This document shows, piece by piece, positions 1 through 41,376 of a DNA stretch of 41,376 nucleotides. The stretch is from Terriglobales bacterium. GTDB lineage: Bacteria; Acidobacteriota; Terriglobia; Terriglobales; Acidobacteriaceae. The stretch covers positions 1-41,376 of the forward strand of contig DASTZZ010000103.1 in the NCBI GenBank assembly GCA_035764005.1. The letters are read 5' to 3'. Made by a program: the position numbers and the translations under genes. Positions within the stretch are counted from its first letter, which is position 1. Each line of letters starts with the position of its first letter. The notes beneath the pieces are model-generated. The model did not search any database and was not told the DNA's origin. It was given only the letters and a program-made list of their open reading frames with translations.

Positions 1-518
1 ACCTGGCGACGATGGCTTGCGGACTGCCATATGCCATTGCGGCTGCAGCGGCGCATCCGGATCGGCCGGTGTTCGCGTTCGTCGGCGATGGCGGATTCTC
101 GATGCTGATGGCCGATTTCGTGACTGCGGTGAAGTACGAGCTCCCGATCAGGGTGGTCGTCATCAAGAACAACGTGCTCGGGCAAATCAAATGGGAGCAG
201 ATGGTCTTTCTCGGCAATCCGGAGTATGGAGTCGAACTGCATCCCATCGACTTCGCCGCCTTTGCACGCGCCTGCGGAGGAACGGGTTACACGATCGAAG
301 ATCCCAAGCGTTGCGGATCAATTCTCGACGAAGCTCTCAAAGTCGATGGCCCAGTGCTGATCGAAGCGGTAGTCGATCCGCTCACCGCGCCGATGCCAGG
401 CAAGATCAAAGCTGAGCAAGCTGCCAAGTTCGCCGAGTCATTGCTGCGCGGCGAACCGAATCGCGGCAAGATCGCGTGGGAGAACATGGTGGAGGACCGG
501 GTGCGGGAGCTGGTGTAG
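1..518 (+). CDS. TPP-dependent enzyme, PoxB/acetolactate synthase-like, C-terminal part (5' truncated by window)
   Basis: The open frame enters from the left edge (first full codon at base 3) and ends at TAG 516-518, so only about 172 C-terminal residues are present; the ATG at 12 is internal. The segment is the thiamine-diphosphate-binding C-terminal domain of the pyruvate oxidase / acetolactate synthase family: GDGGFSMLMADFVTAVKYE carries the GDG of the ThDP-Mg motif, followed about 27 residues later by KNNVLGQIKWEQ, the NN end of that motif. The run GVELHPIDFAAFARACG resembles E. coli PoxB more than IlvB, so pyruvate:quinone oxidoreductase or pyruvate oxidase is the best guess. The FAD/quinone region and N-terminal domain lie outside the window, so substrate and cofactor cannot be decided. 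queA follows 186 bases downstream with a hairpin repeat between them. Confidence 0.85.
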   Translation, partial: LATMACGLPYAIAAAAAHPDRPVFAFVGDGGFSMLMADFVTAVKYELPIRVVVIKNNVLGQIKWEQMVFLGNPEYGVELHPIDFAAFARACGGTGYTIEDPKRCGSILDEALKVDGPVLIEAVVDPLTAPMPGKIKAEQAAKFAESLLRGEPNRGKIAWENMVEDRVRELV

Positions 519-534
519 ATCGTCGCTCCCCCTT

Positions 535-669
535 GTCATTCCGAACTCCTGCTCGCGCGTGCAGTTCGCGTGAGCAGGGGTGAGGAATCCCTACCAACGT
601 CCATGCAGAAAAGTCGCAGAATGGAAGTTCATAGGGATTCCTCCGCCAAAATCGGGCGTTCGGAATGAC
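535..669. repeat. Intergenic inverted repeat, GTCATTCCGAAC family
   Basis: The outer arms GTCATTCCGAAC (535-546) and GTTCGGAATGAC (658-669) are perfect inverted copies. A second pair, GAGGAATCCCTA (582-593) and TAGGGATTCCTC (632-643), is nested inside. The same words recur at 15039-15098 (only one half) and in a related form at 29738-29917 and 31046-31095, so this is a dispersed family in this genome. It fills the gap between the TPP enzyme and queA and could fold as a long hairpin on either strand. Function unknown. Confidence 0.8.
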
Positions 670-704
670 AGATTTGCTGCGCTACACTCTTTCCCATCCA
701 ACCC

Positions 705-1796
705 GTGCTCGTCTCCGACTTCGACTTTCATCTTCCGCCGGAACTCATCGCGCAAGAGCCTCTTGCTGATCGCTCCAGCTCTCGCATGCTGGTGCTCGAT
801 CGCGAGAGCGGCACCATAAAGGACGATTGCTTCAGAAGTTTTCCTGCTTATCTGAATCGCGGCGATGTTCTCGTTCTGAACAACAGCCGCGTCTTCCCTG
901 CCCGACTTTTTGGACATCGCTCCGGCAGCCGCGCTCAGCCGTTGAGCCGGCGCAACCCCGCTTCGCGTGAATTCCTGAAAGGTCGAGTTGAAGTTCTGCT
1001 GACGCGGGCGCTCGGAAATGGCGAATGGGAGGCGCTGGTGCGGCCTGGCCGCAAGCTCGGTATTGGCGAAGTGTTGCGCTTCGGCGGTGAAGAACGAGAG
1101 CCATTGCTCGAAGCTGAGATCGTTGGACGGGGAGAGTACGGCGAGCGACGTCTGCGTTTCGCTTCGGTACCGAATTTCTTCGAGCGCGTCGAACGTATCG
1201 GCCACGTTCCTCTTCCACCATACATCAGCCGCGAGGATGAAGCCGCAGATCGCGAACGATATCAGACCGTCTTTGCGCGCAACCGTGGGTCGGCTGCAGC
1301 GCCTACTGCGGGACTTCATTTCACGCCGCAGATCCTCGATGAAATTCGCAGCCGCGGAGTCGAGATCCTAGAGGTTACGCTTCATGTCGGGCTGGGAACG
1401 TTTCAGCCGTTGCGCGAAGAACGTGTCGAAGCGAACAAGCTGCACGTCGAGAGCTACAGCATTGGTACCCATACCGCCGAGACAATTAATCGCGCCTTGG
1501 ACGAGAAACGCAGAGTTATCGCGGTCGGCACAACCGTGGTGCGGACTTTGGAACATGCCGCGCTTGAATCGGGAAGGATTCAAAGTGGCGAGGCTGAGAC
1601 CAGCATCTTTATTTATCCTGGATTCCGATTCCGGGTAGTTGGCGCGCTGCTCACGAATTTTCATCTGCCGCGCTCTTCGCTGCTTATGCTGGTATCGGCT
1701 TTTGCGGGACGCGAACGCGTGCTTGAGGCTTATGGCCATGCCATCGAAGAGAAGTATCGGTTCTTCTCGTATGGCGATTGCATGTTCGTGAAGTAA
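705..1796 (+). CDS. queA: S-adenosylmethionine:tRNA ribosyltransferase-isomerase QueA
   Basis: QueA transfers and isomerises the ribosyl moiety of SAM onto 7-aminomethyl-7-deazaguanine in tRNA, giving epoxyqueuosine at wobble position 34. The protein (363 aa) shows family signatures: [15 protein letters not shown] at the N-terminus, [75 protein letters not shown] and the C-terminal [14 protein letters not shown]. The start is GTG at 705, placed where the conserved family N-terminus begins. Compared with E. coli QueA there is an insertion of about 20 residues after RLFG (around residues 70-90, rich in Arg and Ser). Tgt, the preceding enzyme of the pathway, lies at 39.9-41.1 kb on the other strand, so the often-seen queA-tgt operon is split here. 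Repeat elements flank the gene on both sides. Confidence 0.96.
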
Positions 1797-1798
1797 CG

Positions 1799-1945
1799 GA
1801 ACCGGCGGCGGCGGCCGGTGGGCTGGTGCCCGGTGGGCTGGTGCTCGGCGGGCAAGGCGAGCGCCAGGGATGTCCGTATACCCGCCAAGCTCGTGCGCGC
1901 AGTCGCAAAATGCGCGACTGCCCCAGCGGCTACCGCCGCCGGTTC
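1799..1945. repeat. Intergenic inverted repeat with 15-nt direct repeats
   Basis: Perfect 13-nt inverted arms GAACCGGCGGCGG (1799-1811) and CCGCCGCCGGTTC (1933-1945) enclose a GC-rich stretch. Its left half contains two tandem copies of the 15-mer GGTGGGCTGGTGCYC. The element begins two bases after the queA stop codon and lies ahead of the ADOP permease gene. It may act as a queA terminator, although no T-run follows. It fits the general plan of direct-repeat arms in inverted pairs seen in many other gaps of the window. Confidence 0.75.
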
Positions 1946-1996
1946 TGTTGCTAACAGGCGCCGATACATCTTCGTCTAACCCGTCTGAGAGCTCAC

Positions 1997-4453
1997 ATGT
2001 CGAACCTTCTTCAGGACCTTCGCTTCGCAGGACGTCTAATTCGTAAAAACCCTGGATTTGCTTTTGCCGCCATTCTGGTTCTAGCGCTTGGAATTGGCGC
2101 GAACACGGCCATCTTCAGTGTGGTTGATACTGTGCTGCTCAAGCCGCTCGCGTTTCCGCAACCCGAGCAGCTCGTACATATCTGGCACACGCCTCCGCAA
2201 TCGAGCTTTCCCGGCATGACGCGCTTCTCCGTCTCGCCGGCGAACTTTCTCGATTGGCAGGCGCAGAACGACGTATTCCAAGGCATGTCGCTGGTTGGGG
2301 GCGGAAACTTCAATCTGACTGGAGCCGGGGAACCACGCTCGGTGGTCGCCCGCCGCGTCTCGTACAACTTCTTCTCGGTTCTGCAGGCGCAGCCAATACT
2401 CGGCAGAACATTCAATCCGGACGACGATCAGCCCGGACATAACTACGTCGTAATTCTCAGTGAGAACTTCTGGCGCAGCCAGTTCAATTCCGATCCGGGA
2501 ATCGTGGGCAAAGACATCACTCTCAACGGAGCGGCTTACAAAGTGATCGGGGTGATGCCGACAAAGTACCAATATCCAATCGAGGACGCCGAGAACGCTC
2601 CTCGCTTCTGGACTCCGCTCGGCTTGACGCCTCAGGAGCGCGCCATACGCGGTAACCACAATTACTTTGTAGTCGGCAGACTGCGATCGGGTGTAACCAT
2701 CCAGCAGGCGCAAGCTGAGATGGACACCATCTCGCGCCGGCTCGAGCAGGAATATCCCGCCGACGACAAGGGTTGGGGCGCAGCCGTGGATCCGATCAAC
2801 CAAGATATCGTCGGCGACGTGCGCACGCCGTTGCTCGTCCTCTTTGGAGCTGTGGCCTTCGTCCTGCTCATTGCATGCGCCAACGTTGCCAATCTCGTTC
2901 TCGCCCGCACCGTTTCTCGCCAGCGCGAAGTTGCGATCCGGACGGCGCTTGGCGCCAGCCGCGCGCGACTGCTTCGGCAGATCATTTCGGAAACCGTGCT
3001 GTTGTCGCTGCTGGGTGGAGTATTAGGGCTCGGCGTCGCATACGCCAGCATACGGTTCATCGTTTCAGCGGCGGCTGCGCAGTTGCCGCGTGCTTCTGAA
3101 ATCTCGTTGAGCGTTCCCGTTTTGATATTTGCGTTCGCCGTGTCGGTGTTGGCGGGTATCCTGGCCGGTCTGCTTCCAGCCATGCGCATGAGCAAGACCA
3201 ACGTGAATGATGCGCTGAAGCAGGGCACGCGCGCGAGTTCCGATGTCGTGGGCAGCCGCACGCGCGGGGTGCTGGTTGTTGCCGAAGTGGCACTCTCACT
3301 GATGCTGCTGATCGGCGCGGGCCTGATGATTCGCAGCTTGTGGCTGCTGCATCGAGTCGATCCGGGATTCGATCCACACAACGTAATAGCGGTCATGCCC
3401 TCGATCGCGCGCAAGACATTCCAGACTCCGACTCAGGAACTTGCCTTCTATAACCAAGTTCTCTCGCGCGTGCGCAGCTTGCCCGGCGTACAGGCCGCAG
3501 GGGGCATCGACGATCTACCACTCTCCGGCGGTGGATCCGTGCAGCCAGTACAACTCGAAGGCAGGCCCGTACAGCAGATGGCCGACCAACCTGAAGTTTC
3601 GGTCCGCGGCATCATGCCGGGATATTTCAAGGCGATGCATATCCCTCTTATTCGCGGACGCGAACTTGGCGAACAGGACGTCGCGTCGGCTCCGGGCGCG
3701 GTAGTCATCAGCGAAGCCATGGCCAAGCGACTCTGGCCGAATGAAGATCCGATCGGCAAACACCTGACCATGTTCTTTTTCCCGAATCGGAACCGCGAAG
3801 TCGTTGGCATTGTCGGCGACGTAAAAGACAACGGGCTCAAGGGCGCGCCCGATGCGACGCTGTACGCGCCGTTCGCTCAACTTGAACAGCCGCCGGATCA
3901 TCCTTTCCAGTCCTTCCCGATCTGGATCGTGGTGCGCGCCTCTGCCAATGCTGCCAGCCTTGTTCCTGCGATCACTTCGGCAATCCATCAGATCAATCCA
4001 GAGTTGCCGGTTCTGGGCAGCAGCACGCTCGACGAGGTCGTCGGCAACTCGCTCTCGCAGCAGCGCTTCAGCACTATGCTGCTCGGCATCTTCGCCGGAC
4101 TCGCACTCTTCCTCGCAGCTATCGGCATCTACAGCGTGCTCGCCTACAGCGTTCGCCGGCGCGTGCGCGAGATCGGAATCCGCATGGCTCTCGGAGCGCA
4201 GATCAAAGACGTGCTGCAACTGGTCGTGCTCGAAGGCATGAAGCCAACCGTGCTCGGCCTCGCAATCGGCATCATCGGCGCGCTCGCCCTCGGACGCCTG
4301 CTTTCCAGCATGATCTACGGAGTGAAGTCCACGGATTTACTTACGTTCATCACGGTGTCCGTAGGGCTTCTCTGCATAGGATTGCTGGCCAGCATCATTC
4401 CTGCGTATCGCGCTACACGGGTTGAGCCGGTGAAGACGTTGCGGGATGAGTGA
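1997..4453 (+). CDS. ADOP-type ABC transporter permease (MacB/FtsX family, duplicated, orphan)
   Basis: An 818-aa inner-membrane protein built from two MacB-periplasmic-core plus FtsX units. The first hydrophobic segment sits near residues 20-40 ([20 protein letters not shown]), followed by a periplasmic core. A three-helix FtsX block follows near residues 275-400, with the coupling-type motif [20 protein letters not shown]. The second unit starts around 425 ([19 protein letters not shown]) and ends with [16 protein letters not shown] and the last FtsX block (about 690-810). This two-unit arrangement and length match the acidobacterial duplicated orphan permeases. Such proteins presumably work with an ATPase of the MacB/LolD type in export or mechanotransmission; no ATPase gene is adjacent, which is why they are called orphan. 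ATG at 1997; no strong Shine-Dalgarno sequence is visible. Substrate unknown. Confidence 0.93.
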
Positions 4454-4672
4454 GGGCTTCTGGCTTCTGGCGTCTGGCTTCTGGCTACACCAAAAGCAAC
4501 ACCAAAACACGGCACGGATTTCACGGATGCCACGGATTACACGGATCAGAAGCGTGATGAAGCGACCCTGAAAGGTTCATCCGTGTGATCCGTGTGCGAC
4601 AGCATGCGCGTAATCCCTCGGCTTTGGTGTGGCTGTTAGCCGGAAGCCAGTAGCCAGCGGCCAGAAGCCTCT
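4454..4672. repeat. Two-layer inverted repeat: 7-nt-period outer arms, 9-nt-period inner arms
   Basis: The left outer arm repeats a 7-mer (CTTCTGG, CTTCTGG, CGTCTGG, CTTCTGG) and the right outer arm is its inverted counterpart (CCGGAAG, CCAGTAG, CCAGCGG, CCAGAAG). Both sides then have an ACACCAAA / TTTGGTGT step. Inside, the left arm repeats a 9-mer (ACGGATTTC, ACGGATGCC, ACGGATTAC, ACGGAT), mirrored on the right by ATCCGTGTGATCCGTGTG. The element starts directly after the ADOP stop codon and ends four bases before the stop of the convergent small gene, so it could serve as a bidirectional transcription barrier. Confidence 0.85.
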
Positions 4673-4675
4673 TCC

Positions 4676-4873
4676 TCACCCTTTCCCCGGCGGCGGCAAA
4701 CGCTTCAGCGTCTCATCCAGCTTGAGAAAGCTTTTCACGCCGGCATTGCGTAGCGCTTTCACCAGCCGATGCATGGAGACATTCTTCGAATCCATGTCCT
4801 GGTCTGCGACGGAACTAAGGTATTCATAGTCTTCGTTGTAAAGCCAAAGGACTGTTCTGCGTTTGCGGGTCAT
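4676..4873 (-). CDS. Small hypothetical protein, possibly ribbon-helix-helix-like
   Basis: A 65-aa basic protein beginning MTRKRRTVLWLYNEDYEYL and ending KRLPPPGKG. I chose the ATG at 4873 because the 48 residues upstream in the same frame are low-complexity and show no conserved character, whereas the sequence from here on looks like a compact fold. A short strand-like segment (RRTVLWLY) followed by two predicted helices (NEDYEYLSSVAD, VSMHRLVKALRNAG) resembles a ribbon-helix-helix DNA-binding protein. This is only a fold-level impression. No clear Shine-Dalgarno is visible. The gene is isolated and converges with the ADOP gene across a hairpin element. It could be a chance frame. Confidence 0.45.
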   Translation of the reverse strand: MTRKRRTVLWLYNEDYEYLSSVADQDMDSKNVSMHRLVKALRNAGVKSFLKLDETLKRLPPPGKG

Positions 4874-5324
4874 GCGATGTGCTCTTGCGCCGGGAGCGGG
4901 GGAAACAGCGAACCGTGGGGCTGGGTCGAGAGCCGTGTATTTAGACACGTCTCTGGTTATAGTTTGAGAGCCGCGGGCAGCGCGACTCTCCAGTAACGAA
5001 GTGGGACCAATCGTCATAGTTTTGTGACCAGCAGTGGCTCAGCGGGGCCGCTCGCGACGGCCGCAACACACTCCAGGAAGTTACTCGACGGTGCGATGAC
5101 GAAGTGACGCGATCACGCATATCGTCTGCATTGCGTCCTGCCGCGAACGGTTCCGCAAAGCTACTGCTTACTCCTGATTACTTGACTTGAGCAGAAGCAA
5201 GCTGCGTGCCAATGTGAGCGCGTCAGAGTTCCCTCTGAATGCGCAACAGCGTTTCGCTGTTTGGAAAACGCCTGTTTCCCGAAATGGCAAAGGTTGGAAT
5301 TCAGGTGCTCAGAAAGAGAACCCC
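4874..5324. other. Gene-free stretch
   Basis: About 450 bases without a convincing gene on either strand. Short frames here lack ribosome binding sites and family-like sequence. It presumably carries the promoter of the small minus-strand gene ending at 4676, but I see no strong sigma-70 boxes. The next 445 bases are an inverted-repeat element. Confidence 0.5.
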
Positions 5325-5769
5325 GCAATCGGCATTCGGCACTCAGCACTCGGCTAAAAACAACAACAAAACACGACACGGATCACACGGACGCTTCGCG
5401 CACGGATTACACGAAAAAGGCAAGAAGCGAAACTGCAGACTGCGCTCTTTCAGCCCAGAGTTCCAAATTCTCTGAGTGCATAAATCGCCTCTGGCAAGGA
5501 AGATGAGTCTCGGACACATTGCATTTGCTGAGCCGAGTGCCGACTGCCAGTCGCCGCCTTCTCAGTGATTCCATTTTGGAACTTGTATCCGCTTGAGGAC
5601 ACGCCGGTTCGACAGTTCAGGTGTTTACATGTCCGGTGGATCGATGCCTTGACGTTATGACAAATACTTCTTCCGAGTGATCCGTGAGCGAAGCATCCGT
5701 GTGATCCGTGTCGTGTTTTGCTTTTGCAGTTGGTTTAAGCCGAGTGCTGAGTGCCGAGTGCCGACTGCC
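5325..5769. repeat. Long inverted repeat (about 90-nt arms, 260-nt centre), 7-nt-period outer and 9-nt-period inner words
   Basis: The left arm, 5325-5413, reads outward to inward: a 7-nt-period word (CAATCGG, CATTCGG, CACTCAG, CACTCGG), an A-rich step, AAAACACGACACGGATCACA, then ACGG(A) words around GCTTCGCGC. The right arm, 5673-5769, is its inverted copy (CGAAGCATCCGTGTGATCCG, CGTGTTTTGCTTTTG, GGTTTAAGCC, then GCCGAGT, GCTGAGT, GCCGAGT, GCCGACT). A third copy of the outer word lies in the centre near 5533-5551. The centre has no transposase or other gene. The right arm ends two bases before the stop codon of the convergent LMF gene. This resembles a non-autonomous mobile element or MITE-like structure, but terminal duplications are not evident. 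Confidence 0.8.
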
Positions 5770-5771
5770 CG

Positions 5772-7253
5772 TTACTCCAGATCCATCCACTCCATCTGCT
5801 GGAGCATTGCGCGGAGTGCTGGACTCTGTAGCGAGACTGTCGGAAAGTAGGAGCCGACTGATTCCCTTACCCACCAAAGTCCAGTCTTCTTCCGAACTTG
5901 TGGTGACGAGAAGCGATACTCGTACAGCAGCGCGCGGACGTAGCGTGGTGGAGATTCCGGAAATGGATTCGTTTTAATTAATCCAAGAACAGCCTTGTCG
6001 CCTTCGAGAAGCTTGGCGAGAAAGTGAACGAACCACGGATGGCGATGGTAGGAGCCCATGGCAGCGAACCACATCAGCCAGTCGAGGCGGAGATGGTAAG
6101 GCGCGATCTGCGGAGGCAAACGAGAAGGATCTCCGGGCTTACCTTTGAACTCATACTCGCGCCACCTGGTCGAGCCGGTGATCACGGTTTCATCGGTACC
6201 CTCGACCACAATCTCGTAACGCTCGCGCGTGATACCACCGAACGCGCCGTAAGTTCCCACGAAATGAAAGCGGTTGTAGACCGTATTCATGACCTGCCGT
6301 CGCGACATGAGATTGCGCACCGGCTTGATGCTCAGCACAATGACGAGAATAAAGAGGGCGGCCGTCAGCCCCCGAAAAACCATGTCCGGTGTATGAGTAA
6401 TCGGCATTTGTAAGCCGAAGAGAGATGTAAGCGTGCGATCGTCGAAGCAGCTGAATGCAAGGCAGAGAGTGAGCACATTCAGCCAGGAGAGATTTCCGCT
6501 CAAGAAGATGAGCGACTGAAAAAGGATCGTCAGCCCACCGGCGATGCTTGCGATCGGCTGCGGAAGAAAATAGCCGAAGGGGACAATCAACTCGGCGAAA
6601 TGGTTGAACAGCACGCCACCTGAGCGGGACCATTTTGGTCCGTGGTGAAAGAACCAGCTCAGCGGATTCGGAATCGGCTGTGTCTCGTAGTGGTAGTCGA
6701 GACAAGTTAGATCACGCCAGCAGAAATCGCCGCGCAGCTTGATGAGTCCCGCGCCAAACATCACACGAAACAGCAGCCAGCGGAAGAGCCACATGACTGC
6801 GACCTGCGGAGTCGTGTGGCTGCCGCCGAGAAATGCAGAGAGCACGCCAGCCTCGAGCAGTATCGACTCCCATCCGAATCCGTAGAACACCTGTCCGACG
6901 TTGACGAACGAGAGATACAGTACCCACAGCACCGCCCATATCGCGAAAAGCGCCCAGGTGTAGCCATCGACCAAACCGGAGACGATCAGAGCGGAAAGCA
7001 CAACTCCGATCCATCCGCAGAACGTGAAAGCTCTATCGGAAGGGAAGAAGAAGAACAGACTCGGCGAGTCCCGGAATGGAACTTCCCTGACGAACAGCGG
7101 AACCGGCAGCAATCCGCGCTCGCCGAGCAAGAGCTTGAACTGATTCACCACATTGACAAAGCCAATAAGAAAGAGCGCTCCCACCGACTTCTCCAGCGCC
7201 CAACGGGCCAGCCAATAGTCCCCAGGCGACAGCCAATGGATCCAGCCATTCAT
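5772..7253 (-). CDS. Lipase maturation factor family membrane protein
   Basis: A 493-aa polytopic membrane protein. The N-terminal half carries hydrophobic helices and the family hallmark of LMF1/LMF2-like proteins (DUF1222): ALEKSVGALFLIGFVNVVNQ, GERGLLPVP, YLSFVNVGQVFYGFGWES, LRGDFCWRDLTCLDYHYET, QPIPNPLSWFFHH and FNHFAELIVPFGYF. The C-terminal third is soluble-looking (RYEIVVEGT, WREYEFKGKPGDP, QIAPYHLRLDWLMWFAAMG, FPESPPRYVRALLYEYRFS). In animals LMF1 helps fold lipases in the ER. The bacterial role is unknown; an envelope folding or lipid-linked role is only inferred. ATG at 7253 agrees with the conserved N-terminus; no clear Shine-Dalgarno. It is transcribed divergently from the TonB-dependent receptor and its 3' end abuts a long inverted repeat. 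Confidence 0.92.
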   Translation of the reverse strand: MNGWIHWLSPGDYWLARWALEKSVGALFLIGFVNVVNQFKLLLGERGLLPVPLFVREVPFRDSPSLFFFFPSDRAFTFCGWIGVVLSALIVSGLVDGYTWALFAIWAVLWVLYLSFVNVGQVFYGFGWESILLEAGVLSAFLGGSHTTPQVAVMWLFRWLLFRVMFGAGLIKLRGDFCWRDLTCLDYHYETQPIPNPLSWFFHHGPKWSRSGGVLFNHFAELIVPFGYFLPQPIASIAGGLTILFQSLIFLSGNLSWLNVLTLCLAFSCFDDRTLTSLFGLQMPITHTPDMVFRGLTAALFILVIVLSIKPVRNLMSRRQVMNTVYNRFHFVGTYGAFGGITRERYEIVVEGTDETVITGSTRWREYEFKGKPGDPSRLPPQIAPYHLRLDWLMWFAAMGSYHRHPWFVHFLAKLLEGDKAVLGLIKTNPFPESPPRYVRALLYEYRFSSPQVRKKTGLWWVRESVGSYFPTVSLQSPALRAMLQQMEWMDLE

Positions 7254-7646
7254 TTGCGAAGTACTTTTGATGCCCGAGAAGAGCGAACACGAAGGTCACG
7301 GAGCATAAAGAAAGAGGCCACAAGAATTCTCGAAGAGGCTACTGTCAGACTCGTTCGGAGCGTGCTCCACGTCGAGTACGACCCGCGGTTCCGCTATCCA
7401 GCGTGGGACGAGGAGTTATGGAAGTGGGACGAAATCCACAATTCCATATACCACATGTCCAGACAGTCCCATTTTCTGGATCACACGCTTTCGATTCGGA
7501 ATGTAACTCTTTGAAAAGAATAGAAGACGATTCTGGTGTCCAAAGTGCTTTCGGAGTAGCTGAAAATCCAGAGTCTCACCCCCCAGCTACGTTGATTCTG
7601 GAGCCTGTCTGTAGCAGAAGTCCGATCGACATTTTGAGGAGAGAAT
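7254..7646. other. Divergent promoter region between LMF gene and TonB receptor
   Basis: About 390 bases between two divergent genes, with no credible coding frame. It must hold both promoters. Near 7403-7436 the word GTGGGACGA occurs twice (around 7405 and 7425), and GTCCCATTTTCTGG follows at about 7467, giving a loose GTGGGAC/GTCCCA inverted arrangement that could be an operator. Immediately before the receptor ATG there is a good ribosome binding site (GAGGAGA, about 7635-7642). Confidence 0.45.
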
Positions 7647-10600
7647 ATGGCGAGAAAGCTGTTTTACGCGGCAGTCTGTACGCTCGTCTTTTCGTTTACT
7701 GCCTTTGCGCAGGAAACGACAGCCGGCATCCGAGGCATGGTAAAAGATCCGTCAGGTGCTGTGATTGCGGGAGCTACAGTAACAGTCACTGGTCCCGCGC
7801 TAATCGGAGAAAAGGCTGCTACAACCGATTCGGCCGGAATTTATCACATTGATCAGTTGCCTCCTGGCGTTTACGAGGTAACTACCAAAGCTGCTGGGTT
7901 CAGCCCGGAAAACGTCAAAGACCTCCGGCTTGAGACGGGTTCGCTGCCCAGTTTGAATTTCACTCTCAAGATAGGCCAAGCCGAACAAACAGTAGAAGTA
8001 AACGCCGAAGGCGCGATGGTAGACGTGACCCAGAGTAAAGTCGCCGTCACCATCACCCAAGACGTTCTCGAGAATACCCCCCATGGACGGTCATTCCAAT
8101 CGGTGATTCCCTTCGCCCCCGGCGCTCGCCAGGAGCAACTGCAGAGCAGGACGACCGACCAAGGCAAACTCAACGGCTTTCAAATTGACGGCGCTTCCGA
8201 CGCTGAGAACGTTTACATGATGGATGGTTTGAACACCACGAGTATTTATGGTGGTGGTGTCGGCGCCAATGTGCCCATGGAGTTCGTGCAGGAAGTCCAG
8301 GTTAAGAGTTCAAGTTTCGAAGCCGAATTCGGCGGGGCGACTGGCGGAGTTGTAAACGTCATTCAAAAGCGCGGTGGCCAGCAGTGGCATGGAGGCGTGT
8401 TCGCCTACTACCAGGGAAGCCCGTTGAGCGCTAACGATAATTGCATAAATCGCCAGATCGGCGCTGGTGTTACAACATGCAATCTCCGTCTGCAGCCGGG
8501 TACGAAGCTAAACCAGGGTAGCGCTAGTGACCTCTGGGCTGATCGGCTCGATGGCACTGCTCAGCGTTACGTCCAGCAACAGGACAAGTGGAGCATTGTT
8601 GAGCCTGGTTACGAAGTCGGTGGACCGCTGCACTGGGACCGCTTGCGGTTCTTCAGCAGCTATGTACCTTCGCTTTATAACGTCACCCGTAAAGTGAATT
8701 TCACCGGCACCAATCCTGGTCCGCACTCGTTCACACAGACCCAGAATACGCAGTACTTCATGAATCGGCTCGATTACAGTCCGTTCAGCTCGCTGCAATT
8801 GCACGGAGCTTGGCAGAGCGCATTCAACCGCACGCGTGGAGTGAACCTCCCCGCTCCGGATTCCGCTCTCGGACAGGTAAATACCAGCGCGGGCACGGAT
8901 CCCAATACGTTGCGGGCCGATACGGGAACGGTAAATCCTTTGACGATCCTCAATTTTGGCGGTGATTGGACGGTGAATTCCAGGATGGTGGTAACGGCGA
9001 GATACGGCTCGTTCTACCAGAACTCGGAAGATAGAGGAAAACCAACCGGTACCCGCTATGTGTGGCAGGATGACACCACATGTACCGCGTCAAACGCTTT
9101 TGGTTGCGGGCTGCCTTCGGCATCACAGCACACGGCTGGATTCTTCAACATTCCAAGCAACGCTCAGCAGCTCTTTGACATTTTTGATCGGCGCCAGTTG
9201 AACACCGACGTTTCATACCTTGTCGGAAACTTCTTCGGCACGCACAGCTTGAAAGCTGGATACGCCGTGCAGCGGCAGGCTGAGAATGTCAGCAATTCGT
9301 TCAGTACTTCGCTCGTGAATGTATTCATGAGCAATACCGATATCTATTCGACGGCCAGTGGACCGACCGCGACGGTGTGCGCTTCTGTTATTGCGAAGTA
9401 TGGCAAGTGCGCCGGACCAGACGGCTACTACGTTCTGCGTGACGGCGTTCTGACCAACGGCAACGTCTCCGCCCTGAATCATTCCATCTACGGTCAGGAT
9501 GGTTGGACAATCAAAAGTCTTACCATCAATGCGGGCGTCCGTCTCGATAAAGAATTCCTGCCGCCGTATCGGCCCGGAGCTTCATCCATCAGCTTCGGCT
9601 TCACACAGAAGGTTGCTCCCCGCATCGGCGCGGCCTACGATCTGTTCCATAATGGGAAGGTCAAGCTGTACGGATCATACGGTAAGTTCTTCGACATCAT
9701 GAAGTACTCCCTGCCACGCGGCTCGTTTGGTGGCGATCGTTGGCATGATTGCGTCTATGCCCTCACCACGACCGACTACACCCAGATTGTTCCGAACAAC
9801 GTAAATGGCAAGTTCTGCCCCGATTCAGGTCCGGCCAGCGGCAGCCTGCCGGGTGACTTCATCGAAAATCAGAACTGGCGCGCGAGTGCTCCCGGCGACC
9901 CGACTGACCCGGTCATCCAACCAGACATGCACCCCATGCAGACGCACGAGACAGTCTTCGGAGCTGACTGGGAACTAAGTCCGACGCTCGCCTTCGAGTC
10001 CCGCTATGCGCGTAAGCGCCTCGATTGGACCATCGAAGACATGTCGGTGGATGACAACCAGTACTACATCGGCAATCCCGGTTCGGCATACAGTCAGCTG
10101 TTACACCGGCCTCTACCGAACGCGGGTTTCACAACCGCTGTTTGCCCAAGCTGCCCAAACCTACCCAAAGCCCAGCGCGATTACGACGGAGTTGAATTCC
10201 GTCTGATCAAACGCGGCGGCGGTAATTGGGGCGGACAGGCTGCGTATACCTACAGCCGGTTGTACGGAAACTATCCTGGATTGAGCGACACCTACTTCCT
10301 CGATGGTGGCGGAGGTCGTCATGAACCCAACAACAACCGCGCCTTCGACCTGCCGCAGATGCTGTTCGACGCCCACGGAAAACCGGTGGGAGGACCGCTG
10401 CCGACGGATCGTCCAAATGTATTCTCCGGATACGGATACTATCGTCTGAAGTGGCTCGGTCAGGAAACGAATTTCGGCCTTGTACAAGAGTTTGGTCAAG
10501 GAACTCCGCAGAGCACCTGTCTGCCGACGGTGGACAGCCAGTCGAGTTGCATGTTTGTGGAAGGTCAGGGGAACTGGGTGAATTTCCACCAGGATCCGGC

Positions 10601-11036
10601 GACCGGAGACATCGTGCGCGACAGCATTACGCAAGGCAAGCGCACGCCTTGGCTCATGCAATCGGACCTGAGCCTTTCTCAAGAGTTTCATGTTAGCAAG
10701 TCAAATGAAAATCTGAGGCTGCAGTTCCGTGCTGATGTCTTCAACATCCTCAATCAGCATGCTCCGCTGGCTCTGTACAACAGCCCTCTGGCGACCGGAG
10801 TTACGACACAACAGTCTGCGGCGGATCCCGGCTGGGACTACCTGAGCCTGATGACCAACTTCGATTACATGAGCCTGATGAACAACAAAACCACGACGGT
10901 GAACTCCAAGGGCCAGCTTGTCTACGGTGGACCGAACGTGAACGGTGCCCCTAACACCTTGGCTTCACGTTATGGCCAACCGATCATCTACCAGAACGCG
11001 CGCAATATGCGTCTGCAGATGAGGTTCATCTTCTAG
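7647..11036 (+). CDS. TonB-dependent receptor, Oar-like, with N-terminal carboxypeptidase-regulatory domain
   Basis: An 1129-aa outer-membrane protein. A signal peptide runs to about residue 21 (FTAFA, cleavage before QETTAG). A carboxypeptidase-regulatory-like beta-sandwich follows (about 22-105; IRGMVKDPSGAVIAGATVTV, ending LNFTLKIGQAEQTVEVN). The plug is about 115-240 (FQIDGASDAENVYMMDGL, VQEVQVKSSSFEAEFGGATG, GGVVNVIQKRGG). The rest is a long beta-barrel with many aromatic-rich strands, ending MRLQMRFIF with a terminal Phe, as outer-membrane barrels usually do. The architecture matches Oar/TonB receptors expanded in Acidobacteriota, usually thought to import large polymers or glycans; the ligand cannot be read from sequence. 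Start ATG at 7647 with ribosome binding site GAGGAGA. The gene is monocistronic, closed by a terminator at 11056. TonB and ExbB/ExbD partners are encoded 24 kb away in this window. Confidence 0.95.
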   Translation: MARKLFYAAVCTLVFSFTAFAQETTAGIRGMVKDPSGAVIAGATVTVTGPALIGEKAATTDSAGIYHIDQLPPGVYEVTTKAAGFSPENVKDLRLETGSLPSLNFTLKIGQAEQTVEVNAEGAMVDVTQSKVAVTITQDVLENTPHGRSFQSVIPFAPGARQEQLQSRTTDQGKLNGFQIDGASDAENVYMMDGLNTTSIYGGGVGANVPMEFVQEVQVKSSSFEAEFGGATGGVVNVIQKRGGQQWHGGVFAYYQGSPLSANDNCINRQIGAGVTTCNLRLQPGTKLNQGSASDLWADRLDGTAQRYVQQQDKWSIVEPGYEVGGPLHWDRLRFFSSYVPSLYNVTRKVNFTGTNPGPHSFTQTQNTQYFMNRLDYSPFSSLQLHGAWQSAFNRTRGVNLPAPDSALGQVNTSAGTDPNTLRADTGTVNPLTILNFGGDWTVNSRMVVTARYGSFYQNSEDRGKPTGTRYVWQDDTTCTASNAFGCGLPSASQHTAGFFNIPSNAQQLFDIFDRRQLNTDVSYLVGNFFGTHSLKAGYAVQRQAENVSNSFSTSLVNVFMSNTDIYSTASGPTATVCASVIAKYGKCAGPDGYYVLRDGVLTNGNVSALNHSIYGQDGWTIKSLTINAGVRLDKEFLPPYRPGASSISFGFTQKVAPRIGAAYDLFHNGKVKLYGSYGKFFDIMKYSLPRGSFGGDRWHDCVYALTTTDYTQIVPNNVNGKFCPDSGPASGSLPGDFIENQNWRASAPGDPTDPVIQPDMHPMQTHETVFGADWELSPTLAFESRYARKRLDWTIEDMSVDDNQYYIGNPGSAYSQLLHRPLPNAGFTTAVCPSCPNLPKAQRDYDGVEFRLIKRGGGNWGGQAAYTYSRLYGNYPGLSDTYFLDGGGGRHEPNNNRAFDLPQMLFDAHGKPVGGPLPTDRPNVFSGYGYYRLKWLGQETNFGLVQEFGQGTPQSTCLPTVDSQSSCMFVEGQGNWVNFHQDPATGDIVRDSITQGKRTPWLMQSDLSLSQEFHVSKSNENLRLQFRADVFNILNQHAPLALYNSPLATGVTTQQSAADPGWDYLSLMTNFDYMSLMNNKTTTVNSKGQLVYGGPNVNGAPNTLASRYGQPIIYQNARNMRLQMRFIF

Positions 11037-11055
11037 TTCTACAATCCGCAGTGTT

Positions 11056-11086
11056 GAGGGCCGCGAAACCGGCCCTCCTTTTTTTT
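11056..11086 (+). terminator. Rho-independent terminator of the TonB-receptor gene
   Basis: Perfect 8-bp stem GAGGGCCG / CGGCCCTC (11056-11063 with 11070-11077), loop CGAAAC, followed by C and eight T residues (11079-11086). It lies 20 bases after the receptor stop codon. Confidence 0.93.
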
Positions 11087-11430
11087 GCATGAAAATGTCT
11101 TAAAGCTGTCGACGCTAAGTGCTTCCTGGCCGCCACGATGAAAGCCCAGTTCCAACTTTGTCTCCAGAAGATGCATTCCACAGTGAGATCAGAAATTCGT
11201 TCCTCTTTTCGCTTAAATCTTCCAAAAGGCGAGTCTCACCACTAGTTCTACCGGCAAAAATTCACACGGTCCTTTCCTCTAAGTGCAAATTTTTCTCTCT
11301 GGATACCTTGTGGAAAACAGGAATGTTCCTGCGCATTCAGCAACTTACAAGTTGGCCGGATAACTGCAGCGATAGTCGTGCTGTTTGGAGGCTGAGCTTG
11401 TTCCAGGAAAGTCCGAGATCCCTCGACATC
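11087..11430. other. Non-coding stretch upstream of the PilZ gene
   Basis: The frame of the PilZ gene stays open upward to 11119, but the translated sequence there is not domain-like, so I treat it as leader. It may hold the PilZ-gene promoter. No structured RNA was recognised. Confidence 0.45.
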
Positions 11431-11757
11431 ATGCGGCATCACCTGCCCGAGCAGCGCCGGGAATCCCGGCTGCACAACCCGCTGTCGGCGACCGTTTCCC
11501 CCATCAATCAGCCTAACGAGCTGCAAGTCGCCGCATTGCGCGATATGAATACCCTGGGAGCGTTCTTTTACAGCGAGATGCAGGCGGAAATCGGTGAAGG
11601 TCTGTCCCTGCAATTGGTTCTGCCTGACTCCGGCGATGGTCGCCAACTGAAGATCTCATGCGAAGGCGAAGTCGTTCGCGTCGAGCCTGGATATGACGGA
11701 GTGGCCAGCGGATTTGCCGTCCGGTTCAGCCGCTACGACATTTCCTGGGTGCACTAA
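11431..11757 (+). CDS. PilZ-domain protein (putative c-di-GMP receptor)
   Basis: A 108-aa stand-alone PilZ-like domain starting MRHHLPEQRRESRLHNP. The RxxxR motif is R9-R13 (RRESR). The second PilZ motif, normally DxSxxG, appears as DMNTLGAFF, with Asn in place of Ser. The domain ends with GVASGFAVRFSRYD, the usual GxAVxF closing strand. PilZ domains bind cyclic di-GMP and alter motility, polysaccharide synthesis or secretion; here binding is plausible but not certain given the Ser-to-Asn change. I prefer ATG 11431 over the open frame from 11119 because the preceding 104 residues are not domain-like. The Shine-Dalgarno is weak. No partner gene is adjacent. Confidence 0.75.
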   Translation: MRHHLPEQRRESRLHNPLSATVSPINQPNELQVAALRDMNTLGAFFYSEMQAEIGEGLSLQLVLPDSGDGRQLKISCEGEVVRVEPGYDGVASGFAVRFSRYDISWVH

Positions 11758-11760
11758 AGA

Positions 11761-11909
11761 AATTTCGTGATTTCCTGATTTCGCGATTTATTGAGTCTCC
11801 GCTCGTCCAGCCTCTTGGTCCCCGGCCCTGATTCAGTCCGCATACGTATTCATTGCCAGTCTGGTGCGCGAAGCGATTCCAATCGCGAAATCACGAAATT
11901 ACGAATTAC
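11761..11909. repeat. Inverted repeat with 8-nt-period arms (TTTCGTGA word)
   Basis: The left arm (11763-11794) repeats an 8-mer: TTTCGTGA, TTTCCTGA, TTTCGCGA, TTTATTGA. The right arm (about 11880-11909) is the inverted version: TCGCGAAA, TCACGAAA, TTACGAAT. About 90 bases separate them. It starts four bases after the PilZ stop codon and lies about 100 bases before the Met/His-rich protein gene. Confidence 0.8.
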
Positions 11910-12016
11910 CAATGAACCTGCCGCAACATTTCTGCTGCTAAGCCGTTCAATCCATTGGGTTCAGAATTCCTGATCCTTTGTGTCAGCTTGTTCGTATATT
12001 TCCTCATGGAGGTCCT

Positions 12017-12793
12017 ATGCGGCCAAAACTAACGCTTGCAGCCTGTGCGATTTTGGCGCTCGTGCTCATAACGTTTCTCTCCGCGCAGCAGCAGGAGCGC
12101 TCACAGCCGGCAGCGCACGACATGTCTTCAATGGATGGGATGGACATGGAACACGATCACGACTCGGGCGCACAGGGAATGAACGCCGCCACGCAAATGA
12201 TGAGCTCGCACCACATGGACATGGGACCGCACATGAAGATGACCGAGCTGCGTCCGATCCAGAATGGAGATCAGCGGCGTGCAGCGCAAGTCGTGGACGA
12301 AGCGCGCGAGGTAATGCAGAAATATCAGGATTACCACACCGCCCTGAACGACGGCTTCAAGATCTTCCTGCCCAACGTCCCGCAGAAGCAGTATCACTTC
12401 ACCAACAATCGTTACGCATTTGAAGCCGCATTCCGCTTCAATCCCGAACACCCGACTTCCCTGCTCTATGACAAAACTCCCGATGGCTACAAGCTCGCTG
12501 GCGTGATGTACACGGCGCCTGCGAGGGACAGTGAAGACGAACTAAATGACCGCATCCCTCTTAGCGTTGCGCACTGGCATCAGCACGTAAATTTCTGCTT
12601 CCCGCCAAAAGATCGCAGCGCCGAGATGTGGCAGAAGAATCCCAAATTCGGAATGGCAGGCTCGATCTCCACAAAAGAGGCATGCGAGGCAGCGGGCGGG
12701 AAGTTCGTGCCGCGCGTCTTCGGCTGGATGGTGCATGTGTATCCGAACGATAAAGATGTGTGGGGCATGGGACCGGGTATGCACCACGATTGA
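12017..12793 (+). CDS. Secreted Met/His-rich protein, putative metal (copper) binding
   Basis: A 258-aa exported protein. A hydrophobic signal sequence (about residues 1-24, LTLAACAILALVLITFLSAQ) is followed by a Met/His/Asp-rich region (about 30-75) with MDGMDMEHDHD and MMSSHHMDMGPHMKM, typical of periplasmic copper-handling segments. The remaining 170 residues form a globular domain with YHFTNNRYAFEAAFRFNPE, DGYKLAGVMYT, SVAHWHQHVNFC (an HWHxH cluster), and a C-terminal GWMVHVYPN and WGMGPGMHH. I do not recognise a named family for the globular part. Start ATG at 12017 was chosen because GGAGG sits at 12008-12012, against a longer frame from 11978 that would put 13 residues before the signal peptide. 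Copper chaperoning is inferred from composition only; no copper ATPase or oxidase is adjacent. Confidence 0.8.
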   Translation: MRPKLTLAACAILALVLITFLSAQQQERSQPAAHDMSSMDGMDMEHDHDSGAQGMNAATQMMSSHHMDMGPHMKMTELRPIQNGDQRRAAQVVDEAREVMQKYQDYHTALNDGFKIFLPNVPQKQYHFTNNRYAFEAAFRFNPEHPTSLLYDKTPDGYKLAGVMYTAPARDSEDELNDRIPLSVAHWHQHVNFCFPPKDRSAEMWQKNPKFGMAGSISTKEACEAAGGKFVPRVFGWMVHVYPNDKDVWGMGPGMHHD

Positions 12794-12844
12794 CCACGCA
12801 TCATGAGTGAGGGGCGTGCCGGATTTTTTAGCTCTTCCTAACCG

Positions 12845-12850
12845 TATAAT
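12845..12850 (+). promoter_or_regulatory. Candidate -10 box of hicBA
   Basis: A consensus TATAAT lies 11 bases before the hicB ATG (12862), so transcription would start only about 4-6 bases before the start codon. There is no Shine-Dalgarno sequence before hicB, in keeping with a near-leaderless mRNA. The -35 region is poor (GATTTT near 12822). Confidence 0.5.
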
Positions 12851-12861
12851 GAGCTCAATCC

Positions 12862-13074
12862 ATGATTCCCACCGAGATCATCTTCGATGTACAGGAATCT
12901 CCCGAGGGAGGCTACGAAGCACGCGCACTCGGATTTCCGATATTCACAGAGGCAGATTCCCTCGATGAACTCAAAACGATGCTCCGCGATGCGGTGCTCT
13001 GCCATTTCGGGGACAATGAAAAACCTGGCGTAATTCGTTTGCACATGGTCAAGGATGAGGTCATTTCGGTTTGA
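12862..13074 (+). CDS. hicB: HicB-like antitoxin (short, type II toxin-antitoxin system)
   Basis: A 70-aa protein with the partial RNase-H-like HicB fold: an N-terminal strand IIFDVQESPEGGYEARALG, FTEADSLDELKTMLRDAV, then CHFGDNEKPGVIRLHMV. HicB antitoxins bind and block HicA. Many HicB proteins have a C-terminal helix-turn-helix or ribbon-helix-helix domain for autoregulation; this one ends right after the core fold and has none. It precedes hicA and overlaps it by 20 bases in another frame, which suggests translational coupling. ATG 12862 is the only sensible start; a TATAAT box lies just upstream. Confidence 0.85.
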   Translation: MIPTEIIFDVQESPEGGYEARALGFPIFTEADSLDELKTMLRDAVLCHFGDNEKPGVIRLHMVKDEVISV

Positions 13075-13318
13075 AAGTTCCCGTGACCTCGGCGGTGAAC
13101 AACTTTCCCGACTTCTTAGAAAGTACGGCTACGTCACAACACGTCAAACCGGCAGCCATATCCGCCTGACCTCCACTCGCATGGGCTCCGAACACCACAT
13201 CACTGTGCCCGCTCACCGAAGCCTGAAGATCGGGACATTGTCCGGGATACTCGGCGGTGTTGCCGACTATTTGGGCGTCAGCCGCGAAGAGGTATCACGG
13301 AATCTCTTCGGAAGCTGA
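13055..13318 (+). CDS. hicA: HicA-like mRNA interferase toxin
   Basis: An 87-aa protein with the HicA double-stranded-RNA-binding-like fold: SRDLGGEQLSRLLRKYGY, the key TTRQTGSHIRLTS with the conserved Gly-Ser-His (G33-S34-H35; the His is catalytic in HicA toxins), and HHITVPAHRSLKIGTLSGIL. The C-terminal part (GVADYLGVSREEVSRNLF) is a helical extension common in this subfamily. HicA cleaves mRNA and arrests growth when its antitoxin is lost. ATG 13055 lies inside the hicB end and makes a 20-base overlap; translation is probably coupled to hicB. The antitoxin-first order is the reverse of classical hicAB. Confidence 0.88.
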   Translation: MRSFRFESSRDLGGEQLSRLLRKYGYVTTRQTGSHIRLTSTRMGSEHHITVPAHRSLKIGTLSGILGGVADYLGVSREEVSRNLFGS

Positions 13319-13440
13319 AAACACGTCCGCAGCCGCCCCCGCCGTCCTCGCCTGCTAAAATAATGAGTTCGCCGCGTCCTCGCGGCTACTCCAGCCCGCC
13401 TCGGCAGGCATTCACCAGTTCAGCAAGGAGACTTTTCTGC

Positions 13441-14001
13441 ATGGCGATTCCAGCCACACAGTTGCGTCCGGGCATGATCATCAAGCACAACAATGATCTG
13501 CACTCGGTGTTCAGCGTTGAGCACCGTACCCCGGGCAATCTGCGCGCGTTCATTCAGGCCAAGCTGCGCAATCTGCGCACCGGAGCGATGTTCGAGCACC
13601 GCTTCCGCTCGCCCGATCCCATCGACAAGATCGTCGTCGATGAAGTCGATATGGAGTTCCTCTATAGCGACGGCGACGATTTCTACTTCATGAACACGGA
13701 AACCTACGAGCAAACGCACCTGAAGCGCGACACACTCGGGGATGCCGTCGAGTACCTGACGCCAAATCTGCAAATCAAAGTCGAGTTCTACGACAGCAAG
13801 CCGGTAGGAATTGAACTGCCGCAAACAGTAGAACTCACGGTGGTCGAAACCGAACCGGGACTCAAAAGCGCCACAGCCAGCAGCGTGACAAAGCCAGCAA
13901 AGCTGGAAACCGGGCTGGTAGTCCAAGTGCCGCCGTTCATCAACGAAGGCGAAAAGATTCGAGTAGATACGGCCGAAGGCGCGTATTTGTCCAGAGCGTG
14001 A
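13441..14001 (+). CDS. efp: Elongation factor P
   Basis: EF-P enters the ribosomal E site and relieves stalling at polyproline stretches. The protein is 186 aa with the usual three beta-barrel domains: KOW-like domain I (1-65; AIPATQLRPGMIIKHNNDLH, LRNLRTGAMFEHRF), domain II (about 68-130; MEFLYSDGDDFYFMNTETYE, VEFYDSKPVGIELP) and domain III with the PVxxVPPFINEGEKIRVDT-type end. The domain-I loop reads TPGNLRAF: the position that is lysine 34 in E. coli EF-P is asparagine (N33), with arginine two residues later (R35). Start ATG 13441 has an AAGGAG box about 12 bases upstream; a longer frame from 13363 adds 26 non-conserved residues and was rejected. A likely client, the Pro12 tract of TonB, is encoded at 35.4-36.2 kb. 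Confidence 0.97.
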   Translation: MAIPATQLRPGMIIKHNNDLHSVFSVEHRTPGNLRAFIQAKLRNLRTGAMFEHRFRSPDPIDKIVVDEVDMEFLYSDGDDFYFMNTETYEQTHLKRDTLGDAVEYLTPNLQIKVEFYDSKPVGIELPQTVELTVVETEPGLKSATASSVTKPAKLETGLVVQVPPFINEGEKIRVDTAEGAYLSRA

Positions 14002-14005
14002 AAAC

Positions 14006-14174
14006 AAGCTGCTGGCTGCTAGCTTCTAGCTGCTAGCTTCTGTTGTTACAACGCGGAGTTCCGGCTTCCAGCCAGTTCTGCCAAAGACGTGAAATCCGCG
14101 GCGAAGCATCCGCGCAATCGGTGCGGTTTTGATTTTGGTTTAGCCAGTAGCTAGCAGCTAGTAGCCAGCAGCTT
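14006..14174. repeat. Inverted repeat with 7-nt-period arms (GCTGCTA word) and shared inner scaffold
   Basis: The left arm 14008-14041 repeats a 7-mer (GCTGCTG, GCTGCTA, GCTTCTA, GCTGCTA). The right arm 14143-14174 is its inverse (AGCCAGT, AGCTAGC, AGCTAGT, AGCCAGC). The inner right side, GAAGCATCCGCGCAATCGG then GCGGTTTTGATTTTGGTTTA, matches the inner scaffold of the 5673-5769 arm, although the outer words differ. The right arm ends four bases before the acyP start codon, so it occupies the place of the ribosome binding site. Confidence 0.82.
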
Positions 14175-14178
14175 CCCT

Positions 14179-14454
14179 ATGACTCGTCGCTACATCATCA
14201 CGGGACGCGTTCAAGGCGTAGGCTTTCGCTGGTTTGTGGAACGCGAAGCCCGCGCCATCGGCATTGGCGGATGGGTGCGCAATAACGAAGATGGCGCCGT
14301 CGAGGTCCTCGCCAGCGGCAGCGATGAGCAGCTTGCGCGGTTGCGGAAGGCGCTCGACAGCGGACCGCGAGCGGCGCGCGTCGATGAAGTGCAGGAATTT
14401 GAAGAAGAGCAGCAAGCAAGGGAAACATCATTCCGCATCGAAGGAGCCTGGTAA
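14179..14454 (+). CDS. acyP: Acylphosphatase
   Basis: A 91-aa acylphosphatase that hydrolyses carboxyl-phosphate bonds in small acyl phosphates. The signature is intact: GRVQGVGFRWFV with catalytic R17, and GWVRNNEDGAVEV with N35 positioning the water. Length is normal for the family. ATG 14179 is the only start that keeps the N-terminal strand (RRYIITGRV). There is no Shine-Dalgarno sequence because an inverted-repeat arm ends four bases upstream. apt starts on the base after the acyP stop codon, so the two are probably cotranscribed. Confidence 0.95.
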   Translation: MTRRYIITGRVQGVGFRWFVEREARAIGIGGWVRNNEDGAVEVLASGSDEQLARLRKALDSGPRAARVDEVQEFEEEQQARETSFRIEGAW

Positions 14455-15024
14455 ATGAGCCCCTCTCCCGGAAGGTCCACGTCAAAGTCGCAACCAATCA
14501 ACTGCGATCATCTCAAGAAGCTGATCCGCGAAGTTCCTGATTTTCCTAAACCGGGAATTCTCTTTTATGACATCACAACGCTGCTCAAAGACAAGGTCGG
14601 CTTTGCCACGCTGATCGATGCACTCTCAGCGCACTACATGGAGAAAGACATCGATCTCGTTTTGGGAATCGAGGCGCGGGGCTTCATTTTCGGCCCAGCT
14701 CTGGCTTATCGACTGAATGCTGGCTTCGTGCCAGTCCGCAAACCCAAGAAGCTGCCAGCCGAGACCGCAAAGGTGACATATCAGCTCGAATACGGCAGCG
14801 ACTCGCTCGAGATGCACAAAGACGCAGTCCGCCGCGGCCAGCGCGTGATCATCGTAGATGATCTTCTTGCTACCGGCGGAACCTGCGCTGCGACGATTCA
14901 ACTCGTAAAATCGTTAGGCGGCAACATCGCGGGCTTGGCGTTTGTAGTCGAGCTCGATTTCCTCAATGGCCGCGAGAAGCTGAAGGAATACGACGTCTTC
15001 TCGTTGCTGCATTACAGCTCCTGA
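14455..15024 (+). CDS. apt: Adenine phosphoribosyltransferase
   Basis: Apt salvages adenine with PRPP to give AMP in the cytoplasm. The protein (189 aa) shows [17 protein letters not shown] at the N-terminus, [25 protein letters not shown] and the PRPP-binding loop [13 protein letters not shown] (residues 131-143). It is longer than E. coli Apt mainly by about 10 N-terminal residues. ATG 14455 directly follows the acyP stop; an AAGGAG box inside the acyP 3' end (about 14441-14446) gives good spacing and indicates translational coupling. The C-terminus [10 protein letters not shown] is typical. Confidence 0.96.
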
Positions 15025-15038
15025 GACTCTCGCTTTTT

Positions 15039-15168
15039 GTCATTCCGAACGGATGCGCACGCGCTGTTTGCGTGAGCAGGAGCGAGGAATCCCTACAAAC
15101 TCCCATGCTGCGGGAGCAAGCGCGCGACGCTCCCTGTAACCTGTCCCCTGTTCCCTATCCCCTGCCTC
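15039..15168. repeat. Half element of GTCATTCCGAAC family plus 7-nt-period CCTGTCC tract
   Basis: GTCATTCCGAAC (15039-15050) and a GTGAGCAGGAGCGAGGAATCC-like run (about 15076-15097) repeat the left half of the 535-669 element, but the mirrored right half is missing. It is followed at about 15135-15168 by a 7-nt-period tract (CCTGTAA, CCTGTCC, CCTGTTC, CCTATCC). A similar CCTGTAACTTCCCTGTCC word occurs at the 3' end of secF. The element lies just after apt. Confidence 0.65.
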
Positions 15169-15284
15169 GTAACATCCCCGTCTAAGATTATTTTTGTCAT
15201 CATTCATGACAGCCATGGCATTTATGGTGGAAGGCGAAGTTCCTGGCTGTCCGTTCCCCGCGGCCGGTTCGAGTACAGGAGAAG

Positions 15285-15482
15285 ATGCCGACCAAAGGAA
15301 AGGTAAAGATCTGGACTGAGCCCCGCAAACCGCGTCCTCCAAAATTCTTCTTGAGCAATCGCGAGCAGAAGGATGGAGAAACGCTTCGCATTCAACAATG
15401 GCTCGATCTAGCCGACATCGCCCTCGAACAAACGGGGGAAGAAGACAATCCCGCGGAGTTCCCGTTCAAACGCGGAGCCTAG
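15285..15482 (+). CDS. Small hypothetical protein
   Basis: A 65-aa basic-then-acidic soluble protein: MPTKGKVKIWTEPRKPRPP, then a helix-like centre (LRIQQWLDLADIALEQTG) and an acidic/Pro end. No domain recognised. Reality is supported by AGGAG at 15277-15281 just before ATG 15285 (spacing only 3 bases) and by a good terminator 28 bases after the stop. It stands alone between apt and the phospholipase C-type gene. Confidence 0.65.
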   Translation: MPTKGKVKIWTEPRKPRPPKFFLSNREQKDGETLRIQQWLDLADIALEQTGEEDNPAEFPFKRGA

Positions 15483-15510
15483 CAGCCCTCCCAACCGCCT
15501 CTCCGTCCTA

Positions 15511-15533
15511 AGCCCGCCGCCAGCGGGCTTTTT
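15511..15533 (+). terminator. Rho-independent terminator
   Basis: Stem AGCCCGC / GCGGGCT (15511-15517 with 15523-15529), 5-base loop CGCCA, then four T residues. It closes the small gene ending at 15482. Confidence 0.85.
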
Positions 15534-15635
15534 CTCGTCATAGATGTAGCGACTTTTTGGCCCAATTGGTGCCAAGACAAATGCAGGCGGGAGCAACTCG
15601 GTTCGGGAGCTGCTGGTTCTAAGTGTCTAGGCCAT

Positions 15636-17792
15636 ATGTCAGTAACCGGATCGAACATCTGCAAGTTCTCATTGGTGTCTTTTTTTCTTTTTCTTCTGAG
15701 CTTCACCCCCGGATGTGGGCGAGGCCTGGTTGCCGGATCGCTACAGCCCGCCGGACCGCCATCGATCGGCAGCTTTACTGCCGCAGCCACGTCCATCACC
15801 GCGGGACAGAGCACCACACTGAATTGGGCGACCACCGGCGCGACTGCAGTAACAATCGACAACGGGGTCGGAACCGTTGCTGCCTCCGGATCTGCCACCG
15901 TTTCACCGACGCAAACGACGACTTACACGCTAACTGCCACGGGCAGCGGAGGCAGCAGCTCTGCTCATGTCACCGTCACCGTGAATCAGCCCAAGCCGAC
16001 GGTCACGATTACCGTCAACCCAACCGGCGTGAGCCCCGGACAAAGCTCGACACTGACAGTGACTGCGACTAATGCCTCCGAGGTGGGAGTTGTCTGCAGC
16101 GATAGCGACGGCACTCAGGAATTCACCAGCACCCTGCCCGGAACCGGCGGCACTCTGTCGGTCACTCCCAAGAACACGGTTACGTGCGTCGCTACAGCGA
16201 CAGGGGCAGATAACCAAACGGCGACAGCATCTGTGCAGGTGACGGTGAAAGATGTGCACCAGATCAACCACGTCATCTTCCTCATGCAGGAGAACCGCAG
16301 CTTCGACAATTACTTTGGCATGCTCAATCCCTATCGCAAGAGCCACGGCTTTGAAATAGGAGACGATGGCAAACAATATGACGTCGATGGAATTGAAGAT
16401 AAGCTGAATAAATTCCCAAATCCGGACGACGAAGGGGACAACTTCAACCTCTTCAAGCTCAGCACTACGTGCGTGGATGATCTGTCCTCAGCCTGGCTGG
16501 AGAGCTATGGCGACGTGAATCGATTCGACTTCGCCCCTTCGCGCTCGATCCTGATGAACGGCTTCGTGCATATTGCCGAGGGTTTTGCCAAGAGCGGAGC
16601 GGGAACCGGCAAGTTCACCGATCTCAAAGGCCGTCGCGCGATGGGCTACTACGACCAGGATTTTCTTAACTACTACTACTTCATGGCATCGGAGTTTGCC
16701 TTGTCCGATCGCTGGTTCTCTCCAGTGGCCAGCAAGACCATTCCGAATCGCCTGGCGACGATGACCGGAGGCACCACGCAAGGCCTGGTTCGCGATCCGT
16801 CGAACGATGACCACGTCGGCGGACTGAGTATCGAAACTATTTTCCAGAAGCTCGACAACGCAGGCGTCTCCTGGAAGATTTACTACTCGGTTACTGCGGA
16901 CGAATGTCCTGCCGACACCGATGAGTGTCAATCGAGCCACCCTGACAAATTTCCCGCAACGTCATTTTCATACTTCAACTACTCGGCGAGATATCTGTAC
17001 GACAATCCAACGCACGCGGCGTGCAACGCTCCAACGCAGCCGTCCGGACAAGCCGTGGGCGATCCCAATAACGACTTCTGTATCGATCCAAATCATATTG
17101 CGCCGTTGTCACAATTCTTGACTGATATGAGCAATGGGACGCTGCCGGCCTTTGCCTACATTGAGCCCGGATATGGAATCAGCGATGAGCATCCCGGCTC
17201 CGGCGCCTCGATTCTCGTCGGACAGCGGGAGATGGCGAAGCTGATCAACGCATTCATGGCGAGCCCATCGTGGAGCGATTCCGTCTTCTTCCTTTCCTAC
17301 GATGAAGGCGGCGGGCCGTTCGACCACGTTCCTCCGGTCCCCGGTCATACCAACGATTTCACCGACGCTACGTTGGGCGTAACTACCGACATCCGCAGCA
17401 TTGCCGTGAATCCCGATCAGTTCAATCCCTGCCTCGGCGGCCCCGGCAATCTGCACTGTGATTTACAAAGCACCGATCCCGGAGCAAATCCCGGAGATGC
17501 TCCGGCGCAACAAGGATTCGCCGCACAGCTAGGTTTCCGCCTGCCGAACATCGTGATTTCTCCATTTACCAAGAAACACTATGTTGCCCACACACCGATG
17601 GATCACACCGCGATCATCAAGTTCGTGGAAGATCGATTCATTCACGATGGCAACTATCTGACCGCCCGCGATGCGGCCCAACCGAGCTTGAACGAGTTCT
17701 TCGATTTCGTGAACGTGCCCTGGAAGACTCCGCCCAGCCCGCCAACTCCGGCATCGACCAGCGCATGCCACCCGGCAGACCTGGGACCGTGA
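15636..17792 (+). CDS. Phospholipase C / acid phosphatase-type phosphoesterase lipoprotein with Ig-like domains
   Basis: A 718-aa exported enzyme. The hydrophobic N-terminus ends at FTPGC, giving a likely lipidated Cys27. Two Ig-like repeats follow (about 42-117 and 121-205). The catalytic domain of the bacterial phosphoesterase family (phospholipase C, alkaline phosphatase superfamily) starts at INHVIFLMQENRSFDNYFG (about 210-228) and includes SDRWFSPVASKTIPNRLATM, AFAYIEPGYG, VFFLSYDEGGGPFDHVPP and RLPNIVISPFTKKHYVAH. ENRSFDNYFG and DEGGGPFDHV supply acidic and His metal or catalytic residues. These enzymes cleave phosphodiesters such as phospholipid head groups or release phosphate outside the cell. 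ATG 15636 has a poor Shine-Dalgarno but gives the signal peptide directly. Substrate unknown; no phosphate-regulon box was seen. Confidence 0.92.
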   Translation: MSVTGSNICKFSLVSFFLFLLSFTPGCGRGLVAGSLQPAGPPSIGSFTAAATSITAGQSTTLNWATTGATAVTIDNGVGTVAASGSATVSPTQTTTYTLTATGSGGSSSAHVTVTVNQPKPTVTITVNPTGVSPGQSSTLTVTATNASEVGVVCSDSDGTQEFTSTLPGTGGTLSVTPKNTVTCVATATGADNQTATASVQVTVKDVHQINHVIFLMQENRSFDNYFGMLNPYRKSHGFEIGDDGKQYDVDGIEDKLNKFPNPDDEGDNFNLFKLSTTCVDDLSSAWLESYGDVNRFDFAPSRSILMNGFVHIAEGFAKSGAGTGKFTDLKGRRAMGYYDQDFLNYYYFMASEFALSDRWFSPVASKTIPNRLATMTGGTTQGLVRDPSNDDHVGGLSIETIFQKLDNAGVSWKIYYSVTADECPADTDECQSSHPDKFPATSFSYFNYSARYLYDNPTHAACNAPTQPSGQAVGDPNNDFCIDPNHIAPLSQFLTDMSNGTLPAFAYIEPGYGISDEHPGSGASILVGQREMAKLINAFMASPSWSDSVFFLSYDEGGGPFDHVPPVPGHTNDFTDATLGVTTDIRSIAVNPDQFNPCLGGPGNLHCDLQSTDPGANPGDAPAQQGFAAQLGFRLPNIVISPFTKKHYVAHTPMDHTAIIKFVEDRFIHDGNYLTARDAAQPSLNEFFDFVNVPWKTPPSPPTPASTSACHPADLGP

Positions 17793-17990
17793 GTTGCTTG
17801 AGGAGAAGGTACTCGCTCTCTGACATTGTTTTCATGAATCCAGATTTTTCGGATGTGAGAACCGGAACAGAGACACCAATCGACGTCACCCCCGCGGGGA
17901 TTGCCTGGATCACGACGACCCAGAGCCGAACCACTTTCTTTAGTGCCTAAGCATCAGATCGAGTGAGTTCTGAGTCTCCTGGGGTTAACG

Positions 17991-19217
17991 GTGCGAAATC
18001 GCTGTTCTCTGCTATTAATCACGATCTTCGGCGCCCTATTCTTGTTCGGCTGCGGTGAAAGCGGTCAACGGAGCAACACCATGACACCCGCTGCTGGACC
18101 TTCTGGCGGGGGATCGTCCCCGAATGGTGGTTCGGGTTCGGGATCGGGATCTGCAGGTGGATCGAGCAGCTCCGGTTCCGGGTCGGGACCAAGCAGCTCT
18201 GGCTCTGGCGGGTCCAGTCCAGCAGCGAGCGTGGATGCAGCGAGATTTATTTACGCGATTCAACCCTCTGGCAGCTCTATTAACGGCGGAGTTCTCCACG
18301 ACGACGGCAGCGTGACCTCCATTTCAAGTGGGGACACCGACGACGGTACTGGCGCATTCACGACCGGTATTGCCGCCGACCGGCACGGACATTTCCTCTT
18401 CGTCTCTTCTTCGGGACCCGATGATCACGGATCGAGGCCACCGTCTGGAACTGCGTCTTTCATCATCAATCATTCAGATGGATCTTTGAGCCGGATGGCT
18501 CCCATACTGAACTTCACCGCCCCTATGGGCGCGGATCCGGGTGGGCTTTTCGTTTACATGATGGTTGCAGGCGGCTTGGACGTCTTTGCTGTAGACCAGC
18601 AAACTGGAGCGTTGCAACGCATTCCCGATTCGCCTTTTCCCGGTCCCACAAGCGGCGGTCCTCTCGTCAACAATGAGGGGTCTGAACTCTTTACTCAGTC
18701 CAACAACGCTATCGGCGCTTGGCGGCTCAACCCCCAGACCGGTGTTCCGAGCGTTGTACGCGGATCGCCTTTCTCCGTAGGAGAATCGAATTTCTCTTTA
18801 AGTGCGATTACTCCAGACGATCGGATGCTACTCATTTCTGCCTCGCAAAAAATAATAACGATGCACATCAACGACGATGGCAGCCTCACACGCCTCGCTT
18901 CCACGCCGCTGACTCTCGCCGAAGCAGGATCTTTCGCGATTGATCCGACACAGCGTTACGTTTATTTTTGTGCTCAAAGCGCCGGTCCCGGCTATTTAGA
19001 AGGTTACAAGCTCGAAAATAGCGGCCAATTAACACCGCTTCCCGGAACACCTTTTGACACCGGTAGCTGCTGGGCGCTAAATGCAAATCCTTCAGGTAAG
19101 TATCTTTATGCAATCGGCGGAGCCATCACATATCGTATCGACCAAAGCACCGGTGCACTTACTAAGATCAGTCAATCACGGGCGGCTTCTGGATTCGAGG
19201 CTGTGCTAACGCCGTAG
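17991..19217 (+). CDS. Beta-propeller lipoprotein (lactonase-like repeats)
   Basis: A 408-aa lipoprotein. The signal sequence ends with the lipobox LFGC, so Cys21 is lipidated. A Ser/Gly-rich spacer (about residues 30-78, GGSGSGSGSAGG-type) links it to a seven-bladed beta-propeller of the 6-phosphogluconolactonase/YncE kind, with recurring blade phrases such as VDQQTGALQRIPDSPFP, NPQTGVPSVVRGSPF, NDDGSLTRLASTPL and LENSGQLTPLPGTPFDTG. Enzymatic activity is doubtful; in these lipoproteins the propeller is usually a binding scaffold. The start is GTG 17991. It follows a 198-base gap after the phospholipase C-type gene and may be in the same transcription unit. Confidence 0.87.
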   Translation: MRNRCSLLLITIFGALFLFGCGESGQRSNTMTPAAGPSGGGSSPNGGSGSGSGSAGGSSSSGSGSGPSSSGSGGSSPAASVDAARFIYAIQPSGSSINGGVLHDDGSVTSISSGDTDDGTGAFTTGIAADRHGHFLFVSSSGPDDHGSRPPSGTASFIINHSDGSLSRMAPILNFTAPMGADPGGLFVYMMVAGGLDVFAVDQQTGALQRIPDSPFPGPTSGGPLVNNEGSELFTQSNNAIGAWRLNPQTGVPSVVRGSPFSVGESNFSLSAITPDDRMLLISASQKIITMHINDDGSLTRLASTPLTLAEAGSFAIDPTQRYVYFCAQSAGPGYLEGYKLENSGQLTPLPGTPFDTGSCWALNANPSGKYLYAIGGAITYRIDQSTGALTKISQSRAASGFEAVLTP

Positions 19218-19294
19218 TTCGGTGCCCGAATCATTGTTTGCTTCGCTCCTCGGAGGAGGCGCACCCTGTTCAAACACCCGTGAATTCCGCAGGA

Positions 19295-19540
19295 TCAGAC
19301 GCGATACGGTGCCTTGGCTTTCTGGCGGAGCAAGCCCCAAAAGATGCCGAATAACAAAGGGATCACGATCAACCACACCAGGTAAAAAATCCAATCAGAC
19401 GGACCGGAGTGACCGGCCAGTTCCATATGCAGGATCGGCTCCAAGCGCCAAAATGCCGGCGTCAGCAGCATCGCGATCACCCAACCACTGGGCACGCCGA
19501 TTAGCACCGCCAAAGCGCTCGCAAGGATGAGCCGCTTCAA
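19295..19540 (-). CDS. Small membrane protein (two transmembrane helices)
   Basis: An 81-aa protein with helix 1 at about residues 4-27 (ILASALAVLIGVPSGWVIAM) and helix 2 at about 51-69 (IFYLVWLIVIPLLFGIFWGL), ending in the basic tail RQKAKAPYRV. The start is TTG 19540 with GGAG at a spacing of about 8 bases on the minus strand. No family recognised. It is divergent from the SnoaL-like gene, whose start region lies within about 60 bases. Confidence 0.65.
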   Translation of the reverse strand: MKRLILASALAVLIGVPSGWVIAMLLTPAFWRLEPILHMELAGHSGPSDWIFYLVWLIVIPLLFGIFWGLLRQKAKAPYRV

Positions 19541-19585
19541 TCGAATCTCTCCATCTTGGTCATCAGATCGTTATGCGGACTCTAT

Positions 19586-19957
19586 ATGATCACTTGCATG
19601 TCTCCAGGACCTGCAATTAGAGAATTTGCACTCGAGTGGATTGAAGCATGGAACTCGCACGATCTTGACGCCATTATGTCGCACTACGACGACGAGGTCG
19701 TCCTGACCTCTCCAGTGGCGGCCAAGATATTGAATCGTCCATCCGGGAGGGTCGAAGGCAAGGTCGCGCTGCGCGAGTACTTCCGGCGCGGACTGCAAGC
19801 CTATCCGAACCTCAATTTTGAGTTGCTGGACGCAATGCGCGGCCTAAGCAGCATCGTCCTCTGCTACAGGAATCAGAGCGGTACAAGAACCGCAGAGTTT
19901 ATGGAGCTGGGTGAGAACGGCAAGATCATCCGGGTGGTCGCAAACTACAGCACGTGA
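19586..19957 (+). CDS. SnoaL-like / NTF2-fold protein
   Basis: About 123 residues with the cone-shaped alpha+beta-barrel pattern of the NTF2-like/SnoaL superfamily: IREFALEWIEAWNSHDLDAI, MSHYDDEVVLTSPVAAKI, GRVEGKVALREYFRRGLQAYP, LNFELLDAMRG and a final strand with MELGENGKIIRVVANY. Members include isomerases, hydrolases and ligand-binding proteins; no catalytic residues are diagnostic here. The start is uncertain: ATG 19586 or ATG 19598 (the latter begins MSPGPAIREF), with TTG 19556 less likely. No Shine-Dalgarno stands out. Confidence 0.83.
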   Translation: MITCMSPGPAIREFALEWIEAWNSHDLDAIMSHYDDEVVLTSPVAAKILNRPSGRVEGKVALREYFRRGLQAYPNLNFELLDAMRGLSSIVLCYRNQSGTRTAEFMELGENGKIIRVVANYST

Positions 19958-20153
19958 CCCAAGTACCGCTTTTCCGGCTCCTCGATTGCCTGCCCTTCCT
20001 GGGTTTGATTAGGTCTATACCTGTCCTGTCGGAACTGTCGGCGAAGTTCGGCGCTCCTCACGCCGATATTCCCCTTAGAGGATCTCGTCTCGGCGCGAGC
20101 GCCGGGTGCCCCACCCTGTTCCCATACTGGAACACAGTATCATTCTCGAGAAG

Positions 20154-20192
20154 TCGGGTGCCCCACTCTCGCGTGCCGTTCGCGAGGGTGGG
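20154..20192 (+). repeat. REP sequence, left copy flanking RAYT
   Basis: A 39-nt sequence beginning TCGGGTGCCCCACTCTCGCG and able to fold on itself (CCCCACTCTCGCG against CGCGAGGGTGGGG, one mismatch). An exact inverted copy is at 20812-20850. It lies 8 bases beyond the stop codon of the RAYT gene. Partial REP cores (GGGTGCCCCACCC at about 20104 and GGGTGGGGCATCC at about 20887) occur further out on both sides. Confidence 0.92.
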
Positions 20193-20200
20193 GTGTAACG

Positions 20201-20776
20201 TCAATCGCCTACCAACCTGGTCGCTTTCACCATCCGCAGCTTGGGGTTCGGGTGTAGTCCCTCGATCCAGACCACGCTCTTCTCGCCAAAATAGTAGGCT
20301 CGGAAACTGCTCCACCCCCATAATTCTGGCGACGGTACCAATCCTCGCTTTACTTGATTTCTGTGCATATAGCGCAGCTTCTCGATGATCTTTCTGCGAG
20401 TGTAGACGTTGAAGTCATAAAAGCGAGGCTGAAAGAAATGACGCTTCTTCTGCTTTCCATTTTCTTTCCACAAGCCGAGTTGATTCTGGCTCTTCCGTCG
20501 AGGCGGCAGCAGACGCTGACCTACCCTTTGTTTTAGAACCTGCAGCACCGTCGAAGGCGTCCCGATTTCAGGCTCACTGATCAAAACGTGAAAGTCCTCA
20601 GGCATGACCACATAGCCGACCACTTCAAAGCGATACTTCCGCCGAACCTGCTCGAAGATGCGGAGGAAGACATCGCGAGAACGCCCGCTTCCCAGAAGTG
20701 GCTGCCTTTTGTAGCAACTGCAGGTAACGAAATGAAGGTCATGATGACCGTAAATACGTTTCAGACGCGTGGGCAC
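20201..20776 (-). CDS. REP-associated tyrosine transposase (RAYT, Y1/IS200-like), HUH motif altered
   Basis: A 191-aa Y1-transposase-family protein: RLKRIYGHHDLHFVTCSCYK at the N-terminus, FEVVGYVVMPEDFHVLI in the centre, RFYDFNVYTRRKIIEKL and YMHRNQVKRGLVPSPELWGW at the C-terminus. RAYTs cut and rejoin single-stranded REP DNA using a HUH metal site and a catalytic Tyr (here probably Y136). The usual MP(E/N)HxHLL is MPEDFHVLI: the first His of HxH is Asp61 (codon GAC, one base from CAC) and only His63 remains. The Pro in the usual NPV is also changed (NQV). Metal binding and cleavage may therefore be lost or altered. Exact inverted REP copies flank the gene, the classical REP-RAYT layout. ATG at 20776; no clear Shine-Dalgarno. 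Confidence 0.92.
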   Translation of the reverse strand: MPTRLKRIYGHHDLHFVTCSCYKRQPLLGSGRSRDVFLRIFEQVRRKYRFEVVGYVVMPEDFHVLISEPEIGTPSTVLQVLKQRVGQRLLPPRRKSQNQLGLWKENGKQKKRHFFQPRFYDFNVYTRRKIIEKLRYMHRNQVKRGLVPSPELWGWSSFRAYYFGEKSVVWIEGLHPNPKLRMVKATRLVGD

Positions 20777-20811
20777 GGCGCGCCATTATAGACGTGCGGC
20801 ACAGATCTCAG

Positions 20812-20850
20812 CCCACCCTCGCGAACGGCACGCGAGAGTGGGGCACCCGA
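20812..20850 (-). repeat. REP sequence, right copy flanking RAYT
   Basis: Exact 39-nt inverted copy of 20154-20192, lying 35 bases upstream of the RAYT start codon. Together the two copies make an inverted REP pair enclosing the transposase gene. Confidence 0.92.
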
Positions 20851-20984
20851 GTCCTAGACATCCAGAACAGCATATCAATATGGGAATGGGTGGGGCATCC
20901 GGCATTGGCTTTGGGGGAAACCGTGGCAAATTAGGGAGAGGGGTCTCCGATTTCTGTGATTTCTCTAGCTTAGGCGCCAACCGG

Positions 20985-21788
20985 TTATTTGATCTTTTGA
21001 GTTCCGTACAGGCAACGGTGGACAGCATCTGAGTACTGTTCAGGGTGAACTTGCCGAATGGTTTCAGTATCAGCAATGTCCTGCTCGACGCGGGGCATGA
21101 ATTTCCTTGCGCCTACCGAACCATTGTTGGCACACTCGATAAGACTGGTCATGCAATCGAATCTGATGTATTGACATCGGGCCCTCTCACTGTCGTTGAT
21201 GCTTGGCTCAAAGGTGGCGGAGACGTAGGGTCCGTGCATATTGGATTGATTTGTATGCCCGGTAGTAACCATATAGGAGGATTCTCTGCCTAGAGCTAGA
21301 TTTTCACACTTCGAGGCCAGTGATAGGTGAACGACCGAGCTCCAACTGGCCCATATCCAGGCACCCCTGGTGCTCTCATATGCTGCGGCGAGTTCTGACT
21401 CCTGAACTGTACCATCCTTGATTGCTGCCCTTGCGACCACAGCAGCTGGCCGAACGCCAAAGAGCCTGAGTAGCTTGCTATCAAACCACCGCGTGCGAAC
21501 TGGAACGTGATTATCGACGAGGAAGTTCTTCAGGACGATCGTAAATTTGCACGATGATGCTGTACAGGGTTGATCTTCAACAGTCGCGTGTTGCTTATAG
21601 CGAGTAAGGATCTCTTCTGCCTGATCGAAAGGAGAATCATAAGCCTTCAACCTAGAAACACTTTCGGCGAGTTTTTCGAATTTTGTCTGTTGATATCGAG
21701 CAAGCGACCACATGGAAGCGGCGCTCACGATTAGTACTGCGAAAACTACCAGTGCAATGTTCCTTAATCTACTCAGACTCCCACTCAT
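20985..21788 (-). CDS. Membrane-anchored protein of unknown function, Cys-containing
   Basis: A 267-aa protein with one N-terminal transmembrane helix (about residues 10-30, IALVVFAVLIVSAASMWSLA) and a soluble, presumably periplasmic domain. The domain has seven Cys, including CTASSC, KCENL, RCQYIRFDC and IEC, suggesting disulfides. No family recognised. The start is ATG 21788, because AAAGGAGATT lies just before it on the minus strand; the frame continues to 21872, but that part overlaps the end of the upstream gene and has no ribosome site. It starts 52 bases after the stop of the giant secreted protein gene (21841) on the same strand, so the two probably form an operon. Confidence 0.72.
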   Translation of the reverse strand: MSGSLSRLRNIALVVFAVLIVSAASMWSLARYQQTKFEKLAESVSRLKAYDSPFDQAEEILTRYKQHATVEDQPCTASSCKFTIVLKNFLVDNHVPVRTRWFDSKLLRLFGVRPAAVVARAAIKDGTVQESELAAAYESTRGAWIWASWSSVVHLSLASKCENLALGRESSYMVTTGHTNQSNMHGPYVSATFEPSINDSERARCQYIRFDCMTSLIECANNGSVGARKFMPRVEQDIADTETIRQVHPEQYSDAVHRCLYGTQKIK

Positions 21789-21840
21789 AATCTCCTTTAC
21801 TCGAACGCTGCGGTTTCCATACGTCCCGTTTCCTTGAGAC

Positions 21841-24800
21841 TCATTGTGGAGGTACGGTAGGCCGAGTTGCATTGGCGAATGACGTACAACCCTGGACTAC
21901 AGCTGGCGGAGTTGTGTTTGTAAACTGCATCAAAAATGCCGTAACGTCATAGGTCCCTTTCTCCGGATCAAGTGAACACTGAAGCTCTTTTTTGAGGCTA
22001 GGTCCCGCTAAATTAAGAATGTCCGGAAAATCGGGTAATCGAGTGTATGCGTGCAACGCTTCGTGAAAGACCATCGCCATATTGTCGGCATCATGAGGCC
22101 CAGAGACATTCTGGAATTCTCTCCAGATGATGTTGGGGTTGAAGAATGTTCTCATAGGCGGAATAGTGGGCCTTTGCCGCGAGTCAAAGATGACGGTAGA
22201 CGCGTCAAAGGGATCGAGAAGAAAATCGTCTTTGACCTCCGCAGATCCGGAACAGGACTCAATCCATCCGCACTTTATTAGGGTTGAAAGCGTAGCGTCA
22301 TAGAATTGTGGTGGACTTGCTAAAAGAAAGCCTAGCAACGCAGTGCCATATCCCTGATTCCCATTGGCATCTTTTACTTGTGACGTAAAAACATAGTCAG
22401 AGATATTGCAAGCTTGTATTTCTGCCGGATCGGATGAGTTTCTCACGCAAGGCGTTCCAAGTAGTCGCTCGAGGGCATACAACCCATTGAAGATCCAATC
22501 CCTGGGCCCGCCCGTAGCGACTGTCCAACTGTGCTGTGCGCATTCGCTAGTTACGCCGTCACTGCATCTCACGAGTTGCGGCCATTCGGTTGGCGCTGTT
22601 CTCGCGCCGTTCCCCCCGGGCTGGTCCCAATCCGATCTAGCCAAGTTAACTGCTGCATCGGCATATGCAGTGAACAGGCCCGAAGTGTCGAGTGTGAGTA
22701 GTAAGCCTCCTGCCCTGAGATATTGAGGGCTATACCCTGCTACGAGGTCTGGCGTAGAGTTCCCGCCTCCATCATAACGGGTGATGGTCGATGGTGAGCT
22801 TCCGCTTGTCTGACCGATCATGATGCCATCCCCCGCGAGCGCTAATATTGGACTGAGTTCATCGGACGTTGCAGGCGTGCTCCACAGCGCGGCCCCAGTT
22901 GCAGCATTGAATGCAACAATTCGGTTGAGATTGTCTGATCCGTACACCGTTGCGAATGCGGTATCGCCTTCTCCCATCACCATAGGCCCTGTGAACTCAT
23001 TGACACCACTGAGGGTGAAATCGTTCTGCAGAGTTGTGCCGATCAACAAACCCACGTGTGCTTGGCTATCCTGTCCCGGCACCTCGCCGCTGCAGGTTGT
23101 GCTCTGTTGTTGGCTATGCCGGTTGATAGTGGTGCAAGTTTGCGTCCAGCCCGGAACCGCGTAGCTCCAAGATGCCAGCAGATTGCCGTGATTATCGGGA
23201 ATAATTTCCTTCAAGGAAAACAGAGGTAACGGTGCGGGACTATAGGAATACGTTGCTACCTCAGTGGCTCCACTGTCGGAGAAATCGTCTTCCTCATGAT
23301 AGGTGCTCGACCAATTTTGGATCTCGCTGTCGGCGTAAGTACCGTCTGGTCCGATTTTCATGATCCGCAGTGAGGCAGCCGAAGTCGAATCAATAATTGT
23401 AGTGACATCAGTGTTCTGTTGCGTTTGCGACGTCGTCTCGAGTATGTGTTCCAAGTAGGCATCGCCGTCTGGAGCAATCGTGATAGTGCTCGCCGCGGGC
23501 TCATTTGGGCTGGCCACCGGAACGCGAAACTTCTCGCCTCCGGTTAGGCCATCGATTCCTATTACGTACGTAGTCGTCTGCGCATTATCCGGCGGCTGCT
23601 TAAGCGTCCCGAGGATGAAAATTGTCCCGTCTGGATGAATCGAAATGTTCCATGACCAAAAGTGATAGTCAGTTGGGGGAATGCTCCAGGTGGGCTTGCC
23701 CGAGCTGTCGATGCGGGTCATAGGCGTTGAGCCGTCAGTGAACCCGATAATTCCGCCGTTTGCATCGGGCAAAGCGTGGGCAGCATTAAAGCCGAAACTT
23801 GCATTCCACACCGGCGTGCCATCCGCTTTTAGAGCCTGCACCAATCCCGACGGCTGCACGATGAGCAGGTCGGCCAGACTTGAAGGCGCCGGCATCGCCT
23901 GCACGCTAAAAGCGCCGCTCCCTCCACCTGCGGACGCGCTGGGCACCGACCACAAGACTGTTCCCGCAGGAAAGCTCGTCCCCTGTGGATACACCGTGAC
24001 CGTAGCAGTGGCTGAATCAGCATTGATGGTCACCTGGCCTGAGGCTTTAGCGGTGAGGATAGGCGTTCCTGTCGGATCGTCTGGGTCGGGACCAAAATCG
24101 GCGATGGTGGTATCGCTGCTGGTCCATGATGACGCTGTCGTCGGTCGACCGGAACTGTCCAGAACTTGAAACTTCCGTGTGTCCCCAACAAACAAACTCA
24201 CCTGCGACGGCGCTATCGTTGCCGGTGGTCCAGGCGGCGTGGCGTGGGTCACCGTGAAGTTCAGCCCGTTACTGGAAGCGCCGTCTGTGCTGACGACAAT
24301 CGGACCCGATGTGGCACCGGGCGGGACTGACACTTCAATGGCTGTGTCGCTCCAGTAGAGCACCTGAGCAGGCGCCCCATTGAACAGGACGGTTCCGGAA
24401 GTGGTTCCGAACTTGGCGCCGTAGATCCAAATCAGGGTACCCCTCGGATCAGCCGCTTGAGACACACTCGTTATCGACGGAGCCTGTCGAGGAGCACCAT
24501 CTACGGTGACCGCCTGCAGGGTGACATTCCCAAATGCGTGATTGGTTAGCAGCGTGTAGCGAATGATCAGGTGCTGGCCTTCCGAGGCAGCGTGGTACTT
24601 GATCGTATATACGTGGTTGATGTGATCGGTAGTATCCGTTGAGGTGTCAATGTAAACGGGAGCGCTCCCATCACTCAAGTAAGCTTCAAGTTTTCCTTGG
24701 GCCTGCCAGGCGCCGACATAGATGTTTGCCGTGCGCTCGGTTAGGCCTGCGCTGATGGTGAACTGAAACCCAGAGGCCGGGTTTGGAGAATAGATTCCGG

Positions 24801-25914
24801 TAGTTTGTGGACCAAATGATTGCGTTGCATCCTCGGCCGTGTAGGTGACGAGATTATCTCCGTACTGATACCAAAATGCCCAATTAATGCGTGAAGCCGC
24901 CGCGATCAGGGGAGAAACGTTTCCCTTTCGGTCCAGATTGACTGGATTCTCTGCCCCGAATTCTTGTCTGCCGTACAGCACCCAATCCGCGGTCCCTTGC
25001 TGGGTTAAATCCACCGTAGATGGCGGAACTGCGACGCTGGCAGCGAGCTCCCCACCACTTCCCACCACATGCAAAGCTACAGGTGATGACGCCTGCGCCA
25101 GACCGCTGGAGTCTGCAGCACTCGCCGAGAACTCGTAGTTGCCCGCCGCGAGATTGCTGACCTGGAAGTCGAACGGAGAATTATTCAGCGTGAGTAGCGA
25201 ATTGCCGTCTTGGAGCAGTGAAACACTGCCGATGGTCGAGCCGATTTGCGAAGCCTGAACACTAGCCGTGAAGCTTGCTGGAGCCGTAAAACTTTGACCG
25301 GTCGAGGGCTGAGTAATGGCCACATTAGGGTGCTTCGGAGTTAGCTCTGCGGCCTCGATCGTGATATCGCCGGCGACGGTAAGCGTGTAAACCACCGTTA
25401 GCGTCTGCCCTGCGGAAGCTGACTCAAAGTCGATGCTGTAGGTTCCGCCTGCGTCGCCACCAGTAAGCATCGACGAGTCACTGTAAGGCACTGCGGAGCT
25501 ATCGCTCAGGGATGCCTGAAGACGGCCGCTGCCGTGGTCGGTTGCCACGTACAGCTTCAGAGTCTTGGGTGTAGTATCCGCCGGCACTGTAATTTGAAAA
25601 CCATCTCCGACGGACTGCAAAAACAACCCAGAGCAGGCATCCACGACATTCGTATTTACGTTTCCGTTGGTCCAACTGAAATGGTCTGCACAACTCGCGT
25701 ACTGCGTCGGGGCTTCGGCTCCGATAACGGTAAGACCGCTAATGAGGTTTGCACCACTCTTGCGATCGACGCCACTTGCGCCCGATAACCCCCAATGAAC
25801 CCAATCGAGGACTTCCGGATCACTGAGGTTTATCTGCGAATAGTCAGGCGGATAAGAGAACGGCGTCATCTCCATCCGCCCGCCAACATAGCCGTGCAGA
25901 ACTGTGAACGGCAC
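21841..25914 (-). CDS. Giant secreted multidomain protein (main body; 5' end in another frame at 25947-26453)
   Basis: These 1357 codons continue the gene that starts at 26453; a 1-base shift separates the two frames, and the joined product would be 1537 aa. In order: the end of a TIG/IPT domain, a lectin/CBM-like module with an Ig-like segment (SLLQDGNSLLTLNNSPFDF), a second copy of the module (TADWVLYGRQEFGAENPVNL), another TIG/IPT domain (APSITSVSQAADPRGTLIWI), a BIG2-like domain (VSLFVGDTRKFQV), a PQQ-like propeller, and a Cys-containing C-terminal domain with VFHEALHAYTRLPD. HEALH (His codons at 22063-22065 and 22051-22053; residue 1464 of the joined protein) is a zinc-metallopeptidase-type HExxH. 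The first in-frame GTG (25914) lies inside a TIG domain and is not a credible start. Function is inferred as a surface-exposed, possibly proteolytic protein. Confidence 0.82.
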   Translation of the reverse strand: MPFTVLHGYVGGRMEMTPFSYPPDYSQINLSDPEVLDWVHWGLSGASGVDRKSGANLISGLTVIGAEAPTQYASCADHFSWTNGNVNTNVVDACSGLFLQSVGDGFQITVPADTTPKTLKLYVATDHGSGRLQASLSDSSAVPYSDSSMLTGGDAGGTYSIDFESASAGQTLTVVYTLTVAGDITIEAAELTPKHPNVAITQPSTGQSFTAPASFTASVQASQIGSTIGSVSLLQDGNSLLTLNNSPFDFQVSNLAAGNYEFSASAADSSGLAQASSPVALHVVGSGGELAASVAVPPSTVDLTQQGTADWVLYGRQEFGAENPVNLDRKGNVSPLIAAASRINWAFWYQYGDNLVTYTAEDATQSFGPQTTGIYSPNPASGFQFTISAGLTERTANIYVGAWQAQGKLEAYLSDGSAPVYIDTSTDTTDHINHVYTIKYHAASEGQHLIIRYTLLTNHAFGNVTLQAVTVDGAPRQAPSITSVSQAADPRGTLIWIYGAKFGTTSGTVLFNGAPAQVLYWSDTAIEVSVPPGATSGPIVVSTDGASSNGLNFTVTHATPPGPPATIAPSQVSLFVGDTRKFQVLDSSGRPTTASSWTSSDTTIADFGPDPDDPTGTPILTAKASGQVTINADSATATVTVYPQGTSFPAGTVLWSVPSASAGGGSGAFSVQAMPAPSSLADLLIVQPSGLVQALKADGTPVWNASFGFNAAHALPDANGGIIGFTDGSTPMTRIDSSGKPTWSIPPTDYHFWSWNISIHPDGTIFILGTLKQPPDNAQTTTYVIGIDGLTGGEKFRVPVASPNEPAASTITIAPDGDAYLEHILETTSQTQQNTDVTTIIDSTSAASLRIMKIGPDGTYADSEIQNWSSTYHEEDDFSDSGATEVATYSYSPAPLPLFSLKEIIPDNHGNLLASWSYAVPGWTQTCTTINRHSQQQSTTCSGEVPGQDSQAHVGLLIGTTLQNDFTLSGVNEFTGPMVMGEGDTAFATVYGSDNLNRIVAFNAATGAALWSTPATSDELSPILALAGDGIMIGQTSGSSPSTITRYDGGGNSTPDLVAGYSPQYLRAGGLLLTLDTSGLFTAYADAAVNLARSDWDQPGGNGARTAPTEWPQLVRCSDGVTSECAQHSWTVATGGPRDWIFNGLYALERLLGTPCVRNSSDPAEIQACNISDYVFTSQVKDANGNQGYGTALLGFLLASPPQFYDATLSTLIKCGWIESCSGSAEVKDDFLLDPFDASTVIFDSRQRPTIPPMRTFFNPNIIWREFQNVSGPHDADNMAMVFHEALHAYTRLPDFPDILNLAGPSLKKELQCSLDPEKGTYDVTAFLMQFTNTTPPAVVQGCTSFANATRPTVPPQ

Positions 25915-25946
25915 CGAATTACTCGAGAATCCTCCGACCGTGACTA

Positions 25947-26453
25947 CTACGTTTCCGTTGGTGGCGCTGCTGGGTACCGGTACGACGATTTGCGTGGCGC
26001 TCCAGCTTGTGGGAAGACCTGCAGCGCCGTTGAACGTAATCGTACTGCCTCCCTGCGATGTGCCGAAATGCTTCCCGAAATGGTAATCGAAATTCCAGCG
26101 GCTGCAGCGTTCAGGGATAGGCTGCTGATGTTCGGGAAGACGGTGAAGTTCACCCCATTGCTGGCCTTATTGGACACGGTCACGACTATGTTTCCGGAAG
26201 TCGCGCCGCTCGGCACGGACACAACGATCTTCGTAGCGCTCCAACTGCTTGGAGCCGCTGTGGTCCCATTGAATTTGACGGTACTGTTGCCCTGAGAATT
26301 ACCGAAGCTAGACCCGTTGATCGTAACCGGGGTCCCAATCACGCCAGAGACTGGGCTTATAGACGTAATGCTAGGTCCCACCGCAAATGAAACTGCCGGA
26401 AACGTGAAGAGACAGATCAGAAAAGCGAAATATCGCGAAGCCAATCGTTTCAT
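25947..26453 (-). CDS. 5' part of the giant secreted protein gene (signal peptide + TIG/IPT domains), frameshifted
   Basis: The ATG at 26453 has GGAG upstream on the minus strand. It encodes a signal peptide (FAFLICLFTFPAVSFA, cleavage about residue 24) and a complete TIG/IPT domain (about 26-107; SITSISPVSGVIGTPVTING, then VPSGATSGNIVVTVSNKAS). A second TIG domain begins at NISSLSLNAAAAGISITISG, but after Gly127 the frame turns into unlike sequence and stops at 25947. Adding one G to the GGG run (plus-strand CCC at 26074-26076) restores KHFGTSQGGSTITFNGAAG and the rest of the TIG domain, running directly into the frame that ends at 21841. It is either a sequencing or assembly error or a real inactivating (or slipping) frameshift. 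Confidence 0.8.
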   Translation of the reverse strand: MKRLASRYFAFLICLFTFPAVSFAVGPSITSISPVSGVIGTPVTINGSSFGNSQGNSTVKFNGTTAAPSSWSATKIVVSVPSGATSGNIVVTVSNKASNGVNFTVFPNISSLSLNAAAAGISITISGSISAHRREAVRLRSTALQVFPQAGAPRKSSYRYPAAPPTET

Positions 26454-26529
26454 GGAGGAGCTCCTTCAGAATGCAAGCACGCTGAATCTTCCTGGTTCGG
26501 AAAAGAATCCACACAGCGTCCACCATGCG

Positions 26530-26560
26530 CCGCGAGATCAACGTCCGTTGACTGTCGCGG
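26530..26560. promoter_or_regulatory. Nested palindrome upstream of the giant secreted protein gene
   Basis: An outer pair CCGCGA (26530-26535) / TCGCGG (26555-26560) encloses the palindrome TCAACG-TC-CGTTGA (26538-26551). It lies about 80 bases upstream of the ATG at 26453 (minus strand), in the expected leader or promoter zone. It could be an operator or an mRNA hairpin; no known motif recognised. Confidence 0.4.
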
Positions 26561-26752
26561 GTATAGTGAATTCCAAACATCTTGCATTCGAGCGGAGCGT
26601 CTGTCCCGCGCCAGCAACGAGTAGCAGAATGGGAATTGGGAGTTACTTATAGGGCGGTGACGTAATGAGGTCAAGCGAATTCTTCATTGGAGTTGTGGAA
26701 AACCAGCTTTAATCAATTCCCGAAAGAGAACTGCTCACTTTTTGGAACAAGA

Positions 26753-26771
26753 GTGTACGAAAATCGTACAC
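26753..26771. promoter_or_regulatory. Perfect 8-bp palindrome GTGTACGA-AAA-TCGTACAC
   Basis: The arms 26753-26760 and 26764-26771 are perfect inverted copies around AAA. The site lies between the PQQ lipoprotein gene (stop at 26886) and the giant-protein gene (start 26453), both on the minus strand. No T-run follows on the minus strand, so an operator is as likely as a terminator. The remainder of 26454-26885 (about 430 bases) holds no gene that I can support. Confidence 0.45.
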
Positions 26772-26885
26772 AAGTTAGATCTGATCCCAACGATGTTGCC
26801 GAAAAGTGGCAATCGCGGGGAGAGATCATCCGAGCCGGGGCTGATTTCATCACCTCTGCCAAGTACTTCATCCAGGTCACAATCA

Positions 26886-28784
26886 TCAATGCAGAAGCCC
26901 GAATACTCCGACTCCAGTGGTCGTCCCCACGTACACTTTGCCGTTTGCTACGGTAGGCACGATGAATTTGTTGCCCGTGCCAAAGTGATCGCGGCCATTT
27001 GCGGCCTGGTTGCTGTTGTAGAGTTCCGTGCCGAGGTTTGACGCATCGTAGGCGTGGAGCACGGCTGTGCTGCCGTTTTCGGCTGCCCAGACGATGCCGT
27101 TCGCATTTCCATTTGCAGAAATCGAAGGCGTGGTTCCCGGATAGGGAAAGGTGTTGCCGGTTTGGGAAGTCGGATTCGCGCTGAGTTTCGCATTCGTGAC
27201 CGAGAACGCTTTTAGCCTGTCGTTCACTCCGCCGAAGAAGACCGTGTTATTGAAAAATGCGGGTGCGCCGAATTCCGCGCCGATTGCGCTGGTCAGTTGC
27301 TGGTAGATGTTGTTGGTCGAGGGATTGAATTTGCCCATGTTGTCGCGATCGACGACGTAAATGTTTTCGTCCTTGCCGGCGCCCACCGCGAGATGTTTCA
27401 CAACGCCGGAGCCATCGGTCAGATCGGGAAGCAGCATGGCGCCACCCGATCCCAGATCGGTATCGGCGCTGGATTCACTCGCGGTGTTGAATAGCGCGAA
27501 ATAATCCGCCACAGCCAGTTTGTTGTTAACGGTCGAGAACTTGATGAACGCATTCCCGAAATCACCTTGGGCTGGGAAGCCGTTTGCGTTGAGCGTGCTG
27601 TCGAAGGTTCCGTTTGCGGCGAGCTGATAGATGTTGCCGGCGGCGTCGGCTGCCGGAGCGGCTCCGCTGTTCCAGAATGAGGCCTCGCTGCCATTGGGAA
27701 CGATGTTGATGACCGTCGTCTGCGACAGCGTGTTTTGATCGTAGCCGATCATCCAGCCGGTGTACGGATCCACGTCGCAATGCGACGACCAGCTTGTGTA
27801 CACGACGCCATTCAGCAAAAGCAGTCCAGGACGCTCTTTGTACGCTCCCGGATCGAACAAAACCGAGCCTCCACTGCTGTTCGCTCCCGTTCCGGGAAAG
27901 GTCGCATGCACATCCTGGGGCCCACCAAACTCTTCCGCGCCGGTTGCAAGATTCAGCGCGTGCAGCCGTTGAAAGTACGTTGGCGCAGAATTCTTGCTCA
28001 TTGCGACTACATACACAGTACCGTTCGGACCGGCGTTGCGATCGATGACAGGCGTAGCCGTGACTCCGATCTCAGGCGAGACCTGACCGCAGCCAAGGCG
28101 CGGCTCCGACGTGGTTTCTCCCGTCTTGAGCATCGAGACTTGCCAGAGTTTGGCGCCCGTATCGGCATCGAACGCGTACACACTGTCGTGCTCGCTGGCG
28201 ACCAGCAGCACATTGTGTGTGGCTCCGGAAATCGCTACGTTCGACACATAGAGCGGCTGCGCGTCGACTTTTCCGTCTACCGAGATCGCGAACAGTTTTC
28301 CGAAATTGGACGCATTCACGTTTGTGGGCGCGAGAAGAGTCTCCTTCAGATTTTGACCAGTGCGCGCGACATCGTTGTGATAGGTCAGCACGTCTGCCGT
28401 CGTAGGCGGCGGAGGTGCAGTCGCGCTGACGGTGAGAGTGGTCGTGCCGCTGATCGCCCCCGACACTGCTTTGATCGTGGTAGTGCCAACGGCTACTCCG
28501 GTGGCTATTCCGGCAGAACTGATCGTCGCAATACTTGGGCTCGACGACGACCACGTAGCCGTGCTCGTAAGATTCTGCGTCGTGTTGTCGCTGAATGCTC
28601 CGGTAGCCGTGAATGGTTGCGTCCCGCCGGTCTGAATGGAAGGCGAGCTCGGGCTCAGCGAGATCGAAACCAAAGTCGCAGACGAACCACCTCCTCCACC
28701 GGACGAAGAAGAGGACTTGCCGCTACACGCAGTAAGCGCAGCGAACAACGCGATGACAAACAACTCAGGCCGTCTGACATTCAC
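26886..28784 (-). CDS. PQQ-like beta-propeller lipoprotein with BIG2 domain
   Basis: A 632-aa lipoprotein. The signal sequence ends LFAALTAC, lipidated at Cys20, followed by a Ser/Gly linker. A bacterial Ig-like BIG2 domain covers about residues 36-122 (SISLSPSSPSIQTGGTQPF, SPSIATISSAGIATGVAVG). An eight-bladed PQQ-like propeller fills the rest, with blade motifs such as VYAFDADTGAKLWQVSM, LHALNLATGAEEFGG, IYVVDRDNMGKF and LHAYDASNLGTELYNS. No dehydrogenase catalytic residues or cytochrome motif are evident, so an enzyme role is unsupported; surface scaffold or binding is inferred. ATG 28784 is consistent with the signal peptide. Its propeller and Ig content resembles the neighbouring giant protein. 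Confidence 0.9.
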   Translation of the reverse strand: MNVRRPELFVIALFAALTACSGKSSSSSGGGGGSSATLVSISLSPSSPSIQTGGTQPFTATGAFSDNTTQNLTSTATWSSSSPSIATISSAGIATGVAVGTTTIKAVSGAISGTTTLTVSATAPPPPTTADVLTYHNDVARTGQNLKETLLAPTNVNASNFGKLFAISVDGKVDAQPLYVSNVAISGATHNVLLVASEHDSVYAFDADTGAKLWQVSMLKTGETTSEPRLGCGQVSPEIGVTATPVIDRNAGPNGTVYVVAMSKNSAPTYFQRLHALNLATGAEEFGGPQDVHATFPGTGANSSGGSVLFDPGAYKERPGLLLLNGVVYTSWSSHCDVDPYTGWMIGYDQNTLSQTTVINIVPNGSEASFWNSGAAPAADAAGNIYQLAANGTFDSTLNANGFPAQGDFGNAFIKFSTVNNKLAVADYFALFNTASESSADTDLGSGGAMLLPDLTDGSGVVKHLAVGAGKDENIYVVDRDNMGKFNPSTNNIYQQLTSAIGAEFGAPAFFNNTVFFGGVNDRLKAFSVTNAKLSANPTSQTGNTFPYPGTTPSISANGNANGIVWAAENGSTAVLHAYDASNLGTELYNSNQAANGRDHFGTGNKFIVPTVANGKVYVGTTTGVGVFGLLH

Positions 28785-29200
28785 AAGACTTCATCATAAT
28801 CGAGAGCCTAGCCTCACGGTTACATCCATCCCAGAGTGACGGCATGGATTTTCGAGACGCGGATTTCATTTGTCTCACCTTCTTCGCTCACGTTCGGATG
28901 GGTTCAGGGAAAGAAAGGGAACAGCCCGAAATGAGGGGTCTCTGCTTCCGAGCGGCTGCCCTTATCCTTTGTACTCCGCTTTTTTCATTTGAATGCTCGC
29001 CATTCTTATTTTTGCGATTCAGACATTTGGCCCATTTCGGGAACTGTTTTTTCGCTTGACTTTCGCTCACTTTCGGGATAGCACAGATAGTAGTGTTTGT
29101 AGAGATGCCGCGTATGGAGTTACAAAGTTTTCAGACTGGCCGATCTTCACTGTCTCGATCAGGTTCGCTTATGGTTGTGGTCGAGCTTCTTCCGTGTCTC
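28785..29200. other. Gene-free stretch upstream of the PQQ lipoprotein gene
   Basis: No credible gene on either strand. The promoter of the minus-strand PQQ lipoprotein gene is expected here. CCCGAAATGAGG (about 28927) and CCCATTTCGGG (about 29030) form a loose inverted pair. The sequence is locally pyrimidine-rich (29000-29080). Confidence 0.45.
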
Positions 29201-29309
29201 ACTGGGGTTAACCCCTTTGAGACTCGGCGTTAACGCCGTGGAAATTTCGGGGTTAACGCCGTGGAAATCTGGGGGTTAACGCCGTGGAAAAAAGGGCGTT
29301 AACCCCAGG
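29201..29309. repeat. Array of five GTTAAC palindromes at a 23-bp pitch
   Basis: GTTAAC occurs at 29207, 29229, 29252, 29275 and 29298 (steps 22, 23, 23, 23). Each sits in a 12-bp site GG(G/C)GTTAAC(G/C)CC. Sites 1 and 2 are perfect palindromes (GGGGTTAACCCC, GGCGTTAACGCC); sites 3-5 mix the two half-site types. Sites 2-4 are followed by GTGGAAA. The outermost half-sites are of the CCCC/GGGG type, so the whole array is roughly self-complementary. Units are too short and spacers too alike for CRISPR. A tandem operator or a structured repeat is possible. Confidence 0.85.
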
Positions 29310-29503
29310 TAGTCAGGTAAAGCTAATGCTCATCGATGTCTCTCATTTACAAACAGATATGCTGATTTCCACCACAAACTTTCAGCTCGAACGAGGGCTT
29401 TTGTCGATGCGAAGTTTGTTCCTTCAAGCGAGATATCACACGGAGTACTGCCCCAATGAACAATCATTCGCTGCCTTCATTTATCAATTCGCAATCGCTC
29501 GAT

Positions 29504-29578
29504 GGGTAACGCTCAGGAAATTGATGGGTAACCCTGAGGAAATCGCAGCGATACCCTGAGACAAAGTCAGGGTTACGC
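29504..29578. repeat. Second, related array (GGGTAAC...GAGGAAAT words)
   Basis: GGGTAACGCTCAGGAAAT at 29504 and GGGTAACCCTGAGGAAAT at 29526 are direct repeats with a 22-base step. They are followed by inverted words TACCCTGAG (about 29552) and CAGGGTTACGC (about 29568). The unit plan (GTAAC core, then GGAAAT) echoes the GTTAAC array 200 bases upstream. No gene lies between the two arrays. Confidence 0.7.
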
Positions 29579-29737
29579 AGCCAAGTTAGACTCATACCAT
29601 GAACAGTACTCTCAGTTGTATGATGCTGATTCCTATCTGGTTCGTGCTATTTTCAGGGTTGGTGTAGACCGCCGGTTCGTATCGAGCACGAGTTCTTACT
29701 CGAATGTTGAAGTTGATCGTGGGACGCGCTCAATCAC

Positions 29738-29917
29738 CTGTCATCCTGAAGGCCCGCTTTTGGCCGAAGGATCTCCGGCAATGCTTCAGGCTGAAATGCT
29801 GTGGCTTGGCTCTCACCAGAAAAGCTATGTCTCATTGGCCAAGAGCCTGGAAAGCGCAATTCAGTCCGACACATTCCGGGAGATCCTTCGCGCAAAAGAA
29901 GCGCTTCAGGATGACAG
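29738..29917. repeat. Inverted repeat, CTGTCATCCTGAAG family
   Basis: The left arm 29738-29776 (CTGTCATCCTGAAGG ... GGCCGAAGGATCTCC) and right arm 29880-29917 (GAGATCCTTCGCGC ... GCGCTTCAGGATGACAG) are inverted copies around about 100 bases. They are related in plan to the GTCATTCCGAAC element at 535-669. The flanks (29579-29737 and 29918-30079) hold no supported gene. Confidence 0.8.
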
Positions 29918-30079
29918 TGGCTGAAAGCGTCGGCGAAAGAACCATCATGAGTCTAGTAGAGCTCGTGCCACAAGACCAACATAGATCACACTAACTCGGA
30001 AAATCCTCTAGTGCGAGTGCTCGCCGATGAAATCGTGGAAACATGCTGGGAAGGGTAAAGAGAGATTGAGAACTCTTTT

Positions 30080-31006
30080 ATGACTTCCGAACAGGATTAC
30101 GAAGGCAATCTGCTAAACGGCCATCTAATCGTCGGAATTGGCGAGGCTCTGTGGGACATGCTCCCTTCAGGAAAGCATCTGGGTGGGGCTCCTTTGAATT
30201 TCGCTTACATTGCTTCCCTGCTCGGCAATCGCGCGGTGATCGCTACCCGCGTGGGCGAAGATGCTTTAGGTCGTAAGATTCGCAGTGAATTAAATGCGCG
30301 CAACGTGGATACGAGCGCGATCCAGACTGACGCGAAACTTCCTACGGGCACGGTCGATGTTCAGTTCCATAATGGGCAGCCGGACTACGACATTCGAAAG
30401 CCTGTCGCATGGGATGCGCTGGAGTGGTCATCCGACTGGCAGCGGCTGGCGCGGCGATGCGATGCCGTCTGCTTTGGCACGCTGGCGCAGCGCTCGGCAG
30501 AATCTCGTTCCACCATTCTGCGGTTCCTCGAACATACGCCGGCGTCGTGCCTGAGAGTTTTTGACATCAATCTGCGCAAGCCCTTTTACTCGCGAACCGT
30601 GATCGAAGCTGCTCTGCGCTTTACGACGGTGCTGAAGATGAACGATCTCGAGCTGCCGCAGCTCGCGGAGATGTTTGGAATTCCCGGCCAGTCAGCAACA
30701 GAGTTGATGCCGGCAATGCGGCGGAAACTTGGGGTGAAGCTTCTTTTGGTTACGCGTGGCGAGCGTGGCGCTGCGGCGACCGATGGCTCGCGCGTCGTCG
30801 AGCATCCTGGATTTGCTGTGAAGGTCCGCGATACGATCGGCGCCGGCGACGCCTTTAGCGCCGCCGTGACTCACTGCCTCATCCGAGGCGTGGACCTGGA
30901 ACAGACACTCGCTTTTGCCGATCGATGGGCATCGTGGGTGGCATCCCAGGCCGGCGGGATGCCGGTACTTAAAGAAGAGGAGAGAAAAGCAATGAGTTCG
31001 GCTTAG
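30080..31006 (+). CDS. PfkB-family sugar kinase (fructokinase-like)
   Basis: A 308-aa ribokinase-fold enzyme that phosphorylates a sugar with ATP. The N-terminal substrate region is GIGEALWDMLPSGKHLGGAP (about 19-38), with NFAYIASLLG completing the first PfkB signature. The second signature is DTIGAGDAFSAAV (251-263), with catalytic base D257 and the anion hole in GAGD. The start LIVGIGEALWDMLP and LGGAPLNFA are closest to bacterial fructokinases, but 2-keto-3-deoxygluconate kinase or ribokinase cannot be excluded. ATG 30080 may be slightly upstream of the true start; about 14 residues precede the first strand. The gene is monocistronic, flanked by repeat elements on both sides. Confidence 0.92.
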   Translation: MTSEQDYEGNLLNGHLIVGIGEALWDMLPSGKHLGGAPLNFAYIASLLGNRAVIATRVGEDALGRKIRSELNARNVDTSAIQTDAKLPTGTVDVQFHNGQPDYDIRKPVAWDALEWSSDWQRLARRCDAVCFGTLAQRSAESRSTILRFLEHTPASCLRVFDINLRKPFYSRTVIEAALRFTTVLKMNDLELPQLAEMFGIPGQSATELMPAMRRKLGVKLLLVTRGERGAAATDGSRVVEHPGFAVKVRDTIGAGDAFSAAVTHCLIRGVDLEQTLAFADRWASWVASQAGGMPVLKEEERKAMSSA

Positions 31007-31045
31007 AGCATTTTCAGAGTTAGTGCAGCCCCAAAAAGGGAAACC

Positions 31046-31095
31046 ACAGGGTCCTTCGCCCGCGTCGCTTCGCTCCTTGGCTCAGGATGACAGGG
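31046..31095. repeat. Partial element of the CAGGATGACAG family
   Basis: GGGTCCTTCGCCCGCGTCGC ... CTCAGGATGACAGGG resembles one arm of the 29738-29917 element (AGATCCTTCGCGC ... CTTCAGGATGACAG). No mirrored arm was found nearby. It lies between the pfkB-family gene and the convergent lipid kinase gene. Confidence 0.6.
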
Positions 31096-31192
31096 TATTT
31101 AGGGAGCCACAGCAACTAAGAAACTGCTATAGCTGTCCCGATAAGGGAAGAGTCGTGCAAAACGTGCTTCGCTGCAATGCTATGGGCATTCC

Positions 31193-32065
31193 CTATTTGG
31201 AACTACCGGTTCCGAGTGACAGAACGCGGAGCGCTCCAGCTGCGATGCGCACCTCGCATGAGGTCTCGCAGACGAACTCTCCATCCGCATAGATGTTCGC
31301 TGGGGGGCTGCTCTTAATGCGCACGCTCGTCATACGCATAAAGTGAACTTCCGGCAGGCCAAGATGAGTTCCACGAAGCAAGGAAAGCGATGCGCGCGCC
31401 AGTCTCGTCTTCGTCATGGCTTCGGCGAGAATGCAATCGAATTGGCTATCGTCGAGGCTCGCATCTGGGGCGATCCGTAGACCTCCGCCGAACGAGGGAG
31501 TATTGGCGATGGTAAAGAGGCATGCAGCTTGCTCGATCCTCTCAGCCAGGCCGACGTCACCGGCGGTAAGGGTCAGTTCCAATTTGGGATTCATGAGTAT
31601 CCCATTCATCGCGGCAATCAGATATCCGCCACGGGCGCGCAGCCATCGCGGCATACGATTCGCAAACTCGCCTGCAGCGGCGTCAAGGCCGATCCCGGCG
31701 GTGCAGCAGAATGGCGTTTCCTTGCCGGCGGAATCCGTGATGATGCCGATGTCGATCTGCCTGATTGCGGCATTCCCGTTGACGAAATCGCGCGCGAGAG
31801 TTGTCGCGGCAGCAGCGGAACGAATTCCAAGAGCGCGCGCCAGATCGTTGCCGCTTCCACAGGGCACGACGAGTACCGGCTTCGACGAGCGCGCCAATTC
31901 GGGAAGAAAGCGATGGATGGTTCCATCGCCGCCCAGAACGATAAAGAGACTCACATCATCGATGCTCGTGAAAGCTCTGGAAGCATGAATAGTGAGTCCA
32001 GTAGAACGCAGAAGTCGAAGATCGCTATCGCGGGCACCCGGACCGAGAATTGCGTGCGCGATCAT
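31193..32065 (-). CDS. Diacylglycerol/lipid kinase family protein (YegS/DgkB-like)
   Basis: A 290-aa enzyme with the DAGK catalytic fold: nucleotide-binding LGGDGTI (GGDGT at 45-49), VPCGSGNDLARALG (68-81), and the C-terminal beta-sandwich with CTAGIGLDAAAGEFAN, FTIANTPSFGGGLRIAPDAS and ANIYADGEFV. Members phosphorylate lipids such as diacylglycerol; substrate specificity cannot be read here, and undecaprenol or sphingosine are alternatives. The N-terminus is short (no long extension before LGPGARDSD), so a few residues may be missing compared with the usual 295-310. ATG 32065 has no Shine-Dalgarno. It lies 56 bases past the terminator of the TPR lipoprotein gene. Confidence 0.92.
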   Translation of the reverse strand: MIAHAILGPGARDSDLRLLRSTGLTIHASRAFTSIDDVSLFIVLGGDGTIHRFLPELARSSKPVLVVPCGSGNDLARALGIRSAAAATTLARDFVNGNAAIRQIDIGIITDSAGKETPFCCTAGIGLDAAAGEFANRMPRWLRARGGYLIAAMNGILMNPKLELTLTAGDVGLAERIEQAACLFTIANTPSFGGGLRIAPDASLDDSQFDCILAEAMTKTRLARASLSLLRGTHLGLPEVHFMRMTSVRIKSSPPANIYADGEFVCETSCEVRIAAGALRVLSLGTGSSK

Positions 32066-32120
32066 GGTTCTACAGTGATCAGACTACGTGTGTGCGGTGG
32101 CGCCCGGTTCGAGTTGCCGC

Positions 32121-32153
32121 AAAAGGAAAACCCGGATTCTGTCAATCCGGGTT
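32121..32153 (-). terminator. Rho-independent terminator of the exb/TPR cluster
   Basis: On the minus strand a perfect 10-bp stem AACCCGGATT / AATCCGGGTT (plus-strand 32129-32138 and 32144-32153, 5-base loop) is followed by TTCCTTTT. It lies 26 bases after the TPR lipoprotein stop codon. Confidence 0.9.
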
Positions 32154-32178
32154 CTCGGTGATGAATAGCTTTTTCAGA

Positions 32179-33036
32179 TTACTGTGTGCCGCCCGATTTT
32201 GGCTGATCGAGGACGATGCCGCCTGGGCCTTGCTGTTTTTCGGCTTTGGCCTTCTTGGTTTCCATGGTCTTCTTGACCCAGTCGTCGGCAGTGGCAAGAT
32301 CTTGTTTACGTGCTTCGGGATCACCACACTCGAGATCGGCCTTCTCGCGGAAAAGCAGGTTCAGGTATGCCATCGCGTCGTCATAGTCTTTACGCAAATT
32401 GATAGCTTTATTCAGGTCGTCGATGCCTTCCTGCACTTCCTGCTGGTTCTTCGATTGGATATCGGCGCAGAGCTTTTTGTCTTTGATTGGCTCGTCCGCT
32501 TTAATTCCGGCAGCGGTCTTTGCATCCATGCGCCGCTTGTAAGCTTCGGTCCAATCAATGACGGCAACTGAGTAGTAGGCTTCAGGATCGCTGGGATCGG
32601 CCTGCAAGACTTTCTCGTGATACGACTTTGCCTCTTCCAGATCCTGCAGCTTGTCCTCAGGCTTGGTCGCACCGCTGGCCATGTTGAAGTAAAGAGAAGC
32701 GATCCCTTTCAGACTGTTGATGTTGTTCGGATCCTTCTCGAGGAGCTTTTTGAATTCGTCGATCGCCTGGTTGCAGTTGCGAGTGTTCTCAGGAGTATCG
32801 ACGCCAGGAACGCATTGCTGCGCATACGCGGTAGCGAGATAAAGGCCGGCCACGGAAAGGTTCGGATCGAGATTTACCGCATTCTTGAAGTGTTCGATAG
32901 CAGCGTCATACTGTGCGCCTCGATACGACTGGACGCCCTTGTTGAGCTGATCTCGCGCTCTGAGCTTGTCACATCCCACCCCGGTCAGTGACGCCAGCGC
33001 GGCGAGCAATGCCAGGAAACGTGCGCTTCTGTTCAT
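32179..33036 (-). CDS. TPR-repeat lipoprotein
   Basis: A 285-aa lipoprotein; signal sequence MNRSARFLALLAALASLTG, then VGC with Cys22 lipidated. It carries tetratricopeptide repeats: one near residues 28-60 (LNKGVQSYRGAQYDAAIEHF), another near 90-125 (AIDEFKKLLEKDPNNINSLK), one near 135-170 (YHEKVLQADPSDPEAYYSVA) and a degenerate one near 205-240 (LNKAINLRKDYDDAMAYLNL). The C-terminus is charged (ETKKAKAEKQQGPGG). ATG 33036, with an AAGGAC-like box, replaces a longer frame from 33138 that runs through an inverted repeat. It is the last gene after tonB-exbB-exbD-exbD and may form part of a TonB/Tol-type envelope complex; this is inferred from position. Confidence 0.9.
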   Translation of the reverse strand: MNRSARFLALLAALASLTGVGCDKLRARDQLNKGVQSYRGAQYDAAIEHFKNAVNLDPNLSVAGLYLATAYAQQCVPGVDTPENTRNCNQAIDEFKKLLEKDPNNINSLKGIASLYFNMASGATKPEDKLQDLEEAKSYHEKVLQADPSDPEAYYSVAVIDWTEAYKRRMDAKTAAGIKADEPIKDKKLCADIQSKNQQEVQEGIDDLNKAINLRKDYDDAMAYLNLLFREKADLECGDPEARKQDLATADDWVKKTMETKKAKAEKQQGPGGIVLDQPKSGGTQ

Positions 33037-33118
33037 GAAAGTTTGTCCTTGCCAGTACGGCAAAAAATTTCGTGCTGATGAAATTACAGCATTGTACAAG
33101 GTGAATCGACGCAGCGGA

Positions 33119-33222
33119 GAATCGGGTGATCGGGTCATCGGGTGAAGTAAGACCCAAAGCTCAAGTCACCGCATTTACTTCACCCGATGACTCGATCACC
33201 CGAGGGCCCGATCACCCGATTC
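33119..33222. repeat. Inverted repeat with 8-nt-period arms (ATCGGGTG word)
   Basis: The left arm 33119-33150 repeats ATCGGGTG, ATCGGGTC, ATCGGGTG, then AAGTAA. The right arm 33175-33222 mirrors it: TTACTT, CACCCGAT, GACTCGAT, CACCCGAG, GGCCCGAT, CACCCGAT. It fills the exbD-to-TPR gap and ends two bases before the exbD stop codon. The same word family occurs at 41134-41265. Confidence 0.88.
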
Positions 33223-33224
33223 TT

Positions 33225-33668
33225 CTACTGTCCTGCTTCGATCTTCGCCGTCATCAACCCAACCTTATCTACACCGGACGCGTGCGCAATATCGATGACC
33301 TGCGCTACGTCCGAGAACGGCACTTCATCGTCGCCTCTCACGAACATTACGCGTTCGGCGCGGGTCTTGAATATGTCAGTGAGTCGCGTCTGCAAGTCGT
33401 TCCAACCCACATCGTCCTGGTTGATTTTCAACGTCGGACGCTGCCCAGGAACACCCTGATTCACGGAAACCACGATGGTGCGATCGTTCGGTTCCTGCTG
33501 CTTCTGTTTGTCCTTCGGAGGCTGCGGAACGAGCGCGTCGAGTCCGCGCGGCGTGAGCGGAGTGATGACCATGAAGATGATCAGCAGCACCAGCAAAACG
33601 TCGATGAGCGGGGTTACGTTGATGCTTGCGCTGGGGCCACCACCGGAGCCCCCCGTTGTCATTGCCAT
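33225..33668 (-). CDS. exbD: ExbD/TolR biopolymer transport protein (second copy)
   Basis: A 147-aa inner-membrane protein with a short cytoplasmic N-terminus (GGSGGGPSA), one transmembrane helix INVTPLIDVLLVLLIIFMVI with the conserved functional Asp (TPLID), and a periplasmic domain ending DVAQVIDIAHASGVDKVGLM. ExbD forms the proton-driven stator with ExbB that powers TonB. It lies 41 bases after the first exbD gene, with GAGG before ATG 33668. Two adjacent ExbD paralogues that differ in the periplasmic part (this one has a Pro/Lys/Gln-rich linker, PQPPKDKQKQQEPN) suggest a hetero-oligomeric stator. Confidence 0.95.
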   Translation of the reverse strand: MAMTTGGSGGGPSASINVTPLIDVLLVLLIIFMVITPLTPRGLDALVPQPPKDKQKQQEPNDRTIVVSVNQGVPGQRPTLKINQDDVGWNDLQTRLTDIFKTRAERVMFVRGDDEVPFSDVAQVIDIAHASGVDKVGLMTAKIEAGQ

Positions 33669-33709
33669 ATTGGAATCCTCTATATTCCCGCCTACGTGCG
33701 GGAGCTAAG

Positions 33710-34171
33710 TTACTCGCCGCCGGCGGTTGTCTTGGCTGGCTGGTCCGCCAGCGGACGCTTCTGCTCGGTGAGCAGGCCCAACTGATCGACTCCAGCCGAA
33801 CGAACGTTATCCACTACCGAGACCACAGTTCCGTACTTCGCGCGGGCGTCAGCCTTCACGTAAACGCGCTTATCGGTCTTGTTGGCCAGACGGTCGCGAA
33901 CTTTATCGCTAAGCTGGTCGGCGCCCATCTGATCGTTGTTCAGGTAGATCTTGTTGTCGCGAGTAATTGCGATCAGGATTGCGTCTTCTTTATCCGCATC
34001 CGGCATTTGCTCCGGATTATTGGTCTGTGCCAGCTCCACGCTGTGACCTTTCTGCAGCATGGGCGTGATGACCATGAAGATGATCAGCAGAACCAGCATC
34101 ACGTCGACCATCGGCGTGACGTTGATGTCGGAGTTGACCTTCTTGCCTTCGTCTCTTTTCACTAAAGACAT
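33710..34171 (-). CDS. exbD: ExbD/TolR biopolymer transport protein (first copy)
   Basis: A 153-aa ExbD: N-terminal MSLVKRDEGKKVNSD, transmembrane INVTPMVDVMLVLLIIFMVI with the conserved Asp, periplasmic domain with DAILIAITRDNKIYLNNDQM and VVSVVDNVRSAGVDQLGLLT. Role as for the neighbouring paralogue: proton-driven energisation of TonB with ExbB. It follows exbB by 126 bases, a gap containing stem-loops. The C-terminal tail (RPLADQPAKTTAGGE) is not conserved. Confidence 0.95.
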   Translation of the reverse strand: MSLVKRDEGKKVNSDINVTPMVDVMLVLLIIFMVITPMLQKGHSVELAQTNNPEQMPDADKEDAILIAITRDNKIYLNNDQMGADQLSDKVRDRLANKTDKRVYVKADARAKYGTVVSVVDNVRSAGVDQLGLLTEQKRPLADQPAKTTAGGE

Positions 34172-34191
34172 TGTGTTTGCCTATCTCTGTT

Positions 34192-34240
34192 GGACGCTCT
34201 GCTGCGTCCGGGATTCAGCCGAGGAGGAGCCTCCTTCGAC
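34192..34240 (-). promoter_or_regulatory. Tandem stem-loops in the exbB-exbD gap
   Basis: GGACGC-TCTGCT-GCGTCC (34192-34209) is a perfect 6-bp stem. Next to it CGAGGAGGAGCCTCCTTCG (34220-34238) is a near-perfect stem. A third word, GCCGAAGGAGGCG (about 34257), can pair alternatively with the CCTCCTTC arm. Such alternatives could attenuate exbD relative to exbB or stabilise the mRNA; inference only. Confidence 0.4.
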
Positions 34241-34297
34241 GTTCAGCGCGTTGCTGGCCGAAGGAGGCGTTGGCTACTCTCGAACTGCGTATAACAA

Positions 34298-35053
34298 TTA
34301 CCGACGTCCGCTGCGCTTCAGGAAGTAATCGATCAGCTCAGAGGACGAGTTATCCATCTCCACGTCGAAGGCTTCAACCTTATTGGTGAAGTAGTTGAAC
34401 ATCATGACGGCGGGGATGGCGACGAACAATCCGATAGCGGTCGTCACCAGCGCTTCCGAAATACCACCGGCGACTGCGCCGAGGCCGGAGGTCTTCTGCG
34501 CCGAGATCTGGCGGAAGGCGTTCAAAATACCGACCACGGTGCCGAACAGTCCGACGAACGGAGCCGTGGAACCGATGGTGGCGAGACCGCCGAGTCCGCG
34601 CTTCAGTTCGGCGTGAACGATGGCTTCGGCACGCTCGAGAGCGCGCTTGCTGGCTTCAATCTGCTCGCCAGGAATGTCGGTAGATTCACCGTGGGCCTTG
34701 AACTCCTGCAGACCAGCGGTGACGACCTTCGCCAGATGCGACTTCTTGTTGCGCTCGGCCACGCGGATAGCTTCGTCGATCTTGCCGTCGCGCAGTGCGC
34801 CGGCAACCTGCGGAGCAAACGAACGCGACTGCTTGCGCGCGGCGTTGAAGGCGATGTAGCGGTCGATCATCACACCAATCGACCACGCCGACATGATGAA
34901 GAGAATGATCACGACGATGCGCGCCAGCCAGCCCATCTGCTTCCACAGCGAGATCGGGTCCCACCCGATTTCGCCAGTATCAGTCTGGAGCCACATGGCC
35001 AGTACAGGCAGCTTGTAATACGCCACCGTTGCGAGAGTTGCCAGTTGAATCAC
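34298..35053 (-). CDS. exbB: ExbB/MotA/TolQ-type proton channel protein
   Basis: A 251-aa inner-membrane protein with three transmembrane segments: WLARIVVIILFIMSAWSIGV (about 42-61), then after a cytoplasmic loop the signature GSTAPFVGLFGTVVGILNAF (about 161-180) and ALVTTAIGLFVAIPAVMMFN (about 200-219). With ExbD it forms the pentameric stator that couples the proton gradient to TonB. The start is GTG 35053 with a strong AGGAGG about 10 bases upstream on the minus strand. A 380-base gap with perfect palindromes separates it from tonB, so it may have its own promoter there. Confidence 0.96.
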   Translation of the reverse strand: MIQLATLATVAYYKLPVLAMWLQTDTGEIGWDPISLWKQMGWLARIVVIILFIMSAWSIGVMIDRYIAFNAARKQSRSFAPQVAGALRDGKIDEAIRVAERNKKSHLAKVVTAGLQEFKAHGESTDIPGEQIEASKRALERAEAIVHAELKRGLGGLATIGSTAPFVGLFGTVVGILNAFRQISAQKTSGLGAVAGGISEALVTTAIGLFVAIPAVMMFNYFTNKVEAFDVEMDNSSSELIDYFLKRSGRR

Positions 35054-35314
35054 TTGAGTTAGTCCTCCTCAGAACTATGCGTTTCAGTGCGACGATGATT
35101 GTTGAACATCAAAGCCCGCAATATTTGCTTACAAAATTCGACTCCGTCCATGCCTTAGATGTTCCCGCGCGATCCGCTCGGAAGCGGCAATCGCACCACC
35201 AGAAAAATCTTTCAGTTAGTACCGAGTCGCTGATCAAGAACTCTCGATTCAAACACGCTCTCCAGCAGATGAGCAAAGCTGTGTCTGGTCGAGGGGAAAA
35301 ACAGAACAACACAG

Positions 35315-35336
35315 GGAGGGGCAGCTCTGCCCCTCC
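35315..35336. promoter_or_regulatory. Perfect 22-nt palindrome GGAGGGGCAG/CTGCCCCTCC
   Basis: The 10-bp arms 35315-35324 and 35327-35336 are separated only by CT. It lies in the tonB-exbB gap (35054-35433). No T-run follows closely on the minus strand, so it is not a clear terminator. It may be an mRNA stabiliser, attenuator or protein-binding site. Nothing else gene-like was found in 35054-35314. Confidence 0.6.
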
Positions 35337-35399
35337 AACCATCAGAAGCTCACATCGTGCATTCGGGTTTTCCGGAGAAGAACCCGAGCACCCAGCTTT

Positions 35400-35421
35400 C
35401 AGCAATCAGCGCTGATTGCTG
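35400..35421. repeat. Perfect 22-nt palindrome built on the TCAGC word
   Basis: CAGCAATCAGC (35400-35410) and GCTGATTGCTG (35411-35421) abut with no spacer and are perfect inverted copies. The 7-nt spacing of CAGC words (CAGCAAT, CAGC) matches the 36236-36366 element, of which this looks like a collapsed, spacer-less form. It lies 12 bases beyond the tonB stop codon. Confidence 0.7.
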
Positions 35422-35433
35422 ACTGCATGGTTA

Positions 35434-36162
35434 CTATCCACCGTTCAGCGTGAAATTCACCTGAATGGTGGTTTCCACTTCCACCGGCTCGCCGTTCAAA
35501 ATGTACGGCTTGTAGCGCCACTGCCGAACCGCGTCGATCGCGGATTGGTACAGCATCGGGGGTCCGCTTACCGCGTGCAGGTTCTGAATCGTTCCACCCT
35601 TGCTGATTTCAGCCTGCAGCACGACTTGGCCTTGAATGCGAGCCGTCTTGGCAATCGCTGGATACACCGGATTCGGTCCGGAAATCTTATTACCCGCGAC
35701 TACACCGGATGACACCCTTACCTTTTGTGGCGCGGCGACCTTCGGAGGAGGCAATGACGATCCAATAATTCCGCCAAGTACGCCGCCTGCTGCTCCACCA
35801 GCAACGCCGCCCGGAACTCCGCCTACTACGCCGATACTCGGCGGTGGGGCTTCGTCTTCCTTGAGCATTTCGACTTTTTTGGGAATCTTGGTTGGGGCGC
35901 GGAGCTGATTGTTGACAATTTCCGTCTGCACCTTCACCACATGTACCGGAGCTGCGGGCGGCGGTGGCGGCGGTGGCGGCGGTGGCGGCGGCGCAACCAG
36001 GAACGTCATGAGCTGCTGTTTCGGCAGCGCCTCCGTGTAGATGAGCGGGATCAGGACCAGAACACCAAGCAGCAGGATCTGCAAAGCGAATGACAAGAAA
36101 GTTGTCACTCCACGCTTGGTTTTGATTCGTCCCGAAGATTCGACCAGGCTGTCCTCAAACAT
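35434..36162 (-). CDS. tonB: Energy transducer TonB
   Basis: A 242-aa TonB: cytoplasmic N-terminus, transmembrane helix about residues 21-43 (TTFLSFALQILLLGVLVLIP), a periplasmic Pro-rich spacer with 12 consecutive prolines (about 58-69), a Gly-rich segment (GGVPGGVAGGAAGGVLGG) and the C-terminal TonB domain (about 165-242; NPVYPAIAKTARIQGQVVLQ, SAIDAVRQWRYKPYILNGEP, VNFTLNGG). TonB carries energy from ExbB/ExbD to outer-membrane receptors. ATG 36162 with GGAG at good spacing. The Pro12 codons come from a 9-nt repeat in the DNA, which could vary in length in frame. The gene lies downstream of secF with an inverted repeat between them. Confidence 0.96.
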   Translation of the reverse strand: MFEDSLVESSGRIKTKRGVTTFLSFALQILLLGVLVLIPLIYTEALPKQQLMTFLVAPPPPPPPPPPPPAAPVHVVKVQTEIVNNQLRAPTKIPKKVEMLKEDEAPPPSIGVVGGVPGGVAGGAAGGVLGGIIGSSLPPPKVAAPQKVRVSSGVVAGNKISGPNPVYPAIAKTARIQGQVVLQAEISKGGTIQNLHAVSGPPMLYQSAIDAVRQWRYKPYILNGEPVEVETTIQVNFTLNGG

Positions 36163-36235
36163 ACCTATCTCTCCAATAGGGCAATAGCTGATGTTTAGAC
36201 ACCGGGGACGATGATTTTGCTCCCGGGGGAGGAGC

Positions 36236-36366
36236 AGCCGTCAGCAGTCAGCTCTCAGCATTCAGCGAAACCGGCTTTCGCCCAGTTACAAGCATGAATC
36301 AGAATCGACCAAACCGCCTGCACAACCCGAATCAAAGCTGATTGCTGACGGCTGATCGCTAATTGC
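36236..36366. repeat. Inverted repeat with 7-nt-period arms (GTCAGCA word)
   Basis: The left arm (36236-36267) repeats CGTCAGC, AGTCAGC, TCTCAGC, ATTCAGC. The right arm (36337-36366) mirrors it: GCTGATT, GCTGACG, GCTGATC, GCTAATT. The element fills the secF-tonB gap and ends next to the secF stop codon. Confidence 0.85.
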
Positions 36367-36373
36367 TTCTTCC

Positions 36374-37609
36374 TCAGCTCCTCGTTCCCGTCCCCTGTAA
36401 CTTCCCTGTCCTCTGCGTTCCTCTTCGCGTGCTGGCTCCCGGCAACACTACTTTGCCAGTCTTCTTTAAGCGCCAATCCTGGTACGCGACCAGCATGGGG
36501 GCAGCTACAGCAATCGAAGAGTAAGTACCAATTAGGATGCCCACAACCAGGGCAAAGGAAAACCCGCGAAGAACCTCGCCGCCGAAAAGATACAGCGAGA
36601 GCACCGTCAGAAACGTCAGCCCTGAAGTCAGCACGGTTCGGCTCAGGGTCTGATTGATGCTGCGGTTAACGATCTCCGCCAGCGACTCACGCCGGAGCAG
36701 CTTCACGTTCTCCCGGATACGATCGAAGACGACGATGGTGTCGTTCATCGAATATCCGATCAGCGTAAGTATCGCGGCGATAACGGTAAGCGTTATCTCT
36801 TGATTCGTCAAGGAGAACGCGCCGATGGTGATCAAAGTATCGTGGAAGACCGCGACCACAGCGGCCACGCCATAGATCCACTCGAAGCGGAACGCGAGAT
36901 AAACCAGCATTCCCGCGAGCGAATAGAGCGTTGCCCATTCGGCCTGATGCGTCAGCTGCTTTCCTACTTGCGGACCGACGATCTGCACGCTACGCACGCC
37001 GAAACCAGAAGTGAAAGCTCCTTCTTTCAAGGAGGAGACTATCTGCGGCTGAATGACGCTGTTCAGGTCGTCGATTGAGCCGAGCACACCGGAGCGGGTC
37101 TTATCGCGGAAATCGGTGATCTGCCGCGCGATTGCGCCGTAGCGAGCGCCGGCATCGGTTCCCAAGTGGAGAGGATCTTTGTTCAGCAGGTAGTCGGAGA
37201 TTTGACTCGAACTGGAGTTATTCAGATCAAGCTTGCCTTGGTCACTAGTACCGCCGAAATACTTCTCCATCACCGCGACGATGGCCGCGCGTCCTCGATC
37301 AAGGGATTGCTCGCTGGTTTCCTTTTCGGGAAGGCTGATGATGACTTCGTTGGCGCCGGCGCCGCCGATGCTCTGAATCTTGAAGTCGTGATACCCCGCC
37401 GCATCGATGGAGCGACGAATCTTGCCGTCATCGACGCCATTGACGAACTTCACGTCAACCTGGGTACCGCCGCGGAAGTCAACGCCCCACGGAATACCGT
37501 GCCAGAAGATCAGCGAGATCAATCCCGCCACGCTGAATATCAAAGAAAAGCTGAGGAAGTACCACTTCTTCCCGAGAAAGTCGATGTTGGTGCTTTTAAA
37601 GAATTCCAA
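36374..37609 (-). CDS. secF: Protein translocase subunit SecF
   Basis: SecF with SecD uses the proton gradient to pull exported proteins across the inner membrane after SecYEG. About 411 aa: helix 1 near residues 17-37, large periplasmic domain with PWGVDFRGGTQVDVKF and the family VVGPQVG-type motif (VQIVGPQVGKQL), then five helices with VAVFHDTLITIGAF, IGYSMNDTIVVFDRIREN (conserved Asp) and SINQTLSRTVLTSGLTF. I place the start at TTG 37609 (LEFFKSTNIDFLGKKW is the usual SecF beginning; AAAGG lies 8 bases upstream). GTG 37639 and 37636 are alternatives but fall in an inverted-repeat arm. The last residues (RRGTQRTGKLQGTGTRS) are encoded by a CCCTGTAACTTCCCTGTCC repeat tract, so the tail seems to be a repeat-derived extension. 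Confidence 0.94.
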   Translation of the reverse strand: MEFFKSTNIDFLGKKWYFLSFSLIFSVAGLISLIFWHGIPWGVDFRGGTQVDVKFVNGVDDGKIRRSIDAAGYHDFKIQSIGGAGANEVIISLPEKETSEQSLDRGRAAIVAVMEKYFGGTSDQGKLDLNNSSSSQISDYLLNKDPLHLGTDAGARYGAIARQITDFRDKTRSGVLGSIDDLNSVIQPQIVSSLKEGAFTSGFGVRSVQIVGPQVGKQLTHQAEWATLYSLAGMLVYLAFRFEWIYGVAAVVAVFHDTLITIGAFSLTNQEITLTVIAAILTLIGYSMNDTIVVFDRIRENVKLLRRESLAEIVNRSINQTLSRTVLTSGLTFLTVLSLYLFGGEVLRGFSFALVVGILIGTYSSIAVAAPMLVAYQDWRLKKTGKVVLPGASTRRGTQRTGKLQGTGTRS

Positions 37610-37631
37610 TTTGTAACCTTTGAAAATCGTT

Positions 37632-37780
37632 TTCACCACGGAGACACGGAGTCACGGAGAAAAACAAAAAAAGGTGAAAGGCACTCCAGTCGACTTATTA
37701 ATCTGGCTCGACCATACCGAGTGGAACTTCGAGAGCCCACTCAAATGCCTTTCTCCGTGCCTCCGTGTCTCCGTGGTGAA
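37632..37780. repeat. Inverted repeat with 8-nt-period arms (CACGGAGA word) in the secD-secF gap
   Basis: Left arm 37632-37666: TTCAC, CACGGAGA, CACGGAGT, CACGGAGA. Right arm 37748-37780: TCTCCGTG, CCTCCGTG, TCTCCGTG, GTGAA. The arms are inverted copies around about 80 bases. The element makes the secD-secF gap about 175 bases, where these genes usually nearly touch. Confidence 0.88.
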
Positions 37781-37787
37781 TAAGCTT

Positions 37788-39413
37788 CTAAATACTCAAC
37801 GCTTCCCCGCGTTCCTTCCGATTCAAGATCGCATCGAAGATCACGCGCGAGACGAACACGGCGGTGAACAGGTTTGCCAGCAGACCGAAGGTCAGGGTGG
37901 TGGCAAATCCGCGCACTGGGCCGGTTCCAAAAATGAACAGAATGAATGCCGAAACAATTGTCGTCACGTGCGTATCGACGATCGTCAGCCACGCATGTGC
38001 GAATCCCTGATCGACCGCCGCAGCCGGAGCCTTCCCCGCGCGGAGCTCTTCGCGGATGCGCTCAAAGATCAGCACGTTCGAGTCGACGCCCATACCGATA
38101 GTCAGAATCACACCGGCAATTCCCGGCAGCGTAAGTGACGCATGGCTGAATCCGAGAAATCCGAGCAAAATGACCAGGTTCAGCAACAGTGCCAAATCGG
38201 CATTGATGCCCGCGCCGCGGTAATAAATCAGCATGAAGATGAGCACGGCTGCCATGCCGACAACTGCAGCGAGCACGCCTGCTCGAATCGAATCGGCCCC
38301 GAGCGACGGACCTACGGTTTCTTCATTCAGATAATGAATGCTCGCGGGCAGCGCGCCGGAGCGCAGCATCATGGAGAGATCATGCGTCTGCTCTTCGGTA
38401 AACGCGCCGGCTATGCGAACGCTATCCCGAATTGGCTCCTGAATATTGGCAACCTCACGGACGCGATTATCAAGCACGATGGCTAGCTTGTCGTTCACGT
38501 GAGCACTGGTAAACGCAAAGAAACGGCGTCCCCCATCGTTGGAAAGATTGAACTGCACATCCGGACGACCATTTTCGTCGCGGCTCGGCTGGGCATCGCG
38601 AATGTCGCTGCCCGCAACCGCGGAAGTGCGGGACACAACCCAATACTCCGGCTGTCCGCCACCCTGACCGGTTGCGCCGGGCAGGATTACCTCATCCGGA
38701 GGAATGCTGCCACCATTCGCCTGTAACGCAGATTGCTCGTCAGGATACGGGCCGCCCATTGACTGCCGGATCTCCAGCATCGCCGTGGACTGAATCAGGT
38801 CTCTTACGCGGGCGGGGTCATCAACACCCGGCAGCTCTACGAGAATCTGATAGGCGCCCATCCCGTGCTCCTGGATAGTCGGCTCGGTCACGCCGAACTG
38901 ATCCACACGGTTGCGGATCGTCTCAATTGCCTGCTGAACAGCGCGCTGCTTAAGCGACGTGACTTCCGAGGGCTTCATCACGAACTGATAGGTATTGTTC
39001 GGGCCGCTCTGTAGTTCGTACTGTGGGAAGTTGTCGCTGACGGTTTCCCGCAGCGCGCCGATCTTGTCCGGAGGCACGCCTTTGATCTGCATGACCTCAG
39101 GGTGATTGACCGGATCAGGCTTAGTAATGTCGGGCGACGCGATCCCGGCTTTGCTCAGGTCATCTTTCAGTCCTGAAAGCGTGCGATCGGTATCGGCATT
39201 CACCGCCTCGTTCACAGCAACTTGCAGAATGAGGTGAGTACCGCCCTTGAGGTCGAGACCAAGGTGAATGTTCTCCTGGATCGCACCGAGAACGCCTTGT
39301 TGTTTCCAGGCATTAATGGCCTTCTCGGGATCGGTACCGAGAAAGACGCCGTAGACAAAGATCAGCAGCGTTCCGATGATCAGCAGGGTCTTTGAGAGAA
39401 GGTTTTTACGCAT
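37788..39413 (-). CDS. secD: Protein translocase subunit SecD
   Basis: SecD is the larger partner of SecF in proton-driven protein export. 541 aa: helix 1 (about 9-27), the P1 domain opening HLGLDLKGGTHLILQV, the P1 base TIRNRVDQFGVTEPTIQEHG, P4-like ILVELPGVDDPARVRDLIQS, then a C-terminal six-helix bundle containing LNLVILLGFLGFSHASLTLP, VILTIGMGVDSNVLIFERIR with the conserved Asp, and FGTGPVRGFATTLTFGLLAN. The Gly/Pro-rich stretch around residues 230-255 is an acidobacteria-like insertion. ATG 39413 directly follows the yajC stop codon (no gap), so translation is coupled. secF lies 178 bases downstream beyond an inverted repeat. Confidence 0.97.
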   Translation of the reverse strand: MRKNLLSKTLLIIGTLLIFVYGVFLGTDPEKAINAWKQQGVLGAIQENIHLGLDLKGGTHLILQVAVNEAVNADTDRTLSGLKDDLSKAGIASPDITKPDPVNHPEVMQIKGVPPDKIGALRETVSDNFPQYELQSGPNNTYQFVMKPSEVTSLKQRAVQQAIETIRNRVDQFGVTEPTIQEHGMGAYQILVELPGVDDPARVRDLIQSTAMLEIRQSMGGPYPDEQSALQANGGSIPPDEVILPGATGQGGGQPEYWVVSRTSAVAGSDIRDAQPSRDENGRPDVQFNLSNDGGRRFFAFTSAHVNDKLAIVLDNRVREVANIQEPIRDSVRIAGAFTEEQTHDLSMMLRSGALPASIHYLNEETVGPSLGADSIRAGVLAAVVGMAAVLIFMLIYYRGAGINADLALLLNLVILLGFLGFSHASLTLPGIAGVILTIGMGVDSNVLIFERIREELRAGKAPAAAVDQGFAHAWLTIVDTHVTTIVSAFILFIFGTGPVRGFATTLTFGLLANLFTAVFVSRVIFDAILNRKERGEALSI

Positions 39414-39725
39414 TTACTTTGCTTCTTCTGGATTCACGAGCGCGGTGACGGCCGCTCGGGCCACTTCAATCCGCAGGTTGTCGGGAGGGACGCGCAGTTG
39501 TACGGCGTCGTCCCTGAGAGAGATCACGGTGCCGCGAATGCCGCCGCTGGTGACAACTTTGTCGCCATTTTTCAGGCTCGCCAGCATTGCCTGCCACTTC
39601 TTCTGCTTCTTCTGCTGCGGCATGATCAGCATGAAATAAAAGATCGCGAAGATCGCGATCAGCGGGAGCAGGCCGAAGATGGCAGACCCCGACGACTGCG
39701 CCAACAGGCTGGGAATTGCGTGCAT
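39414..39725 (-). CDS. yajC: Preprotein translocase subunit YajC
   Basis: A small single-pass membrane protein that associates with SecDF. 103 aa from ATG 39725; a TTG three codons upstream (39734) is also possible. The helix is about residues 15-36 (AIFGLLPLIAIFAIFYFMLI), followed by the family signature MPQQKKQKKWQAMLASLKNG, then GDKVVTSGGIRGTVISLRDD. The C-terminal part is the usual hydrophilic YajC tail. The secD ATG follows the stop codon with no gap. Confidence 0.95.
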   Translation of the reverse strand: MHAIPSLLAQSSGSAIFGLLPLIAIFAIFYFMLIMPQQKKQKKWQAMLASLKNGDKVVTSGGIRGTVISLRDDAVQLRVPPDNLRIEVARAAVTALVNPEEAK

Positions 39726-39766
39726 TTGAATCAAGGCTTCGCTCTGAAACCAGGGGGAGATTTTCT

Positions 39767-39870
39767 AATTGAGTAATTTGGTAATTGGGTAATTGCCAGA
39801 GGCACTTGCAACTACCGGCCTCGCCATGCCGCGCGTTACGAACTTACCCGATTACTCAATTACCCAATTC
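39767..39870. repeat. Inverted repeat with 8-nt-period arms (GGGTAATT word)
   Basis: Left arm 39767-39795: GAGTAATT, TGGTAATT, GGGTAATT. Right arm 39844-39870: ACCCGATT, ACTCAATT, ACCCAATT. They are inverted copies around about 50 bases. The element lies between tgt and yajC on the minus strand. Confidence 0.87.
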
Positions 39871-39896
39871 TGGGGCGCGGCTAGAGGAGAGCCTGC

Positions 39897-41075
39897 TTAG
39901 CTCGATTGCTCTGAAACCTGCGCGGCCTCAGATCGCTTCGCTCGCAACTCTCCAGTTTTAATAGCATGACGGACACTGCGCATCGTGTCAAGGTAATGCG
40001 CGAGGTTGTGGATGGTGTTCAGCACCGCAGCCAGCGCCTCTCCAGAGACAAACAAATGACGGAGATACGCTCGCGTGTAACGCGAGCAAACCATGCAGTC
40101 ACATGCAGGATCCGGCGGCCGCTGATCGCGGGCAAAACGCGCATTCTTGATATTCATCCGTCCCTCTGAGGTGAACAGCAGACCATGCCGCGCAGCTCGT
40201 GTGGGCAGCACGCAGTCCATCATGTCGACGCCCATCGCGGCGTACTCGACGATCTCCTCCGGATAGCCGACGCCCATCACGTACCGCGGCTTGTCTTTGG
40301 GGAGAAGAGGAAGCGTGCTCTCGATGATCTCGCGCGTGAGCTCCCGCGGCTCACCCACGCTGAGCCCGCCGATGGCGTAACCAGGAAAGTCTAGCTCCAG
40401 CAGACGCTCGGCGGATTCGCGGCGCAGATCGGGATACATGCCCCCCTGAACAATCCCGAAAAGGGACTGGGTTTCGGAGATCTGTGCTAAAGATGCAGCA
40501 TGCCGCGTCTCTACTAGTGCTCGCCAAGGGACGTCGGCTTTATGAACTTCAAAATATTCCTTGCTCCGCCGCGCCCAGCGCGACGTCATCTCCATGGACT
40601 CCTTCGCGCGTTCCCTCGTCGCAGGGTGCTCCGTGCATTCGTCGAATGCCATGATGATGTCGGCGCCAAGAGCAATTTGGATTTCCATCGAACGCTCGGG
40701 AGTGAAGAAGTGGCTCGACCCATCAAGATGCGAGCGGAACTCGACGCCGCGCTCGCTGACCTTGCGCAACTCGTTAAGGCTGAAAACCTGGAATCCGCCG
40801 GAGTCGGTAAGAATGCTGCGCTCCCAAGACATGAACCGGTGCAGCCCGCCCATCTGGCAAATCGCCTCGTGTCCAGGACGCAAATACAGGTGATAGGTGT
40901 TCCCGAGAAGAATTTGTACGCCGAGTTCTTCCAGAATGTGCTGTGGCACACCTTTGACCGATGCGAGAGTGCCAACCGGCATGAACACCGGAGTCTCGAT
41001 TTCGCCGTGGGGTGTAGCGATGCGGCCGAGGCGGGCGGGACCGTCTGCGGCATTGATCGAGAAGGAGAGAGGCAT
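39897..41075 (-). CDS. tgt: Queuine/preQ1 tRNA-guanine transglycosylase
   Basis: Tgt swaps guanine 34 in GUN-anticodon tRNAs for preQ1, the step before QueA. 392 aa, start ATG 41075 (beginning MPLSFSINAADGPARLG); a longer frame from 41147 reads through a repeat and was rejected. Signatures: TPVFMPVGTLASVKGVP, LLGNTYHLYLRPG, SILTDSGGFQVFS with general-base Asp91, FGIVQGGMYPDLR, GYAIGGLSVGE, RYVMGVGYPEEIVEYAAMGV, then MMDCVLPTRAARHG with the nucleophilic Asp region, and zinc ligands CDCMVC plus His in YLRHL. It heads tgt-yajC-secD-secF, a common conserved order; queA is 38 kb away on the plus strand. Confidence 0.97.
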   Translation of the reverse strand: MPLSFSINAADGPARLGRIATPHGEIETPVFMPVGTLASVKGVPQHILEELGVQILLGNTYHLYLRPGHEAICQMGGLHRFMSWERSILTDSGGFQVFSLNELRKVSERGVEFRSHLDGSSHFFTPERSMEIQIALGADIIMAFDECTEHPATRERAKESMEMTSRWARRSKEYFEVHKADVPWRALVETRHAASLAQISETQSLFGIVQGGMYPDLRRESAERLLELDFPGYAIGGLSVGEPRELTREIIESTLPLLPKDKPRYVMGVGYPEEIVEYAAMGVDMMDCVLPTRAARHGLLFTSEGRMNIKNARFARDQRPPDPACDCMVCSRYTRAYLRHLFVSGEALAAVLNTIHNLAHYLDTMRSVRHAIKTGELRAKRSEAAQVSEQSS

Positions 41076-41133
41076 GGAATCGGGTGACCTCCACCCCAGC
41101 GGTCGCAAACCCAGCGCCGGCTGGGGACCCCGG

Positions 41134-41265
41134 GGTGATCGGGCCATCGGGTGATCGGGTGAAGTGAGGACAAAAGCGCGCTCGCTCCTGCCGGACTAGG
41201 TCGATGAACCGATGATTTTCTCGATTTTACTTGGCCCGATGGCCCGATCACCCGATGACCCGATT
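41134..41265. repeat. Inverted repeat with 8-nt-period arms (ATCGGGTG word, second copy)
   Basis: Left arm 41134-41169: GTGATCGG, GCCATCGG, GTGATCGG, GTGAAG. Right arm 41229-41265: TTGGCCCGAT, GGCCCGAT, CACCCGAT, GACCCGAT. The word is the same as in the 33119-33222 element, 8 kb away. It separates tgt from the DinB-like gene. Confidence 0.87.
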
Positions 41266-41267
41266 CC

Positions 41268-41376
41268 TCACCATCGCATTCGCTGTCGCAAGCTGGTTAT
41301 GTGCGCCACGTGATGCCGCCCATGCCAGGCATAGAGGGCAACCATCCAGTCCAGCGTGCGCACTCCATGTTCGGGG
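41268..41376 (-). CDS. DinB/YfiT-like putative metal-dependent hydrolase, C-terminal 35 residues (partial)
   Basis: Reading the minus strand from the right edge, a frame encodes [19 protein letters not shown], then [16 protein letters not shown] and TGA (41268-41270). [10 protein letters not shown] is the conserved C-terminal His motif of DinB-superfamily YfiT/BstA-like thiol transferases, where two of these histidines bind the metal. Only the C-terminus is present; the rest lies beyond the window. An inverted repeat starts three bases after the stop. Confidence 0.85.

Follow-up and report, generated by a model that had tools for sequence, protein, structure and literature searches.

The 41,376-nt stretch of DNA analyzed here (the window) carries intergenic hairpins of a kind that we find in some soil Acidobacteria, in which both arms are short tandem arrays of one 6- to 9-letter word. 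The two arms of an element share this word, mostly contain two to five units and face inward, and the elements are located mainly in gaps between genes (Table 1). Those in the window adjoin protein-coding ORFs, and their flanking genes have no obvious common class; the arm at 4455 begins 1 nt past a MacB/FtsX-like ORF (1997-4453), and the tgt-yajC-secD-secF cluster holds an element in each of two gaps, tgt-yajC and secD-secF. Convergent arrays are present at all nine sites where the earlier note had described inverted periodic arms.

Table 1. Arms, inner layers and related arrays in the window
Feature	Position	Strand	Details
Left arm, GGCTTCT (RGCTNCT group), period 7	4455-4487	+	period identity 0.88; partner 4637-4669
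Right arm of 4455 element	4637-4669	-	score 20.5, loop 149
Inner layer of 4455 element	4513-4596		CACGGATTA array 4513-4546 and convergent ATCCGTGTG array 4579-4596
Left arm, NTCRGCA (5325-5355), linker and CACGGAT inner layer (5361-5416)	5325-5416	+	
Right arm of 5325 element	5671-5769	-	inner layer 5671-5726, word array 5739-5769
Left arm, ATTTCGTG, period 8	11762-11789	+	after PilZ-domain ORF 11119-11757
Right arm of 11762 element	11881-11905	-	score 20, loop 92; RNA fold z -4.8
Left arm, AGCTGCT/AGCTTCT (RGCTNCT), period 7	14006-14041	+	4 nt past EF-P ORF
Right arm of 14006 element	14142-14174	-	score 23, loop 103
Unpaired ACAGGNN array, period 7	15132-15164	-	
Left arm, ATCGGGTG, period 8	33119-33150	+	inner joint TGAAGTAA
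Right arm of 33119 element	33175-33222	-	RNA fold z -8.8
Short NTCRGCA pair without spacer	35399-35422		
Left arm, GTCAGCA (NTCRGCA), period 7	36232-36266	+	secF-tonB gap
Right arm of 36232 element	36336-36357	-	score 17, loop 82; RNA fold z -3.3
Left arm, CACGGAGN, period 8	37632-37662	+	secD-secF gap
Right arm of 37632 element	37750-37780	-	score 28.5, loop 87; RNA fold z -10.8
Left arm, GTAATTGG, period 8	39766-39795	+	tgt-yajC gap
Right arm of 39766 element	39836-39869	-	RNA fold z -3.2
Left arm, ATCGGGTG, period 8	41133-41162	+	upstream of tgt
Right arm of 41133 element	41235-41264	-	RNA fold z -7.2

Grouped by reading the arms, the words in the window form about four groups: RGCTNCT (4454 and 14006), NTCRGCA (5325, 36236 and 35400), a GTRATYNN-like group (11761, 33119, 39767 and 41134) and CACGGAGN (37632). 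The nine words are thus less unrelated than had been claimed. Within the GTRATYNN-like group, the arms at 39767 mix GTAATTGG units with GTAATCGG, and ATTTCGTG and ATCGGGTG units are mixed within one arm in congeners. For the 5325 array, the match near 5532 is weak and the best partner is the array at 5739-5769; taken together, array, linker and inner CACGGAT layer (5325-5416 versus 5671-5768) give a pairing of 98 columns, 84% of them complementary. The site at 15135 is indeed a single arm, with no partner for its ACAGGNN array within 14900-15250, and the short pair at 35400 is spacer-less as described. At 1799, considered a looser case of the same class, a 15-nt unit does recur (2.6 copies, one side), without period 7 or 8. 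This site resembles a GC-rich inverted pair found next to a Y1 gene at another locus (L189).

Periodic inverted pairs greatly outnumber those in randomized sequence, as the earlier note had anticipated. At an ungapped score of 15 and loops of up to 260, the window contains 10 strong inverted pairs, 7 of them with period-7 or period-8 arms; 60 block-dinucleotide shuffles yielded a mean of 0.07 pairs and no periodic pair. The elements at 39767 and 5325 fall below this uniform threshold, yet are real by complementarity (81% for 39766-39792 with 39836-39862). Scanning 839,376 bases, about one sixth of the genome, identified 106 inverted pairs, of which 32 are periodic (periods 7-9) and 29 of these intergenic, a gene-relative count that is rough given our simple longest-ORF gene calls; five shuffles of the sample gave 0-4 pairs, none periodic. 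Intergenic tandem arrays in this sample (TRF score ≥36) have periods of 7 (30 arrays), 8 (33), 9 (21) and 10 (11), and none has a period below 7.

Many words coexist within one genome, and other genomes retain the design with mostly different words, in agreement with the proposal of a constant architecture and exchangeable words. This combination, a word that varies by site and species within a constant design, points to some process making or spreading the hairpins. Polarity is equally constant. Arms face inward in all 42 opposite-strand strict pairs, with one element per word group non-independent because polarity and groups were defined on first-seen elements. Among the pairs listed, close CACGGAG pairs (9/9) and close pairs in two further scans (15/15) are also inward, and a looser ATCGGG scan returned 16 inward pairs and one of opposite polarity, an exception that counts against the model we favor below. 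A scan with the five-letter core TCGGC and one mismatch gave 152 pairs of mixed polarity (87 and 65), which we read as background and did not use.

Variation within the unit is confined to particular positions. Letters vary in phase with the unit (mean z 2.56 for 23 elements of this genome, 2.52 for 21 of G178 and 1.0 for 4 of G011), and in ATCGGG units picked with at most one core mismatch, positions 1-6 carry a single letter in 96%-98%, while position 8 is G or C. The inner joint TGAAGTRAAACC is conserved in ATCGGG arms, which are slightly more alike within than between elements (p = 0.036); the same scan found CACGGAG (n = 3) and GATTTCG (n = 4) elements in numbers too small for a test. Inward arms of this genome and of G178 contain more G than C (21 to 9 and 26 to 5, respectively), a bias that is no general rule, since it is weaker in G011 (5 to 3) and does not hold in other loci (7 to 10).

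Comparison of orthologous gaps, suggested in the earlier note, revealed different words or no element at one and the same gap in congeners and in other genera. Our survey of operon gaps covered 101 loci, with 53 measurable secD-secF gaps (G005 counted twice), 38 tgt-yajC gaps and 88 secF-tonB gaps. The secF-tonB gap contains no inverted pair in G001, G003, G004 or G005, and the secD-secF gap contains no element in G001 and G004. At tgt-yajC, congeners carry ATTTCGTG/ATCGGGTG versus GTAATTGG here. Elsewhere the word is shared: the ATCGGGTG word upstream of tgt also occurs in G001, G003 and G004, and the 14006 word in the EF-P gap of G001 and G003, where unit number, counted by eye, is about 4.6 (G000), 3 (G001) and 8 (G003). 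Because orthologous gaps hold different words, gain, loss and exchange of elements are directly countable. Some genera and genomes are word-rich, and sampled relatives in the same family are nearly free of words (271 kb sampled in all from word-poor genomes); this distribution makes the responsible factor searchable by gene presence.

Arms recur across the genome, and apices are mostly unique. In the sampled genome part, 29 of 32 left arms have another copy (30 of 31 in G178), and ATCGGGTGATCGGGT, with one mismatch allowed, has 102 matches versus 0 for the reversed pattern. The segment at about 4488-4550 of the 4455 element, a linker plus array, is dispersed in the genome. Linkers with CACGGAT-type layers make up most or all of the non-self matches listed (at least 41 in this genome and at least 34 in three congeners), and are 75%-100% identical among those listed. 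Within a word group, then, related arms are dispersed, and the view that the elements do not descend from one sequence stands only across groups. Among 40 loops compared with one another, a single pair is homologous. When eight window loops were searched against six genomes, five had no second match and three matched only in word-bearing layers; other copies exist for 6 of 31 and 6 of 24 loops, though a number of them consist of words that extend into the loop or of other repeats.

We tentatively favor a model in which the elements are REP-like dispersed palindromes, with arms spread from a genomic pool of words, drift through slippage and an apex that is filler. The hairpin would be non-coding, its word taken from a genome-specific vocabulary, and the propagated piece would be the arm, comprising the array and, in some families, a linker and inner second array. 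Spread would most likely occur by strand switching or recombination between similar arms at the replication fork, or alternatively through an enzyme that recognizes the invariant letters of the word. Slippage would then let the number and order of units drift, and the apex would diverge neutrally. Elements may persist because a palindrome past a stop codon is tolerated, and might protect the upstream mRNA. The RNA folds of six elements, with z -3.2 to -10.8, are in line with the model; for two of these, one shuffle in 200 equaled the native fold. Consistent with dispersal, another element's arm surpasses the partner as best match for 59 of 86 arms in this genome and 34 of 62 in G178. The partner is strictly best for 20 of 86 (7 ties) and 28 of 62, a share that exceeds the expectation for a pure pool and counts against the arm-pool model, although it is inflated by the choice of well-paired elements.

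A possible, if doubtful, alternative is that the hairpin transposes whole, as REPINs or MITEs do, with a transposase acting in trans that reads the word arms and existing copies so old that their apices have diverged. Fixed inward polarity, the conserved inner joint, the occurrence of each word in tens of arrays and the element-free sites of relatives would all fit. However, copies lack the whole-length homology of MITEs, and no recent whole copies occur among those tested; with apices mostly unshared, whether loops were compared with each other or with the genome, we rejected whole-element transposition. No clear target-site duplication is visible by eye at the secD-secF and secF-tonB sites, where flanks have diverged. 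Each of many unrelated words would also need a separate reader. The earlier note had raised a Y1/HUH-type activity, and word-positive genomes do encode more Y1 genes than others (7-12 versus 0-7; p = 3e-4), an excess that may reflect only general repeat load. Of the 34 Y1_Tnp genes covered in five genomes (12/12 in this genome, 9/9 in G178, 6/8 in G011, 5/12 in G131 and 2/10 in G004), 26 sit between the arms of an inverted pair, in no case a periodic one, which led us to reject Y1/RAYT proteins as the mover. Our search found no dedicated enzyme or mover for the elements, which, like the missing duplication, also weighs against the arm-pool model.

Selection on a binding site could also account for arm conservation. 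A protein that binds the constant part of the word in DNA or RNA, as an inward pair with a neutral apex and lineage-specific words, would explain why variation is limited to fixed unit positions. It would also suit the placement of elements between tandem genes, 12 of 18 of which begin no more than 16 nt from the upstream stop by our rough gene calls. The two arms do not mirror each other's unit order (mean z 0.02; 28 informative of 42 pairs), indicating that exact arm pairing is not the thing conserved; mirrored arms were accordingly rejected as a description of the class, and an earlier result favoring them (421 of 535 cells versus 286 expected) was set aside, since selecting complementary pairs biases that test. 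We nevertheless judge such selection unlikely, because the same gap in congeners holds another word or no element, many words coexist in one genome and the flanking genes share no obvious class.

Slippage plus inversion, the other generating process offered in the earlier note, appears weaker still when acting alone. Here slippage would expand a chance word and a template switch during snap-back replication would supply the inverted arm, without dispersal. The richness of gaps in period 7-9 arrays, the variable unit number in the EF-P gap and the 5325 element, whose arms are exceptional in having the concordant unit order expected of an inverted copy, are in its favor; the 5325 arms also count against the arm-pool model. 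Related arms at many loci, including the better matches outside the element, fixed polarity, unmirrored order elsewhere and the lack of intergenic arrays of period below 7 in our sample make it quite improbable.

More speculatively, and with still less confidence, a trans activity in some Acidobacteria, and perhaps in Xanthomonas and Nostoc, might write inward word arrays into gaps by telomerase-like copying of a short template. If true, this would explain the constant period, the phase-locked letters, common words with unique apices, and why some genomes have many words and relatives almost none.

Two readings are highly improbable. G-quadruplex formation, proposed for GGGAATC repeats by Rehm et al. 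2015 (PMC4692102), would suit the regular G runs of ATCGGGNN arms, which do contain GGG, and of some ACAGGNN arrays, but is already contradicted for most words, which lack quadruplex-capable G runs: AGCTNCT, NTCRGCA, ATTTCGTG and GTAATTGG arms are built alike yet have no GGG per unit. Ordinary intrinsic terminators or chance hairpins would match the placement at gene ends, but shuffles yield no periodic pair and two elements are located inside the tgt-yajC-secD-secF cluster, between its genes. In the scanned part, 28000-41376, the six elements also lack a short GC stem with a trailing T run, and all 15 terminator-like sites fall outside the elements.

The claim that no mechanism has been described for such elements holds within the literature we searched: the CACGGAGACACGGAG string occurs in no paper of the open-licence PubMed Central literature, and among the matches listed there for Acidobacteria and repeats, no paper concerns such a class. 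The architecture itself has precedent. In Xanthomonas, degenerate 7-nt GGGAATC arrays, mostly of four units, are intergenic and near stop codons, with 70 and 75 cases of two convergent arrays and units conserved at positions 1-4 and 6 and freer elsewhere (PMC4692102). The likeness lies in two degenerate tandem arrays facing each other in one gap; the difference is that the Xanthomonas study concerns one word, read as a G-quadruplex, and we observe many, with periods of 7, 8 and 9 and in most cases no G runs. Two species share the flanking genes of most GGGAATC repeats (PMC4692102), in contrast to the turnover seen here, where one gap can hold different words; this contrast counts against the arm-pool model. 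In the P6b stem of the Nostoc trnL intron (Kaasalainen et al. 2015, PMC4476775), degenerate 7-nt repeats (TDNGATT or NNTGAGT, with free positions) show repeated replacement of one word class by another, along with unit-number changes that affect a single stem side or both. A degenerate-repeat stem whose word class is replaced at one site is what we also observe, but Nostoc P6b is one site within a group I intron with two words, versus many intergenic sites beside protein-coding ORFs. REPINs likewise are extragenic, hairpin-forming inverted doublets with conserved ends, and our elements share their fixed polarity and multiple copies; REPIN ends, however, are conserved 16-mers tied to a RAYT gene (Bertels and Rainey 2011, PMC3116915), whereas the ends here are tandem words that flank none of the Y1 genes examined. 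The TAACTGA heptamers of Beggiatoaceae (MacGregor 2015, PMC4679880) are intergenic short-word arrays too, mostly adjoining start codons, but direct and of a single word (169 sets, one inverted case). These isolated heptamer-array reports from Xanthomonas, Nostoc and Beggiatoaceae may each describe, through a single word, the same general class of constant design and open vocabulary, and our elements would be its many-word variant.

Words recur genome-wide and apices mostly do not. Gaps in the window hold inverted arm pairs, and both arms consist of degenerate repeats with a 7- or 8-nt period. Under a uniform threshold, the window has ten inverted pairs, seven of which are periodic, whereas the mean over 60 shuffles was 0.07 pairs, with no periodic one among them. 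The elements at 39767 and 5325 named in an earlier note are real, though they fall under this threshold; for 5325 the periodic hairpin stands, with a better partner arm now assigned (see table). The genome-wide scan that the note had called for covered an 839 kb sample of the window's own genome (5.1 Mb, 131 contigs, the window being C103), where 32 of 106 inverted pairs were periodic (period 7, 8 and 9 in 14, 11 and 7 cases) and 29 of the 32 were intergenic. Five shuffles of this sample produced 0-4 pairs, again none periodic, so the note's proviso that randomised sequence might give similar counts is not borne out. The named relatives, obtained by protein search, are Acidobacteriales/Acidobacteriaceae genomes, mostly metagenome bins. 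In 1.56 Mb surrounding secD (95 loci of relatives), 22 of 55 pairs were periodic, 20 of these with period 6-9 and 14 intergenic; one shuffle yielded 2 pairs and no periodic ones.

By rough gene calls, 25 of the 32 elements could be assigned to a gap between two genes. In 18 cases the two genes are in tandem (tandem gaps make up 179 of the 327 gaps of at least 100 nt), and 12 of the 18 start no more than 16 nt after the upstream stop. We can only infer a function for the elements.

Copies of the arms are widespread. Allowing one mismatch, ATCGGGTGATCGGGT has 102 matches in the own genome vs 0 for the reversed pattern, and CACGGAGNCACGGAG has 48 vs 1. In genome samples, left arms had another copy in 29/32 own elements and in 30/31 of G178, a further Acidobacteriota genome; loops did so in only 6/31 and 6/24. 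The best match of an arm was another element's arm in 59/86 (own) and 34/62 (G178) cases, and its own partner in 20/86 (plus 7 ties) and 28/62. Among 40 loops compared there was one homologous apex pair. When eight window loops were searched against the own and five congener genomes (E 0.001), five had no second match; the non-self matches listed, at least 41 own and at least 34 in congeners G001, G003 and G005 together, lie mostly or all in those layers of the 4454, 5325 and 14006 loops that carry words.

Words comprise fixed and free positions within the unit. In the 17 ATCGGG elements, positions 1-6 are 96-98% a single letter, in units preselected to have no more than one mismatch in that stretch; T or C predominates at position 7, and position 8 is G or C. 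Mismatches are concentrated by phase beyond chance, with mean z of 2.56 (23 own elements), 2.52 (21 in G178), 2.33 (11 at other loci) and 1.0 (four in G011). Own, congener and some viral loci were searched with nine word patterns; opposite-strand array pairs, which came from seven, faced inward in 42/42 cases, with seven same-strand neighbours besides. Among the close pairs listed, 9/9 for CACGGAG and 15/15 for both words in environmental viral contigs were inward, and a looser ATCGGG scan gave 16 inward vs 1 opposite. ATCGGG arms end inward in a TGAAGTRAAACC-like sequence, and own copies of period-8 CACGGAG arms start outward with TTCAC. A layered design, with a linker and second array inside the first, occurs at 4454 and 5325, at loci L008 and L190, and in the EF-P gaps of G001 and G003. 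Near the EF-P gap of L204, one hairpin side carries, by eye, an array of period 7 followed by one of period 6 and one of ~9. Pieces like TGTCATTCCGAAC/GAGGAATCCCT and TGTCATCCTGAAGG/GAAGGATCT lie just inside some word arms. Unit order is unmirrored between arms (mean z 0.02, 28 informative of 42 pairs; element 5325 is a counter-example). Therefore, exact pairing at free positions is not the thing maintained, despite strong predicted RNA hairpins (z from -3.2 to -10.8 across six elements, for two of which 1/200 shuffles folded equally well).

Comparison of orthologous gaps, also suggested earlier, revealed absence and word exchange, with other words or no element in the secD-secF, pre-TPR and EF-P gaps. 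Between secD and secF, judged partly by eye, the window genome (G000) and G003 both have CACGGAG arms with different loops, the G003 pair being a perfect 13-mer. L155 (a contig with a SecD match equal to that of G002) has an RGCTNCC-like array pair; the array in G005 is imperfect, and the gap is free of elements in G001 and G004. A periodic pair occupies this gap in 8 of 53 measured loci, one being the window and the other seven relatives whose words differ from it, compared with 3/38 for tgt-yajC and 1/88 for secF-tonB. ATTTCGTG/ATCGGGTG arrays were seen between tgt and yajC in G001, G003 and G004, and reduced in G005. Upstream of tgt, ATCGGG is common to G000, G001, G003 and G004, and the loop clearly so to G003 and G004 only. 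Before the TPR gene, read by eye, ATCGGG occurs in G000, G002, G003 and G005, whereas G001 and G004 carry NTCRGCA. The EF-P gap holds ~4.6 (G000), ~3 (G001) and ~8 (G003) RGCTNCT units, none in G002 and remnants in G004; the EF-P gene had no match in G005. For the 11761 gap, a PilZ search in congeners returned paralogs only (at most 46%). Where G178 and G131 share broken synteny, over ~72 kb (blocks 75-85% identical, looser hairpin threshold), 7 and 3 periodic hairpins coincided at no position, two of the seven lying outside comparable aligned gaps.

ATCGGG triples and CACGGAG triples each occur in 6/149 Acidobacteriota genomes, and together in four (G000, G011, G131, G178). Within the window's family, 4/15 genomes have both words and 11/15 neither; periodic hairpins per Mb sampled number 38 (own), 85 (G178) and 40 (G011), with none in G094, G151 and G196 and one in G187 (271 kb over all four). 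A genome of this family thus tends to have either many words or very few. Most G178 words are unlike own ones. In the environmental viral contigs (L220-L270), ATCGGG and CACGGAG words appear in 19 and 33 stretches listed.

We lean, at somewhat less than even confidence, toward a reading in which arms would spread out of a genome-wide pool by strand switching or by a putative reader of the word, with slippage acting on the arrays and apices being neutral; it is favoured because none of the inverted pairs spanning the examined Y1 transposase genes is periodic. Transposition of the whole unit is a serious rival, as is selection on a binding site. The Y1 transposase, an obvious candidate mover and part of the Y1/HUH-type activity first proposed, is commoner in word-positive genomes, but none of the 26 inverted pairs spanning the 34 Y1 genes examined in five genomes (9/12 own; 17/22 in G178, G011, G131 and G004) is periodic.

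Features of the window and words of secD-secF elements in relatives
Feature	Location	Strand	Description
Y1_Tnp (RAYT-like) gene	20201-20776	-	non-periodic inverted GGGTGCCCCACTCTCGCGTG pair at 20145-20197 / 20808-20857
Partner arm of 5325	5739-5769		98 columns at 84%, inner CACGGAT layer included
GC-rich inverted pair	1792-1952		with AACCGGCGG; similar to pair beside Y1 gene in L189
Inverted or related sequences	534-670, ~15040, 29738-29917		TGTCATTCCGAAC/GAGGAATCCCT and TGTCATCCTGAAGG/GAAGGATCT, non-periodic
Tandem repeat	29204-29303		23-nt unit GGGGTTAACGCCGTGGAAATnTn, ~3.8 copies
Tandem repeat	29501-29543		22-nt unit, two copies
secD-secF word	L086		GTNATYNR
secD-secF word	L087		CGTCGTTCG
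secD-secF word	L114		AGCTNCT
secD-secF word	L131		GGGAACAA
secD-secF word	L091, L158		GTTTCAAG

Among the open-licence papers listed in searches, we found no description of a many-word repeat class in Acidobacteria. Work on cyanobacterial STRRs is part of the background. Other prior work includes Bertels and Rainey 2011 (PMC3116915), MacGregor 2015 (PMC4679880), PMC3733652, PMC6006769 and PMC4060949. The available portions of Rehm et al. 2015 (PMC4692102) describe Xanthomonas GGGAATC arrays with 70 and 75 convergent pairs. The arrays lie close to stop codons; most are transcribed, most have the same flanking genes in two species, and no role is identified for them in those portions. In Nostoc, according to the portions available from Kaasalainen et al. 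2015 (PMC4476775), the trnL P6b stem consists of TDNGATT or NNTGAGT repeats that have been repeatedly replaced.
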